From Ruegeria sediminis (GTDB taxonomy: Bacteria > Pseudomonadota > Alphaproteobacteria > Rhodobacterales > Rhodobacteraceae), in assembly GCF_005938215.1 (NCBI RefSeq), contig NZ_VCPD01000002.1, positions 186,001 to 250,000 on the forward strand: a stretch of DNA of 64,000 nucleotides, given 5' to 3'. The notes below the pieces were generated by a model. The model saw only the letters and a list, made by a program, of their open reading frames with translations, did no database searches and was not told where the DNA came from. This document shows positions 1 through 64,000 of the stretch, piece by piece. A program made the translations under genes and the position numbers. Position 1 is the first letter of the stretch. Each line of letters opens with the position of its first letter.

Positions 1-948
1 GGTGTAAAACGCCGACAGATGGACGGTCTGCAGATCCTTGGTATTGGTTCCTACGGCCCGGTCCAGGTCCACCCAGCCACCCGTGATGGCAAGCTTCAGC
101 TTGTCGTTGACCTGATGCGAAACGGTCACGGCGCCGGCGTTGTATTCGACCGTGTCGCCGCCAAGAAACACCGCAGGTCCCGAAAGACCGGCGTTGAGAA
201 TGTCCGCGGTACCGTCACCGATGGAAACCCCGGCCTTGATCGTGCCGCCCTGCCACGGACGGAAAAGACCTGCGAATGTCATGCCCCAGCCTTCGACGTC
301 GTTGCCGGAAATGGTCGCGTCGCGCCAAAGGCCGGAAACACGGACCATTCCAAAGTCAAAGCCGTAGCGCACAGCCGCTGTGAAGGCGACGTCGTCCGAA
401 TTGGCTACATCCTCTTCCGCCGAAGCCGAGACGGTCCATCTTGCGCTCGGGTTGAAGGTGTAACGCACTTGCGGCTTCCGCGCGAAGGGATAGCCGCCGG
501 GCCCCTGGAAATCCACGGTGTCGGCAAGGGTTTCGACCGACATGTAGTTGGTCCAGTTCTGGCCGACGATGAAGCCGTTCCATTCCACGAACGCGTGGCG
601 CAATCTCAGGGCTTCGTTGCTGCCGTAGAAGTCGCCCTCGAATCGGGCAAAGATGTCCTGGCCGTGGACGTCGAAACCGATCCGCGTTTCTCGAACGTTT
701 GCTCGGTCGAAAGTGCCCGTCGCCGGTCCGTTGGGAAGCCCGATGTTGCGGATCTGAGCGGTCGTATTTCCAAGCTCGTAGTCAAAGTCCCGGATCAAAT
801 CCAGTTTGACATAGCCATAAGGCGTGACGGTCACACCGGATCCGATATCGAATGCCAAGGGCGACCGGTCATCTTCGGCAAATGCGGGCGACAGGCCGAT
901 CGTCGTCGCCACGCAGCCGCAACAAATGGTTTTCAAGACGGTTTGCAT
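1..948 (-). CDS. DcaP-like outer membrane porin (C-terminus cut by window edge)
   Basis: Open frame on the minus strand from an ATG at 948 to the left edge, about 316 codons with no stop. The product starts with a signal peptide (MQTVLKTICCGCVATTIGLS, then PAFA-ED) followed by alternating aromatic/polar beta-strand segments such as VTPYGYVKLDLIRDFDYE and RFEGDFYGSN. This resembles DcaP-type trimeric porins, which take up small anionic solutes across the outer membrane. The frame is not closed in the window, so total length and the last strands are unknown. The family call is from overall pattern; the substrate is not inferable. Confidence 0.7.
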   Translation of the reverse strand, partial: MQTVLKTICCGCVATTIGLSPAFAEDDRSPLAFDIGSGVTVTPYGYVKLDLIRDFDYELGNTTAQIRNIGLPNGPATGTFDRANVRETRIGFDVHGQDIFARFEGDFYGSNEALRLRHAFVEWNGFIVGQNWTNYMSVETLADTVDFQGPGGYPFARKPQVRYTFNPSARWTVSASAEEDVANSDDVAFTAAVRYGFDFGMVRVSGLWRDATISGNDVEGWGMTFAGLFRPWQGGTIKAGVSIGDGTADILNAGLSGPAVFLGGDTVEYNAGAVTVSHQVNDKLKLAITGGWVDLDRAVGTNTKDLQTVHLSAFYT

Positions 949-1065
949 ATCGAACCCCGCAAAAGCACTCGTTCTTGGTGGCAAGATACCGCATCTGGTC
1001 GGGACACAGACTGCGCCAAATCAAATGAAACGCACCTGTTGTGCAAAGGACGCAGATCGCCTGCG

Positions 1066-1905
1066 TCAGTCTTGATCGGCTTCCACGGCGCGATAATGAC
1101 CGTTCCGAACCTGATCCTCGCAAAACCTGGCAAGTTCCTTGCGGTCGGCAAAGCCCGCCACCGGCACGGCCGGATGATAGATCAGTTCGACCGAACCCTG
1201 CGGCCATGCCGCCAGCGTCTTGAGCAGATGCGGACCAAAGTCCATGTCTCCCCACCAGCCATAGAAGCGGTCGGGCTGTCCCTTGGGGGCGTGAAACACG
1301 ACAGTGACCGGCTGCACATACATGAAGGACCTGAGTTTCGGGGCGAAAAACGCTGCGAACAGTGTGGTTTTGAACGGCAGCACGCGCAGCCCGTCGGTCG
1401 AGGTTCCTTCCGGGAAGAACAGCAGCTTGTGCCCTGCCCTGAGCCGTTCTTCGAACAACTTTGTCTGCTCTCGCGCTTTTCTCGGATTGCGCTCGATGAA
1501 CACCGTTCCGGCCGCGCGGGCCAGCCAGCCGATGGCCGGCCATTGCGCGACCTCATCCTTGGACACGAAATAGACGCGCTTGCGCGCATTGAGCGCGAAG
1601 ATGTCCAGCCATGACGTATGGTTCGCCACGACTGCGCCGCGTTCGCGCATCAGGTCGCCGGTGGTCCGAAGCTTGATGCCAAGAATGCGGAACGCATTCC
1701 GGCCCACGAACTGCGGCAGAAAGGCCGTGACCGGCCGGTGCATCCCGCAGATCGGCTTTTCGATCAGGCGGATCGCAACCAGAACCAGCAGACCGACAAA
1801 AAGCATCGCGGCAAGCGGCACGCCGCGCAGGATCACCAGAAGCCAGCCCAATGCGCCGATTTCCACCGGGTCCGGCGCGTCCTCGCTATGCCATGACGGG
1901 TTCAT
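1066..1905 (-). CDS. olsA: Lyso-ornithine lipid O-acyltransferase (PlsC family)
   Basis: 279 aa if started at the ATG at 1905, which overlaps the olsB stop as ATGA. A longer frame to 1977 exists but would run into olsB. The protein has an N-terminal hydrophobic anchor (LGWLLVILRGVPLAAMLFVG) and both PlsC hallmarks: the NHTSWLD box (HX4D catalytic motif) and FPEGTSTDG for phosphate/acyl binding. PlsC enzymes move an acyl group from acyl-ACP to a glycerol or lipid hydroxyl at the inner membrane. Translational coupling to olsB makes the O-acylation of lyso-ornithine lipid the likely role; a phosphatidic acid role is the alternative. Confidence 0.85.
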   Translation of the reverse strand: MNPSWHSEDAPDPVEIGALGWLLVILRGVPLAAMLFVGLLVLVAIRLIEKPICGMHRPVTAFLPQFVGRNAFRILGIKLRTTGDLMRERGAVVANHTSWLDIFALNARKRVYFVSKDEVAQWPAIGWLARAAGTVFIERNPRKAREQTKLFEERLRAGHKLLFFPEGTSTDGLRVLPFKTTLFAAFFAPKLRSFMYVQPVTVVFHAPKGQPDRFYGWWGDMDFGPHLLKTLAAWPQGSVELIYHPAVPVAGFADRKELARFCEDQVRNGHYRAVEADQD

Positions 1906-2669
1906 CGGTCGGGTGACGCTCCGGCGTAGATGCGCCTCTGGCGCTCGTTCATTCGGGCGGTGTCGAGGATCAGACACACGTCGGTGGTGTTGAAGCCGTG
2001 ATCGATGAAGGCCCCGTCTCCGACGAACCCCCCTAGTCGCAGATAGGCCTTGATGAGGGCCGGAACCGCAAGCATCGCCTTGCGCCGGTCAAGCTCGGTT
2101 GCCGGAACAAGATTCATGTCCACGTAGGAAGCCGGTTGTGCCCGGACCCTCAGTTCCGCTGGCGCAAGGTGGTTGTGGTGCAACATCGACAAGGGTTGCG
2201 CCAACGCCTGAACATCCGTTCCGTGAAAGCTGGCGACGCCGAACAGCACGTCGATCTCGTGCTCGGCCACATATCCCGCCAACCCGTGCCAGAGGTGGTA
2301 CATGGCCGTGCCGCCCCGATAGGCGGGATGAACGCAGGACCGGCCCAGTTCAAGAAGTTTGCGACCGCTGGCCTTGAGAACGCTCAGATCATATTCATCT
2401 TCCGAATAGAACTGGCCGACTTCTTCGGCGCGGTCCCCAGGCAGCAAACGATAGACGCCGATGACCTCGGCGGTATCGTTGTCGATGGCCAGCATGTGGT
2501 CGAAGAACGGGTCGAAACGGTCCTGTTCAAGCCCAGCCTCGTGATCCACCATTTCGCCGCCGCCGCCCAGTTCGCGCACGAACACGTCATAGCGCAACCG
2601 CTGGGCCGCCCGCAGTTCATCCTCGGTCTGGGCAATCTTGACGGTGAAGGAGGGCCCGCGATCCGGCAT
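1902..2669 (-). CDS. olsB: L-ornithine N-alpha-acyltransferase
   Basis: 255 aa, GNAT-fold protein of the OlsB family. It shows the long conserved N-terminal run with LRYDVFVRELG, then VGQFYSEDEYDL, LELGRSCVHPAYRGG and the C-terminal VCLILDT. OlsB attaches a 3-hydroxyacyl group from acyl-ACP to the alpha-amino group of ornithine, the first step of phosphorus-free ornithine lipids. olsA follows with a 4-base stop/start overlap, so the two form a complete two-gene pathway. A CtrA-like site lies about 100 bp upstream. Confidence 0.9.
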   Translation of the reverse strand: MPDRGPSFTVKIAQTEDELRAAQRLRYDVFVRELGGGGEMVDHEAGLEQDRFDPFFDHMLAIDNDTAEVIGVYRLLPGDRAEEVGQFYSEDEYDLSVLKASGRKLLELGRSCVHPAYRGGTAMYHLWHGLAGYVAEHEIDVLFGVASFHGTDVQALAQPLSMLHHNHLAPAELRVRAQPASYVDMNLVPATELDRRKAMLAVPALIKAYLRLGGFVGDGAFIDHGFNTTDVCLILDTARMNERQRRIYAGASPDR

Positions 2670-2764
2670 TCACGATCCAGTAGTCAGGAGAAGTTCAGGA
2701 CGCTGCGTCTGATACAGCACATTTCGGGAAAATGACAACCTGCGCCACGTGTACCGCGGCGGCG

Positions 2765-2779
2765 TTAACCTTTCGTAAA
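2765..2779. promoter_or_regulatory. CtrA-like site (TTAA-N7-TAAA)
   Basis: TTAA at 2765-2768, a seven-base spacer and TAAA at 2776-2779 differ at one position from the TTAA-N7-TTAA consensus of the cell-cycle regulator CtrA. It sits between the olsB start (2669) and the DUF3553 gene. chpT, whose product feeds phosphate to CtrA, lies just beyond. Short motifs of this kind occur by chance, so this is only suggestive. Confidence 0.3.
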
Positions 2780-2785
2780 CCAGTT

Positions 2786-2968
2786 TCACGGATCAAAGAC
2801 GGGCATCAGGGCTATGCGCGTCCCGTCGATCACCACCTTCCCCTGCTCGCGGAAGTTGACGGTGATCTTGCCGCCGATATTGGACTGTACCTGTCCGACC
2901 CCCCAATCGGGGAAATCCGGGTGGCGGACGTACATGCCCGGTGCAAGTATGGCATTCAGATCTGTCAT
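2786..2968 (-). CDS. DUF3553 domain protein
   Basis: 60 aa single-domain protein; the whole length is the DUF3553 domain, with PGMYVRHPDFPDWGVGQVQS and a following basic beta-strand region ending in a proline-rich tail. The fold resembles small CarD/PcrA-C-terminal Tudor-like modules, which in other proteins contact RNA polymerase. A transcription-linked role would be inference. It is transcribed away from chpT, whose start is 47 bp away on the other strand. Confidence 0.8.
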   Translation of the reverse strand: MTDLNAILAPGMYVRHPDFPDWGVGQVQSNIGGKITVNFREQGKVVIDGTRIALMPVFDP

Positions 2969-3014
2969 TTCCGGCTCGTATCAGGGCAACTGGCGGATGC
3001 AACAGGAGGTATCC

Positions 3015-3611
3015 ATGGGCGATAGCAGCGTCAACCTTGCCGCCTTGATCGGCTCGCGGATTTGCCACGATCTGATCAGCCCCATCGGCGCCATCACCAA
3101 CGGGCTGGAGTTGCTGGACATGGTCGGGGCGGTGCAAGGCCCCGAGATGGAACTGATCTCGGGCAGCGTCGGAAATGCGGGTGCGCGTATCCGGTTCTTT
3201 CGAATCGCCTTTGGGTCATCCGGCGAGGCCAGATTGGGACGCACGGAAATCGCCAAGATCCTCGACGACCTCGGCCGCGCCAGCCGGATCAAGGCGCATT
3301 GGGCGCCGCAGGAGCCGAAGCCGCGTACCGAGGTCAAACTTGCGTTCCTTGCGCTGTTATGCTGCGAAACGGCGATGCCCCTGGGCGGCACTGTCGAAGT
3401 CGCTTGCGATGGCGGGCAATGGACCGTGGCCGGAATGGCCGACAAGATGAACATAGAATCAGATCTCTGGCATGGCCTGAACGCCCGGACCACCCGTGCG
3501 CGTATCACGCCGGCGCTCGTCCAGTTCGCCCTGCTGCCTGCAATCGCCGCCGAGGCGGGGCGGCGCGTCCGCGCCGAAACCTCGTCGACGCGCGTGGTGA
3601 TCCGGTTCTGA
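3015..3611 (+). CDS. chpT: Histidine phosphotransferase ChpT
   Basis: 198 aa. The ATG at 3015 follows a strong AGGAGGT ribosome site at 3004-3010, which decides the start over longer in-frame options. The N-terminal helix holds the phosphoryl-accepting histidine in SRICHDLISPIGAITNGLEL, followed by a degenerate ATPase-like domain that lacks the usual Bergerat nucleotide-binding boxes. In alphaproteobacteria ChpT relays phosphate from the hybrid kinase CckA to CtrA and CpdR, controlling cell cycle, motility and, in Rhodobacterales, gene transfer agents. Neither partner is in this window. Confidence 0.85.
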   Translation: MGDSSVNLAALIGSRICHDLISPIGAITNGLELLDMVGAVQGPEMELISGSVGNAGARIRFFRIAFGSSGEARLGRTEIAKILDDLGRASRIKAHWAPQEPKPRTEVKLAFLALLCCETAMPLGGTVEVACDGGQWTVAGMADKMNIESDLWHGLNARTTRARITPALVQFALLPAIAAEAGRRVRAETSSTRVVIRF

Positions 3612-3632
3612 CCTGGCGGCAGGCCGGCCGGA

Positions 3633-4895
<1,263 letters not shown>

Positions 4896-4948
4896 CGTGG
4901 ACGCCTTTCCGGTCATTCGAATTTCCGAACTTCTAGCAAAAAGATGTG

Positions 4949-7086
<2,138 letters not shown>

Positions 7087-7113
7087 TTATGCAAAGGCCA
7101 CTTCGGCCACAAG

Positions 7114-7650
7114 TCAGAGTTTTCGGCTGTATGTCCAGGTTGCTACATTAGCGTCGCGAGCAACGGAATAGGTTTCGGCATCGCCGAGATACTGAAATCC
7201 GCAATGGGTCAATACCCGGGCCGAGGCCGGGTTGTCCTGAAACACGCTGGCGAACATGGTGGTGTTGTCCTGCGGATTGGCCTGAACCAGGGCTTCGACC
7301 GCCATCGAGGCGATGCCGGTGTTCCAATAGATCGGCGCGACCCAATACCCGACTTCGGACTGGTTGCGGTCCAGCCTTTTCAGCGAAATCACCCCGATCA
7401 GTTCCGGCCCGCCATCCCTGGTGGCATCCATGACCCAAACATCCTCGTCCCGGTCCTCGGCCATGGACCGGATCACGAATGCCTCGGTCGAACCGGGCGG
7501 CAACGGGTGCGGAATCGCCGTGGTCATCCTGGCAACACGCTCGTCGCTGGCGTAGTGCTCGATCAACCCCATATCCGACCGGCGCACCGGCCGCAGGTCG
7601 AACCGCTCGGTTTCGATGACCGGCTGATTTGTTATTGTTTCCAACTTCAT
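7114..7650 (-). CDS. GNAT N-acetyltransferase (RimJ/RimL type)
   Basis: 178 aa from the ATG at 7650, which overlaps the stop of the LysE gene as ATGA; a longer frame to 7716 would overlap LysE far more. The protein opens with the RimJ/RimL-like signature ETERFDLRPVRRSD. It then has VGYWVAPIYWNTGIASMAVEAL as the acetyl-CoA-binding motif A region, and VFQDNPASARVLTHCGF. Members acetylate protein N-termini, amino acids or drugs; the substrate cannot be told from the sequence. Confidence 0.8.
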   Translation of the reverse strand: MKLETITNQPVIETERFDLRPVRRSDMGLIEHYASDERVARMTTAIPHPLPPGSTEAFVIRSMAEDRDEDVWVMDATRDGGPELIGVISLKRLDRNQSEVGYWVAPIYWNTGIASMAVEALVQANPQDNTTMFASVFQDNPASARVLTHCGFQYLGDAETYSVARDANVATWTYSRKL

Positions 7651-8255
7651 ATGTGCGCTCCTCCTCCGAACAACACAAACAACACGGACGCGACCGTAAG
7701 ACATGCCAACGTCCACATCAGATATTTTTCGACAACCTTTCCCGCAACCGCGTGGGCAATTCTATCTCCGGCAAATGTCCAGACCGGGTGCAGCAGCAAT
7801 TGACAGAACAACAAACAGAGAGCGATCGTCAGTGTAGCATCAAATGGTGGCGTTCCAGTAGCCACAAACCCGGTAAAACCCGCCACGATCATCGCCCAGG
7901 CCTTCGGATTCAGGGGGTGAACCACCAAACCGGCCCAGAACCCCGGCGCATCGCCTTCGAACCCTTCCGCCGAAAGACGCAAGTTGGCGATTTTCCAGGC
8001 CAGCCAGCAGATGTAGGCCGCCGAAACATATTTGAGAACTTCGAAAAACCCAGGCACCAGTTCCGCCAGTTGCATCAATCCAAAGCCCACCGGCCAGATG
8101 ATCAACTGCTTGCCCAACACCACGCCCGCCACAAAGGGCAAAGCCGCCCGGAACCCATAGCGCGCACCCGTTCCCAACAGGACCATGTTGGCCGGTCCCG
8201 GCGTGCCGACCTGCGAAGCGGCAAAGATCAGGAAACTGGTCGTGGCAACGGTCAT
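7647..8255 (-). CDS. LysE/RhtB family amino-acid exporter
   Basis: 202 aa, about six hydrophobic helices. It has the LysE-family N-terminal signature GTPGPANMVLLGTGARYG and the LNPKAW motif typical of RhtB-like members. These inner-membrane proteins export amino acids or related small molecules, driven by proton motive force. The 4-base overlap with the GNAT gene suggests coupled expression. The substrate is not inferable. Confidence 0.85.
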   Translation of the reverse strand: MTVATTSFLIFAASQVGTPGPANMVLLGTGARYGFRAALPFVAGVVLGKQLIIWPVGFGLMQLAELVPGFFEVLKYVSAAYICWLAWKIANLRLSAEGFEGDAPGFWAGLVVHPLNPKAWAMIVAGFTGFVATGTPPFDATLTIALCLLFCQLLLHPVWTFAGDRIAHAVAGKVVEKYLMWTLACLTVASVLFVLFGGGAHI

Positions 8256-8288
8256 TCCAACGGCGTTTCAAAACTTGGTGAAAAGCGA

Positions 8289-8319
8289 AAGGGGACCGGC
8301 ATTTTCTGCCGGTCCCCTT
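8289..8319 (-). terminator. Strong hairpin downstream of rpmA
   Basis: A perfect 13-bp stem (8289-8301 with 8307-8319) and a five-base loop lie 32 bp past the rpmA stop. On the minus strand the stem is followed by a short T-rich stretch. On the plus strand it is followed by GGAATTTTT, so it may serve both directions. It most likely ends the rplU-rpmA transcript. Confidence 0.75.
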
Positions 8320-8350
8320 GGAATTTTTCCAAACCTTTTCGGGTCTCGGC

Positions 8351-8620
8351 TTACTCTGCGGCCTCCGCCGCTGGCAGAACCGAAATGAAGGTGCGGCCCT
8401 TGAGGCCCTTGTGGAAGGTCACGGCGCCGTCGACGGTAGCAAAGATGGTATGATCCTTGCCAATGCCAACGCCTTCGCCCGGCCAGAACTTGGTGCCGCG
8501 CTGACGCACGATGATGTTGCCTGCAACAGCGGCCTGGCCGCCGTACAGTTTCACGCCAAGGCGACGACCCGCGGAGTCGCGGCCGTTACGGGAGGAACCG
8601 CCAGCTTTCTTATGTGCCAT
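8351..8620 (-). CDS. rpmA: 50S ribosomal protein bL27
   Basis: 89 aa with the canonical start [20 protein letters not shown] and the internal [12 protein letters not shown]. The N-terminal arm reaches the peptidyl-transferase centre and contacts tRNA. It lies 11 bp after rplU, the normal bL21-bL27 operon. Confidence 0.97.
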
Positions 8621-8631
8621 TCTCTCTCTCC

Positions 8632-9240
8632 TTAGCCTTTGGCCAGCTCTTTGGCCTGCTCAACCCATTCGGGTTTCACTTTGATCGTCTCGATAGCAGC
8701 AATCTGCTCGTCCGACAAGGCAGCCAGAGCGGCGAAGCTCACGATGCCTGCATCGGCCAGTTTCTTGACTGCGGCGGGACCGACACCGGTGATCTGGGTC
8801 AGATCGTCGGCGGCGGCGGCCGGTGTTGCGGCCTTCGCTTCGGCCTTCTTGGCGGGCTTGGCCGCCGGAGCAGCTACGCCGGCCGGTGCCGAACCGGTTG
8901 CGACCTTGACGCCCGACTTGTCCGCACCCGAGGTGAGGATGTCGGTGATCTTGACCAGGGTCAGTTTCTGACGGTGGCCCTTGGTGCGCTTCGAGCTGTG
9001 CTTGCGACGGCGCTTGACGAAGTGGATGACCTTGTCACCCTTGACCTGTTCGATCACTTCGGCCTGAACGGCAGCGCCAGCGACGAACGGCGCGCCGACG
9101 ACCGGAGCGTCACCGCCCAGCATCAGAACGTCGTTGAATTGAACTTTTTCACCTGCGTCGGCAGCCAGTTTCTCGACGCGGAGCATATCGCCCGCCTGAA
9201 CCTTGTACTGCTTGCCGCCAGTCTTGAGGACCGCAAACAT
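8632..9240 (-). CDS. rplU: 50S ribosomal protein bL21 with C-terminal helix-hairpin-helix extension
   Basis: 202 aa, about twice the roughly 100 aa of standard bL21. Residues 1-103 are ordinary bL21 ([36 protein letters not shown]). These are followed by an alanine/lysine-rich linker and a helix-hairpin-helix-like module containing [20 protein letters not shown]. The extended form recurs in Rhodobacterales; its function is not known to me. It is first in the operon with rpmA, behind a TTGACA promoter and a leader of about 165 nt. Confidence 0.95.
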
Positions 9241-9411
9241 GCGTCATTCCTTTTCATTGCCGCGTTCTGTGGTCCCCGTCCTGCGGGCGTTGCCGGCTTG
9301 ATGCCACCTCGAACAGCGCGCCCTTTCAGGGCGGATTTGAGACCCTTCAGGAAAACCTTGCGGGCCGAACAATAACGATACCCGGCGCGGAATATCCGGC
9401 CGGGATGCGCG

Positions 9412-9440
9412 CTTATCCAAGCATTCCGTCGGAATGTCAA
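9412..9440 (-). promoter_or_regulatory. Sigma-70-type promoter of rplU-rpmA
   Basis: A consensus -35 TTGACA (complement of 9435-9440) and -10 GATAAG (complement of 9412-9417) are separated by 17 bp. Transcription would begin near 9405 and leave a leader of about 165 nt before the rplU ATG. The leader contains small GC-rich hairpins and could carry ribosomal-protein autoregulation, which is inference. Confidence 0.65.
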
Positions 9441-9453
9441 CAGATATCGGCGA

Positions 9454-10263
9454 TCACAGGTCCGATGCCGTCATGGCGCCGCCGACCGCAAACCCGAGTT
9501 CGAAGGAGATGCGGTCATACATCCGGTCGAACCCCTCGAACAAGGCCGTGTTCAGGGCCTTTCCCGCTTCGGTTCTGGAAAAGGCGATGTTTTCCCGCAA
9601 CTGCGCCTCGCTCAGCGGCTGGTAGGCCATCAGAAGAAAACCATACAGCCAGTCCTCGGTTTCCTTCCGTGTCTCGTCCTTGCGCGTCAGAAGCGTCGAC
9701 AGCAAGGCCGCGTCGTCGCTGAAAACATCCTGCCCATCAGCGACGCCCCGAAGAAAGTTGAAATCTGCGCTCAACGTGCCGTTCAGGTTCTGCTCCACCA
9801 GGTCGTTGATCTGCACATACTCGTCGACCAGCAGAAACAGGGCCGAATTGCGATCCACCGCCGCGTAGTTGGCCTTGGCCATCTCTTCGACCGCATCGTC
9901 GGAAAAGGCCCGGCGAGCCGAGTTCTCCAGCGCGATGATCATCTGCCCCAGATCGCTTTCAAAGAACAGCGCCGCCTGTTCGATCTGGCCCGGCGTCAGC
10001 CCCACGTCCAGCGCGTTTCGGAGATCGGCCTTCATCGCCTCGGTTGCGTAGATGATTTCGACCTGGCTTTCGAAAAACGAACCGCCACTTCCGCCCAGCA
10101 TGTCCTGGTCGAGATCGCGCGCATAGCTCAACCCCTCTTCACGAAGTATGCCCACCACCTCGTCAATGCGCATGGCGCTTGCAAGCCGGTCCACTGCCTC
10201 GTCCGCGGCCAGGGGCGCCGACCAGACAAGCGAGACCCCGACAAGAAAGGCGCCGAGCCGCAT
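9454..10263 (-). CDS. Exported DUF2059-like protein (second of tandem pair)
   Basis: 269 aa. A signal peptide (MRLGAFLVGVSLVWSAPLAA) is followed by a mostly helical, acidic periplasmic protein. DUF2059-like repeats are recognisable, e.g. LTPGQIEQAALFFESDLGQMIIALENSARR and LSEAQLRENIAFSRTEAGKALNTALFEGF. Its start shares one base with the stop of the upstream paralogue, so the two are co-translated. Function unknown. Confidence 0.7.
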   Translation of the reverse strand: MRLGAFLVGVSLVWSAPLAADEAVDRLASAMRIDEVVGILREEGLSYARDLDQDMLGGSGGSFFESQVEIIYATEAMKADLRNALDVGLTPGQIEQAALFFESDLGQMIIALENSARRAFSDDAVEEMAKANYAAVDRNSALFLLVDEYVQINDLVEQNLNGTLSADFNFLRGVADGQDVFSDDAALLSTLLTRKDETRKETEDWLYGFLLMAYQPLSEAQLRENIAFSRTEAGKALNTALFEGFDRMYDRISFELGFAVGGAMTASDL

Positions 10264-11105
10264 CAGATATCCTGGGCCGGATGCAGTTCGGCCATCCGCG
10301 CCGCCAGAACCTCAAAACGCCCGGCCATGATCTCGTACTGGACCGCGTTCAACAGTTCATAGACCTCCTGCATCAATGGCTGCTCCAACGCCTCGGCATA
10401 AGCCGTGACGTCCGCGTCCGAGAAGTCCTTGTAGGTGTAGGCGGCCCCGGCCAGCGCGGACATCTGCAGCGCGTTTCGCATCGAGCCTTCGTTGTGCCGC
10501 ATCATTTCGCGCAATTCGTCCGCGCTCATCTCAAGGTCGATCACCCCTGCCCCGCTTGCGGCCAGCAGGAAGCGGATCTGGATCTCCTGAAGGGCCTTCA
10601 GAGCGATGCCGCTGGCGTCGATCGCGCGGTTCATCCGCTTAAGGCTTTCCACCCGCGGTGACCCGTCCCTGACCAGGCCCGCAACGATTTCCTGCCCCTC
10701 CAACTGCTTGGCGTCGTCGTCCTCGACCATGTGTGAAGCGTTTTCCGCCTCCACCAGCCTCTGCCCCAGGTCCGAGGCATAGAAGTCCACCGCGTGTTCA
10801 AGCGCCTCGTCGCTCAGTGTCTGTTCGAGGATGGACACGGCCAGCTCATGCATCTCTTCGGTGTCGAAGACTTCGTCGGTCAGGCGCGTCCAGTCGGATC
10901 CGAAATCGCCGGGATCGATCCCCAGCATCCCGGGCGCCGAGGATGACGCAAGCGCGATGCTGTCGAGCGCGACATCGAACCCGGTGGTTTTCAGAAAGGC
11001 TTCGATCCGGCTCCGTTCGGCAGCCGAAATCGGTGCCGTCGCGACCGCCAGGGCCAACACCGGAGCAAGGATCAGAACAAGGAAGCGGAGAGAAACGTGC
11101 ATCAT
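10263..11105 (-). CDS. Exported DUF2059-like protein (first of tandem pair)
   Basis: 280 aa. An N-terminal signal sequence (LRFLVLILAPVLALAVATAP, then ISAAE) leads to a helical protein with DUF2059-like segments, such as LSDEALEHAVDFYASDLGQRLVEAENASH, that match the pattern of the adjacent gene. The two look like an old tandem duplication that has diverged. The gene lies upstream of tRNA-Ser on the opposite strand. Function unknown. Confidence 0.7.
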   Translation of the reverse strand: MMHVSLRFLVLILAPVLALAVATAPISAAERSRIEAFLKTTGFDVALDSIALASSSAPGMLGIDPGDFGSDWTRLTDEVFDTEEMHELAVSILEQTLSDEALEHAVDFYASDLGQRLVEAENASHMVEDDDAKQLEGQEIVAGLVRDGSPRVESLKRMNRAIDASGIALKALQEIQIRFLLAASGAGVIDLEMSADELREMMRHNEGSMRNALQMSALAGAAYTYKDFSDADVTAYAEALEQPLMQEVYELLNAVQYEIMAGRFEVLAARMAELHPAQDI

Positions 11106-11179
11106 GACATCCAGCCTAGGTGATTTCCGGCGGCAGGCAACGGAAAATCCGGGAATGGCGAATTTCCGGAAATTTCTGC

Positions 11180-11207
11180 TTGCACCGCCCGGCGTTCACC
11201 ACTAAAT
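11180..11207 (+). promoter_or_regulatory. Probable promoter of tRNA-Ser(CGA)
   Basis: TTGCAC at 11180-11185 and CTAAAT at 11202-11207 are spaced by 16 bp and end 21 bp before the first base of the tRNA. The -35 is close to consensus, the -10 weaker. Confidence 0.4.
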
Positions 11208-11228
11208 CCCCCCCTCACAGACCCCCGC

Positions 11229-11318
11229 GGAGAGGTGCCGGAGTGGTCGAACGGGGCGGTCTCGAAAACCGTTGTGGGCGCAAGTCCACCCAGGGTTCGA
11301 ATCCCTGTCTCTCCGCCA
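11229..11318 (+). tRNA. tRNA-Ser (anticodon CGA)
   Basis: 90 nt with encoded CCA. The seven-base acceptor GGAGAGG pairs with TCTCTCC. The anticodon stem GCGGT/ACCGT encloses loop CTCGAAA, giving anticodon CGA. A long variable arm (TTGTGGGCGCAAGTCCACC region) is typical of class II serine tRNAs, and the T-loop is GGTTCGAATCC. Its 3' portion is copied at 30293-30361, so this gene is the attachment site of the downstream island. Confidence 0.97.
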
Positions 11319-11325
11319 TTATCGC
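11257..11325 (+). repeat. Left attachment-site repeat (within tRNA-Ser)
   Basis: 69 bp identical to 30293-30361. It covers the anticodon arm, variable arm, T arm, acceptor 3' strand, CCA and the next seven bases. Divergence starts immediately on both sides of the matching block. Confidence 0.95.
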
Positions 11326-11547
11326 TCTGAAAAGCAATGATATCTATCGTATTTCAGGGCGTGGTACGATTTCCGTTATTGGCGATGCTTTGGGTCAAAG
11401 GTGTCATACTATGACCCCTTTTGGGCCTTCCACCGATGCCGGCTATGTCCCTTTGGGGTGTCGGCAATGACCCCCGTGCCCCTGATCATTGCGCGCTCGC
11501 GCAGACAACCGTACTTGCGTTATCTGGCGTCGCCTCCGAGTTTCGGT

Positions 11548-12147
11548 TCATCTTCGGGTCTTCCACACCCGCCGGTCGATCACCGCCTTCACCAAGGTCG
11601 CCAGGACCAGCGCGCAGAGGCCAAGTTTGGACACCACTTCCATCGTGCCTTCGATCAACATGGCGTGGACGATGCTGCTGACGGCGGCGATTGTCACAAG
11701 GGTCGTGTGGCCGAGACGCCATGTGCGAGGACGCAGCCGCATCCGTTTGCGCAAAGCGGCCATCAGCGCGGCGGCAAAAACCGCCCACATCGAGATCACA
11801 CCCCATGCCGAAAACGGTGTCGGCGATGCGAACAGAAGGGCGTCGACAACGTCCGGTGGGCTGGTGACCCAAAGGCCGGCGACATGGGCGACGATCGCGG
11901 CGACAAGAAACCCGCCGGTCCAGCGATGCACACGCCGGCTGCGCGCAAGCGACAGGCCCGGCAGGTAGTTGCCCGCAAGCAGTGGCTGCACCAGCAGCAG
12001 CGCCATTGCGACGACCCCCGCCAACCCGGCGGCGATATAGACGGGTTGGCGCCAGGCGAGCAGCGGGCTGTTCAGTGCGGCGGCGAGCGGCACGACGACG
12101 GCAATCGCCAGGGCGGACCAGATCAGGGCTGCGCGGAGCAGCGTCAT
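11548..12147 (-). CDS. Ferric-reductase-like transmembrane protein
   Basis: About 199 aa from the ATG at 12147 (a GTG at 12162 is possible). There are roughly six hydrophobic helices with histidines placed as in the ferric-reductase-like heme-binding domain (RRVHRWTGGFLVAAIVAHVAG, then WRLGHTTLV and SSIVHAMLI). Members bind b-type hemes and pass electrons across the inner membrane. No flavin domain is present, so a partner would be needed. It lies 20 bp downstream of an exported intradiol-dioxygenase-like protein, probably the same transcript. Confidence 0.65.
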   Translation of the reverse strand: MTLLRAALIWSALAIAVVVPLAAALNSPLLAWRQPVYIAAGLAGVVAMALLLVQPLLAGNYLPGLSLARSRRVHRWTGGFLVAAIVAHVAGLWVTSPPDVVDALLFASPTPFSAWGVISMWAVFAAALMAALRKRMRLRPRTWRLGHTTLVTIAAVSSIVHAMLIEGTMEVVSKLGLCALVLATLVKAVIDRRVWKTRR

Positions 12148-12167
12148 CCCGCGGCGGCCCACCCGGT

Positions 12168-12656
12168 TCAGACGGGCTGAAGCACGAAATGCGCGCTGAG
12201 GCTGGTGTCCTTGGCGCTTGGCATGACGGGACGCAGAAAAACGGGTTCGAACTCACCACTGTCATAGGCGAGGTGGCCGTGCGGCTGGCCGAAGGCAGGC
12301 ACGATCTGAGGCATTTCGAGACGGAATTCGCCATTCGCGTCGGTGAGCGTGGCGCCGTGGCTGTGCGGATCGCGTTCATGCCCTTCGGTGGTGTGGGCCC
12401 AGATCTGGATGCGCTGCCCGGCCAGCGGGGCGCCATCGCCGGCGCGGCGCACCGTGCCGGTCATCCAGAAGCCGCCAACGCCGATCCGGTTCACGATGGG
12501 TGCGCCGGGAAGATAGTTGTTGGCCCCACCGCGCATCGTGGGCGTCGGTGCCAGGCCCTGAGCCTGGGCGGGGACAATGGGCACAGACACGACGGCGGCC
12601 ATGGCGGCGCATCCGTTGACGATGAGCGAGCGGCGGGTCAATAGAACGGTAGGCAT
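12168..12656 (-). CDS. Exported intradiol-dioxygenase-like protein
   Basis: 162 aa from the ATG at 12656, with AGGAGA just upstream. The N-terminus carries a Tat-like signal (TRRSLIVNGCAAMAA). It continues into a beta-sandwich typical of intradiol ring-cleavage dioxygenases (GTVRRAGDGAPLAGQRIQIW, HGATLTDANGEFRLE, QPHGHLAY). It is shorter than catechol dioxygenases, and a complete Tyr/Tyr/His/His iron set is not obvious. Enzymatic activity is therefore uncertain. It is paired with the ferric-reductase-like gene. Confidence 0.6.
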   Translation of the reverse strand: MPTVLLTRRSLIVNGCAAMAAVVSVPIVPAQAQGLAPTPTMRGGANNYLPGAPIVNRIGVGGFWMTGTVRRAGDGAPLAGQRIQIWAHTTEGHERDPHSHGATLTDANGEFRLEMPQIVPAFGQPHGHLAYDSGEFEPVFLRPVMPSAKDTSLSAHFVLQPV

Positions 12657-12821
12657 GTGGAGTTCTCCTACGGAACTTGCTGTCGCTGGGCCGATCCGGC
12701 CAGCCCAGCAGCGACAGAGCCTGAATGTAGCACGATTCGAAATTTTCCGAGTGCGGCGCGGCCCTGAGCGGGGCAAACCGCGCTCAAGGTTTCGTGAGCG
12801 CGGGGGCGCAAGCGGGCCGTT

Positions 12822-13463
12822 CTAATCCGCCGCGAAGCAGTAGAAATAGCCGTTTCCACCGGTCGAGCGCAGGTTGTCCGCACTGCATCCGCGCGATTGG
12901 TGTGCCGCATTCCATGAGGTGTTTCCGCCGCCATGCCGGTCATGGTGGCCCACAGTCGCCGCACCCTCGCCGTTCGAGGTCCAGTTCGAGCAGGTCTTGT
13001 CGCCTTCCTGCCAGGGGAAATAGGCGGTGCCGTCCTCCTGTGTCCCTGTCAGGATGTCGTGCTCGTTGCGCTCGTCATAGCGCCCCATGATCCGGTTGCC
13101 GTTTTCGTCCAGCGCGGTGCGCAGGAAGATGTTGGGGTTGATGTGAAGCTGATCGAGGTCGACGGCGATGAGTTCGCCAATGGCGTTGTACCACGGGCCC
13201 GTGCCGATCCTTTCCCGCGCCGAGATGCCGCGCTTGCCCTCTTCCTGCGTAGACAGGTAGGCGCGCCATTCGCGATCGCCTGCGCCGGCGGCTTCGGCGA
13301 GGCTCTGGCAATGGGCGTCCGCGCCCTCGAGCCCTCCAAGATTTCCGCCGTCGCCCAGCCCGACCGAGGTTACGAAGAACCCCATCGGCGGCTCTTGTGC
13401 ATCCGCCGGAAGCGATTGTGAGGCCAGAATTGTCAGGGCAAATAGCGTGGTCAATCGGGTCAT
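12822..13463 (-). CDS. Exported lectin-like protein
   Basis: 213 aa with a signal peptide (TLFALTILASQSLPADAQ). The mature part has GFFVTSVGLGDGGNLGGLEG, WRAYLSTQ, several tryptophans and three or four cysteines near the C-terminus (KTCSNWTS, RGCSADN, YFYCFAAD). This pattern occurs in secreted C-type-lectin-like/DUF1554-like proteins. It probably acts in the periplasm or outside the cell; the ligand is unknown. Confidence 0.6.
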   Translation of the reverse strand: MTRLTTLFALTILASQSLPADAQEPPMGFFVTSVGLGDGGNLGGLEGADAHCQSLAEAAGAGDREWRAYLSTQEEGKRGISARERIGTGPWYNAIGELIAVDLDQLHINPNIFLRTALDENGNRIMGRYDERNEHDILTGTQEDGTAYFPWQEGDKTCSNWTSNGEGAATVGHHDRHGGGNTSWNAAHQSRGCSADNLRSTGGNGYFYCFAAD

Positions 13464-13706
13464 GACATCCTCCCTTTGCGACTGCCCGCAGTTTGCGGAG
13501 TTGCAGGGTTGGACGAAAGACCGCGATCAGGACTTCACGGTCAAGTGATAGGGAACGTGGCCGCCCAGTTGGGCTGACTGTCCTTTTCACGGAAGAACGG
13601 ATCACCACCCCCAAAAGCTTAATCGAAAGGCCCGTTGTCGGTGGGTATTTTTCGCCGCTTATTGTGATGCGTTGGACCCCAGAGCGGACTTCCACGGCGT
13701 CGGCAT

Positions 13707-13958
13707 CTACCGCAGCCTGGCCGTCAGATCGGCCATTCGTTCGTCGTGACGCGTGTTTTCGTGATCACTGGAATGGTCAGGGTCGATGGTGAATGTGTTT
13801 CTGATGGCTCCGGCGACGAGATTTGGAGCGTCGCAGTTTTTTCTTAGAATCCACCGGCGGGCAGCATCGCCAATAGTGAAATCGACACCTGTGAACGCAA
13901 TTTCGATCCTGTAGCCTGTCCGATCGGTTCGGTCGCCGTCACCCCATAATTCTCTCAT
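13707..13958 (-). CDS. Small hypothetical protein
   Basis: 83 aa, charged, no signal or membrane segment. An AAGAGAG site precedes the ATG. I do not recognise a family. The composition (TGYRIEIAFTGVDFTIGDAARRWI) looks protein-like rather than random, but there is no supporting neighbour, so the call is tentative. Confidence 0.4.
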   Translation of the reverse strand: MRELWGDGDRTDRTGYRIEIAFTGVDFTIGDAARRWILRKNCDAPNLVAGAIRNTFTIDPDHSSDHENTRHDERMADLTARLR

Positions 13959-14102
13959 TGGCGCTCTCTTGTTTTAAGCAAGCGCTTAATCGAGGCTGAA
14001 TAAGCCATTCGCCAATGGTGAAACAGGGTCAGAACGCTCAGGTCGGTGCACCGCGACAACTGCCGTTGCCGCCATTGAGAAATCTGAAACGAGGAAAATG
14101 CG

Positions 14103-14354
14103 ATGCGCACTCTTGCTCTGACAACGCTTGTCGCCCTGGCCAATCCCGCATTTGCGGAAGACCTGGGCATGGACACGATGCTCGGCACCACGATGGAAGA
14201 AGTGACCACCAGCCTGACAAATATGGGCTACGAGGTTCGCAACGCCGAAATGGAAGACGGCAAGATCGAGGTCTATTTCGTCAAGGACAAGACCAGGGGC
14301 GAAGTCTATGTGGACCCCAAGACCGGCAAGGTCACGAAGCTCGAGATGAAGTGA
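14103..14354 (+). CDS. Exported PepSY-domain protein
   Basis: 83 aa. A short signal peptide (MRTLALTTLVALANPAFA) is followed by one PepSY-like domain with MEEVTTSLTNMGYEVRNAEM and GEVYVDPKTGKVTKLEMK. A GAGGAAA site precedes the ATG. PepSY proteins are small periplasmic modules often encoded beside heme membrane proteins. The next gene, a cytochrome b561, starts 7 bp later, suggesting that they act together. Confidence 0.8.
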   Translation: MRTLALTTLVALANPAFAEDLGMDTMLGTTMEEVTTSLTNMGYEVRNAEMEDGKIEVYFVKDKTRGEVYVDPKTGKVTKLEMK

Positions 14355-14361
14355 GCGGACG

Positions 14362-14937
14362 ATGTCGGTAGCAGAAAATCAGACCAGCGGGCGCGACGGC
14401 GCCCGCGACACCCTCGTGTGGGACCCGCTTGTCCGGCTGATCCACTGGTCCCTTGCCCTCACGATCCTTGTGAACGGCGCAATCACCGACGACGAAAGCA
14501 AACTGCACGAATGGGTTGGTTATGCCGCGCTGGGGCTTGTTGCCATTCGCCTTCTTTGGGGGGGCATCGGATCGAGGAACGCACGGTTCTCGGCCTTCCC
14601 GCCCAGCCCTATGCGGGCAGTCAGCCATGTGCGGAGGGTTTTGCGCGGTGACCACACCGTCCAACTGTCGCACAACCCGTTGGGTGCGCTCATGGTCTAC
14701 AACCTCTGGCTCACCGTGATCGCTCTTGGCGTAACCGGTTACATGATGACGACGCTCCGGTTCCTTGGCATTGGCTGGGTGGCGGAAGCCCACGAATTGG
14801 CGTTCTACTGGCTGCTCCTGTCAGTCGGGTTGCATGTTGCGGGCGTGGGATTTGATGCTTGGCGTTCAGGTATCAATCTGGTGCGTGCAATGGTAAATGG
14901 ACGCAAGCGTATTCCTCTGGGAACCAAGGTGGAGTGA
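14362..14937 (+). CDS. Cytochrome b561 family protein
   Basis: 191 aa with four predicted helices. Heme-ligand-type histidines occur in VRLIHWSLA, SKLHEWVGY, EAHELAFYW and SVGLHVAGV. These di-heme inner-membrane proteins carry electrons between quinol or periplasmic donors and acceptors. It is second in a three-gene operon: PepSY protein, this gene, and a LuxR-type regulator whose GTG start overlaps this stop. Confidence 0.88.
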   Translation: MSVAENQTSGRDGARDTLVWDPLVRLIHWSLALTILVNGAITDDESKLHEWVGYAALGLVAIRLLWGGIGSRNARFSAFPPSPMRAVSHVRRVLRGDHTVQLSHNPLGALMVYNLWLTVIALGVTGYMMTTLRFLGIGWVAEAHELAFYWLLLSVGLHVAGVGFDAWRSGINLVRAMVNGRKRIPLGTKVE

Positions 14938-15344
14938 ATCGTCGAGAGCAGACGGCCAAAGCAAAGGAACGACGCGCGACGGTGCTTGCCGGCATCATCA
15001 TTCTGCAAGCTCTGTGCGCGCTGTTCGTCATCGGTGACGTTATCGTCGACCTCGGCGGCGGCGGGCAAATGGCCGAGGTGATGGAGGGTTTCTTTGAAGA
15101 CTGGAACCTGACTCCCGCGGAGCGAGACGTCGCAATCATGATCCTCAAGGGCATCGAAAACGAGGCCATCGCAAATGTCAGGAACACCGCGCCCGGCACC
15201 GTGCGCGCGCAAGCCACCAGCATCTATACCAAGTCAGGCACACACGGCCGCGCCCAGTTTGTCAGCTTGTGCATGGAAGAGCTGATGTCAGCCGACTTGT
15301 TCGCGGATGAGGCCAACAACGGCCATGATTCCGCACTTGCATAG
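14934..15344 (+). CDS. Membrane-anchored LuxR-type HTH protein
   Basis: 136 aa from the GTG at 14934, which overlaps the cytochrome stop (GTGA) and follows AAGGTGGA. A longer ATG frame would lie inside the cytochrome gene. Residues about 15-40 form a hydrophobic helix (LAGIIILQALCALFVIGDVIV). The C-terminal part is a LuxR/GerE-type helix-turn-helix: LTPAERDVAIMILKGIENEA, followed by PGTVRAQATSIYTKSG. A one-helix membrane-tethered regulator co-encoded with an electron carrier suggests redox-linked control, which is inference. Confidence 0.75.
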   Translation: MNRREQTAKAKERRATVLAGIIILQALCALFVIGDVIVDLGGGGQMAEVMEGFFEDWNLTPAERDVAIMILKGIENEAIANVRNTAPGTVRAQATSIYTKSGTHGRAQFVSLCMEELMSADLFADEANNGHDSALA

Positions 15345-15723
15345 ACACCGGTCGGCAATGTGCGAACAATGTAGATTCGCCTCATATGGAATCCAAGCGG
15401 AGTTATCGTAGTACTTTTCGGGGGTTGCAGACACTTTGCGCCGCGGCAGACTGGTCCTTCAATGTTTGCCCAAAAAAACTGGTTCGCGGCGAGGTGCGAA
15501 GGTCTTACGATGTCTTGTCGAGTACGGCCCTGACCTGCCGTTGAACATGTCAACTGTTGCCGCAATGCGGCTTCACCAAACCGGCCATGCGCCGCATGTT
15601 CACGATCAGCGACCAGATGGAGGTCGGCGCGACGTACTGTCCAGTCTTTCGCAGCAAATTCATACTTCCGGGATTGCTGTCGCGGCATCTGGAAAACACG
15701 GCGAACGACGGTCGTTCACTGGT
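15345..15723. other. Gene-free stretch, 379 bp
   Basis: No convincing coding frame. It contains an 18-bp segment at 15571-15588 that matches 17 of 18 bases with 21247-21264, a possible dispersed intergenic repeat. It separates two convergent transcription units. Confidence 0.5.
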
Positions 15724-16713
15724 TCAAGACTTGATACCCAGCCCCGAAAGGTCTTCGGTACGAATTGCAGTGATTGCTCGCTGTGCCAATCTGCGAGGTC
15801 GCAGAACCGTCCCGTATTGCTTTCTGTATGCCTTGCGCAGCCCGGATGCGGTTGAAAAACCACAGCGCAGGGCGATTTCCTCGATTCCAACTCCGGAATG
15901 TGTTGCCAGTTCACGGGCACGGGCCAGACGCAATGTTTGGTAGTAACGCCCAGGAGGGACACCAAGTTCCTTCACGAACAAGCGCGACAGGTTTCGCTCT
16001 GACAGATTGGACCGGCGCGCGAGTTCCGACAAGGGCAGCGGGGTTTCAATCGCGTCCGCCATCAAGGTCAGCACTTTCCGCAACTGCCCGGACCCGCGAC
16101 CGCCAAGCGTTGGAAAATTTCTTGCGGGGTCCGCCTGCGGTGGCGTGTCATGCAGGAACATTGTCGATACATCAAGCGCAACTGCGGGGCCGAAGTTTTC
16201 GTCAATGAACAACAGGATCAAGTCCAGCGCTGTCGCGGCACTGCCGCAGGTCCAGAAGCGCCCGTCGCGTACAAAACGCTCGTTGGTGGTGTGCGTATTC
16301 AAAAAGGTCTCGGCGAACTCGGAATGCAATTGCCAATGAATGGTGGCCCGCCGCCCGTCCAGCAAGCCGCAGGATGCCAATAGCCAAGCCCCGGTGTCGG
16401 CCCCGATCACCACTCCAGACCGCCGTGCGATCCGCAAGCTGTTTCGTATTGAACCCTTTGCGACCTCTTCGCGGAATTGATCGCCGCCGATCACCAGCAC
16501 CAGGTCGCTCTTCTGCGCATAGCGCTGCAACGTATCCGGTTCGACCCGAATTCCGCTGGAACTCGCCACTGCCGCGTCGTCGTGGGTGAGGATCGACCAG
16601 GTGATATCCGCGTCCAAGCTGTCACGGACCACCCGCAGCGGTTCCAGCAGGCAGGCGAGCACGATGTTCGAAAAAGCTTCGGAAAGCAGGATGGAGACAC
16701 TTAGAGATGGCAT
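15724..16713 (-). CDS. GlxA-family AraC-type transcriptional regulator
   Basis: 329 aa from the ATG at 16713; the open frame continues upstream but without a likely start. An N-terminal DJ-1/PfpI-like domain (LVLVIGGDQFREEV, SGVVIGADTGAWLLASCGLLDGR) is followed by two AraC helix-turn-helix motifs (LSELARRSNLSERNLSRLF and IEEIALRCGFSTASGLRKAY). This architecture is shared with GbdR and CdhR, activators of glycine betaine and carnitine catabolism. It is divergent from the CoA-transferase gene with 113 bp between, so it probably controls that operon. Confidence 0.88.
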   Translation of the reverse strand: MPSLSVSILLSEAFSNIVLACLLEPLRVVRDSLDADITWSILTHDDAAVASSSGIRVEPDTLQRYAQKSDLVLVIGGDQFREEVAKGSIRNSLRIARRSGVVIGADTGAWLLASCGLLDGRRATIHWQLHSEFAETFLNTHTTNERFVRDGRFWTCGSAATALDLILLFIDENFGPAVALDVSTMFLHDTPPQADPARNFPTLGGRGSGQLRKVLTLMADAIETPLPLSELARRSNLSERNLSRLFVKELGVPPGRYYQTLRLARARELATHSGVGIEEIALRCGFSTASGLRKAYRKQYGTVLRPRRLAQRAITAIRTEDLSGLGIKS

Positions 16714-16826
16714 TTGGCAATTTCGGCGTGCATTTTGTCCAAATTGGCGCGCGGTGGAGGTAAAGGCAACTCTAACGTCGCAAGTCAGCGCAACCGGTTT
16801 GCGTATGGCGACAGGAGATTCACTCG

Positions 16827-19307
16827 ATGACGACCCGCCCACTTGAGCACATCCGTGTTCTCGATTTCGGCCAATACCTCGCCGGTCCGCTTGTGGGCAT
16901 GATGCTGGCGGATCTGGGTGCAGATGTGATCCGAATTGATCCCCCAAGCGGCCCTCGGCTGAAGGAACCCGCCACCGATATGCTGTCGCGCGGCAAATCC
17001 GCGCTGACACTGGATCTGAAATCCGACGACGGATTGGCCATCGCACGGGATCTTGTTGCCCGCGCCGACGTGGTGATCGAGAACTTCCGTCCCGGTGTCA
17101 TGTCCCGTCTTGGTCTCGGGCCTGAAGAATTGCGCCGCATCAACCCGCAGATCATCTCGCTGTCGCTTCCGGGCTTTGCCTCGACTGATCCGGCGCTGGC
17201 CGATCTGCCTGCGTGGGAGGCGGTTATCGCCGCCCGCACCGGCCAGTTCACCGACATGGGGTTGAACCGGCGGCTGATGGGCATCAATCCCTCGTTCACG
17301 CCCCTTACCCTGGCCTCGGCCTACGGTGCGGCGTTTGGAGCGATGGCTGTCCAGTTCGCTCTGTATGCCCGTCCAAGAAATGGCGGCGATCATATCGAGG
17401 TCCCGTTGGCCTCGGCGCTATTGGAGGGACTGGTCTACAATTGTGAACAAATCGAAGACTACCCCCAACGCTTCAAATCTCCGCGCGAGGTCGAACTGGA
17501 TCGCCGTTCCGCTGAAGGTTTGCCAATGGATTTGCGCTACGAAGAACTGTCCGAGTTCCTCGACCCCTTCTATCGCACCTATACCTGCGCCGACGGCCGC
17601 GGCTTCTACGTGGTGGCGTGCAGTATTGTGAACCACCCTCGTAGGGTCTTGGAAACGCTGGGTCTCAAGGATCTTGCGGACGGCTTGCCCGATTTCGACG
17701 CATATCTCGATCAGGTGGATTGGCCGGACACATGGGCGCTGCGAAACTACCCTGTGGGCGAGAAGGATCGTGCCCGAATATCCGACGCAATGAAGGCGGC
17801 CTTTCTCACGAAACCCTCGCATGATTGGGAGATGCTGTTCGGCGCGGCCAAGGCCCCGGCTACCGCTCAGCGTTCCAGCCGGGAGTGGATGCACGACCCC
17901 CATGCGTTGGCCTCCGGCTTGGTCCTTGAGGTCGATGACCCGCGTCACGGTCGAATGAAGCAGATGGGAAATGTCGCTTGGCTGGCAGGAGACGACATGG
18001 CGTTGGTGAAGCGCCCTGGTCCCGTGGAGGACGGCGCGCGGGAACAACTCGCCAAGATACTGGCCGAGGCGCCCCGGACCGCGCCGGCGGTTGCCGGCTC
18101 CGCGGGCTGGCTCGACGGGCTCAAGGTGCTCGACCTGACCAACGTGATCGCGGGCCCCACCATCGGTTCGACCCTTGCCCGCTACGGTGCTGAAGTGACA
18201 ATGGTGCAACCGGTCTCGCCCTCGGTCGATCCGTGGAATGCCGTGGTCTTTGGTCTGCATGCCCATCGCGGCAAGGAAAGCGTGCTGCTGAACCTGCGTA
18301 AACCGACCGGGCAGGATGCGCTTCGAAAGCTGATCGCCCGATCGGACGTCATCACCATGAACGGCACGGATGCCCAACGCGACGCGCTGGGTCTGTCACC
18401 GGAGCAGCTGGCCACGATCAATCCACGCCTGATCCTGGTGCAATTGGATGCGTTCGGCGGGCCATCGCGTGGACCGAAATCCGACCATCTTGGCTACGAC
18501 GATCTGGCCCAGGCCGCGACCGGGGTAATGGTGCGCTTTGGTGGTGGAATGGAAACCCCGGAAGAACACGCTCATTTTGGCACAATCGACGTGCTGACCG
18601 GTTATTGCGCTTGTGTGGCGCTTGGCGCGGCCTTGCTGCGGCTGGAACGTACCGGCGAGGGAGGCATCGCCCGTGCGGCGTTGGCGGCGGCCGGCAACCT
18701 GATCCAGGCGCAACTGATGTACGATTTCGACGGCAGGGCGCCGTTCGACGAACCCTCGGGACGCGAGGCGCTTGGCTGGGGACCGTTCTACCACTGCTAC
18801 CGTGCCGCGGATGGCTGGATGTTCTTTGCCGCTCCCACCAACCGGCAGGAGGCGCTGTGCGAAGTGCCCGATCTGGCGGATTTGGCGGACTTGCCCGAGG
18901 ACGCTTTGGCCACCGCACTTAGCGGTCGTTTCGGCACCCGACCCACCGCGCACTGGGCCACTGCCTTTTCAGGGACGTCAAGCACGGTGATGCCGCTCGG
19001 CTCACTGCACGCCACGCGGGATGCGGCGCTGCAATTGGAAAGCGTGGGAGAGATTGACCTCGACCAAGGGACCTTCAGCGTGGTGCGCCACGACCTGCAC
19101 CCCATGGGGCGCTGGTGCGATCTGGTTGCGCCAAATGCGGTCCGCCCCGCAAAGGCTCGAGTTCGAATCCCAGGTCCGATGCCGAAATACGGCGCACATA
19201 CCCGCAAGGTACTGGAACAACTCGGGTACAGTACCGAACGTATCCATGAGATGATCGTCAACGGCGCCGCCGGAGAAAGCTGGTCGGAAAAATACCTGCC
19301 GGAATAG
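16827..19307 (+). CDS. Double-domain CaiB/BaiF (family III) CoA-transferase
   Basis: 826 aa, twice the usual ~400. The first CaiB/BaiF domain begins at HIRVLDFGQYLAGPLVGMML and the second at about residue 430 with LKVLDLTNVIAGPTIGSTLA. Each has the nucleotide-like LGADVI/YGAEVT segment. The second domain has AHFGTIDVLTGYCA around the expected catalytic aspartate region. Family III enzymes swap CoA between carboxylic acids through aspartyl-CoA. GGAGA precedes the ATG. It is followed 44 bp later by the dimethylformamidase-like gene, so both probably serve one catabolic route with an unknown acid substrate. Confidence 0.88.
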   Translation: MTTRPLEHIRVLDFGQYLAGPLVGMMLADLGADVIRIDPPSGPRLKEPATDMLSRGKSALTLDLKSDDGLAIARDLVARADVVIENFRPGVMSRLGLGPEELRRINPQIISLSLPGFASTDPALADLPAWEAVIAARTGQFTDMGLNRRLMGINPSFTPLTLASAYGAAFGAMAVQFALYARPRNGGDHIEVPLASALLEGLVYNCEQIEDYPQRFKSPREVELDRRSAEGLPMDLRYEELSEFLDPFYRTYTCADGRGFYVVACSIVNHPRRVLETLGLKDLADGLPDFDAYLDQVDWPDTWALRNYPVGEKDRARISDAMKAAFLTKPSHDWEMLFGAAKAPATAQRSSREWMHDPHALASGLVLEVDDPRHGRMKQMGNVAWLAGDDMALVKRPGPVEDGAREQLAKILAEAPRTAPAVAGSAGWLDGLKVLDLTNVIAGPTIGSTLARYGAEVTMVQPVSPSVDPWNAVVFGLHAHRGKESVLLNLRKPTGQDALRKLIARSDVITMNGTDAQRDALGLSPEQLATINPRLILVQLDAFGGPSRGPKSDHLGYDDLAQAATGVMVRFGGGMETPEEHAHFGTIDVLTGYCACVALGAALLRLERTGEGGIARAALAAAGNLIQAQLMYDFDGRAPFDEPSGREALGWGPFYHCYRAADGWMFFAAPTNRQEALCEVPDLADLADLPEDALATALSGRFGTRPTAHWATAFSGTSSTVMPLGSLHATRDAALQLESVGEIDLDQGTFSVVRHDLHPMGRWCDLVAPNAVRPAKARVRIPGPMPKYGAHTRKVLEQLGYSTERIHEMIVNGAAGESWSEKYLPE

Positions 19308-19351
19308 GCTGGATCGAGCTCGTCGCCGTGCAACCAGGAGACTCAGACAAA

Positions 19352-20986
19352 ATGACGAATTCGGAGAGCGCCGGTCCGGCTACCACCCCGCGCACTCGCG
19401 CCAAGGCACGGCACATCCTGGACAATTACTACATCGGCCCAGCACGGGACCGAAACGTGCTGGAGGTCTGGGGCTATACCGAGCGTTTCACCTATTCCCC
19501 GGGCGACCGGGTCGCGCTGCAGGTCTCGACCACCGCCGCCACCTGGGACCTGGAAATCGGTCGTGATGGTGCGACTTACCACCCGGTTTTGCAGGAGACC
19601 GATCTGCCGGGTGTGCATCAGGAAACACCGCCGGATTGCTCGGTTCGCGGCTGCGATTGGGCCGCAACCTATGAATTCACCATACCGAAAGACTGGAATG
19701 AAGGCGGCTATCTGGTCACGCTGCGGGCGGAACGCGATGGTGACGTGGTCGAGGAACACCATCTGTTCTTGCTGCGCCGCGAGGCGGATCGCCCGGCCGC
19801 GCCTTATGTCCTGGTCTGCGCCACCGGAACCTGGCTGGCCTACAATTGTTGGGGCGGGTCGAACCACTACGAAGGGATCACCGGCCCCGAACGCAACGCC
19901 TTCTCGCCCGTGGTTTCTACTCAGCGCCCTTGGACGCGGGGTTTCTGCAAGCTGCCCGAAGGCGCTCCACGGGCCGTTCCCGACGTGACCCACGTTCCGG
20001 GCGGCATGGTGCGTTACCCTTACATGGAATGGGCCTATGCCTATGGCTATTCCAAGAAATACGCCTCTGCCGGCTGGGCCAGCTATGAACGTCATTTCGC
20101 CCGCTGGGCCGAAGCGCAAGGGTACGAGTTTGACTTCGCCACACAGCACGACCTCGAGGCCGATCCGGACCTGTTGAGCCGCCATGCCTGCGCGGTGTTC
20201 GTTGGCCATGACGAGTATTGGAGTGCCAACATGCGCAGGGCGGTGGACAGGTTCACTGAAAACGGCGGACGGGTGGCGCGTTTTGCCGGAAACTTCCTCT
20301 GGCAGACCCGAATCGAGAACGCGGGGCGCACCCAGGTCTGCTACAAGTACATCGCGACGCAGGATCCACTGGTGGGCACGGACCAAGAGCACCTCGTCAC
20401 CGCTGCATGGGAGGTCGCCCCTGTGAACTGGCCGGGAGCTCAGACCTTTGGGGCCAATGGGCTGAAAGGGATGTATGCAGGATTGGGCCGCTGCACCGGT
20501 CAGGGCAGCAACGGTTTCACCGTCTACCGCCCGCAGCATTGGGCATTCGAAGGAACACAGCTCGGGTACGGCGACCAACTGGGCGCGTCTTCGCGCATCT
20601 TCGGATACGAAGTGGACGGAGTCGATTGCAGAATGGAGGACGGGTTGCCATTCGCCACAGGCGCGGACGGGGCCGACCCGGCACTGGAGATCCTGGCGAT
20701 GGGGCTGGCGACCAATGTGGAGCCCGACCACGGCACCTGGGGCGAGACGGTCTACATCGGGTCCGCCGACGCGGCCTTCAAGGCGTTGTCCTTGTTCGGT
20801 GAGATCACCCCGGAGACCCTGGACCGCTCCACGCGCGGCAACGGTGTGATCGTATCCTGGAAACGCGGCAAGGGCGAGGTATTCACTGCAGGCACATGCG
20901 AATGGGTCATGGGACTTGCCCGCCATGACTGGCAGGTGGAACGCATCACGAGCAATGTATTGGATCGCTTTGGTGCGGAATGGTGA
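19352..20986 (+). CDS. N,N-dimethylformamidase large-subunit-like protein
   Basis: 544 aa; the ATG at 19352 has CCAGGAGA upstream and is preferred over 19328. The length of the protein matches the large-subunit/C-terminal DMFase-like family, with ATGTWLAYNCWGGSNHYEG, FVGHDEYWSANMRRA, RFAGNFLWQTR and GEVFTAGTCEWVMGL. Characterised dimethylformamidase is an iron amidohydrolase whose metal is held by tyrosines and glutamate. No small alpha-subunit gene is visible, so the substrate may be another amide. It is in an operon with the CoA-transferase. Confidence 0.8.
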   Translation: MTNSESAGPATTPRTRAKARHILDNYYIGPARDRNVLEVWGYTERFTYSPGDRVALQVSTTAATWDLEIGRDGATYHPVLQETDLPGVHQETPPDCSVRGCDWAATYEFTIPKDWNEGGYLVTLRAERDGDVVEEHHLFLLRREADRPAAPYVLVCATGTWLAYNCWGGSNHYEGITGPERNAFSPVVSTQRPWTRGFCKLPEGAPRAVPDVTHVPGGMVRYPYMEWAYAYGYSKKYASAGWASYERHFARWAEAQGYEFDFATQHDLEADPDLLSRHACAVFVGHDEYWSANMRRAVDRFTENGGRVARFAGNFLWQTRIENAGRTQVCYKYIATQDPLVGTDQEHLVTAAWEVAPVNWPGAQTFGANGLKGMYAGLGRCTGQGSNGFTVYRPQHWAFEGTQLGYGDQLGASSRIFGYEVDGVDCRMEDGLPFATGADGADPALEILAMGLATNVEPDHGTWGETVYIGSADAAFKALSLFGEITPETLDRSTRGNGVIVSWKRGKGEVFTAGTCEWVMGLARHDWQVERITSNVLDRFGAEW

Positions 20987-21754
20987 ACTGACGATTGGCA
21001 AACCGAAAAGCTCGTGAAAAAATCTGCCATTCGCTTAACTTGAAACTCTGTAGCTGTCGGCAACAGTGAGTGAAGGACAACAGCCGTCGATTGTCAGGGA
21101 GCGAGCACTTCGGCGCTAACAACGCATTTTCACCGTTGAAGCAAAATACGGCGAATGGCCGCTTGCCGCCCCAGTTTAGGAGACGTCGAACTGGCGAAAA
21201 CGGCCCAAAGCTGTCATTCACCACATCCATCGCCGCTGTAGTGCAACTTCGCCAAACCGGCCATTCGTGCGCCACCCAGGAACTTCATAATTCAACGGAG
21301 CCAACTTTCTCGGAACGCCGGAAGTGCATTTGTCTGGCGAGTGTAGATTGGCATGCCTAAGTTCTTCACTGTGAGTAACGGGACGGGGGATTGGCCGTGC
21401 AGAAAGGTGCAACTCGGGAATTTCTGCTGGCCGACCTTGTTCGCGGGCATGAGCGTGAGCAAGCGACACGCAGTATTCTTGAGGTCATTGACCGGAGCCG
21501 CGAGGACGAGGGGCCTGTAGAGGACGATTATCAGGTCGAAACGGGCGGCAAGTTGAGCCTCAAGGGGCTGCGTGACCCAAGGGATGTGTTCCGGCTGGTT
21601 GGTGGCGCTGCAGCATAGGACGTCGGGCTTCGGCAGGATTGGCCAGGAGGTTGTTCATGACTTGCAGCTGTCAAGGGGCGCTGCGGTCGCTGCGAGCGGA
21701 TTCGTGAATTCGTCGACGTTGCCGGCCCTGACCGTTCACAGACTAGGTCGATGG
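20987..21754. other. Gene-poor stretch, 768 bp, probable decayed DNA
   Basis: Only short frames on both strands, none with a recognisable family. A minus-strand frame around 21300-21560 reads like a protein fragment (LYRPLVLAAPVNDLKNTACR) but has no start context and is interrupted. An 18-bp segment at 21247-21264 matches 15571-15588 at 17 of 18 bases. I read the stretch as remnants between two inserted modules. Confidence 0.45.
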
Positions 21755-22720
21755 TCAATGTCTGCTCTCGGCAACCCTGCGCCGGCCGTCTTTAAGTGTC
21801 TCGGAAGGCCGCTCTCCAAAGGCTTTTCTGTAATCAGCGGCGAACTGACCAACATGCATGAAACCGTATTTCGACATTGCGTCGCCAATGAGGGTCTCGT
21901 CCGGGGGAGATTTTCGGAGATCGCTCCGCACAGAAGCGAGACGTCGCATTTTCATGAAAGCGGCAGGTCCGACGCCAAATCGATCATGGAACAACGCCTC
22001 AAGCGTCCGCCGCGATACACCGGCGAGTTCGCATAGCTCCAACACCGGCAGTTGTCTATGCGGTGACGCTTCGATCAGCGAGAGGCACCTGGCAAGGCCA
22101 CGTTCCCCCTTGCGGGGAGATCTTTCGTTCAGGTGCACCCCGCCTTGCGCGAGCCAGGCCAAGACGAGACTGTCCGTCGTGTCGCGGACTGCATCCTGCG
22201 ATACCGACGCAGGGCGGATGCGGGTTTCGGCAAGAACGCTTCGTGCGGCGTGAATCACCTGCGGTGCAGGACGGAACACTTCCGGACGGCGCTTCAAGGC
22301 AGGAAGCTGCACTTGAGCGCGCTCGGCGAGTTCCACAACGTATTGTTCGGTCACCGACAGGCAGAAATTGAGAAAGTCAGGTCCAGAAAAACATGCAATT
22401 TCAGCCCCTTCAGGAAAGATCAGAACGTCATCAGAGGTTACCGTCCTGCCTCTCCACCACAGGTTTCGGATGCTTGAGCCGAGTACCACCAAGGTGTGCC
22501 GGCCAGCCGGGGGGGCTCCTGCCTGATCGAGTGACGCACGAATTCGCGCGGAGCCGAATTCGACTTCGCCAAAACCGACCTGTACGACTTCTGCAGCCGC
22601 CAGGCCGTTGTTCACACCGGACAATGGCTTGAAGTCGAGGTCCCAATGTCTCGTGGTGTCGCAGAACAAGTCCACGTCATTGAAACATGCCTGAAGCAAA
22701 ATTTGATTTTCGCGTGCCAT
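21755..22720 (-). CDS. AraC-family transcriptional regulator
   Basis: 321 aa from the ATG at 22720 (a start at 22792 would add 24 residues). It has an N-terminal ligand-sensing region and a C-terminal AraC DNA-binding domain: LPVLELCELAGVSRRTLEALF, then the second helix pair near DAMSKYGFMHVGQFAADYRKAFGERPSE. It is divergent from the Tat-exported MBL hydrolase gene and probably regulates it. The ligand is unknown. Confidence 0.85.
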   Translation of the reverse strand: MARENQILLQACFNDVDLFCDTTRHWDLDFKPLSGVNNGLAAAEVVQVGFGEVEFGSARIRASLDQAGAPPAGRHTLVVLGSSIRNLWWRGRTVTSDDVLIFPEGAEIACFSGPDFLNFCLSVTEQYVVELAERAQVQLPALKRRPEVFRPAPQVIHAARSVLAETRIRPASVSQDAVRDTTDSLVLAWLAQGGVHLNERSPRKGERGLARCLSLIEASPHRQLPVLELCELAGVSRRTLEALFHDRFGVGPAAFMKMRRLASVRSDLRKSPPDETLIGDAMSKYGFMHVGQFAADYRKAFGERPSETLKDGRRRVAESRH

Positions 22721-22858
22721 CACAGAACAGTAGCGGCAGTTCAGCAAAAAGCAAAAATTTGCGGAATCTCGATCACTGTTCTGACGCGCCATTGTGCATC
22801 TTCTAAGCACCTTTTTCGTGGCCCTATGCGGCCGGCACGTCAACGAAGGACGCATCGA

Positions 22859-24319
22859 ATGACCAAAGACATTCAGAACGACCCGAAACAGCCGAACCAC
22901 ATCGAGGACGGTGCGCCGCAGGACCCGACGCGCCGCACAGTGCTGAAAGGCATCGCGACAGGCGCTGCAGCAACCGGCGCCGCAGGGTTGGCAGCCGGGA
23001 GCGCCGAGGCTCACGAAGGCAGCGGGCCACTCGGGGCGGAGCTTAAGAACCCGTATGGCGGCCGCCCGGCCGGGGGCATCAGCCTGCCCGAATACTTCCG
23101 ACCGACCAAATACATGACGGGCTCCAACGCCAACTATTTCCCGCTCTCCGAGGAGCTTGGTCCTGACGAGATGCGCATCTCCTTCTGCGGCTCAACCCCC
23201 TATCCGCCGCGGGAGGATCAGGCCGGGACGTGCATCATGGTCGAGCTTGGCAACGGCAAGCGCTTCTTTTTCGATTTCGGCTCGGGTTGCGTGCGCAATA
23301 TCGTGGGAATGCAGGTGCCGGGGCAATTGATCAACGACATCTTCATCTCGCATCTTCACGTCGACCACTATGCCGACATTCCCTACATCTATCCGTTCCG
23401 GGCGTGGTCGGGCGGGTACACGCCACTGCGCATCCATGGGCCTTCGGGGCGCACCCCGGAACTTGGCACCCAAGCAATGGTCGACGGTATGAAGCAGATG
23501 CTGAGGTGGCATCTGGAAGCCTTCGACGTATTTCCCATCGGAGACGGGTACGAGATTGAGGTCAACGAGTTCGACTTCCGTCAAGAGGGGGGCGTCGTCT
23601 ATGACGAGGATGGTGTCACGGTACGTTCGTGGCCGCGAAGCCACGCCAAGGACGGCGCTGTGGGATACCGCCTCGATTGGAACGGCCTCAGCTTTGTCTG
23701 GACGGGTGATGGTCGCCCTGACGAGTTGTCGCGGAAATATGGCGAAGGCGCTGACGTGTTCGTGACCGAAATGTCCGGTCAAGATATCGGCCAACTAATG
23801 ACCTACAAATACGGTATCCCGCAAGAGCTCTTCAACTACACCATCGATACGCACCACACCTCTCACTACGCGGTCGGCAAGCTTTTCGCGGATGCGCGTC
23901 CAAGGCTTGGCATGGTCACCCACTACACGCAGGACGAGGATATCGATGCGGAGATGCTGGCAGGTATCCGCGCGCATTACGACGGCCTGTTCCAGTGGGG
24001 CATCGACGTTGCTGTCGTGAATGTCACCAAGGAGGCAATCTGGTATCGCAAGGCGGTGATTCCTGGTAAATCGGGAACGGTGCCGCCGTTCCGCGAGTTG
24101 CAAGCCGAAGTGGATGCCGGTCGGCTCGAACTGCCCGAAGAGATTACGCTGCCAAATCCACGCCTGACCCGCGCCGATCAGCAGGATCAGAAGTACCGCG
24201 ACATGGAGATCGATCCGAAGGAATACTACCCCGAGGATGTCTTCCGCGCTCCCGACGGTGAATGGCCGAAGGACCTAACGATCAAGGTGTCCGACGTGCT
24301 CGGTCCCCGCGACAAGTAA
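22859..24319 (+). CDS. Tat-exported metallo-beta-lactamase-fold hydrolase
   Basis: 486 aa from the ATG at 22859, preceded by GAAGGA. A twin-arginine signal (TRRTVLKGIATGAAATGAAG) predicts export of a folded, metal-loaded protein. The MBL-fold metal motif is HLHVDHYAD, with further ligands in WTGDGRPDEL and the late DTHHTSHYAVGKL. The long C-terminal tail after about residue 400 is unusual for the fold. It is followed 15 bp later by a G3E GTPase, which suggests assisted metal loading. The substrate is unknown. Confidence 0.82.
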   Translation: MTKDIQNDPKQPNHIEDGAPQDPTRRTVLKGIATGAAATGAAGLAAGSAEAHEGSGPLGAELKNPYGGRPAGGISLPEYFRPTKYMTGSNANYFPLSEELGPDEMRISFCGSTPYPPREDQAGTCIMVELGNGKRFFFDFGSGCVRNIVGMQVPGQLINDIFISHLHVDHYADIPYIYPFRAWSGGYTPLRIHGPSGRTPELGTQAMVDGMKQMLRWHLEAFDVFPIGDGYEIEVNEFDFRQEGGVVYDEDGVTVRSWPRSHAKDGAVGYRLDWNGLSFVWTGDGRPDELSRKYGEGADVFVTEMSGQDIGQLMTYKYGIPQELFNYTIDTHHTSHYAVGKLFADARPRLGMVTHYTQDEDIDAEMLAGIRAHYDGLFQWGIDVAVVNVTKEAIWYRKAVIPGKSGTVPPFRELQAEVDAGRLELPEEITLPNPRLTRADQQDQKYRDMEIDPKEYYPEDVFRAPDGEWPKDLTIKVSDVLGPRDK

Positions 24320-24334
24320 GGAACAGGTGCCTGC

Positions 24335-25324
24335 ATGATCGAATTCGGCTCAACCTCTGCCGTTCCCGTCACCATCCTTACCGGCTTCCTCGGAGCCGGT
24401 AAGACAACCCTTCTGAACCGGATCCTTACCGGAAACCACGGCCTGCGCGTCGCAGTTCTGGTCAATGATTTCGGGTCCATCAATGTCGATGCCGATCTCG
24501 TAGTGGGCGTCGAGGACGACGTCATGAGCCTCGCCAATGGCTGCGTCTGCTGCTCGATCCGGGATGACCTGATCGAGACGGTCGAGGCGGTGCTCGCCCG
24601 TCCGGAGCGGCCGGAATACATCCTGCTGGAAGCCAGCGGCGTTTCCGACCCGTCTTCCATCGCCATGACTTTTACCGACCAAAGGTTCCGCGACATGATC
24701 CGCCTCGACAGCATCATGTGCCTCGTCGACGCTGAACAAGTCTTTGCGGCGCCAGAACAAATGGAACTGAAACTGCGCCAGATCGCCTTCTCGGACATGG
24801 TAGTCCTAAACAAGGTGGATCTCGTAAACCGGGAAACGGTGCAGAAGGTCCACGAATGGCTGGGCTCTCGCTTCCGCCGCTACCGGTTGGTGGAAGCAGT
24901 CGACGCTGACGTACCGCTCGACATACTTCTCTCGGTCGGCAGGTTTTCCGCCGAGCAACTGGATGCGGACGTGCCTGACCACGTTCATGACTCCGGTTGC
25001 GGGTGTCCAGAACACTCGCATCACCATGACCACGCGGCTCAATTCTCGACCACGATGTTCCGCTCGGACCTTCCGGTCACCTTGTCGGGCCTGCGAGAAG
25101 CAATCAAGGAACTGCCAGGCGAGGTGTACCGCATAAAAGGGTTCGTCTTCAGCGAGGAGGCCCCCGAACACCGGATCGTCGTGCAGGTTGTCGGCAAGCG
25201 CATCGACATTGCGCGAGACAAAAAGTGGGGAAGCCGCAAGCCGGAAACACGCCTCGTCGCAATCGGAGCGCCCGGAGCCGTTTCGGAAGACACCTTGAGA
25301 AGAGTGTTTCTCGAAGTGGCGTAA
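24335..25324 (+). CDS. G3E-family GTPase (CobW/COG0523 metal chaperone)
   Basis: 329 aa. It has Walker A GFLGAGKTTLLN, the metal-binding GCVCCSIRDDL (CXCC motif), the ASGVSDP switch region, NKVDL for guanine, and a histidine-rich insert (HDSGCGCPEHSHHHDHA) before the CobW C-terminal domain. COG0523 proteins deliver zinc, cobalt or iron to client enzymes using GTP. The client may be the MBL hydrolase just upstream, as the two genes are 15 bp apart; this is an inference from context. Confidence 0.9.
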   Translation: MIEFGSTSAVPVTILTGFLGAGKTTLLNRILTGNHGLRVAVLVNDFGSINVDADLVVGVEDDVMSLANGCVCCSIRDDLIETVEAVLARPERPEYILLEASGVSDPSSIAMTFTDQRFRDMIRLDSIMCLVDAEQVFAAPEQMELKLRQIAFSDMVVLNKVDLVNRETVQKVHEWLGSRFRRYRLVEAVDADVPLDILLSVGRFSAEQLDADVPDHVHDSGCGCPEHSHHHDHAAQFSTTMFRSDLPVTLSGLREAIKELPGEVYRIKGFVFSEEAPEHRIVVQVVGKRIDIARDKKWGSRKPETRLVAIGAPGAVSEDTLRRVFLEVA

Positions 25325-25803
25325 AGGACGCTTTGTTTTCCGCCTTCGCCTTGCCAACAACCTTCAAGGAAGACTGGAGCGGTCTTTTTAATTGATCGCG
25401 GCGAAGGTCCGAAAAAATCGCCCACGCCAAGAACACTGCGGCTACCAGCAAAGACAAGACTGGGCTCACTCCAGACCTTTGGACCATTACAGCATCAGCT
25501 TGGAACAAAAGGCTCCCAACCCACTCTCCTGGCCCACTCGCGCCGTTCACCTGCGCCAGCCCTCTCTGCAGCGCGGCGCACAAGATTCGACATTCGCCGC
25601 GGGCGCGCATCTGAAACGTGATGCGTCGTCGGCACCGCGGGGTTTTATGGGCATCAAGGGGAAAAAGGACTGCGAGCAATCGAATTTATTGTTTTGTTCC
25701 AGATTGACGAGAGGAACAGATTGCTCGCAGATGATGGTGTCGAACGTGTTCAATTCGCGTCCGGCCAAAGGGACGTATTCATGCTCCGAACCGCGAGTGT
25801 CAA
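25325..25803. other. Intergenic stretch, 479 bp, with structured inverted repeat
   Basis: No credible coding frame. It contains the nested inverted repeat at 25670-25730 and an 18-bp segment (25394-25411) that recurs with one mismatch at 30080-30097. The repeat probably lies in the leader of the bestrophin-like gene at 25804. Confidence 0.5.
25670..25730. repeat. Nested inverted repeat (12-bp outer, 6-bp inner stem)
   Basis: CTGCGAGCAATC (25670-25681) pairs perfectly with GATTGCTCGCAG (25719-25730). Inside it TGTTCC (25695-25700) pairs with GGAACA (25713-25718), leaving a 12-base loop and a 13-base bulge on the left arm. It lies 73 bp before the bestrophin-like start. It could be an RNA leader structure, a protein-binding palindrome or a mobile-element footprint; there is no T-run for a terminator. 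Confidence 0.75.
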
Positions 25804-26583
25804 ATGCCCGAAGTCATAGATTTTTCACTGTGGTTTACACTTGCCGCCACGATCATGCTCTTCGTGGGCAGCGCCTTGATCGGTGTCTGGTTTTCCAGGT
25901 CTCGCGAAGCCGCGGGCGGAACGAGCGTCACGACGCTGCATTCCGCGATCCTGGGAATGCTCGCCTTGCTGGTTGGCTTCACCTTCGCCATGGCTCTGAG
26001 CCGGCATGAAGCGCGTCGCCTTGCGCTTCTCGAAGAGGCCAACGCAATAGGAACCGCCGCGCTGCGGGCGCGCATGATACCGGTGCCCTATGCCGGTGAA
26101 AGCGTCGCACTCATTGCCGAGTACATTGATCTCCGGCAGAGGATCGCCGAAGTTGGTCCGACGCACGTCGATCTCAAGGCGCTTGTGAACCGGTCCAACG
26201 AAATCCAGGAAACCCTGTGGCAGCGCGCCATGAAGGCAGCGGCGCTTGATCCGGCGATGGTTCCGACCGGCCTGTACATAGACGCGCTGAATACCACGAT
26301 CGATCTTCAGACCACCCGGCTCGCCGCCAGCCGCGCTCATATCCCTGAAGTGGTTTACCTGACGATCTATTTCGTCGCCTGTTGCGCGATGGGCTTTTCC
26401 GGATACGTTGCCGCGCTGGAAACCTCCCGGCTGGGAAGCTCAACCTTGTTGATGGCCTTTCTTGTGACAGCCGTCATCATGCTGATCCATGATCTCGACC
26501 GGCCGAACCAGGGGTTCATTCGCCTGAACCAGCAGCCGATGCTGGACACGGCGCGATCGATTGCGGACTGGCAAAGGGGTTGA
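25804..26583 (+). CDS. Bestrophin-like (DUF4239-type) membrane protein
   Basis: 259 aa with two hydrophobic helices at the N-terminus (FTLAATIMLFVGSALIGVWF and LHSAILGMLALLVGFTFAMA) and two at the C-terminus, with a helical, charged middle of about 120 residues. This layout matches the bacterial bestrophin-like/DUF4239 family, of unproven function, possibly anion conductance. No neighbour suggests a role. Confidence 0.7.
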   Translation: MPEVIDFSLWFTLAATIMLFVGSALIGVWFSRSREAAGGTSVTTLHSAILGMLALLVGFTFAMALSRHEARRLALLEEANAIGTAALRARMIPVPYAGESVALIAEYIDLRQRIAEVGPTHVDLKALVNRSNEIQETLWQRAMKAAALDPAMVPTGLYIDALNTTIDLQTTRLAASRAHIPEVVYLTIYFVACCAMGFSGYVAALETSRLGSSTLLMAFLVTAVIMLIHDLDRPNQGFIRLNQQPMLDTARSIADWQRG

Positions 26584-26909
26584 GTTCCCAACCGGCCTGC
26601 GACTTCCGGGGGCATTCCGGCGACGGACGAACCGGAACTCTGGCGCGTCCGATACGGCGATCCTTCGTGCCTAGGAAACCGCAGAGCGTTTGCTGATCTT
26701 CTCACATATGTCCTTGGCGACCTTTTCGCCGAGGCCTCGGTGATTTCCGAATTTCCGTCTCATCTCGTCTCAATCGCTCCGCCCCGGGCACACTGCAAGA
26801 CCGGGCGATCGAAGGTTGGGATCAGAGAAACCTGCCAAAAAAAGCCCGAAAATGGACGCAGGTCCCGATACACCGAACTCACAGTGTGCCTGGCCGCCGC
26901 CCTGATCAC

Positions 26910-27090
26910 GCTCTTCTTCATTCCGTCCTGGGACTGGCGGCCTTCGCTGTGGTCGGCTGCCATGCGGCGCTTGCATTCGGAGCGCCATTGTTGGACGCCG
27001 CCAGCATGGGTATGGTAACCGCTACCGGCGGTGGCATCATTTGCGATATGCTGACGATCACGCAGCCGATGATCCTGCCCCGATGCAGCA
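26910..27090 (+). pseudogene. Fragment of a UPF0126/TRIC-type membrane protein gene
   Basis: A short frame encodes GLAAFAVVGCHAALAFGAPL followed by MGMVTATGGGIICDMLTITQ. This is the duplicated core of the UPF0126 (TRIC/YicG) family, which normally spans about 200 aa. There is no proper start, the expected N-terminal half is missing and the frame degrades after about 27085. The rest of the 26584-27134 gap shows nothing recognisable. This is a decayed copy left in the island. Confidence 0.65.
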
Positions 27091-27134
27091 AACCGCGGCG
27101 AGATTGCTTCCCCCGGAAAAGCTGACGCCGGCGA

Positions 27135-28067
27135 TCAGACCCGTTGTCTTTCGACGATGCATCTTTCATTTCCGGTGTCGGAGAAGTGTTCGTGACAGGC
27201 GTCAACGAAATGCTGCACCAGGCGGCGAGGGCGCGATTTGTCGTAGCCGACGGCAAGGGGCAGAGGCGGCAGCGGATCGGAAATCGGCAAACCCGCCAAC
27301 TCGGCGCCGCAATAGCTTGTCGACGTCAGCGGCTGCATGTTGAGAACCGCGCATCCATGGCCTGCGCTGACAAGACTGCGCACCATCTCGGTCGAGTTTG
27401 CGTAGGCAACGATCGAGATATCCTTGGTGTGCGCTTCAAGAAGGCCCTGGTAATAAGTTGCCGCAACAGGACGGTTGAGTACAACAAGAGGCTCTTTTGC
27501 AACCTGCGCCATGCTCACACTGCCTTGCGTGGCCAAAGGATGCGACGCGGGCAACAGGCAGTAGGCAGGGGCCTCGACCAGAACGTCGAAATCGACGGTG
27601 GGCCGCACATCCTCACCGACGAAGAGAATGACGTCGTATGTTCCGTTCACCAAGCCATCCTGTGCGCTGTTGTTGTCGCATTCTTCGAGATGCAGCACCA
27701 CTTTGTTGCCCTCGGGAACGAAGGAGGAAAGGATGGACGGCAAGAAAGCGGGGGCAACGGGCGCGTAATACCCGATGCGCAACGTGCCGCTCAGGGCTTC
27801 CTTCAGATCTGCACCCTCGGAAAGAACCGATTGGTAGTCTTCAAGCAAGCGCTCGAACTTTTGCGCCACCAAGCGCCCGCTTGCATTGGCCTGTATCCCG
27901 CGTGACCGCTGTCTTGTGATCAGTGTCAAATCGAACGCGGCCTCAACCTGGTCAATCGCAGCGGACACGGCGGAAGCGGCGATGTTCAACTCTTCCGCGG
28001 CCCTCGCGATGTTCCCATGGCGCAATGCGGTTGTGTAATACTCCATCGCCTTGAGTGTGATCGCCAC
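27135..28067 (-). CDS. LysR-family transcriptional regulator
   Basis: 310 aa from a GTG at 28067. The N-terminal winged helix has HGNIARAAEELNIAASAVSAA, and the rest is the LysR effector-binding domain (LRIGYYAPVAPAFLPSILSS onward). The 106-bp AT-rich gap to the divergent fatty acid hydroxylase-like gene is where its operator should lie. It probably controls that gene and the PanB-like gene behind it. Confidence 0.9.
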   Translation of the reverse strand: MAITLKAMEYYTTALRHGNIARAAEELNIAASAVSAAIDQVEAAFDLTLITRQRSRGIQANASGRLVAQKFERLLEDYQSVLSEGADLKEALSGTLRIGYYAPVAPAFLPSILSSFVPEGNKVVLHLEECDNNSAQDGLVNGTYDVILFVGEDVRPTVDFDVLVEAPAYCLLPASHPLATQGSVSMAQVAKEPLVVLNRPVAATYYQGLLEAHTKDISIVAYANSTEMVRSLVSAGHGCAVLNMQPLTSTSYCGAELAGLPISDPLPPLPLAVGYDKSRPRRLVQHFVDACHEHFSDTGNERCIVERQRV

Positions 28068-28173
28068 GACTACCTCGGTTTTTCCGGTTTTATTACGCTA
28101 TTAAAACTGTTTTTCACAGGTTTCCGCTTCTGTCAAACTCCGGCCTGTGCTGCTCGGTTGGAAGGCAACTCGG

Positions 28174-29154
28174 ATGTCAGATGCACCTCTCAAAGGCTGG
28201 AACCATGTTCCTGCCGTCCCGCTCAAGGTTTCCCCGTTCTTCGCCCGGCCTCTGCGCCCGCTCGACATGCTGGCCTGGGTCTGGAACTCGTGGTTCCTGA
28301 TCACAGAACGGCTGATCATCGTCGGCATCGCGTTTGCGTCGTACTACTGGTTCCAGCCGCCGCTGGAGGAGTCGCGCACCTTCGCCTTCGGATGGATCGC
28401 GCAGATGTATTTGCGCAACCTCGTGCTGATGTCGCTGGTGGCCGGCGGGCTGCACCTCTATTTCTACACCTTCACCCGGCAAGGTCAGAAACTGCGCTAT
28501 GACACGCGCCCGCTGATGAAGAACGGGCGCCAGTTCACGCTGGGCGGCCAGATCAGGGACAACATGTTCTGGACCCTGGCCAGCGGCGTCACGGTCTGGA
28601 CGGCATACGAGGTGCTGATGTTCTGGGCCCTGGCGAACGGCTACGCGCCGATGCTGACTTGGGCCGCGCACCCGGTCTGGTTCATTGCGCTGTTCCTGCT
28701 GATCCCGGTGTGGGAGAGCTTTTATTTCTACTGGATCCACCGCCTGCTGCACGTGCCGTTCCTCTACCGGCACGTGCACGCGCTGCATCATCGGAACATC
28801 AACGTGGGGCCATGGTCCGGGATGTCGATGCATCCCGTGGAGCATGTGATCTTTCTGGGCTCGGTCCTGATCCACTGGATCGTTGCCGCGCATCCGGTCC
28901 ACATCCTCTACCATCTGCAGTATTACGCGCTGACCGCCACCACCACCCACACCGGGTTCGAGGGTCTTCTGGTCAAGGACAAGAACCGCCTGGCATTGGG
29001 AACGTTCCATCACCAGATGCACCACCGCTACTTCGAGTGCAATTACGGCTCGCTCGAGATCCCGTGGGACAAGCTGTTCGGTTCGTTCCACGACGGGACC
29101 AGCGAGGCGAACGAGCGGATGAAGGAGCGGCGCAAGAAGATGACGGGGAACTGA
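28174..29154 (+). CDS. Sterol desaturase/fatty acid hydroxylase family protein
   Basis: 326 aa from the ATG at 28174 with GGAAGG upstream; a GTG at 28147 is less likely. A membrane protein with about four helices and the eight-histidine di-iron motif set of the family: HRLLH, HALHHRN, and HHQMHHR near the C-terminus. Members hydroxylate or desaturate lipids with O2 at the membrane. The stop codon directly abuts the ATG of the PanB-like gene, so the two are co-translated. The substrate is unknown. Confidence 0.85.
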   Translation: MSDAPLKGWNHVPAVPLKVSPFFARPLRPLDMLAWVWNSWFLITERLIIVGIAFASYYWFQPPLEESRTFAFGWIAQMYLRNLVLMSLVAGGLHLYFYTFTRQGQKLRYDTRPLMKNGRQFTLGGQIRDNMFWTLASGVTVWTAYEVLMFWALANGYAPMLTWAAHPVWFIALFLLIPVWESFYFYWIHRLLHVPFLYRHVHALHHRNINVGPWSGMSMHPVEHVIFLGSVLIHWIVAAHPVHILYHLQYYALTATTTHTGFEGLLVKDKNRLALGTFHHQMHHRYFECNYGSLEIPWDKLFGSFHDGTSEANERMKERRKKMTGN

Positions 29155-29940
29155 ATGGCCGCCTTGACGATCAGGGATCTGCTGGAGGCCAAAGGCAAGC
29201 GCCAATTGGCCTATGTCCAGGTCGCCCGCGAAGAAGAAGCCATCGCTGCGTCGCAGGCGGGCATGGACATGATAGGTACTGCCTTCATTCCGGAACGCGC
29301 ACATTTTGCCAGGGCGGTACCCGATACGCATTTCCAGTTCGGGATGCCTTGGGGAAAACACGCCGATGCAACGGAGGTTCTGCGCGACGCGATGGCGGCG
29401 ATGCAAGCCGGCGCGCAATCGATCTACTGCGGCATGAGCCCGTCGGTCGTCGAGGCGCTTGCGCGCGAAGGGGTGCCGGTCATCTGCCATGTCGGGCTGG
29501 TGCCGCCCAAGGCCACCTGGACAGGCGGCTACCGCGCCGTGGGAAAGACGCTGGAACAGGCCAGGATGGTCTGGCGGCAGGTTCAGGATTTCGAGGCAGC
29601 CGGTGCCTTCGCGGTCGAGATGGAAGTCGTAACCGCGAACCTTGCTGCAGAGATCTCGAGACGGACATCGATGCTGACGATCTCGCTGGGCTCGGGCGGT
29701 GGGTGCGATGTGCAATACCTGTTTTCCGCCGACCTGCTGGGCGAGAACCGGGGGCATGTCCCGCGCCATGCCAAGACCTACCGGAACTTCGCGGCCGAGC
29801 GGGACCGTCTCCAGGCCGAAAGGGTCGCCGCCTACAAGGAGTTCATCGCGGATGTTTCATCCGGCGCGTTTCCTGAGGCGGATCATATCGTGAAAATGGA
29901 CCCCGATGCTTTGCAGGGCGTCTGGAGACACGATGTTTGA
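29155..29940 (+). CDS. Ketopantoate hydroxymethyltransferase-like enzyme
   Basis: 261 aa, TIM-barrel pattern like PanB: AGMDMIGTAF near the N-terminus, and VPVICHVGLVPPKATWTGGY corresponding to the PanB HVGLTPQ segment, then EVVTANLAAEISRRT. True PanB makes ketopantoate for CoA synthesis. This copy lies in an island beside a lipid-modifying enzyme without panC, so it may act on a different 2-oxoacid, or belong to the wider phosphoenolpyruvate-mutase/PanB superfamily. Confidence 0.65.
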   Translation: MAALTIRDLLEAKGKRQLAYVQVAREEEAIAASQAGMDMIGTAFIPERAHFARAVPDTHFQFGMPWGKHADATEVLRDAMAAMQAGAQSIYCGMSPSVVEALAREGVPVICHVGLVPPKATWTGGYRAVGKTLEQARMVWRQVQDFEAAGAFAVEMEVVTANLAAEISRRTSMLTISLGSGGGCDVQYLFSADLLGENRGHVPRHAKTYRNFAAERDRLQAERVAAYKEFIADVSSGAFPEADHIVKMDPDALQGVWRHDV

Positions 29941-30292
29941 TGCGGAAGTATGACCGGCATCGGCCGTGTTGCAGAACGCCGAATCTCGAGATCGGAGCGC
30001 ATTGCCGCAGCGCGGAGGCGTAGCCCGGTTTCCGTCGCCAAGAAATGTCCGCTCCTGCTGATTAGACCGTGAGGCATGCGATCGCAGCGAAGGTCCGGAA
30101 CCCGCCCATTTTCCGGAAAGCACCATCCATTCAGAACTACCGCTCAAAATCCGAAGCGGGAGAACTTCCCGTTCCCTGCTTTGACACATTCCTATCACGC
30201 CCCTACCCTTCACCCATGCCGACTTTGCCCATTTCGAACCAGACAATTCCCTTGTTTTGTTGACTCTGCAATTCTCAGAAGAACCCAAGAAA
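29941..30292. other. Right end of island, gene-free
   Basis: 352 bp without a credible gene. An 18-bp segment at 30080-30097 matches 25394-25411 with one mismatch. It ends at the right attachment repeat. Confidence 0.5.
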
Positions 30293-30361
30293 CGGTCTCG
30301 AAAACCGTTGTGGGCGCAAGTCCACCCAGGGTTCGAATCCCTGTCTCTCCGCCATTATCGC
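30293..30361 (+). repeat. Right attachment-site repeat (tRNA-Ser 3' fragment)
   Basis: 69 bp identical to 11257-11325. It lacks the tRNA acceptor 5' strand and D arm, so it is not a functional tRNA gene. It marks the distal junction of the island. Confidence 0.95.
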
Positions 30362-30415
30362 CGTGAATTCCAGCTGATCCGTTGTTTCAGCGCCGATCGG
30401 CGTTCCATTCCCCGC

Positions 30416-32035
30416 CTACCCCGTCAAAACGTCAAAGAACTCCTCGCGCAGTTTCCGCTTCAGCACCTTGCCGGTCGCATTCAGCGGCAGCGCGTCCACG
30501 AAGACAACCTTGTCGGGGATCTGCCAGCTGGCGATCTTGCCGTCGAAGAAACTCAGCAATTCGTCTTCCGTGGGCTCCTGCCCGTCGGCTTTCACGGCCA
30601 CGAGCAGCGGGCGTTCGTCCCATTTGGGGTGTTTCACGCCGACGACCGCGGCAGTCGCCAGTTTCGGATGCGCAACCGCAATGTTTTCCAACTCGACCGA
30701 ACTGATCCATTCGCCGCCGGACTTGATGATGTCCTTGGACCGGTCGCGGATCGTCATGTAGCCGTCGGGGTCCAGCGTGGCGACGTCGCCGGTGGCGAAC
30801 CAGCCGTCCTGCAGCAACTGCTGATCCTCCATATGGAAATAGCTGGTCAGAACCCAGTGCCCGCGCACCATCAGATCGCCCTGGGTCACGCCATCGTTCG
30901 GCAGATCGTTGCCGTCGTCGTCGACGATCTTGAGTTCCACGCCGTAGGGCGGCCGCCCCTGGTTCTCGCGCAGCCGGTACTGATCCTCAAGCGGCAGGTC
31001 GCGGTGCTTGGCAAGCGGGTGGTTCGACGTGCCCAGCGGGCTCATTTCCGACATGCCCCAGGCATGGACCGTTTCGACGCCGTATTGATCGCGGAACTTG
31101 GCGATCATCGACGGCGGGCAGGCCGAGCCCCCGATGACAGTGCGCTGCAGGCTGTCCAGCTTGCTGCCCGAACTTGCGGCATGGGCCAGCAGACCCTGCC
31201 AGATCGTCGGTACGCCCATGGCCAGCGTGACCCCGTAGGTGTCGATCAGGCCCACCAACGCCTCGCCATGCAGGTCGGGCCCCGGCAAAACCATCCGCGC
31301 GCCGGACATGGCGCAGGCATAGGGCGACCCCCAGGCATTGACGTGGAACATCGGCACCACCGGCAGCACCACATCCATGGCCGAATACCCGATCACGTCG
31401 CGCGTGTTCGAAGCAAAACTGTGCAGCACCGTGGACCGGTGGGAATAGAGAACGCCCTTGGGGTTGCCTGTCGTACCCGACGTGTAGCACAGGCTCGAAG
31501 CGGTGTTTTCGTCAAAGCTGGGCCACTGGAAATCCTCGTCGCCGGTCTCGATCAATTCGTCATAGAACAGCAGGCCCGGCACCTGATCCAACGCGGCCTG
31601 GTCCCGCGGACCCATCAGCACGAAATGGCGGGTTTCGGTCAGTTGGTCCCTCAGCGCGGCCACCAGCGGCACGAATGTCGCGTCCACGAACACGACCCGG
31701 TCCTGTGCGTGGTTGATGATATAGACCAGTTGTTCCGGGAACAGGCGCGGGTTGATCGTGTGACAGACGAAACCGGCGCCGGACACTCCGTAATAGATCT
31801 CCAGATGGCGCCGGTTGTTCCACGCGATCGTGGCGACCCTGTCCTGCGGCTCGAGCCCCAGCTTGCTCAGCGCCGAGCCAAGCCGGCGGGCGTTGCGCGC
31901 GACTTCGGCCCAGCTTGTCTGGGTCACGCCTCCGGCGGTTTCCACCGACCAGATCTCGGTCTGGCCGTGATAGCGTTCCGCATGGTCGATAAGCGATGAG
32001 ATCAGCAGCGGCTGCGTCATCATCTGTCCCAGCAT
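30416..32035 (-). CDS. dmdB: Acyl-CoA ligase, probable 3-methylmercaptopropionyl-CoA ligase DmdB
   Basis: 539 aa AMP-forming ligase with the P-loop-like TSGTTGNPKG, MFHVNAWG (Trp235), GWFATGDVA and the catalytic lysine Lys523 in NATGKVLKRK. Length and these residue numbers coincide with DmdB from Ruegeria. DmdB activates methylmercaptopropionate in the DMSP demethylation route and also accepts short- and medium-chain fatty acids. No other dmd gene is near, so a general medium-chain ligase is possible. Confidence 0.75.
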   Translation of the reverse strand: MLGQMMTQPLLISSLIDHAERYHGQTEIWSVETAGGVTQTSWAEVARNARRLGSALSKLGLEPQDRVATIAWNNRRHLEIYYGVSGAGFVCHTINPRLFPEQLVYIINHAQDRVVFVDATFVPLVAALRDQLTETRHFVLMGPRDQAALDQVPGLLFYDELIETGDEDFQWPSFDENTASSLCYTSGTTGNPKGVLYSHRSTVLHSFASNTRDVIGYSAMDVVLPVVPMFHVNAWGSPYACAMSGARMVLPGPDLHGEALVGLIDTYGVTLAMGVPTIWQGLLAHAASSGSKLDSLQRTVIGGSACPPSMIAKFRDQYGVETVHAWGMSEMSPLGTSNHPLAKHRDLPLEDQYRLRENQGRPPYGVELKIVDDDGNDLPNDGVTQGDLMVRGHWVLTSYFHMEDQQLLQDGWFATGDVATLDPDGYMTIRDRSKDIIKSGGEWISSVELENIAVAHPKLATAAVVGVKHPKWDERPLLVAVKADGQEPTEDELLSFFDGKIASWQIPDKVVFVDALPLNATGKVLKRKLREEFFDVLTG

Positions 32036-32219
32036 GTGGCATCCTCCCCTTGGCCGGGCGGGTTCACGGCCGCCCGATCTTTGTTCCTGTGCCTCGACAA
32101 GTCCGGGAATGCCGGGTGATCAAGGCTCCTCCTCAACGCGACCCTGCCAAGCAATTCGCCGGTTGACAACATACCTTGCAAGACTTGGCGCAACGGCACC
32201 ACTATCCCGCCGGCGCGGA

Positions 32220-33827
32220 TCAGGATCTGTAGCGCAGCGCGTAGGCGATCAGGGCCGCGGTCGAGCCGTCCTTGCCCTCGGCGCCGGCTTCGCCGTCCAC
32301 CAGCGGACCCAGCGAGGTGGCCAGCTCCTTGCCAAGCTCGACACCCCACTGATCGAAGGAATTGATCCCAAGAATCGTGCCCTCGACGAACACGCGGTGC
32401 TCGTAAAGCGCCACGATCTGCCCAAGAACGAACGGCGTGAGTTTCGGGTAGATCAGCGTGGTCGAAGGCCGGTTCCCCGGAAAGACGCGATGCCGCGCCT
32501 GGCGTTCCAGTTCCTCGCCGGTCAGACCGGCGGCCGCCGTCCGCGCGCGCGCCTCATCCAGGGACCGCCCCCGCATCAACGCTTCGGACTGCGCTAAGCA
32601 ATTGGCCAGCAGCAGCCGGTGGTGATGCGCCAGTTCCGGTTCGTGCCCTTCCGCGGCAACCAGAAATTCACAGGGAACCACGTCCGTACCCTGGTGAATC
32701 AGCTGGAAAAACGCATGTTGCCCGTTGGTTCCGGGTTCGCCCCAGATGATCGGCCCGCACGGTGCGGACAGTGCCGAACCGTCCATCGCCACCGATTTGC
32801 CGTTCGATTCCATCTCGAGCTGCTGCAAGTAGGCCGGCAGCCGCAACAGCCGCTGATCGTAAGGCAGCACCGCCCGGCTGGCGCAGCCCAATACCTGCCG
32901 GTGCCAGATCCCGACAAGCGCCAGCATGACGGGCACGTTCTCGGCCCAGTCGGCGGACCGGAAATGCAGATCCATCGCCTGACCGCCGCGCAGGAAGGCG
33001 TCGAAGGCGTATGACCCGACCGCGATCAGAACAGGCAGACCGACCGGCCCCCAAACCGAGTACCTGCCGCCGACCCAGTCGGCAAATCCGAAAACGCGGT
33101 CAGCGGGGATCCCGAACGCCTCGGTCCGGTCCAGCGCCGAGGATACGGCCGCGAATTGACGGGCCGGATCGCCGCCGCCCTCCTGCATCCATGCGCGCGC
33201 CGTCCGGGCGTTGGTCATGGTTTCGATCGTGGTGAAGGTTTTGGACGCCACGATGACCAGTGTCCGGGTCGGGTCCAGCGGGCGGAGAATGTCCGCGATA
33301 TGGGCGCCGTCCACGTTCGACACGAAATGCACGCGCGGGCCGTCGTGGTAGGGAGAAAGCGCCAGCGTCGCCATGACGGGGCCAAGATCCGATCCCCCGA
33401 TCCCTATGTTCACCACATCCGTAATGCCGCCGCCCGCGCCCTGCGCCGCCCCGCCGCGGATTTCCTCGGCAAAGACCCGCATCCGGCGCAGGGTCTCCAG
33501 CACTTCGGGCATCACGTCGCCGCCATCGACCTCGATCGGGTCGCCATCGAGATTGCGCAAGGCGGTGTGCAGAACCGCCCTGCCCTCGGTCTCGTTGATC
33601 TTCTCGCCCGCAAACATCTCGTCGCGGCGCGCCGCCAGCCCGGCCTCGTCACATAGCTTCAGCAGCGACGCGCGGATTTCATCGTCGATGAGTGTCTTGG
33701 AATAGTCGAAATGCATGTCCCCGGTTCCCGCCGAAAAGCGCGCGGCGCGATCGGGATCGGCCGCGAAAAGGTCCAGGATACGACGCTCGCGCGCCGATGC
33801 GGCCAATGTCTTCAAATGATCGAACAT
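32220..33827 (-). CDS. pgi: Glucose-6-phosphate isomerase
   Basis: 535 aa with the family signatures [20 protein letters not shown] and [15 protein letters not shown] near the C-terminus. It interconverts glucose- and fructose-6-phosphate in the cytoplasm. It is last in a zwf-pgl-pgi operon (12 bp after pgl). This order is common in Rhodobacterales, where sugar breakdown uses the Entner-Doudoroff path. Confidence 0.95.
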
Positions 33828-33839
33828 GATTGAATGATC

Positions 33840-34511
33840 CTATTCGGCCCAGTGCACGGTTATTCCACTCAGAACGGCCGCGATCGGCGCTTCTTCGGGC
33901 GGCTTGGACATCGCCCGCTCCAAAGCTTCGCGCTTGCGCTCTCCGTAGATCACCAGGTGTTTCGACAGGGCGCCGTCCAGCACCGGCGCCGTAAGCGTGA
34001 TCCGCGGCTCCGGCTGCACCTCGGTCCGCGCGACCGCCAGGATTGGCGCGTCGCTGCTCAGCGCCTGTTCCAGGCCGGGCATGCCGGGGTAAAGCGAGGC
34101 CGTGTGCATGTCCTCGCCCATGCCAAGCACAAGAACGTGCAGCGGCAGCACCGGCGCGATCAGCGCCTCGATCTCGGGCAAGGCGTCTTCGGGATTCGCG
34201 GAAGGGACGTAAAGAGGCACGAATTGCGCCGACGCGGCGCGGTTGACAAGAAGGTGTTCCTGGATAAGCCGGGCGTTGGAACGTTCGTGGTCCTGCGGCA
34301 CGCAGCGTTCATCCGTGGGCAGAACCCTGACCCGTTCCCATTCGATGTCCGCGGCGCACAGGCTGTCGAAGATCGGGCCGGGCGTGGTGCCGCCGGGCAC
34401 GGCAAAGGCGACGGCCTCGTCGTGCAGCAAGGCGGTTTCCAGCTCTCCGGCCAGCTTGTTGGCCACATCGATGGCCAGCATGTCGCGATCGGCGTATTCC
34501 TGAATATTCAT
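33840..34511 (-). CDS. pgl: 6-phosphogluconolactonase
   Basis: 223 aa of the DevB/SOL family (FAVPGGTTPGPIFDSL, VLPTDERCVP, VLGMGEDMHTASLYPG). It hydrolyses 6-phosphogluconolactone made by Zwf. The ATG overlaps the zwf stop by four bases, so the two consecutive steps are co-translated. Confidence 0.95.
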   Translation of the reverse strand: MNIQEYADRDMLAIDVANKLAGELETALLHDEAVAFAVPGGTTPGPIFDSLCAADIEWERVRVLPTDERCVPQDHERSNARLIQEHLLVNRAASAQFVPLYVPSANPEDALPEIEALIAPVLPLHVLVLGMGEDMHTASLYPGMPGLEQALSSDAPILAVARTEVQPEPRITLTAPVLDGALSKHLVIYGERKREALERAMSKPPEEAPIAAVLSGITVHWAE

Positions 34512-35962
34512 GGTTTGATCCCCTGCCAGTTTCGACCGTCACGTTTCATCAGCAGTTCGGCGTCGCCCGGCCCGGTACTGCCGCAGTCATATGGTTTCGG
34601 AACATCGCCACTCGATTCCCAGCCGGCGATGATCGGGTCGGTCCAGGCCCATGCGGCTTCGACCTCGTCCCCACGCATGAACAGCGTCTGGTTGCCGCGC
34701 ACCACGTCCATTATAAGCCGTTCATAAGCATCTGGCGAAACCTGATTTTCAGGCCCCAGCGCCTCGGCAAAGCTCATGTCCAGCGGTACGTCCACCAATC
34801 GCATCCCGCCTTGGCCCGGCTCCTTGATCGTGACCTTGAGCGTTATGCCCTCGTTCGGCTGCAGCCGGATCGACAGCACGTTGGCGTGCCTCCCGGCGTC
34901 GGCGCCGAAGATCGAATGAGGCGCGTCCTTGAACATCACGTTGATGACCGATGACCGCGCCACCAGCCTTTTGCCCGTGCGCAGGTAGAACGGCGTCCCC
35001 GCCCAACGCCAATTGCTGATATGGGCGCGCAGGGCGATATAGCTTTCGGTCGATGAGCGCGGATTCCCGACCACCTCGCGATAGCCCGGCTGCCCATCGA
35101 CGCCCACGTACTGACCGCGCACGATGTGATGCGGCAGCACCGGGTCAAGTGCGCGGATCACCTTGAGCTTTTCGTCCCGCACCGCGTCCGGATCGAACTT
35201 CGCCGGCGGCTCCATCGCGATCAGGCACAGCAACTGCATCAGGTGATTCTGCACCATGTCCCGCATCGCGCCCGCGCGGTCGTAGTAGCTTTCGCGGCCG
35301 TCCACGCCGACGGTCTCGGCAACGGTGATCTGGATGTGATCCACGTACTGGCTGTTCCAGAGGGGTTCGAACAGCATGTTGCCAAAGCGCACCGCCATCA
35401 GGTTCTGGACCGTTTCCTTGCCCAGGTAATGATCGATCCGATAGATCTGCCGTTCGCGAAAATGCCCGGCGAGCGTGGCATTCAGCGCCCGTGCGCTTTC
35501 CAGATCGTGACCGAACGGTTTTTCGACCACGATTCGCGTCTTGTCAGAGGCCATTCCGTGGGCTTCGATGCGCTCGGCCAGCGCGCCGAACAGGCGTGGA
35601 CCGACGGAAAAGTAAAAGGCGCGCACCCGGTCACGGCTCAGCCGTGCCGCCAGTTCCGGCCACCCCTCGTCGCCTTGCGCCTCCACCGGTACGTAGCCGA
35701 CGCGCGAAAGGAACCGGTCCAGCGCCGCGCAATCCGCACTCCGATCCGGCGCATGTTCCTTCAGCCAGCCGGCGACCAGCGCCCTGTAGCCGTCGTCATC
35801 CAGCTTTTTTCGTGCGGCGCCCAGTACAAGAACGTCCTCCGGCCACTGACCGCCGCAGAACCTGCGGAACAAGGCAGGCAATATCTTGCGCTGTGCCAGG
35901 TCGCCGGTTCCGCCAAAAACGACCAGATCGAAAGGTTCTACCGGTATGACGCGAGAAACCAT
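34508..35962 (-). CDS. zwf: Glucose-6-phosphate 1-dehydrogenase
   Basis: 484 aa. The NADP-binding segment is VFGGTGDLAQRKILPALF and the active-site signature is RIDHYLGKETVQNLMAVRFG. It oxidises glucose-6-phosphate and opens both the Entner-Doudoroff and pentose phosphate routes. It is first gene of zwf-pgl-pgi; edd and eda are not in the window. Confidence 0.96.
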   Translation of the reverse strand: MVSRVIPVEPFDLVVFGGTGDLAQRKILPALFRRFCGGQWPEDVLVLGAARKKLDDDGYRALVAGWLKEHAPDRSADCAALDRFLSRVGYVPVEAQGDEGWPELAARLSRDRVRAFYFSVGPRLFGALAERIEAHGMASDKTRIVVEKPFGHDLESARALNATLAGHFRERQIYRIDHYLGKETVQNLMAVRFGNMLFEPLWNSQYVDHIQITVAETVGVDGRESYYDRAGAMRDMVQNHLMQLLCLIAMEPPAKFDPDAVRDEKLKVIRALDPVLPHHIVRGQYVGVDGQPGYREVVGNPRSSTESYIALRAHISNWRWAGTPFYLRTGKRLVARSSVINVMFKDAPHSIFGADAGRHANVLSIRLQPNEGITLKVTIKEPGQGGMRLVDVPLDMSFAEALGPENQVSPDAYERLIMDVVRGNQTLFMRGDEVEAAWAWTDPIIAGWESSGDVPKPYDCGSTGPGDAELLMKRDGRNWQGIKP

Positions 35963-36070
35963 GAATTTTCCTTAACGCTGTCCTGTCCGCATGTCCAATG
36001 TTAGCGCCACCAGTTTTTCCGATCGCCCGCAATCAAAACTCCGTCAGACCGCCTGCTTGCGACTTTAACT

Positions 36071-36102
36071 TGTCCGACGCAATAGGCTAGATCGTTCGGA
36101 CA
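36071..36102. promoter_or_regulatory. Inverted repeat in the zwf / radical SAM divergent region
   Basis: TGTCCGA (36071-36077) and TCGGACA (36096-36102) form a perfect 7-bp inverted repeat, 18 bp apart and 22 bp upstream of the radical SAM start. It could be an operator for either divergent gene. No regulator can be assigned. Confidence 0.35.
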
Positions 36103-36124
36103 GTTTCAGCAGCCGGAAGCGGGA

Positions 36125-37078
36125 ATGAAAGACAACGCCCCCCACAGCGCCAACATCGGCAAGTTTCAGGACAGATTCGTGACAGCCGACGGCCAGACCC
36201 GCGCCTCGGTAAGCTTGACCCGGCCGGAAACGCTTTGGTTCAACACCGGAACCCTGTGCAACATCGAATGCGCGAACTGCTATATCGAAAGCAGTCCGAC
36301 GAATGACGCGCTGGTCTATATCTCGGCCGATGAAGTGCGTGCCTTTCTCGACCAGATCGAGGATCGCGGCTGGCCCATTCGCGAGATCGGATTCACCGGC
36401 GGCGAACCCTTCATGAACCCCGAGATGATCGCGCTGACCCGCGCCGCGCTGGAACGCGGCTTCGAGGTTCTGATCCTCACCAACGCGATGCGCCCGATGA
36501 TGCGCAGGCAGATGCGCGAAGGGCTGCTCGCGCTCCGGCGCGATCACGGCGATCGGCTGACGCTCCGCGTTTCCGTCGATCATTTCCGGCCTGAACTCCA
36601 CGATGCAGAACGCGGCGCGGGAAGCTTTGCGAAGACCCTGGAAGGCATGAAATGGCTCCGCGACAACGGCTTCCGAATGGCGGTCGCAGGCCGCACCGTC
36701 TGGGGAGGAACCGATGCCGAAAGCCGCGCGGGTTATGCCGCGTTCTTTGCCGAGCACGGATTCGCCATCGACGCGCAGGATCCCGGCCAGACCGTACTTT
36801 TCCCCGAGATGGACGAAACCGTCGAAGTGCCCGAGATCACGACGGCCTGCTGGGGCATTCTGGGCAAGTCGCCCACGGACGTCATGTGCGCCAGCTCGCG
36901 CATGGTGGTCAAACGCAGGGGGGCCACGGCGCCCGTGGTGCTGGCCTGCACCCTCTTGCCCTATTCGCCGGAATTCGAGATGGGCGCCACGCTGCGCGAG
37001 GCCGAGGCGGACGTGCAGCTGAACCACCCCCATTGCGCCAAGTTCTGCGTGCTCGGCGGCGCAAGCTGTTCGGTCTGA
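36125..37078 (+). CDS. Radical SAM protein
   Basis: 317 aa. The CX3CX2C cluster motif is at Cys45, Cys49 and Cys52 (CNIECANCYIE), followed by the SAM-binding GFTGGEPFMNPE. Later cysteines (TACWGILG, VMCASS, HPHCAKFCVLGGASCS) could bind an auxiliary cluster as in SPASM-type enzymes. Such enzymes often modify peptides, but no precursor gene is evident. The reaction is unknown. A stand-alone unit divergent from zwf. Confidence 0.85.
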   Translation: MKDNAPHSANIGKFQDRFVTADGQTRASVSLTRPETLWFNTGTLCNIECANCYIESSPTNDALVYISADEVRAFLDQIEDRGWPIREIGFTGGEPFMNPEMIALTRAALERGFEVLILTNAMRPMMRRQMREGLLALRRDHGDRLTLRVSVDHFRPELHDAERGAGSFAKTLEGMKWLRDNGFRMAVAGRTVWGGTDAESRAGYAAFFAEHGFAIDAQDPGQTVLFPEMDETVEVPEITTACWGILGKSPTDVMCASSRMVVKRRGATAPVVLACTLLPYSPEFEMGATLREAEADVQLNHPHCAKFCVLGGASCSV

Positions 37079-37081
37079 TCC

Positions 37082-37780
37082 TCAGTTCAGGTCCGGAGCC
37101 TTCCAGTACCTCGTGCCCGAAGCGCCGGCGGCGACGCGCCAGCCCGTCTTGTCGAGCACGAAAATGGACCGCCCGTCGATGAACCGGACGGCCTGCTCGG
37201 TCTTGTCTTCTCCGTACATGGCGCTCGATTCCGCCGTCGCGTCGAAGCCCTGGATCACGAAGACGTCGAAATCGGCCTGGGTTTCGAAAAAGATCACGAA
37301 CTGGGTTTCGAACCCGCCGATGCCGAACGCGGCGCCGACGCCGCCGGTTCCCATGTTCATGTAGGTCCGGCTGCCATCCGCCTTGGACACCGCAACACCC
37401 CGGCCGTAACCGGCCGAAACCGGAAAGACCGTCACCTTGCGTGTGTCGAACGCGGCATATCCGGCGCTGGCTTCATACACGGCGTTTGCGTCCGGGTTCT
37501 CCTCCAGCAGCTGCGACATGACCCTGCCGGCCATGGCATCCAGCTTGGCACGCGTTTCCTCGGGCGTCGCCTCGTTCCTGACTAGTTCGTTCGTGGAATC
37601 GATGGAATCTTCAACCTTGTCGACGCCGGTCCCGATCGCGTTTCCAACCGTTTCAGCGCCACGACCGACCGCTGCCGCCGCATCGTTCGCGCCTTTCTTG
37701 ATCTTGTCCAGCAGACCTTGCGCGGATGCAGGCCCGCTCAGGATCAGACAGGCAACGATGGCGGGCAGAACTCTGGTCAT
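37082..37780 (-). CDS. Exported lipid-binding SYLF-domain protein
   Basis: 232 aa with a signal peptide (MTRVLPAIVACLILSGPASA), an alanine-rich helical N-terminal part, then the SYLF/YSC84-like domain: VTVFPVSAGYGRGVAVSKAD, MGTGGVGAAFGIGGFETQFV and a C-terminal DKTGWRVAAGAS. SYLF domains bind lipids. It probably sits in the periplasm. It converges with the radical SAM gene, three bp apart. Confidence 0.82.
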   Translation of the reverse strand: MTRVLPAIVACLILSGPASAQGLLDKIKKGANDAAAAVGRGAETVGNAIGTGVDKVEDSIDSTNELVRNEATPEETRAKLDAMAGRVMSQLLEENPDANAVYEASAGYAAFDTRKVTVFPVSAGYGRGVAVSKADGSRTYMNMGTGGVGAAFGIGGFETQFVIFFETQADFDVFVIQGFDATAESSAMYGEDKTEQAVRFIDGRSIFVLDKTGWRVAAGASGTRYWKAPDLN

Positions 37781-37860
37781 GCGAACACCCCGAACGCAGA
37801 AAATCTGTGCGGGTCAACCATAGCCGACCCCGAGAAAATTGAAACACTCCGTGCGCGGGC

Positions 37861-37906
37861 AAAAAAAAGGGGCCACATCGGTCTCACACAACAATGCAAT
37901 GTGGCC
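37861..37906 (-). terminator. Rho-independent terminator of usg
   Basis: GGCCACAT and ATGTGGCC (37871-37878 and 37899-37906) form an 8-bp stem with a 20-base loop. On the minus strand it is followed by CC and eight T residues (37861-37868). It lies about 110 bp past the usg stop. Confidence 0.7.
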
Positions 37907-38016
37907 GCGTTCTTGAAAAATGACTTTCGGGCGCGTCGCGCCGGGCAATGAATGTCCACGTCCATCGCCGGAAAGAATGCAACTCCGGCCCGTGGTGAAT
38001 TGATCCTGAAATCCGC

Positions 38017-38286
38017 TCAGTTCAGCCTGAATTCCCCGACCACGTTGCGCCATTCTCCGGATGCCAGCATCTTGCGATGCGTGAACCGGACAGAGTGCAA
38101 CGGGCCTTCGATCTCGCGTTGCCAGAATTCGATGAAACTGAACAGCTTCGGGTGATCCGGCGCGATGTCGTAGTCCTGCCAGATGAAGGTGTTCAGCACG
38201 TGGATGTAATCCGGCATTCGGTAGAAGAATTCGGCCGTCGTCAGGCCATAGCCCTTGAGCATCAATTCGGTTTCGGTTTTTTTCAT
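38017..38286 (-). CDS. Usg family protein
   Basis: 89 aa from the ATG at 38286. The family signature runs through the protein: LTTAEFFYRMPDYIHVLNTF, WQDYDIAPDHPKLFSFIEFW and REIEGPLHSVR. Usg is a small alphaproteobacterial protein first noted beside trp genes in Caulobacter; its function is unknown. It is divergent from gyrA. Confidence 0.82.
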   Translation of the reverse strand: MKKTETELMLKGYGLTTAEFFYRMPDYIHVLNTFIWQDYDIAPDHPKLFSFIEFWQREIEGPLHSVRFTHRKMLASGEWRNVVGEFRLN

Positions 38287-38403
38287 GCAGACCTCCGTTT
38301 CTTGCTTCGGTCTCTCCAAGATACCACGGAATTGGTCAAACACGTACGAAAACAAAGCGTTACCCTGACGTGAATTCCGATTGCGTTGCACGGGCGCAGC
38401 TTG

Positions 38404-38432
38404 CTTGCACCTTATGTGCCGGGTCTGATAAG
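38404..38432 (+). promoter_or_regulatory. Probable gyrA promoter
   Basis: TTGCAC at 38405-38410 and GATAAG at 38427-38432, 16 bp apart (CTTGCA at 38404 gives 17), end about 45 bp before the gyrA GTG. The same -10 hexamer occurs in the rplU promoter. Confidence 0.45.
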
Positions 38433-38478
38433 GTGCCTCCACAAGATATAGACCCTGCACAAAGAACGGGCAGTTTAC

Positions 38479-41205
38479 GTGAGCGATACGCCAGAAACCC
38501 CTGAAAACGAAGACACATCACCGCCGCCGCGACCCGCGTATGACGGCCCGACCGTGTCCATCGAATCCGAGATGCGGACCTCGTATCTGGACTATGCGAT
38601 GTCGGTCATCGTCAGCCGCGCGATTCCGGACTTGCGGGACGGTCTGAAACCGGTGCATCGGCGCATCCTCTACGCGATGCACGAAACCGGCAACACGCAT
38701 GACAAACCCTACCGCAAGTCGGCCCGTCCGGTCGGTGACGTCATGGGTAAGTACCACCCGCACGGCGACTCGGCGATCTATGATGCGCTGGTGCGGATGG
38801 CGCAGGATTTCTCGATGTCGCTGCCGCTGCTCGACGGTCAGGGCAACTTCGGCTCGATGGACGGCGACAACCCGGCGGCCATGCGCTACACCGAAGTTCG
38901 CATGGACAAGCCCGCTTCGGCCCTGCTGGCGGACATCGAAAAGGAAACGGTCGATTTCCAGGACAACTACGACGGCAAGGACAAGGAACCGACCGTCCTT
39001 CCCGCCCGGTTCCCGAACATGCTGGTCAACGGCGCGGGCGGCATTGCCGTGGGCATGGCCACAAACATCCCGCCGCACAACCTGGGCGAGGTCGTGGACG
39101 CGACGCTTGCATTGATCGACGACCCGGACCTGACCAGCGAACAGCTGATCGCCTATGTTCCCGGCCCCGACTTTCCCACCGGGGGCGTCATGCTGGGCCG
39201 GTCCGGCGCGCGCAAGGCTTATCTCGAAGGGCGCGGCAGCGTCATCATCCGCGCCAAGACGCGGGTCGAAGAGTTGCGCAAGGACCGCTACGCCATCATC
39301 GTGGACGAGATCCCCTACCAAGTGAACAAGGCCGCGATGATCGAAAAGATCGCCGAAGCGGTGCGCGAAAAGCGCATCGAAGGCGTGGCCCATGTGCAGG
39401 ACGAATCCGACCGCAACGGCGTGCGCGTGGTCGTGGAACTCAAGCGCGACGCGACGCCCGAAGTGGTGCTGAACCAGCTTTACCGGTTCACCCCGATGCA
39501 GACCTCGTTCGGCTGCAACATGCTGGCGCTGAACGGCGGCCGGCCCGAGCAGTTGACGCTGCGCCGGTTCCTGACCTGCTTCATCGACTTCCGCGAAGAA
39601 GTCGTCGCCCGCCGCACCGCCTTTGACCTGCGCAAGGCGCGCGAGCGCAGCCATGTCCTGTGCGGTCTGGCCGTTGCTGTGTCGAACGTGGACGAGGTGG
39701 TCGCCACCATCCGCTCCTCCGCCGACGCCGCCGAGGCGCGCGAAAAGCTGATGACCCGCCGCTGGCCGGCCTCGGACATCGCCGCCTACATCCGGCTGAT
39801 CGACGATCCGACCCATACGATGAACGAGGACGGCACCTACAACCTGTCCGAAATCCAGGCCCGCGCAATCCTGGACCTGCGCCTGCAGCGACTGACTCAG
39901 CTGGGCGTCAAGGAAGTCACGGACGAGCTTGAAGAACTGGCGGGCAAGATCAAGGAATACCTCGAAATCCTGTCCTCGCGCGAGCGGATCATGGGCATCA
40001 TCGCCGACGAGCTGCGCGAGGTTAAGGAAAGCTTCGCCGTTCCGCGCCGTACCGAGATCGTGGACTGGTCCGGCGACATGGAGGACGAAGACCTGATCGA
40101 GCGCGAGGACATGGTGGTGACCGTGACCTCGGGCGGCTACATCAAGCGCACGCCGCTGGCCGATTTCCGCGCCCAGAAGCGCGGCGGCAAGGGCTTGTCG
40201 GGGATGCAGACCAAGGAAGAGGACGTGGTCACCACCCTCTTCGTCGCCAACACCCACACGCAGCTTCTGTTCTTCACCACCGACGGCATGGTCTACAAGC
40301 TCAAGACCTGGCGCCTGCCTCAAAGCGGGCGCACCGGCAAAGGCAAGGCGATCGTCAACATCCTGCCGATCCCGACTGGCGTTTCGATCGCCGCGATCAT
40401 GCCGGTGGATGTGGACGAGGAACATTGGGACGATCTTCAGGTCGTCTTCGCCACCAGCGCAGGCGACGTGCGCCGCAATGCGCTCAGCGATTTCACCAAC
40501 GTCAAGCGCAACGGCAAGATCGCGATGGACCTGCCCGAAGGCGTGGAGCTGGTGAATGCGCGCATCTGCTCGGAAGATGACGACGTGATGCTGGTCACGA
40601 ACTCGGGCCGCGCCATTCGGTTCCGGACCACCGATGTCCGCGTCTTCAAGGGGCGGAAATCGACCGGCGTTCGCGGCATCAGGCTGAGCAATGGCGACCG
40701 CGTGGTGTCCATGTCGGTGATCCGCCATTTCGAGGCGACCGCGGACGAACGTGCCGCCTATCTCAAGATGCGCCGTCTGATGGCCGGCGTCACGGACGAC
40801 TCCGAGGTGGAAGAAGACGAAGGCAATGCCGACAGCGTTCTGCCGCAGGAACGCTATGCCGAAATGTCGGCGGCCGAGAACCTGATCCTGACCATCACCG
40901 CCGGCGGGTCCGGCAAGCTGAGTTCGTCGCACGACTACCCCGTTCGCGGACGCGGCGGCATGGGCGTCGCGGCGATGGACAAGGCCATGCGCGGCGGCGA
41001 ACTGGTCGCTTCTTTCCCTGTCGAGATCGACGACCAGATCATGCTGGCGACCTCCAAGGGGCAATCGATCCGCGTACCTGTCGACGGCATCTCGTTCCGC
41101 TCGCGCTCGGCCGGCGGGGTCAAGGTCTTCAACACCGGCAAGGGCGAAGTGGTGGTCAGCGTCGCCTGGATCGCGGACCAGCAGGACGAAGACGAAGACG
41201 AGTAA
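38479..41205 (+). CDS. gyrA: DNA gyrase subunit A
   Basis: 908 aa from a GTG. It has the breakage-reunion domain with [20 protein letters not shown], the catalytic tyrosine in [10 protein letters not shown], and the beta-pinwheel C-terminal domain with the GyrA-box [10 protein letters not shown]. The quinolone-determining stretch [15 protein letters not shown] keeps the serine and aspartate of the sensitive form. The acidic tail (DQQDEDEDE) is normal. The subunit works with GyrB to introduce negative supercoils. Confidence 0.97.
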
Positions 41206-41237
41206 GCACCCGTCCTTTGGAACCTGCCAAACCAAAC

Positions 41238-41268
41238 GGGGCTTCTGCGTGACATGCGCAGAAGCCCC
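41238..41268 (+). terminator. gyrA terminator hairpin
   Basis: A perfect 12-bp stem (41238-41249 with 41257-41268) with a seven-base loop starts 33 bp after the gyrA stop. There is no T-run on the plus strand. The convergent DUF4396 gene ends at 41302, so the hairpin may act on both transcripts. Confidence 0.6.
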
Positions 41269-41301
41269 TGACCGTTCCAGGGCTGGCCACCGCAGCCGAA
41301 A

Positions 41302-42159
41302 TCAGAATTCGATCGGCACGAACCGAGAGGTCAGCCAAAGCGCCGCGATCAGAATGGCGTAAGTTCCCATCACCCAACCCAGCATCCGCGGGGTCGAAAG
41401 CGTGTTCATTTCCATCATCTTGTGCCCACTCATGTCATCACCCATGGGTTTGTCGGAATGGTCGGGACCTTCAGGTGATTCATGGCCCAAAGCCGGTGCA
41501 GGCCCATCGGCCCCCGGCAGGGACATGCAGCCATGCTTTAGGTGATTTGCGACCAGCCACCAGTTCATGGGAAAGGCGATCACGGCGCCCACGACCGTCG
41601 CCAGGCTCATCCGGAACCAGAAAGCCGGGGTCAGCGGGTTCTCGGAACCGGGCCATGCCGCCGACAGCAGGACCATCGTCGGGATCATCCCCGTCATGAC
41701 CATGTTCATCGACACCGTCTCGGCAAAAACCGTCTTGCGCACGGCCTGGGCATAGCTTCCGAACATGGGCAACATCATCAGCGCCTGAAAGATGAACAGC
41801 CCCGAGATGAAACCAAAGCTGTATTCGACGACGATGTCCCACCCGTTTGGCAGGGCCATGGAATACACCAACACAGCCGCGACGATGATGCCCGTCGCGT
41901 CTCCGGCGACGCAGTGCATTTCGCTGTTCACGCCCTGTTTCCAGGTGGCCTTGGTGAATTGATCATGCCCGCCGGGAAACGGTCTGCGACAGGCCATCAG
42001 GTAAAAGAACAACCCGACCGGTCCAGTGTAGAGCGTGACCAGTATCCACGCCGCGCGCTGCACCCAGCTTGTGACGCCGTTCGACACCGAGTCCCAGACC
42101 ACGAACAGGACGCTGGCGCCTGTCAGCAGAAACCACACAAGCATCGCGCCTTCCAGCAT
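41302..42159 (-). CDS. DUF4396 multi-pass membrane protein
   Basis: 285 aa with about six hydrophobic helices and a cytoplasm- or periplasm-facing histidine/methionine-rich loop (GHESPEGPDHSDKPMGDDMS, then GHKMMEM). The pattern fits DUF4396. The His/Met loop hints at copper or another soft metal, which is inference. The gene stands alone. Confidence 0.75.
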   Translation of the reverse strand: MLEGAMLVWFLLTGASVLFVVWDSVSNGVTSWVQRAAWILVTLYTGPVGLFFYLMACRRPFPGGHDQFTKATWKQGVNSEMHCVAGDATGIIVAAVLVYSMALPNGWDIVVEYSFGFISGLFIFQALMMLPMFGSYAQAVRKTVFAETVSMNMVMTGMIPTMVLLSAAWPGSENPLTPAFWFRMSLATVVGAVIAFPMNWWLVANHLKHGCMSLPGADGPAPALGHESPEGPDHSDKPMGDDMSGHKMMEMNTLSTPRMLGWVMGTYAILIAALWLTSRFVPIEF

Positions 42160-42268
42160 CGATCCTACCCCGCACTGACCTTTCGGTCATGCGACGATAC
42201 CACGACATGCCGGAAACCGCATATCGCTGCAGCCCGGCAAGCGGTTTGTCCGACCGGGGCGCTTGGCC

Positions 42269-43738
42269 CTACAGCCCGTACAGCCCGCCGAACTTGTCCT
42301 CCAGGTATTGCAGCAGGGGCTCCGGCCCCGGCTCCTGGCCGCTGGCGCGCTTGATCACATCCCTGGGCGCGAACAGCCCGCCGTGACGCTGCAGATTCTC
42401 GCGCAGCCAGCCGGTCGCCCGCGAGGTGTCGCCCTGGACCAGTTGCGGGTCCAGATCCGGCACCGCGCCCCGCAGCGCCTCGTGCAGGCACCCGGCATAG
42501 ACGTTGCCCAGCGAATAGGTCGGGAAATAACCGAACAGCCCCACCGACCAGTGAACGTCCTGCAGGCACCCGTTCGACGGCTTGTCCACCGCATAGCCGA
42601 AATCAGCCGCGAAACGGTCGTTCCAAGCGGCCTCCAGATCGGCCACCTGCAGATCGCCCCGCATCAGCGCGCGTTCAAGATCGAAGCGCAGCATGATGTG
42701 CAGGTTGTACTGCACCTCGTCGGCCTCGGTCCGGATGTAGCCTTTGTCGACACGGTTCACGGCGGAATAGAACTCGTCAGCATTTGCGATCCCGAAATCA
42801 CCGAATACCTCGGTCATCTGGTCGAACAGCCAGCGGGTAAAGGCGCGCGACCGGCCAAGCTGGTTTTCGTATATCCGGCTCTGGCTTTCATGCACACCCA
42901 TCGACACGCCCTGGCCCAGCGGCGTCAGCGCGTAACCGGGGTCGATCCCCTGTTCATAGGCGGCGTGGCCGACCTCGTGGATGGTCGAGTAAAAACAGTT
43001 GAACGGGTCGGTCTCGCTGGTCCGCGTGGTGATCCGCACGTCCGACCCGCTGCCCGAGCTGAACGGATGCACCGCCTTGTCCACCCGGCCGCGATCCATG
43101 TCGTAGCCGAACGCCACCGCAAGCTTGTGCGACAGGCGCAGCTGATCGCTTTCGGCGAACCGTCCGGATACCGCCTTGGGCATGGGCCTGTCCAGGACTG
43201 CACCGCGCAACTCGACCAGCCGTGGGCGCATCGTGTCGAAGATTTCCGCGATCTGCGCGCTGGTCGTGTGCGGCTCGTAATCCTCGACCATCGCATCATA
43301 GATGTCGCCGCCCCGGGCCAGCGCCGCGCCCTCCTCGCGCTTCAACGCAACAACCTCTTCAAGAACGGGCAGAAACGCCGCGACATCCTCGTCGGCGCGG
43401 GCTTGCGCCCATTTCCCCTGCGCTTCCGAGGTCACGCGGGCGATTGCCTTGGCCAGATCGGCAGGGACCTTGATCGTCCGGTCATAGGCGCGGCGAATTT
43501 CGCGTAGTTGCGCCGCCCCCACCTCGCAGGGCGCCTCGGCCCGCTCCAGCCAATCCGCGACGCGCGGGTCCGAGCGGCGGGAATGCAGCACCGCCTCGAT
43601 CGCGGCCATCTCTTCGCCGCGCTGCCGGGCCGCACCGCGCGGCATCACGGTTTCCTGGTCCCAGCCCAGTCGCCCGGCGATCTGCGCCAGTGCGGTGGTT
43701 TCGCGCTGAAAGGCCATCAATTCGTCAAAGGCGGTCAT
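42269..43738 (-). CDS. M32 family carboxypeptidase
   Basis: 489 aa. The zinc motif HEVGHAAYEQG (HEXXH) is preceded by DPFNCFYSTI and followed by GVHESQSRIYENQLGR, the M32 (Taq/Pfu carboxypeptidase) signatures. It removes C-terminal residues from peptides in the cytoplasm. It lies 6 bp downstream of ctaA, likely co-transcribed. Confidence 0.93.
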   Translation of the reverse strand: MTAFDELMAFQRETTALAQIAGRLGWDQETVMPRGAARQRGEEMAAIEAVLHSRRSDPRVADWLERAEAPCEVGAAQLREIRRAYDRTIKVPADLAKAIARVTSEAQGKWAQARADEDVAAFLPVLEEVVALKREEGAALARGGDIYDAMVEDYEPHTTSAQIAEIFDTMRPRLVELRGAVLDRPMPKAVSGRFAESDQLRLSHKLAVAFGYDMDRGRVDKAVHPFSSGSGSDVRITTRTSETDPFNCFYSTIHEVGHAAYEQGIDPGYALTPLGQGVSMGVHESQSRIYENQLGRSRAFTRWLFDQMTEVFGDFGIANADEFYSAVNRVDKGYIRTEADEVQYNLHIMLRFDLERALMRGDLQVADLEAAWNDRFAADFGYAVDKPSNGCLQDVHWSVGLFGYFPTYSLGNVYAGCLHEALRGAVPDLDPQLVQGDTSRATGWLRENLQRHGGLFAPRDVIKRASGQEPGPEPLLQYLEDKFGGLYGL

Positions 43739-43744
43739 CGTGCG

Positions 43745-44890
43745 TCAGGCTCCACGAAGTGAGGTTGCGATCGGATAGGCGGTCAGGAAGCGGGCGCGCA
43801 GGATCAAGGTCCATAGCACGATCGCCAGCAACTGGTGCAAAATGGCGATCTGCCACGGGGCCCCGTAGACGACGGTCACGATACCCAGAACCACCTGCAA
43901 GAGAAGCGCCGCGAACACGGCGTTGAAGGCGAAGCGGGTCTGGGGATGCGCGCTGTTGCGCCCGCGCAGCCAGACCACGACGCCGAAAATCAACAACAGG
44001 TATCCCGCGCAGCGATGGATGAACTGAACCAGCCCGGGACTTTCGAAGAAGTTGCGCCACATCGGCTCAAGCACCGTGGCGTCAGGCGGCAGCAGTTGCC
44101 CGCCGATCAGCGGCCAGTCGGTATAAGACCGGCCCGCATCGATACCGGCCACCATCGCGCCGATCAGGATCTGCAGAAAGGCAAAATGCATCAGCCCCGT
44201 CGAAAGCGAGAAAAGCCTGGCCTCCTTCGCCCGCCGCGCCTGCATCAGGTCCCTCTCGTCGCGGCCAAGCATGTAGATGTACCAGGCCAGGAAACCCAGG
44301 ATCACGAAGGCCAGCCCCAGATGCACGGCAAGCCGGTAGCTGGCGACCGAGGTCATGCCCTCGCCCTGCGTCACGCCCGAGGCGACCATCCACCATCCCA
44401 CGGCGCCCTGGACCCCGCCCAGAACGCCGGGCAGCAGCAGGCGGCCGGTCCAGCCGGCAGGTATCCGGCGCGCAACCAGAAAACCGACGAAGCCGATCGC
44501 CCAGACCAGGCCGATCACCCGGCCAAGCTGACGATGCCCCCATTCCCACCAGTAGATCTCCTTGAAATCGTCCAGTTCCATCCACTGGTTCTGGATGCGC
44601 CACTGGTCGATCTGCTTGTACTTGTCGAATTCGGCCTGCCATTCGGCCTCGTTCATCGGCGGGACGGCCCCGGTGATCGGACGCCACTCGGTGATCGACA
44701 GTCCGCTGTCGGTCAGCCGGGTCAGGCCGCCGACGACGATCATGGCGACCACCATGGCGAACAGCAGCATCAACCAGATGCGGATGCCGCGCCGAGCGCC
44801 GCCGCGGCCGCGGTCGATCAGGCCGGGCTGGGCCGCCGACTGTTTCTGGTCATCCGAGACTTCCTCAAAGATGCTGCGCTTGCCGCTCAT
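43745..44890 (-). CDS. ctaA: Heme A synthase
   Basis: 381 aa from the ATG at 44890 (GAGGATG upstream; the frame extends to 44920). Eight hydrophobic helices with GGLTRLTDSGLSITEW, EWGHRQLGRVIG, HLGLAFVILGF and FIHRCAGYLLLI, whose histidines bind heme. It is type 2 (alphaproteobacterial) CtaA, converting heme O to heme A for cytochrome c oxidase. No ctaB or cox genes are nearby. Confidence 0.93.
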   Translation of the reverse strand: MSGKRSIFEEVSDDQKQSAAQPGLIDRGRGGARRGIRIWLMLLFAMVVAMIVVGGLTRLTDSGLSITEWRPITGAVPPMNEAEWQAEFDKYKQIDQWRIQNQWMELDDFKEIYWWEWGHRQLGRVIGLVWAIGFVGFLVARRIPAGWTGRLLLPGVLGGVQGAVGWWMVASGVTQGEGMTSVASYRLAVHLGLAFVILGFLAWYIYMLGRDERDLMQARRAKEARLFSLSTGLMHFAFLQILIGAMVAGIDAGRSYTDWPLIGGQLLPPDATVLEPMWRNFFESPGLVQFIHRCAGYLLLIFGVVVWLRGRNSAHPQTRFAFNAVFAALLLQVVLGIVTVVYGAPWQIAILHQLLAIVLWTLILRARFLTAYPIATSLRGA

Positions 44891-44950
44891 GTCATCCTCA
44901 TGCCGTTCAGTTTCCCGCAAGCTAAGGCGGCCACCCGCCCGCGTCCAGCT

Positions 44951-45694
44951 TCAGCCCTTTTCCTTCCAGCGGACCATCTGCCGCATGATCCCGTGCAGCA
45001 TCTGGACATCCGCGCGGGTCATCCGCATCCGGGACCACAGGTTGCGCAGGTTCACCTTCATGCCCTCCGCCTTTTCCGGAGGATAGAAGAACCCGGCCGC
45101 GTCCAGCCGTTCCTCGTAATGCTCCACCAGCTTCTCGACTTCCAGCCCCGTGGCCCAGTCTCCCTTGCCCAGGTCGGTCGCTTCATGAACCACGTCACCG
45201 GTCTGGCGCATCCACTCATACGCGGTCAGCAGCACGCATTGCGCGAGGTTCAGCGAGGCGTATTCCGGGTTCACCGGAACCGAGATGATGGCATTGGCCT
45301 TGGCGATATCCTCGTTCTCAAGACCGGCGCGCTCGGGCCCGAACAGAACCGCGACCTTCTCGCCCGCCGCGACCATCTCGGCCGCGATCTGCATGGCGCG
45401 TTCGGGGCTGTAGACCGGCTTGGTCATGCCGCGCGGACGCGCGGTGGTGGCAAAGGAAAAGGTCCGGTCCGACAGCGCGCCTTCGAGGTCGTCGAACAGC
45501 TGCGCCTCGTCCAGCAGCCGCCCTGCGCCGCTCGACATCGCGACCGCCTTGGGGTTCGGCCAGCCGTCGCGCGGCGCGACGATCCGCATCCGGTCCAGGC
45601 CGAAATTCCACATGGCGCGCGCGGCGGCGCCGATGTTCTCGCCCATCTGCGGGCGCACGAGCACGAAGGATGGCTGAAGTCTGTCGCTGGGCAT
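44951..45694 (-). CDS. trmJ: tRNA/rRNA methyltransferase, TrmJ-like
   Basis: 247 aa from the ATG at 45694. It is a SPOUT-fold TrmH/TrmJ protein with VRPQMGENIGAAARAMWNFG, then the SAM-knot motifs LFGPERAGLENEDI and VPVNPEYASLNLAQCVLLTA. The C-terminal helical extension fits TrmJ, which 2'-O-methylates position 32 of tRNAs. A related rRNA methyltransferase is possible. Confidence 0.85.
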   Translation of the reverse strand: MPSDRLQPSFVLVRPQMGENIGAAARAMWNFGLDRMRIVAPRDGWPNPKAVAMSSGAGRLLDEAQLFDDLEGALSDRTFSFATTARPRGMTKPVYSPERAMQIAAEMVAAGEKVAVLFGPERAGLENEDIAKANAIISVPVNPEYASLNLAQCVLLTAYEWMRQTGDVVHEATDLGKGDWATGLEVEKLVEHYEERLDAAGFFYPPEKAEGMKVNLRNLWSRMRMTRADVQMLHGIMRQMVRWKEKG

Positions 45695-45851
45695 GGTCTT
45701 CTCCGAAATCCCGCCTGCTGTAATCCCGACATCCGGACAGGGCAAGCCACCCCTGCCCCTTCGGTTTGCAATTCCCGCAACGTCCGGCATAAAAGATTGC
45801 TTCCAGCACGCAATCCGCTAAACCGCGCCAAGGAAATCGAAGGACGCGCCG

Positions 45852-46472
45852 ATGGACACTCCCGAGCAGCCGCAGATCTATCTCATCACCCCGCCGGCGA
45901 TCTCGCTGGCCTCTTTCCCCGATCGGCTCGCCCGCGTTGTTGACGGAGCCGAGATCGCCTGCATCCGCCTGGCCCTGGCCGGCAAGGACGAGGATCAGAT
46001 CGCGCGCGCGGCCGATGCCTGCCGCGAAGTCGCCCATGCCAGGGACGTCGCGCTGGTCATCTCGAACCATGTGCTTCTGGCGCAGCGCCTCGGGCTGGAT
46101 GGCGTCCACCTGGACGATGCCGCGCGGTCCGTGCGCGCCGCCCGAAAGGAGCTTGGCCCGGACGCGGTCGTCGGCAGTTTCTGCGGCACCTCGCGCCATG
46201 ACGGCATGACCGCCGGCGAGGCCGGGGCCGATTACGTGGCCTTCGGCCCGGTGGGGCAATCCTCGCTGGGCGACGGTTCCTTCGCGGATCCGGACCTGTT
46301 TCAATGGTGGTCCGAGATGATCGAGGTTCCCGTCGTCGCCGAGGGCGGCCTGACCGACGAAATCGTCCGCACCCTTGCCCCGCACACGGATTTCTTCGGC
46401 ATCGGAGACGAGATCTGGTCGGCCGAGGATCCGCTGGCCAGCCTCAATACGCTCATCGCCGCGATGGGCTAG
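45852..46472 (+). CDS. thiE: Thiamine phosphate synthase
   Basis: 206 aa TIM barrel with DVALVISNHVLLAQRLGLDG, GVHLDDAARSV, GSFCGTSRHD and ADYVAFGPVG. ThiE joins the pyrimidine and thiazole halves of thiamine. It is a stand-alone copy, slightly divergent from textbook ThiE (GVHLDD rather than GVHLGQ), so a ThiE-like TenI role is possible. The stop overlaps that of the convergent HupE gene. Confidence 0.8.
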   Translation: MDTPEQPQIYLITPPAISLASFPDRLARVVDGAEIACIRLALAGKDEDQIARAADACREVAHARDVALVISNHVLLAQRLGLDGVHLDDAARSVRAARKELGPDAVVGSFCGTSRHDGMTAGEAGADYVAFGPVGQSSLGDGSFADPDLFQWWSEMIEVPVVAEGGLTDEIVRTLAPHTDFFGIGDEIWSAEDPLASLNTLIAAMG

Positions 46473-47617
46473 ACCGACAGGTAGGGCTGCGCCAGAAGGT
46501 ATCCCCCGACCAGCGCGATGACCAGCGAGGCCGGAATGGCGATCCGGCCCCGGTACCAGGGTTTCCGGCGGAACCACAGCGCGGTCGCAAGATAGGCCAC
46601 GACGACAACCGCCAGAAGGCCGAGTTCGATCCCCAGATAATATCCGCCCATTGCGCTCAGCAACTGGACCGGCGGCAGCCCGATCCCGTCCAGCACATGC
46701 GCCAGGGCCAGCCCGTGGAAGATCCCGAACAGCAAGACCAGGATCAGCCGCCACGGATGCAGCCGCCTGAAGAACACGTTTTCCGCGGCGATCAGCACGA
46801 TCGATGCCGCGACCATCGGCGGCACGATCCCGGCCGGCACTTCGACCAGCGCCAGCGTCTTCGCCGCCATCCCGACCGCGACGCCCAGCGACAAGGTTGC
46901 GAACTGCTGAACCAGCGGGCGCGTTCGATGCGACAGAAAGAAGATCCCCAGCATGAACAGGATCTGCTCGGTGCCCCGCGGCAGGATCTGTTCAAACCCG
47001 GTCGGGACATAGGCTTCGAACGTCTCCCAAGGGCCAAGCGAGGCGCCCCCGGCCAAAGGGATCGGCGGGCTGATCTCGCCTCCGCGCAGATAGCCGGTAT
47101 AGGGCGCCTGCACGCCCTGTTGCCGCAGCACCAGTGCCCCGGCCCCGACCGGCCAGGTCAGTCGAAGGCTGCGCGCGCCCGGCGGCAGATCGGCAGTCAG
47201 CAGCATGACCGACTTGCGCGGCGCATCCGTGCTGCCGACCACCGGGATCCGCACGCCCTCGTATGACAGATCCAGCGGCCCGCCCGCCTCGGCCTGAATG
47301 CCCTTGATCCACTCCGGAAAGAACTCCCGCACTCGCGGCTCAAGCTGTGCCGCCGCCATCCCGCGCAGGGTTTCGTACCGTTCCGAAACATTCGATTCCC
47401 TCGTGTCGGCCAGTCCGTCCAGTTCGACGCCGGCCACGAAGGCTTCGACATTTATCCGCAACTCAAGGAACAACTGCCCCTTCTCGACGCGGAAATCCGC
47501 CACGGTCGGGGTCACGCCATGGGCGGCTGGCCGATCAGGCAGGGCGCAAAGGGCGAACAGCAGAAACAGCCCCAGGACGATCCGAGTCAGACCAGCCGCC
47601 CCGCGCAATCCAACCAT
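46469..47617 (-). CDS. HupE/UreJ family membrane protein
   Basis: 382 aa from the ATG at 47617. A signal-like N-terminus leads to an exported beta-rich half of about 190 residues. Six helices follow, with the HupE/UreJ features GTEQILFMLGIFFL, AAENVFFRRLHPWRL and FGIFHGLALAHVL. Classical HupE/UreJ are nickel or cobalt permeases; long forms with an exported domain are common but unproven. No hydrogenase or urease genes are nearby. Confidence 0.75.
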   Translation of the reverse strand: MVGLRGAAGLTRIVLGLFLLFALCALPDRPAAHGVTPTVADFRVEKGQLFLELRINVEAFVAGVELDGLADTRESNVSERYETLRGMAAAQLEPRVREFFPEWIKGIQAEAGGPLDLSYEGVRIPVVGSTDAPRKSVMLLTADLPPGARSLRLTWPVGAGALVLRQQGVQAPYTGYLRGGEISPPIPLAGGASLGPWETFEAYVPTGFEQILPRGTEQILFMLGIFFLSHRTRPLVQQFATLSLGVAVGMAAKTLALVEVPAGIVPPMVAASIVLIAAENVFFRRLHPWRLILVLLFGIFHGLALAHVLDGIGLPPVQLLSAMGGYYLGIELGLLAVVVVAYLATALWFRRKPWYRGRIAIPASLVIALVGGYLLAQPYLSV

Positions 47618-47819
47618 ATCCGTTCCGACCCCAAATCCGACGATTAACCCAATGCACCTGTCCACGAGTTTTCGACTGAACCACATCAAGATCAAGCGGA
47701 AACCCGTATGCTGCCCACAAAATATTGCTTGCCTACAGTACCCGCAACAGCCCCCGCCGATTCCTTCTGCATCGGCCTTCTCCCTTGCGCCGCCTCCGGT
47801 GCTGCGGCATGAAAGCCGG

Positions 47820-48713
47820 ATGACCAACACCACCGACATCCTCTGCATCGGCTCGGTCCTCTGGGACGTGATCGGGCGATCCGCCAGCCACATGCGGCAG
47901 GGATCCGACGTGCCGGGCCGCATCACCCGCCTGCCCGGCGGCGTCGCGATGAACATCGCCATGACGCTGGTGCGCTTCGGAATGAAACCGACGCTGCTGA
48001 CGGCGATCGGACGCGACGCCGAAGGTGACGAACTGGTCCATTCCTGCTCCATGCTGGGCATGGACACGGATCACATCTACCGTTCCGAAGATCTTCCGAC
48101 CGACCGGTACATGGCCGTCGAGGGGGCGAACGGCCTGATCGCGGCGATCGCCGACGCCCATTCGCTCGAGGCGGCGGGGGCCAAGATCCTGCATCCGCTG
48201 ATCCACGGGCCTCTGGGTTCGGAAAACTCGCCGTTCGACGGCCCCATCGCGCTCGACGGCAACCTGACGATCGCGCTGCTCGAAGAGATTGCGCAAAGCC
48301 CGGCCTTCGGGCGCGCGGACCTTCGCGTCGCCCCGGCCTCGCCCGGCAAGGCCGAGCGCCTGCTGCCGTTCCTTCAGCACGGCCGCGCCACGCTATATCT
48401 CAATCTCGAAGAGGCCAGCCTGCTCTGCCAGCGCGAATTCACCGACTCGGCCAGCGCCGCCGACTGCCTGCTTGAACGCGGCGCGCGGCGGGCGCTTGTG
48501 ACCGACGGCGGCAATTCCGCAACCGAGGCCAGCGCCGACGGGATCCTGACCCGCACCCCGCCACCGGTGCTGGTGACCCGCGTGACCGGCGCGGGCGATA
48601 CTTTCATGGCGGCCCACATCGCCGCCGAAGCCAAGGGCGCCGACCGGGACGAGGCCCTGGGCCGCGCCCTGAACGCCGCCGCAACCTACGTTTCCGGAGA
48701 CACCCCCCTGTGA
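47820..48713 (+). CDS. psuK: Pseudouridine kinase (PfkB family)
   Basis: 297 aa from the ATG at 47820. It is a PfkB-family kinase with CIGSVLWDVIGR, GGVAMNIAMTLVRFG and the catalytic-base motif VTGAGDTFMAAH. It phosphorylates pseudouridine to the 5'-phosphate. The GTG of psuG overlaps the stop by four bases, giving a complete two-step pseudouridine salvage operon. Confidence 0.92.
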   Translation: MTNTTDILCIGSVLWDVIGRSASHMRQGSDVPGRITRLPGGVAMNIAMTLVRFGMKPTLLTAIGRDAEGDELVHSCSMLGMDTDHIYRSEDLPTDRYMAVEGANGLIAAIADAHSLEAAGAKILHPLIHGPLGSENSPFDGPIALDGNLTIALLEEIAQSPAFGRADLRVAPASPGKAERLLPFLQHGRATLYLNLEEASLLCQREFTDSASAADCLLERGARRALVTDGGNSATEASADGILTRTPPPVLVTRVTGAGDTFMAAHIAAEAKGADRDEALGRALNAAATYVSGDTPL

Positions 48714-49624
48714 TCGACATCCAGTATTCCGCCGAGGTCCGCGCCGCCAAGGATGCGGGCCGCCCCGTCGTCGCGCTTGAAAGCACGATCATCACGCACG
48801 GCATGCCCCACCCCCAGAACGTCGAAGTGGCAAGGCAGGTCGAACAGGACATCCGGGATGCGGGCGCCGTGCCGGCGACCATGGCCGTGATCCAAGGTCG
48901 GCTGCACGTGGGGCTGGAGCCCGAGCAGCTGGCCGCGCTGGGACAGGCGCAAGGCGTCGCCAAACTGTCCCGCGCCGACATGGCGGCCTGCATGGCCGGC
49001 GGCGGCACCGGCGCGACCACCGTCGCCGCCACGATGATCGCCGCGCGCCTTGCTGGGGTCGAGGTCTTTGCAACCGGCGGCATCGGCGGCGTCCATCAGG
49101 GCGCGGAAACGACCTTCGACATCTCCGCCGACCTGCATGAACTGGCGCAGACGCCAGTCACCGTAGTGGCCGCCGGAGCCAAGGCGATCCTCGACCTGGC
49201 AAAAACGCTCGAAGTGCTGGAAACCCTCGGTGTTCCCGTCATCGCCTACGGCCAGGACGCCTTTCCCGCCTTCTGGTCGGCGCAATCGCCCCTCGCCGCA
49301 CCCTTGCGCATGGACAGCGCCGACGAGATTGCCCGCGCCCATGCGATGCGCCGGGCGCTGGGTCTGCCCGGCGGGCAGCTGGTGTCGAATCCCATCCCCG
49401 CGGCGGATCAGATTGCGGCCGATGAGCTGGCCCCGATCATCGCCAGCGCGCAAGCGGATGCCGAGGCCCACAGGATCACCGGCAAGGGCGTGACGCCCTA
49501 CTTGCTGCAACGGATCTTTGAACGGACCGAAGGCCGCTCGTTGACGGCGAATATCGCGCTGGTGCGCAACAATGCGCGCCTTGCGGCCGAAATCGCAAAG
49601 GCGCTGCTCCCGCTCCAGTCCTGA
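48710..49624 (+). CDS. psuG: Pseudouridine-5'-phosphate glycosidase
   Basis: 304 aa from a GTG overlapping psuK. The family motifs are VALESTIITHGMPHPQNVEV, GGGTGATTVAATMIAARLAG, FATGGIGGVHQGAE and VIAYGQDAFPAFW. It splits pseudouridine 5'-phosphate into uracil and ribose 5-phosphate. Translationally coupled to its kinase. Confidence 0.96.
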   Translation: MIDIQYSAEVRAAKDAGRPVVALESTIITHGMPHPQNVEVARQVEQDIRDAGAVPATMAVIQGRLHVGLEPEQLAALGQAQGVAKLSRADMAACMAGGGTGATTVAATMIAARLAGVEVFATGGIGGVHQGAETTFDISADLHELAQTPVTVVAAGAKAILDLAKTLEVLETLGVPVIAYGQDAFPAFWSAQSPLAAPLRMDSADEIARAHAMRRALGLPGGQLVSNPIPAADQIAADELAPIIASAQADAEAHRITGKGVTPYLLQRIFERTEGRSLTANIALVRNNARLAAEIAKALLPLQS

Positions 49625-49702
49625 CGGCGTCTTTGATCCGGCGGCCTATTGTACCGGCGCATCAAACTCCCTAACTAACTCGATAAATCATTCGGAACCG
49701 CG

Positions 49703-50428
49703 ATGAACACACCGTTCGACGAAGAACCTCACCGACGCCCGGGGCTGTTGTCCCGGCTGCGCGCGTCTTTTCTGACGGGCATCGTGGTCATTGCGCCGGT
49801 CTGGCTGACGCTCTGGCTGATCTGGTCCGCGGTGGGATGGATCGACAGCGCGGTTCTGCCGCTGATCCCCGCAAGGTTCCAGCCGGAACAGTATGTCGGC
49901 ATCAACCTGCGCGGCGTCGGCGTCATCATCTTCCTGATCTTCACGATCATCATCGGCTGGATCGCCAAGGGCATCATCGGCCGGTCGCTGATCCACTTCG
50001 CGGAAAGCCTGGTCGCCCGGATGCCGGTCGTGCGCTCGATCTATTCCGGCATCAAGCAGATTTCCGAGACGGTCTTCGCGCAGACCGAACGCTCGTTCGA
50101 GCAGGCCTGCCTGATCCAATATCCCCGCAAGGGCATATGGGCCATCGGCTTCGTCTCGACCACCGCCAAGGGCGAAGTCGCGAAACGCGCCGATACCGAG
50201 GGCGAGCTTCTCAGCGTTTTCGTTCCGACCACGCCGAACCCGACCTCGGGCTTCCTTCTGTATTTCCCCGCCGAGGATGTCATCATCCTCGACATGTCGG
50301 TGGAAGACGCGGCCAAGCTGGTCATCTCGGCCGGTCTTGTCTACCCGAACGAAAAGGATCCGACGCGCCCGATCGAAAAGCCGAAGGGGAAGGACAATAA
50401 GGCCGCTCTCGTCGAAAAGGTCGAATGA
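49703..50428 (+). CDS. DUF502 membrane protein
   Basis: 241 aa with two N-terminal helices (LTGIVVIAPVWLTLWLIWSA and GVIIFLIFTIIIGWIAKGII) and a conserved soluble part with YSGIKQISETVF, IGFVSTTAKGEV and VFVPTTPNPTSGFLLYFP. These are DUF502 signatures. Function unknown. It converges on bdhA. Confidence 0.88.
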   Translation: MNTPFDEEPHRRPGLLSRLRASFLTGIVVIAPVWLTLWLIWSAVGWIDSAVLPLIPARFQPEQYVGINLRGVGVIIFLIFTIIIGWIAKGIIGRSLIHFAESLVARMPVVRSIYSGIKQISETVFAQTERSFEQACLIQYPRKGIWAIGFVSTTAKGEVAKRADTEGELLSVFVPTTPNPTSGFLLYFPAEDVIILDMSVEDAAKLVISAGLVYPNEKDPTRPIEKPKGKDNKAALVEKVE

Positions 50429-50475
50429 CGCCGCCCGGCCTTTCTATCTCGTAAAGACGTGGGGACCCCCGCCCG

Positions 50476-51249
50476 TCAAAGCGCCGTCCAGCCTCCATCG
50501 ACCGAAATCGTGGTTCCCGTGATCTGCGCCGCCGCGACCGAGCACAGGAACACCGCCGTACCGCCCAGCTGTTCGACGGTGGCGAACTCGCGCGACGGCT
50601 GCCGGACCAGCATCACGTTCTTGATCACGTCCTCGCGGCTCATGCCGTATTCCTTCATGGTGTCGGGTATCTGCGCCTCGACCAGCGGCGTCAGCACATA
50701 GCCCGGGCAGATCGCATTGCAGGTGATCGGCTCCTGCGCGGTTTCCAGCGCCACGGTCTTGGTCATCCCGACGATGCCGTGCTTGGCCGCGATATAGGCC
50801 GACTTGAACGGAGACGCGGTCAGACCGTGCGCCGAGGCGATGTTGACGATCCGGCCCCAGCCCGCCGCGCGCATCATCGGCAGCGCCGCGGCCGTGGTGT
50901 GAAAGGCCGAGTTCAGGTTGATCGCGATGATCGCGTCCCACTTGTCGACCGGAAAGCTGTCGATCGGCGAGACATGCTGGATCCCGGCGTTGTTGATCAG
51001 GATGTCGCACGACCCGGCCTTTTCGATCAGCGCCCGGCATTCGTCGCCCTTGGACATGTCGGCCTTGATGTAGCGCGCGTTGGTTCCCGTCTCCTGCGCG
51101 ATCTGCGCCGCAAGCGCGTGGTCCTCGTCGCGATCGGTGAAGGAGTTCAGCACCACATCCGCCCCGGCCTTGGCCAGTTCACGGGCGATGCCCAGTCCGA
51201 TCCCCGAATTCGATCCCGTGATGATTGCGGTTTTGCCCGACAAGGACAT
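50476..51249 (-). CDS. bdhA: D-3-hydroxybutyrate dehydrogenase
   Basis: 257 aa from the ATG at 51249. Short-chain dehydrogenase with TGSNSGIGLGIA for NAD, NNAG, a catalytic Ser-Tyr-Lys set (ASAHGLTASPFKSAYIAAKHG) and the BdhA-specific QPSREFATVEQLGGTAVFLC. It oxidises 3-hydroxybutyrate from polyhydroxybutyrate breakdown to acetoacetate. A hairpin and T-run lie about 155 bp upstream, so attenuation of its leader is possible. Confidence 0.92.
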   Translation of the reverse strand: MSLSGKTAIITGSNSGIGLGIARELAKAGADVVLNSFTDRDEDHALAAQIAQETGTNARYIKADMSKGDECRALIEKAGSCDILINNAGIQHVSPIDSFPVDKWDAIIAINLNSAFHTTAAALPMMRAAGWGRIVNIASAHGLTASPFKSAYIAAKHGIVGMTKTVALETAQEPITCNAICPGYVLTPLVEAQIPDTMKEYGMSREDVIKNVMLVRQPSREFATVEQLGGTAVFLCSVAAAQITGTTISVDGGWTAL

Positions 51250-51404
51250 GACAGCTCTCCCTTTCTCAGCCCGATTTTTCCGGAGACTGCCATGCTGCAG
51301 TTGCAAAGGGAATGGCAAAACCGTGCCGCGACCATGCGTCCGGCCATCGGCGCGCCGGGCATGGCCGGTGTCGAACGTGAATGGAAAACCGCCGCGCGAC
51401 CGCC

Positions 51405-51433
51405 AAAAAAAACGCCCGCACGAAGCGGGCGTT
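51405..51433 (-). terminator. Rho-independent terminator upstream of bdhA
   Basis: AACGCCCGC (51411-51419) and GCGGGCGTT (51425-51433) form a 9-bp GC-rich stem with a five-base loop. On the minus strand it is followed by eight T residues (51405-51412, overlapping the stem end). No annotated gene ends here; it terminates the short transcript described next. Confidence 0.8.
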
Positions 51434-51480
51434 AAGTTATTGAGGCAGGTTTCATACAGGCAAGAAACCTATCGAGCAGT
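51405..51480 (-). ncRNA. Candidate small RNA or attenuated bdhA leader
   Basis: The region would give a transcript of about 76 nt, starting near 51480 and ending at the terminator T-run at 51405. It has a 5' hairpin (AGGTTTC/GAAACCT at 51447-51453 and 51464-51470, ten-base loop), a single-stranded AU-rich linker and the terminator stem. A matching promoter lies immediately upstream. There is no open frame of note. It resembles trans-acting sRNAs in layout but matches no family I know. The alternative is a premature terminator in the bdhA 5' leader. Confidence 0.5.
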
Positions 51481-51486
51481 GCATCC

Positions 51487-51514
51487 TTTATAAGCAATTC
51501 CGCGCCGTCATCCA
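51487..51514 (-). promoter_or_regulatory. Promoter of the candidate small RNA
   Basis: -35 TTGGAT (complement of 51509-51514) and -10 TTATAA (51487-51492), 16 bp apart, on the minus strand. It points toward bdhA and away from the binding-protein gene at 51596. Confidence 0.45.
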
Positions 51515-51595
51515 AGCTAAAAGTTTGAAAATATGGAAAACCATCGCTACGGTGAATCCCAAGCAAAATAAGGCCAGAGCAGGATAGTAGCCAAA

Positions 51596-53410
51596 TTGCG
51601 ACTGAATTTTTTTCGCCAACACCTCCCGCTGATGGCGGGTGTCGCGCTCTTTTTGTCCATACAAAACGCGCAAGCAGAATCGGTTCATGGCATAGCTATG
51701 TATGGGGACCCGGCCCTGCCACCGGATTTTGTGTCCCTGCCTTACGCCAACCCCGACGCCCCCAAAGGTGGCCGCGTGGTGTTCGGCAACACCGGCGGGT
51801 TCGACAGCCTCAATCCTTTCGTCCAGAAAGGCACCGATCCCTGGCAACTTCGCTTCTGGTCCTACGAGAGCCTGATGGGCCGATCCTGGGACGAACCCTT
51901 CTCGCTCTACGGCCTTCTGGCCGAATCAGTCGAGACCCCCGAGGACCGATCCTGGGTCGAATTCACCCTCCGGGAAGAGGCCCGATTCTCCGACGGCAGC
52001 CCGGTGACGGTCGATGACGTGATCTGGTCCTACGAGACTTTGGGCACAAAGGGGCACCTGCGGTACCGCGGCCTCTGGTCCCAGATCGACAGGATCGAAC
52101 AGACCGGCCCGCGCTCGGTCCGCATCACCTTTTCCGAGGAGGACCGGGAACTGGCCATGATCGCCGGCCTGCGCCCGATCCTGAACAAAGCCCAATGGGA
52201 AGGGAAGGATTTCGCCAACGCCCCCCTGCAGGAGATCCCGATCGGGACCGGGCCTTATGTCGTCACCGATTACGAACCCAGCCGCTTCGTCACGCTGAAG
52301 CGAAACCCGGATTACTGGGGCAAGGACGTGCCGTTTCGCCGGGGGACGATGAATTTCGACGAATTGCGGATCGAATTCTATGGCGACGAGACGGTCCTGT
52401 TCGAGGCGTTCAAGGCCGGCGAACTGACCGCCGTGCGTGAATTCAACGCCGAGAAATGGGAAACCCAATACGATTTCCCGGCCGTTCGCAGGGGGGATGT
52501 CGTCAAGACCGAGATCCCGCACGGCAAGCCTTCGGGCATGACGGGTTTCGTCATGAACACCCGCCAGCCTCCCTTCGATGACTGGCGCGTGCGCGAGGCG
52601 CTGCTCTTCGCCTTCAACTTCGAATACATCAACGACACCATCACGGGCAGCGCACAGTCCCGCATCACCTCGTTTTTCTCGGGTTCGGACCTGGCCATGC
52701 AGCCGGGGCCGGCCGACAGCAAGGTCCGGTCCCTGCTCGAGCCATACGCAGAACATCTCCTCCCGGGGGCTCTGGACGGTTACGAATTGCCGCAAGGCGA
52801 CGGGTCGGCCCGCAACCGCAAGAACCTTCGGGTTGCGGCGGACCTGCTGGCCGAGGCCGGCTGGAGCGTGACGGACGGCGTACTCAGGAACGCCGACGGC
52901 GATCCTTTCGAATTTTCGATCCTGATCCGCCAAGGCGACACGGACATGCAGACCGTGATCGAAATCTATGCCCGCGCGCTGGAACGTCTTGGAATCAAGG
53001 TCACGACCGAAAAGGTGGACAACGCGCAATATGCGGGCCGCGTCGCGGAACTCGATTTCGCCATGACGCCGTTCCGGCGCGAGTTGTCGCTGTCTCCCGG
53101 CAACGAGCAGCGGCTCTATTGGGGCAGCGAAGGCGCCGCCACTCCGGGCACCCGGAATCTCATGGGCATGGCCTCGCCGGCCGCTGACGCGATGATCGAC
53201 GCGATACTGGCCGCCGAATCCCGCGAGGACTTCGTCGCCGCGACGCGGGCGCTCGACCGGGTTCTGACCACGGGCCGCTACGTTATCCCGATCTGGAGCT
53301 TCGACGTCGGCCGCATCGCCCACGCCAAGCAGCTCAAATATCCCGAACGCCTGCCGATCTACGGCGACGGTCCGCAATACATGCCGGATGTCTGGTGGTA
53401 CGAGGATTGA
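51596..53410 (+). CDS. YejA-type ABC transporter substrate-binding protein (orphan)
   Basis: 604 aa from a TTG at 51596 with AGGATAG upstream; the next ATG would cut the signal peptide (RLNFFRQHLPLMAGVALFLS, ending IQNAQA). It is an SBP_bac_5 family protein with ALPPDFVSLPYANPDAPKGG and NPFVQKGTDPWQLRFWSYES, as in YejA-like proteins that bind microcin C or oligopeptides. No permease or ATPase genes follow, so it must share a transporter encoded elsewhere. Confidence 0.85.
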   Translation: MRLNFFRQHLPLMAGVALFLSIQNAQAESVHGIAMYGDPALPPDFVSLPYANPDAPKGGRVVFGNTGGFDSLNPFVQKGTDPWQLRFWSYESLMGRSWDEPFSLYGLLAESVETPEDRSWVEFTLREEARFSDGSPVTVDDVIWSYETLGTKGHLRYRGLWSQIDRIEQTGPRSVRITFSEEDRELAMIAGLRPILNKAQWEGKDFANAPLQEIPIGTGPYVVTDYEPSRFVTLKRNPDYWGKDVPFRRGTMNFDELRIEFYGDETVLFEAFKAGELTAVREFNAEKWETQYDFPAVRRGDVVKTEIPHGKPSGMTGFVMNTRQPPFDDWRVREALLFAFNFEYINDTITGSAQSRITSFFSGSDLAMQPGPADSKVRSLLEPYAEHLLPGALDGYELPQGDGSARNRKNLRVAADLLAEAGWSVTDGVLRNADGDPFEFSILIRQGDTDMQTVIEIYARALERLGIKVTTEKVDNAQYAGRVAELDFAMTPFRRELSLSPGNEQRLYWGSEGAATPGTRNLMGMASPAADAMIDAILAAESREDFVAATRALDRVLTTGRYVIPIWSFDVGRIAHAKQLKYPERLPIYGDGPQYMPDVWWYED

Positions 53411-53442
53411 CGCGAGGACTCTGATTCCGTATTTCGCGAAAT

Positions 53443-54267
53443 ATGGAAATAAGCCTGAGTGACAAGCTGAACGCCCTCGCCCATCCCCGGCGGCTGGACC
53501 TGTTCCGCCTGCTGATGCGGCGCTACCCGGATTCCGTGCCCGCCGGACACATCGCCGAGGCGCTGGATCTAAAGCCGAACACCACCTCTTCCTACCTCAA
53601 CGTGCTGCGAAGCGCCGGCCTGATCGAACAATCGCGCGACGGCACTTCCCTGCACTACACCGCAAACCTGCCCGAGGTCAGAAACCTGTTCAGCGGCCTT
53701 CTCGGCGACTGCTGCGGGAACCGCCCCGATCTCTGCCTGTCCCCATCCAAGGACCCCGTCATCACCACACGGGACCGCGTTCTGAACGCCCTGTTCGTCT
53801 GCACCGGCAACTCGGCCCGTTCGATCATGGCCGAGGCCATCCTGCGCGAAGAAGGAAAAGGCAGGTTCAATGTGTATTCCGCAGGCACCGCTCCCTCCGA
53901 CAATCCCCACCCCGAAGTGTTGGACCTGTTGAAGCACAAGGGTTACGACATTTCGCAATTGCGCTCGAAATCCGTGGCCGAATTCGTTGCCGACGGCGCT
54001 CCAAAAATGGATTTCGTCTTCACCGTCTGCGACCGTGCCGCCAATGAAACCTGCCCGACCTGGCCCGGCCAGCCGATGAGCGCGCATTGGGGCCTGGCCG
54101 ATCCCGTCAAGGCCGCTGGCGCCGGCGCCCGGAAACGTCTCGCCTTCCAGCAAGCCTATGGCCTGCTGCGAAACCGGATCACCGCATTCGTGAACCTGCC
54201 GTTCGAAACGCTCGACCGCATCTCGCTGCAGCACATGTTGGACGACATCGGCCGCATGACCGACTGA
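53443..54267 (+). CDS. ArsR repressor fused to low-molecular-weight arsenate reductase
   Basis: 274 aa, two domains. Residues 1-100 form an ArsR winged helix (DLKPNTTSSYLNVLRSAGLI) with cysteines at 90, 91 and 98 (GDCCGNRPDLC), placed as in arsenite-sensing ArsR proteins. Residues about 112-270 form an LMW-phosphatase-type domain with CTGNSARS (Cys120, Arg126). It would sense arsenite and reduce arsenate in one polypeptide. First gene of an arsenic operon with a second ArsC and an aquaglyceroporin. Confidence 0.88.
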   Translation: MEISLSDKLNALAHPRRLDLFRLLMRRYPDSVPAGHIAEALDLKPNTTSSYLNVLRSAGLIEQSRDGTSLHYTANLPEVRNLFSGLLGDCCGNRPDLCLSPSKDPVITTRDRVLNALFVCTGNSARSIMAEAILREEGKGRFNVYSAGTAPSDNPHPEVLDLLKHKGYDISQLRSKSVAEFVADGAPKMDFVFTVCDRAANETCPTWPGQPMSAHWGLADPVKAAGAGARKRLAFQQAYGLLRNRITAFVNLPFETLDRISLQHMLDDIGRMTD

Positions 54268-54296
54268 GTTCCCTGCATCACTCCAAGGAAAACCAC

Positions 54297-54773
54297 ATGA
54301 ACATCCTCGTTCTCTGCACCGGCAACTCGGCCCGGTCCATCCTGCTGGAATCCCTGCTCAATCACCACGGCGCAGGCCGCGTCCGCGCCTTTTCCGCAGG
54401 CTCGAACCCGACCGGCAAGGTGCATCCGCAATCACTTGCCCTTCTGGCGGCCAGGGGCCACGACATTTCGGCCGCGCGCTCCAAAAGCTGGGACGAATTC
54501 GCGGCCGACGGCGCACCGGAGATGGACATGGTGATCACGGTATGCGGTTCGGCCGCCCAAGAGACATGCCCGGTCTGGCCCGGCGCTCCGGTCCGTGCCC
54601 ACTGGGGCGTCGAAGACCCAGCGGCCGCATCCGAATCCGAATGGGAACAGGCCTTCGCCACCGCCTACGACATCCTCGGACGCCGGGCCGCCGCGCTGCT
54701 CGACCTTCCGATCGAAACCATGAACCGGACCGAGCTTTCGGAACACCTCAAGCGCATCGGAGAAATCGCATGA
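54297..54773 (+). CDS. Arsenate reductase-like LMW phosphatase
   Basis: 158 aa from the ATG at 54297, with CCAAGGA upstream. LMW-PTP fold with the CX5R loop at Cys7-Arg13 (VLCTGNSARS) and VCGSAAQETCPVWPG, closely paralleling the second domain of the fusion upstream. The presence of two reductase domains in one operon suggests duplication. Its end overlaps the start of the aquaporin gene (ATGA). Confidence 0.88.
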   Translation: MNILVLCTGNSARSILLESLLNHHGAGRVRAFSAGSNPTGKVHPQSLALLAARGHDISAARSKSWDEFAADGAPEMDMVITVCGSAAQETCPVWPGAPVRAHWGVEDPAAASESEWEQAFATAYDILGRRAAALLDLPIETMNRTELSEHLKRIGEIA

Positions 54774-55429
54774 ACGCCCGCAGATACTTCGCCGAATTCC
54801 TCGGCACCGCCTTCCTGCTGATCGGAGTCGTCGGATCGGGGATCATGGCCGACACGCTGTCGGGCGGCAATGTCGGGCTTGCCCTGCTGGCCAATGCCAT
54901 CGCCACGGGATGCATCCTCTATGCGATCATCACCACGCTCGGCCCGGTCTCGGGCGCGCATTTCAACCCCGCCGTCACGCTGGCCTTCGCCTTGCGCGGC
55001 GAACACCGCTGGAACGCCGTGGCGCCCTATGTCCTGTGCCAGCTGGCCGGCGGCATCATCGGTGTCTGGGCCGCGCACTTCATGTTCGACCTGCCGATTC
55101 TGCAAAGCTCGACCACCATGCACCGGACCGGCGCGAACCAATGGTTCTCCGAGATCATCGCGACGCTCGGCCTGCTCTTCGTGATCTTCGGCGGAATTCG
55201 GCACAAACCCGATGCGGTACCGCCGCTTGTGGGTCTCTACATAACCGGCGCCTACTGGTACACGTCATCCACAAGTTTCGCGAACCCGGCCGTCACCCTC
55301 GCAAGAGGGTTCACGGACACTTTCGCGGGCATCTTCCCGGCCCACATCCTGCCCTTCGTCGCGATGCAGATTCTCGCGGTTTTCATCGGGCACGTGGTGC
55401 TCAACTGGCTGTTTTCGGACCCGGAGTAA
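54770..55429 (+). CDS. aqpS: Aquaglyceroporin (AqpS-like arsenite channel)
   Basis: 219 aa MIP-family channel with six helices and both NPA boxes (HFNPAVTLAFAL and FANPAVTLARGF). In rhizobial arsenic operons AqpS replaces ArsB and lets arsenite from arsenate reduction leave the cell. Coupling by a 4-base overlap to arsC, and the ArsR domain upstream, support this role here. Confidence 0.88.
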   Translation: MNARRYFAEFLGTAFLLIGVVGSGIMADTLSGGNVGLALLANAIATGCILYAIITTLGPVSGAHFNPAVTLAFALRGEHRWNAVAPYVLCQLAGGIIGVWAAHFMFDLPILQSSTTMHRTGANQWFSEIIATLGLLFVIFGGIRHKPDAVPPLVGLYITGAYWYTSSTSFANPAVTLARGFTDTFAGIFPAHILPFVAMQILAVFIGHVVLNWLFSDPE

Positions 55430-55619
55430 CAGGCCCGCAAGGCCTCATCGACACCGCCTGCTTGCACCTGGCGCGGAACACTGGGAACGGGCAGAACGCC
55501 GGCACGAACTCAACCTGCATACGTGCGGCATTTTGTCCTGTCTCCATCAAACCGCGACTCTACGTAACCTTGGTCAGGGAGGGGAGCGTTCCGCATACCA
55601 AAACAGGGAAAGCTCGCAC

Positions 55620-55844
55620 ATGTTGAACTGGTCGGACCTGACGCAAGATTGGGCCTCATCATATGCCCGCGCAAAGACGCGTTTTCCGAATTTGCGCGAT
55701 AGGGACATGGCTTACGTGAAGCAGGACCGCAAGCGGTTCGAGGCTTATCTGGCCGAACGGCATCACCTGACGGTCAACGAGGCTCGTGAAGAGGTCGAGG
55801 ATTTTCTATTTACCGAGTCGCTGAACCGCGAATTCCGTCGCTGA
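55620..55844 (+). CDS. Small CsbD-like protein
   Basis: 74 aa, all helical. The layout WSDLTQDWASSYARAKTRFP, then DMAYVKQDRKRFEAYLAERH and AREEVEDFLF resembles CsbD stress proteins, with the tryptophan-led first helix and a charged second helix. The similarity is weak. It ends exactly where the convergent XRE regulator ends. Confidence 0.55.
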   Translation: MLNWSDLTQDWASSYARAKTRFPNLRDRDMAYVKQDRKRFEAYLAERHHLTVNEAREEVEDFLFTESLNREFRR

Positions 55845-56468
55845 TCACGCCAGAGATGTGACCCAAAGGATGGTGGCGTCTTCGTCGCTGACGGATATGA
55901 CGTTATGCCCCATGCTGCCGTCGTAATAGGCGCTGTCGCCGCGGCGCATCTCGACCGGTTCGTAAAACTCCGTATACAGCCTGACCACCCCGGTCAGGAC
56001 GTACAGAAACTCTTCGCCGTCGTGGCGGACCCAGCCGTCGAATTCCTCCATCGACCGGGCGCGCACACGGGCGCGATAGGGCAGCATCTGTTTCTTGGTC
56101 AGCGTCTCCGCCAGCAGCTCGTGTTCGTAGGTCGCCGTGGCATGGGCCGTTCCCGCGCCCGATTTCGTGACCGACATGCGCCCGATCACCTGTTCCCGCT
56201 GCGGCGGTGTAAACAGCTGCGGCACCGAGATCTGCAACCCGACCGCCAGCTTCTTCAGCGCGTCATAGGTCGGCGACATCTGCCCGTTCTCGATCTTGCT
56301 GAGGGTCGATCGCGCCAGCCCGGCCTGGCTCGCGGCCTGCTCAAGCGTCCAGTCCCGCGCCTTGCGCAACTCGCGCACGCGGGCGCCCAAATCCAGAGGC
56401 TCGGCCTCGGTTTCAATCCCGTTGTCGCGGGCAATGCGGATGATGGATTTGGGATCGCGGCTTGTCAT
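55845..56468 (-). CDS. XRE-family regulator with cupin domain
   Basis: 207 aa from the ATG at 56468. The N-terminal helix-turn-helix is WTLEQAASQAGLARSTLSKI, typical of XRE/SinR-like proteins; the C-terminal cupin has VRHDGEEFLYVLTGVVRLYT and MRRGDSAYYDGSMGHNVISV. The PuuR-like architecture senses a small ligand in the cupin. It is divergent from the DsbA-family gene, 221 bp apart. Confidence 0.88.
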   Translation of the reverse strand: MTSRDPKSIIRIARDNGIETEAEPLDLGARVRELRKARDWTLEQAASQAGLARSTLSKIENGQMSPTYDALKKLAVGLQISVPQLFTPPQREQVIGRMSVTKSGAGTAHATATYEHELLAETLTKKQMLPYRARVRARSMEEFDGWVRHDGEEFLYVLTGVVRLYTEFYEPVEMRRGDSAYYDGSMGHNVISVSDEDATILWVTSLA

Positions 56469-56689
56469 GGCACGTTCTATAGGGCCGCCCGGCGGTGCTT
56501 GCAACGTGCACCATGCCGGGCCGCGGCGAACGGGGCGCATACAGCGTCGCGGTTTTTCACAAAGCGCGGGAAAAACTGGACGTTCCTGCCCTGCCCCCTT
56601 ATGTCAAGGCGGACCCGGCGCGCTCCTGTCTGACAGCGCGCCTTCATCCATCCGCCAGCCCCGCCGGCGCAACCCAAGGGACCGCCCGA

Positions 56690-57343
56690 ATGACCCAGAC
56701 CGTCAAGCTGGACATTTTGTCCGATCCGATCTGCCCGTGGTGCTACATCGGCAAGACCAATCTGGAAAAGGCGCTGGCCGCGATCCCCGACCATCCCTTC
56801 GTCATCGAATGGCATCCCTTCCAGTTGAACCCCGACATGCCCGACGAAGGCATGGACCGCCGCGAATACCTCGAGCGCAAGTTCGGCGGCAAGGAAGGCG
56901 CGGTGCAGGCCTATGCGCCCGTGGTTGAACATGCCGAAAAGGCCGGGCTCTCGATCAATTTCGAAGACATGCAGCGCACGCCCAACACGCTGGACGCGCA
57001 CCGCCTGATCCATTGGGCCGGGATCGAGGGCAAGCAGAACGCCGCGGTGGACGCCCTTTTCAACGCCTATTTCGTCGAAGCCCGCGACATCGGAGATCAC
57101 GAGGTTCTGGCCGACATCGCGGACGGTATCGGCATGGACGCCGCCCTGGTTCTGAAGCTGCTGAAATCCGATGCCGACCGCGAGGACATCCGCAACCGCG
57201 ACGCCCATTCCCGCCAGATGGGCGTCAACTCGGTTCCCACCTTCATCGTCGCCAACAAGCACGCCGTACCGGGCGCGCAGCCGCCCGAACTGTGGGAAAA
57301 GGTGATTGGCGAGATCAAGGATCAGTTGAACACCGCCGTATAA
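56690..57343 (+). CDS. DsbA-family oxidoreductase (FrnE-like)
   Basis: 217 aa thioredoxin-fold protein with the CPWC active site in DPICPWCYIG and the cis-proline loop GVNSVPTFIV. No signal peptide, so it acts in the cytoplasm, as do FrnE-type proteins in redox stress. Dithiol oxidation/reduction or isomerisation; the partner is unknown. Confidence 0.88.
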   Translation: MTQTVKLDILSDPICPWCYIGKTNLEKALAAIPDHPFVIEWHPFQLNPDMPDEGMDRREYLERKFGGKEGAVQAYAPVVEHAEKAGLSINFEDMQRTPNTLDAHRLIHWAGIEGKQNAAVDALFNAYFVEARDIGDHEVLADIADGIGMDAALVLKLLKSDADREDIRNRDAHSRQMGVNSVPTFIVANKHAVPGAQPPELWEKVIGEIKDQLNTAV

Positions 57344-57390
57344 CCCCGGACCCGGCCAGTACCGGCCAGGCCCCGCGTCCGGCTCGCGGT

Positions 57391-57702
57391 TCAGAACGGC
57401 AGGAAACCGTCACCCAGTTCATAGCCCTTCACCGCCAGCAGCGGCTGATCTCCGTTGTACGAGAACACGAAGACGTGCGCCATGTCGGCGGCGACGGTCA
57501 ACCGGCAGAACACCGCCTCGGGATCGAACTCGGCCGGGCACCCCTCGAGGTCGGCGTGTTCCACCGCGGTTTCGAATATTTCGTAAGTGAACGCTCCATT
57601 GCCCAGGTACGCGGTCCCGCCCTTGTGCGATTCCCCCGGCCCTGACGCCAGCGCGGCGGTTCCGAACAGGGCTGCGGTCATGCAAATCATCAATCGTTTC
57701 AT
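57391..57702 (-). CDS. Small exported protein
   Basis: 103 aa with a signal peptide (MKRLMICMTAALFGTAALAS). The mature part has two cysteines (LEGCPAEFDPEAVFCRLTVA), likely a disulfide, and ends in the beta-rich VFVFSYNGDQPLLAVKGYEL. No family recognised. The intergenic DNA toward the MFS gene is AT-rich and could hold divergent promoters. Confidence 0.65.
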   Translation of the reverse strand: MKRLMICMTAALFGTAALASGPGESHKGGTAYLGNGAFTYEIFETAVEHADLEGCPAEFDPEAVFCRLTVAADMAHVFVFSYNGDQPLLAVKGYELGDGFLPF

Positions 57703-57853
57703 CGAGTCGCTCCGTTTTTTGATGGCTAATTCTTATTGTTTTAGTCAGGAGTTTCGCAACCATTTATTTGACAGTTTTTGTCGGCTTTTGCGCAAGTCTC
57801 AATCTGGACCTCGCCCGCCAGCCGTGATAGCGCGACCGGGTTAGGAGTTCCCC

Positions 57854-59062
57854 ATGGCTGACCGCATGTCCAAGGCCGAGTTCATCGCGCTGATCGCGAT
57901 GATGTTCGCGACGATTGCCTTTTCGATCGACTCGATGCTGCCCGCGCTGCCCGAAATCGGCGCGCAGCTCAGCCCTGCCGACCCCAACCGGGCGCAGCTG
58001 ATCCTGACATCCTTCGTCCTGGGCATGGGAATCGGAACCTTTTTCACCGGTCCGCTGTCCGACGCCTTCGGGCGCAAGCCGGTGATCTTCGCCGGCGCCG
58101 CCATTTACATCCTGGCCTCCGTGGTCGCCTGGGCAAGCTCGTCGCTCGAACTGGTTCTGGCGGCCCGGGTCGCGCAGGGGCTGGGCGCCGCGGGTCCCCG
58201 CGTCGTCGCAATGGCGATCGTGCGCGATCTCTACGCGGGGCGCGAGATGGCCCGGATCGTGTCGATCGCCATGATGATCTTCACGCTGGTCCCCGCCATC
58301 GCCCCGATGCTGGGCGCGGGCGTGATCGCCATCGCCGGCTGGCGCGGGATATTCGCCTCGTTCATCCTCTTTTCCCTGATCACGATCTTCTGGATGGGTT
58401 TCCGCCTGCCCGAGTCGCTGGCCCTCGAAAACCGCCGACCCTTCCGGTTGCCGCTGATGATCAGCGCCGCACAAGAGATGTTCTCGCACCCGACCGTCCG
58501 CCTGTCCATCGTCGTACAGACCCTGTGCATGGGCACGCTTTTCACCATGCTGACGATGGTTCAACCCGTCTACGACATCATCCACGACCGGGCCGAAAGC
58601 TTCCCTTTCTGGTTCGGTTTCGTCGCCCTGATGTCCGGGACCGCAAGCCTGTTGAACGCGGCGGTCGTGGTCCGCGTGGGGATGCGGCGTATGGTGACGT
58701 GGACGCTGTTCGCGCAGATAATCTTCACCTCCGCTGTCATCGCCCTGAACGGAACGGATCTGTCGGACACGGCCTCCTTCGCGCTGTTCGTGGCATGGCA
58801 GACCTCGATCTTCTTCATGGCGGGAACGACGCTCGGCAATCTCAACGCGATCGCGATGGAGCCGATGGGCCATATCGCGGGGATGGCGGCTTCGGTCATC
58901 GGCTCGATCTCGACCGTGCTCGCCGCGGCGATCGCCGCGCCGGTCGGGCTGTTGTTCGACGGCTCGCTGACTCCGCTGACCACCGGCGTCCTGACCATGT
59001 GCGTACTCGCCTTCGGCCTGATGCTGCATATGGGCCGGATCGAGGATCGCCTCCCCGCCTGA
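57854..59062 (+). CDS. MFS transporter, Bcr/CflA family
   Basis: 402 aa, twelve helices. It shows DSMLPALPEIGAQLSPADPN at the start, the MFS motif FFTGPLSDAFGRKPVI and ARVAQGLGAAGPRVVAMAIV. Bcr/CflA proteins export drugs or small metabolites with protons. The ATG has TAGGAG upstream. The substrate is unknown. Confidence 0.9.
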   Translation: MADRMSKAEFIALIAMMFATIAFSIDSMLPALPEIGAQLSPADPNRAQLILTSFVLGMGIGTFFTGPLSDAFGRKPVIFAGAAIYILASVVAWASSSLELVLAARVAQGLGAAGPRVVAMAIVRDLYAGREMARIVSIAMMIFTLVPAIAPMLGAGVIAIAGWRGIFASFILFSLITIFWMGFRLPESLALENRRPFRLPLMISAAQEMFSHPTVRLSIVVQTLCMGTLFTMLTMVQPVYDIIHDRAESFPFWFGFVALMSGTASLLNAAVVVRVGMRRMVTWTLFAQIIFTSAVIALNGTDLSDTASFALFVAWQTSIFFMAGTTLGNLNAIAMEPMGHIAGMAASVIGSISTVLAAAIAAPVGLLFDGSLTPLTTGVLTMCVLAFGLMLHMGRIEDRLPA

Positions 59063-59120
59063 CCTGTGCAGACCCGCCGTTTTCGACTACTCTGCCCCGC
59101 GACAGGGCGGAGGGATTTCG

Positions 59121-60785
59121 ATGAACGACTATTACGATCTCGGCAACCATCACTGCGCGGTCACCACGGCTTCGACCGAAGCGCAGATGTGGTTCGACCA
59201 GGGGCTGGCCTGGACCTACGGCTACAATCACGAAGAGGCGGTGGCCTGTTTCGAACGCGCCCTCGGCCACGACCCGAACTGCGCGATGGCCCATTGGGGC
59301 GTCGCCTACGCAGCCGGGCCGAACTACAACCTGCCGTGGGAGTTGCTGGACGACTCCGGCCGTGCCCAGGCGCTGGCCAAGGCTTACGATGCGACGCAAA
59401 ACGCGCTCGCGTTGGTGGAAAACGTCACTCCGGTCGAACAGGCGCTGATCCGCGCCCTGCCCGCCCGCTATCCCTGGCGCGACCCGATCGACGATATGCA
59501 TGTGTGGGACCACGACTTTGCCGATGCCATGCGCGCGGCCTTTGCCCTTGTGCCAGACCACCTCGACCTGCGCACGATCTTCGTCGAATCGCTGCTGAAC
59601 CTCACGCCCTGGCAGATGTGGGACCTCAAGGCGGGCGTCCCGGCCGAAGGCGCCGCAACGGTCGAAGCGCAGGAAGCCCTGGAATGGGCGATGGCCAACG
59701 ATCCGGCGGCAATGACCCATCCCGGCCTTCTGCATCTTTATGTACACCTGATGGAAATGTCGCCCACCCCGGAAAAGGCGCTCAAGGCCGGCGATGTCCT
59801 GCGCACGCTCGTTCCCGATGCAGGGCATCTGGTGCACATGCCGACCCATATCGACGTGCTGTGCGGCCACTATCAGAACGTGGTTCACTGGAACGAAAAG
59901 GCGATCGAGGCCGACCTGAAGTATTTCGAGCGCGAAGGCGCGTTCAACATCTACACCGGCTATCGCCAGCACAACTATCACTTCGTCATTTACGGCGCCC
60001 TGTTCCTGGGGCAGATGGAACCGGCCCTGCGCGCCAACCAGGGCATCTGGGACACGACGCCCGAAGAGATGCTGCGCATCGAAAGCCCGCCGATGGCCGA
60101 CTACTTTGAAAGCTACATGTCGATGGGTCCCCACATTCTGATCCGGTTCGGCCGCTGGCACGAGGCGATGGCGCTGGACCTGCCCGACGACCCCGACCTT
60201 TTCCGCACGCTCACCGCCACCACGCATTACGCCCGCGCCGTGGCCTTCGCCGCGACCGGCGACGTGACGCGGGCCGAAGCCGAGGAAAAACTGTTTCTTG
60301 CCGCCAAGGACCGGGTTCCGGAAACCCGGCTGCTCCACAACAACCGCGTCGTCGATCTGCTTGACATTGCAACGGAAATGCTGCGGGGCGAGATCGAATA
60401 CCGCAAGGGCAATCACGACGCGGCCTTTGCGCATCTTCGCCGTTCGGTCGAACTGGACGACACCTTGCCCTACGACGAACCCTGGGGCTGGATGCAGCCC
60501 ACGCGCCATGCCCTGGGCGCGCTGCTCTTCGAACAGGGCCACTTGGCCGAGGCCGAGGCGGTCTATCGCGAGGATCTGGGGCTTGGCGGCAATCTGAGCC
60601 GCGCCAGCATCCACCCCGACAATGTCTGGAGTCTCAAGGGCTTGCATGACTGCCTTAAGGCCCGTGGCGAGCAACAGGAAATTCTCCAGATCAAACAGCG
60701 GCTCGACCTCGCCCTTGCCCGCGCCGATCGTGCGGTGGCGGCTTCCTGCTTCTGCGCGCAGGCCGCGATGAAGGCCGCCGAATGA
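59121..60785 (+). CDS. Tetratricopeptide repeat protein
   Basis: 554 aa without signal or membrane segments. N-terminal TPR-like units (AQMWFDQGLAWTYGYNHEEA, VACFERALGHDPNCAMAHWG) and a C-terminal repeat region around HDAAFAHLRRSVELDDTLPY. The family is found in many proteobacteria as a lone cytoplasmic protein; function unknown. Its stop overlaps the next ATG by four bases. Confidence 0.8.
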   Translation: MNDYYDLGNHHCAVTTASTEAQMWFDQGLAWTYGYNHEEAVACFERALGHDPNCAMAHWGVAYAAGPNYNLPWELLDDSGRAQALAKAYDATQNALALVENVTPVEQALIRALPARYPWRDPIDDMHVWDHDFADAMRAAFALVPDHLDLRTIFVESLLNLTPWQMWDLKAGVPAEGAATVEAQEALEWAMANDPAAMTHPGLLHLYVHLMEMSPTPEKALKAGDVLRTLVPDAGHLVHMPTHIDVLCGHYQNVVHWNEKAIEADLKYFEREGAFNIYTGYRQHNYHFVIYGALFLGQMEPALRANQGIWDTTPEEMLRIESPPMADYFESYMSMGPHILIRFGRWHEAMALDLPDDPDLFRTLTATTHYARAVAFAATGDVTRAEAEEKLFLAAKDRVPETRLLHNNRVVDLLDIATEMLRGEIEYRKGNHDAAFAHLRRSVELDDTLPYDEPWGWMQPTRHALGALLFEQGHLAEAEAVYREDLGLGGNLSRASIHPDNVWSLKGLHDCLKARGEQQEILQIKQRLDLALARADRAVAASCFCAQAAMKAAE

Positions 60786-61453
60786 AGCTTCTGCCCGTGC
60801 TGATACTCGCGGCCACCCCGGTCCAGGCCGAACGCATGCGCTTTCCGCCCGCCGACGAGGCCGGGCGCGATCCGTCCCTGTTGGCGTTCCGCGATGCCCT
60901 TTTGGCCCATGTCGCCGAACGGGATACCGAGGCGGTCGTGGCGGCTGCCTGTCCCGACATCCATCTCGGCCACGGCGGCTCCGGCGGGCCTGAGGAGTTG
61001 CGGGAAAGGCTGACGCTTCCGCCCGACACGCTGGCCGAAGAATACCGCGATCAGGCCGACGACATGCGCGAGGCTTACTGGGTCGCGCTCGAACAGACAC
61101 TTGCCGCCCCCGGTTACTTCGACGACATGGGCGAGTTCTGGATGCCGCACCAGTGGCGCATCAGGCTGCCGGCCTCGGTCGATCCCATCCACGCCTATTT
61201 CGTCACCGGCACCCGTGTCGCCCTGCGCGACCGGGCCGACGGCGACGCCCGCATCCTGGACCAGATCAGCCACGAGGTCGTTCTGATCGCCGACCACGAT
61301 CCGCAGGCCGAATACCAGAAGGTCATGCTCACCGACGGAACCCGAGGGTTCATGCACCGCGACTACCTATGGTCGATGGTCGGACACCGCGCCGCGCTGG
61401 TCAAATCCGACGACGGCCGATGGCAACTCTGCACCTTCGTCAGCGGCGACTGA
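60782..61453 (+). CDS. Exported SH3-like protein
   Basis: 223 aa with a short signal sequence (MKLLPVLILAATPVQA). The middle is helical and acidic. The C-terminal part resembles a bacterial SH3 domain (VTGTRVALRDRADGDARILD, ending GTRGFMHRDYLW), common in cell-wall-associated proteins. Translationally coupled to the TPR gene. Confidence 0.65.
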   Translation: MKLLPVLILAATPVQAERMRFPPADEAGRDPSLLAFRDALLAHVAERDTEAVVAAACPDIHLGHGGSGGPEELRERLTLPPDTLAEEYRDQADDMREAYWVALEQTLAAPGYFDDMGEFWMPHQWRIRLPASVDPIHAYFVTGTRVALRDRADGDARILDQISHEVVLIADHDPQAEYQKVMLTDGTRGFMHRDYLWSMVGHRAALVKSDDGRWQLCTFVSGD

Positions 61454-61463
61454 GAGCCGGGGG

Positions 61464-64000
<2,537 letters not shown>

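Follow-up and report, generated by a model that had tools for sequence, protein, structure and literature searches.

Organization of the locus

The window (the whole 64-kb stretch of Ruegeria sediminis DNA that was analysed) contains one tRNA gene according to ARAGORN, tRNA-Ser(CGA) at 11229-11318 on the plus strand, and the 3' part of this gene recurs on the far side of a 19-kb block of metabolic genes. The direct repeat (11257-11331 and 30293-30367) is 75 bp long with 97% identity, the first 69 bp being identical; it starts at tRNA position 29, in the anticodon stem, its identical part ends 7 bp beyond the tRNA 3' end, and the two copies are spaced 19,036 bp apart. Comparison of the tRNA and its flank with the whole 4.23-Mb assembly returned both repeat sites and, with 76-83% identity, two further tRNA-Ser genes. 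The features of the locus are:

11229..11318, +, complete tRNA-Ser(CGA), integration target (ARAGORN, Rfam tRNA model)
11257..11325, +, attL, first 69-bp repeat copy (3' part of the tRNA and the next 7 bp)
11320..11481, +, element's left end (matches a profile built from 10 left ends of other elements, E 1.2e-28)
11437..11450, +, candidate integrase arm-type motif TGCCGGCTATGTCC
11548-12162, -, ferric-reductase-like membrane gene (Pfam)
12168-12776, -, secreted CarboxypepD_reg-like gene (Pfam match below cut-off)
12822..13463, -, cargo, secreted DUF1554 protein (Pfam)
14362-14937, +, cargo, cytochrome b561 (Pfam)
14859-15344, +, cargo, LuxR-type regulator (Pfam)
15724..17046, -, cargo module 1, DJ-1/PfpI-AraC (GlxA-type) regulator (Pfam, NCBIfam)
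16827-19307, +, cargo module 1, double CaiB-type CoA-transferase (Pfam)
19328-20986, +, cargo module 1, DMFA2-type amidohydrolase (Pfam)
21755-23014, -, cargo module 2, AraC regulator (Pfam, NCBIfam)
22646-24319, +, cargo module 2, MBL-fold hydrolase (Pfam, NCBIfam)
24335-25324, +, cargo module 2, CobW GTPase (Pfam, NCBIfam)
25804..26583, +, cargo, bestrophin-like membrane protein (Pfam)
27135-28067, -, cargo module 3, LysR regulator (Pfam)
28147-29154, +, cargo module 3, fatty-acid-hydroxylase family protein (Pfam)
29155-29940, +, cargo module 3, PanB-like enzyme (Pfam)
30180..30264, +, element's right end (matches a profile built from 9 right ends of other elements, E 1.3e-9)
30293..30361, +, attR, second 69-bp repeat copy
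30362..32035, -, rearranged flank with a dmdB-like acyl-CoA ligase (30416-32035), 54 bp from attR

Pfam scans covered 17 interior ORFs and 10 further ORFs in the gaps (27 in all), i.e. ORFs of about 90 aa and longer. The CoA-transferase, amidohydrolase and regulator of module 1 are also present in L219, L220, L221 and L223. The ORF of the DJ-1/PfpI-AraC regulator, as listed, overlaps the next gene and its true start probably lies further in. The pseudogene fragment that the first-pass annotation had placed inside the island was not identified by any analysis.

The island lacks a recombinase gene

The first-pass annotation had described an island without recombinase, phage or conjugation genes, and the searches agree. 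PF00589 (tyrosine integrase) gave 11 matches in the assembly, none of them between the repeats; Pfam families for recombinases, phage or conjugation functions were found in 0 of the 17 interior ORFs and 0 of the 10 further gap ORFs; and a tblastn search for integrase remnants with three integrases from related islands gave a best E-value of 0.29 inside the island. A prophage was considered and rejected, as no phage structural or lysis family is present among the 27 scanned ORFs. The interior is also foreign to this site in relatives: among 51 of these, only distant paralogues (at most 37% identity) were found after tRNA-Ser.

Conserved ends connect the island to a family of elements

We found that both ends of the island, just inside the two repeat copies, are conserved in other elements, where their order and their spacing from the repeats are the same, which bears out the boundaries drawn earlier. 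Both end profiles were built without this genome. The right-end profile consists of 9 sequences chosen solely by their position preceding a tRNA-Ser 3' copy, and the left-end profile is not fully independent, its training sequences having been gathered partly by similarity to this island. In a comparison against 1.2 Mb of control chromosome the only other matches had E-values of 0.0092 (the same left site, opposite strand) and 0.12. The left end is directly similar to that of G005, G019, G020 and G061 and of seven other genera; it was found in 7 other genomes out of 393 in the family, and a complete tRNA-Ser(CGA) is present at 7 of the 8 left-end loci, with a partial copy at the eighth.

The right end contains TGCCGACTTTGCCC (30217-30230), resembling the candidate arm-type motif of the left end. 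The shared pattern TGCCGRCTWTGYCC has its sole sites in the 64 kb at 11437 and 30217, the pattern having been fitted to both, so that these counts are no independent test of it. With 6 occurrences against 8.6 expected, the short motif TRTSACRCCCC shows no enrichment, and we claim no significance for it. A plain DNA search for the right end in 394 genomes returned 57, including the source, most of the hits falling in the PanB-like gene or in a short sequence that is dispersed, and was set aside; the only true right ends obtained in this way were those of G165 and, more weakly, G090. An all-against-all BLAST of plain left ends yielded, among the matches listed, mainly the conserved post-tRNA region of empty sites.

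In related elements a tyrosine integrase of 365 aa lies directly after the left end, beside tRNA-Ser(CGA). The full-length gene follows the left end in G005 (Ruegeria sp. R13_0, at 251-1345 bp past the tRNA), G149, G165 and G090, and tRNA-Ser(CGA) accompanies all six named integrase loci (69-100% identity), at a distance of up to about 260 bp in five of them and of 2.4 kb in the sixth. The presence of integrases in relatives was assessed by tblastn with three integrases and one PF00589 search of 14 genomes, as far as matches were listed. In the island described here the ferric-reductase-like and CarboxypepD_reg-like genes (11548..12776) occupy the place of the integrase. The absence of an integrase noted earlier thus stands; what does not stand is that it leaves a mystery, since the left end is that of elements with a tRNA-Ser(CGA)-linked tyrosine integrase.

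Other members of this family vary as well. By tblastn, no G005-type integrase was found in the left-end carriers G404, G276 and G170 or in G061, implying either that loss is frequent or that some elements never had one. G076 has a 3.3-kb integrase-less element with a complete tRNA on one side and a second tRNA copy on the other, tandem arrays occur in G065 and G090, and the cargo differs between element copies. No description of this tRNA-Ser(CGA) element family was found in the literature searched, and it may have been described earlier.

The right flank is rearranged

It had been expected that a strain without the element would have tRNA-Ser directly followed by the sequence starting at 30362. 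This expectation fails: the 3' end of dmdB was found in 52 of 53 genomes from the same genus (the exception, G027, is 89% complete), and it adjoins the tRNA in none of them, the closest pair of tRNA-Ser and dmdB on the same contig being about 55 kb apart (G024). The failed test was a reason to study synteny and not to reject the island. In relatives the usual neighbour of tRNA-Ser is a quinone-oxidoreductase-liv cluster, located here at C11:350196, 153 kb downstream, after tRNA-Asn. Of 51 relatives, 24 have the oxidoreductase no more than 1.2 kb from tRNA-Ser and 16 have it further off; the ancestral order is unreadable in the other 11, in whose fetched stretch the gene was not found. Conversely, two tRNA-Asn genes adjoin dmdB in 16 of the 20 relatives sampled; in G030 and G006 tRNA-Asn is not beside dmdB and the ancestral order is unreadable. 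The chaining of synteny blocks tolerated gaps of up to 8-10 kb. A two-break rearrangement explains the right flank, its simplest form being a large inversion with one break at tRNA-Ser and the other at the tRNA-Asn locus.

Origin of the island

The 19-kb block is indeed a mobile element that integrated at tRNA-Ser(CGA), and the perfect 69-bp repeat of the 3' part of the tRNA on its two sides is an integration scar, as was proposed from the sequence. We consider it very probable that the island is a decayed, CIME-like element that lost its integrase and whose right flank was separately rearranged. A G005-type tyrosine integrase would have recombined a circular element with the 3' part of the tRNA gene, thereby creating the repeats; the repeats, both conserved ends and the linkage of integrase and tRNA are all observed, and from the end sequences it is most likely an integrase of this type that acted here. 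The integrase gene would have been lost later, as the pattern suggests, with no remnant seen and cargo genes now in its place, leaving attL, attR and both ends around the regulator-plus-enzyme modules as a relic that is probably immobile now. In addition, a two-break rearrangement, in the simplest case a large inversion, would have swapped the 3' neighbours of the tRNA-Ser and tRNA-Asn loci; the new and old adjacencies are both seen in the genomes, and the inversion itself and its order relative to integration are presumed.

A rather unlikely alternative is that the island is a functional non-autonomous element, normally without integrase, that moves when a G005-type element supplies the enzyme or joins it in tandem. 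The retention of both ends and identical att copies would fit this, as would the other integrase-less copies, the tandem arrays and the precedents discussed below; however, the best of the 11 PF00589 proteins in this genome is only 28% identical to the G005-type integrase (236 residues), cargo varies among copies, and a pair of near-identical integrase-less copies, which would point to recent movement, was not found. We similarly think it improbable that members of this family lose the integrase so frequently that elements reduced to their ends thrive as non-autonomous, minimal integrative elements with regulator-plus-enzyme cargo, set in motion again, in trans or as part of a tandem, by the arrival of an integrase-bearing sister, at a site that would also be a hotspot for rearrangement breakpoints with the tRNA-Asn locus. 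Insertion by an unrelated integrase located elsewhere in the island, for instance of the type that, among the matches listed, G017 and G007 carry 5-7 kb into the element, seems quite improbable: G017 does join this right end to that other integrase, but it lacks this left end, which is linked to the G005-type enzyme.

The right repeat copy abuts the breakpoint, 54 bp from dmdB, and the repeat could accordingly be a by-product of the rearrangement, a segmental duplication of the tRNA end rather than an integrase insertion. This is highly improbable, being contradicted by the conserved ends inside the repeats in their usual order and distance, and by tRNA-end repeats in relatives with the ancestral order (G017, G020, G025, G070 and G076). 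The source assembly is a draft of 18 contigs, but an assembly artefact, named earlier as what could undo the island, or a chance repeat is hardly credible because 69 bases are identical and the element-specific flanks of each copy border the same tRNA part in the assemblies of other genomes.

Comparison with known systems

Like the elements of Ruegeria sp. R13_0 (G005, NZ_JAGHRB010000019.1, L188; right end on contig C56) and Ca. Halocynthiibacter alkanivorans (G165, L186; right end on contig C99), the island has tRNA-Ser(CGA) as its target, the same left end by attL and the same right end by attR. Unlike these two, which keep the 365-aa integrase, it has no integrase gene after the left end (PF00589, tblastn), and we therefore file it as a decayed relic and not as an autonomous member. 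Its cargo was not seen in either element, apart from distant paralogues and flanking genes.

In the cited part of PMC5704250, a CIME (cis-mobilizable element) is a decayed ICE or IME that has retained attL and attR. The island resembles this in having attL and attR at a tRNA-type target, in its retained cargo, in the absence of integration and transfer genes (Pfam, 27 ORFs) and in its tandem relatives; it differs in that this genome has no neighbouring element or cognate integrase, and the CIME-like assignment is made from sequence. The 15 ssrA islands of Dehalococcoides without integration modules, as presented in the cited part of PMC3146451, likewise combine an RNA-gene target, a 3'-end direct repeat and metabolic cargo, with sister islands that keep the integration module beside attL, but they involve serine recombinases and tmRNA instead of a tyrosine integrase and tRNA-Ser(CGA).

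The island thus represents a known kind of element that is unusually well resolved here, and it indicates that two short conserved ends are enough to tell which recombinase family an integrase-less island belongs to. It also indicates that a tidy, repeat-bounded island may have a misleading flank: the gene beyond the right-hand repeat copy differs from the ancestral neighbour, so that a simple empty-site alignment would seem to refute an island that is real.

The duplicated tRNA-Ser(CGA) end

The only tRNA in the 64-kb window (C11:186001-250000 of an assembly of 4.23 Mb in 18 contigs) is tRNA-Ser(CGA) at 11229-11318. The 69-bp perfect duplication of its 3' part, claimed in the first-pass annotation, was indeed recovered: an identical copy at 30293-30361 consists of the final 62 bases of the tRNA and 7 more, with no mismatch, and identity is 97% when the repeat is stretched to 75 bp. 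Our comparison set comprised 53 further genomes of the genus. Two substitutions common to both copies are absent from this part of the tRNA in 51 relatives, which differ from it at 2 (48 relatives), 3 (2) or 4 positions (1). The two copies are mutually identical, while the second copies of relatives are 77-97% identical to this tRNA part, and the identity reflects either a recent integration from a close source or gene conversion keeping the copies alike.

Genes between the repeats, as assigned by Pfam
From 230 bp after the tRNA: ferric-reductase-like membrane protein, first gene
Neighbour of the preceding gene: secreted protein, weak CarboxypepD_reg match (below cut-off)
DUF1554 protein
Cytochrome b561
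LuxR-type regulator
15724-20986: GlxA-type regulator, adjoining a double CaiB CoA-transferase and a DMFA2-type protein (module 1)
AraC regulator, adjoining an MBL-fold hydrolase and CobW
Bestrophin-like protein
LysR regulator, adjoining a fatty-acid-hydroxylase family protein and a PanB-like enzyme

The interior had also been described as free of recombinase, phage and conjugation genes, and Pfam gave no match to such families in 17 interior ORFs and 10 gap ORFs; the 11 PF00589 matches in the assembly all lie outside the repeats. The MBL-fold hydrolase (22646-24319) scores above the NCBIfam GntH cut-off (556 versus 333 bits), which gives a family label only. At 26740-27130 one frame resembles, by eye, part of a membrane protein of the TRIC/UPF0126 type; Pfam had no match in the ORF scanned there, and this is perhaps the pseudogene fragment named earlier.

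Element ends and the missing integrase

We found that the island bears both ends of a tRNA-Ser(CGA) element. The 140-160 bp that follow the tRNA have similar counterparts at the corresponding position in three other Ruegeria genomes (G005, Ruegeria sp. R13_0, 84% over 223 bp with the tRNA counted in; G019, 77%; G020, 84% over 184 bp), with a likeness also present in G061. This left end occurs in 8 of the 394 family genomes searched, this genome included. A complete tRNA-Ser(CGA) is found at seven of the eight left-end loci of the 7 other genomes, the eighth (in G090) following a partial tRNA copy 48 kb beyond the first. A profile of 10 left-end sequences, gathered partly by likeness to this island, matches here with E 1.2e-28; its sole other match, with 1.2 Mb of control sequence searched, is the same site on the opposite strand (E 0.0092). 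The left profile matches both strands at 11397-11436, a near-palindrome around GTCATACTATGAC and a possible site for a recombinase or a regulator.

The right end is a cleaner test of element identity than the left. Its profile covers the 130-135 bp before the second tRNA copy at nine places in other genomes, picked by position without regard to likeness to this island, and the nine sequences can be aligned with each other. It places the right end of the island at 30180-30264 (E 1.3e-9), with one other match (E 0.12) in 1.2 Mb of control sequence, for which G022, G024 and this genome were used. The window contains TGCCGRCTWTGYCC, a pattern fitted to the two ends, in exactly two places, one at each end of the island, which we take to be candidate arm-type binding sites. 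Before the right end, 30071-30124 is 81-96% identical over 25-43 bp to more than 10 other family genomes, perhaps as a dispersed intergenic repeat.

A 365-aa tyrosine integrase (PF00589, 55.3 bits) starts no more than about 300 bp from the tRNA and is oriented towards it in G005, G149, G165 and G090. It is split into two pieces in different frames in G433, partial in G065 and in the second copy of G090, and was not found by tblastn in G404, G276, G170 and G061. Searching contigs of named genomes gave eight loci, six with good matches (69-100%; two uncultured Rhodobacteraceae, Ca. Halocynthiibacter alkanivorans, Ruegeria sp. R13_0, Celeribacter litoreus and Celeribacter sp. HF31). tRNA-Ser(CGA) is present at all six, no more than about 260 bp away in five and 2.4 kb away in the sixth; the two weak matches lack it. 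G017 (L066) and G007 (L072) have a different integrase pair, mutually 88% identical, 5-7 kb beyond tRNA-Ser(CGA) on its downstream side, and this hotspot therefore serves more than one type of integrase.

The integrase of G005 occupies 251-1345 bp after the tRNA, a place corresponding here to the ferric-reductase-like gene and its neighbour. No integrase remnant was found in the island, which is most simply explained by loss of the gene. Compared with the G005 type, the integrases encoded elsewhere in this genome reach at best 28% identity (236 residues), and therefore the genome has no evident driver of excision.

History of the cargo

At the tRNA-Ser site of 51 relatives the island interior is absent, with only paralogues of at most 37% identity. 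Relatives of the CoA-transferase at E 1e-150 or better occur in 22 of 53 relatives (closest 82% identical), on the tRNA-Ser contig but about 530 kb off in G067 and on a different contig in the other matches listed. Nine loci in other genera (about 71-78% identity) include five with the DMFA2 partner, four of these also with the regulator, within 1.5-kb flanks; module 1 is therefore stable as a unit and has a history of its own.

A rearranged right flank

Island-free strains had been expected to join tRNA-Ser directly to the sequence starting at 30362, which was not the case: the 3' end of dmdB (dmdB-like acyl-CoA ligase gene, 30416-32035, minus strand) was located in 52 of 53 relatives and meets tRNA-Ser in none. 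A quinone-oxidoreductase gene, usually followed by liv genes, lies within 1.2 kb after tRNA-Ser in 24 of 51 relatives; in 16 the distance to the oxidoreductase or livH is 1.6-32 kb, and in 11 the oxidoreductase is not in the stretch examined (one stretch being only 1 kb). Here the oxidoreductase-liv cluster is on the same strand 153 kb downstream (C11:350196-357883), immediately preceded by a tRNA-Asn (C11:349063-349137). Among 20 relatives sampled, dmdB has two tRNA-Asn copies beside it in 16, one in G024 and none in G030 and G006, with a contig end in G016; G022 likewise has two.

Set against this genome, the neighbours in relatives therefore indicate that the adjacencies tRNA-Ser/oxidoreductase and tRNA-Asn/dmdB were exchanged, the present order being tRNA-Ser/island/dmdB and tRNA-Asn/oxidoreductase. 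Given the gene order of G022, the exchange is a putative single large inversion. Block chaining showed the tRNA-Asn/oxidoreductase adjacency to be common to G024 and this genome, which suggests that the rearrangement predates this species. The two tRNA-Asn adjoin each other in most relatives sampled; in G024 (L249 and L113) they are separated, dmdB having one beside it and the oxidoreductase-liv cluster the other, as if a break had fallen between the two copies.

Related elements and known systems

Locus L164 (G076:C11:300900-320000) has, at 83-3480, a complete tRNA-Ser(CGA) and then about 3.3 kb to a second tRNA 3' copy, an interval with a weak left-end match and a right end; another weak left end follows the second copy. 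It is an integrase-less copy of very small size, arranged in tandem with another element. L210-L213 (G090:C1:3551000-3630999) has tRNA-Ser, left end, full-length integrase, right end and a second tRNA copy at 48 kb, followed by another left end and a partial integrase, a tandem pair.

PMC5704250 describes CIMEs as having lost the integration genes and kept both att sites, and the island is like them in both respects. Similarly, the 15 ssrA islands without integration module reported for Dehalococcoides in PMC3146451 are a published parallel. Nothing in the island is new in kind; new in detail are the two ends of the element family, its tie to tRNA-Ser(CGA) in several genera of the Rhodobacteraceae and the rearranged flank.
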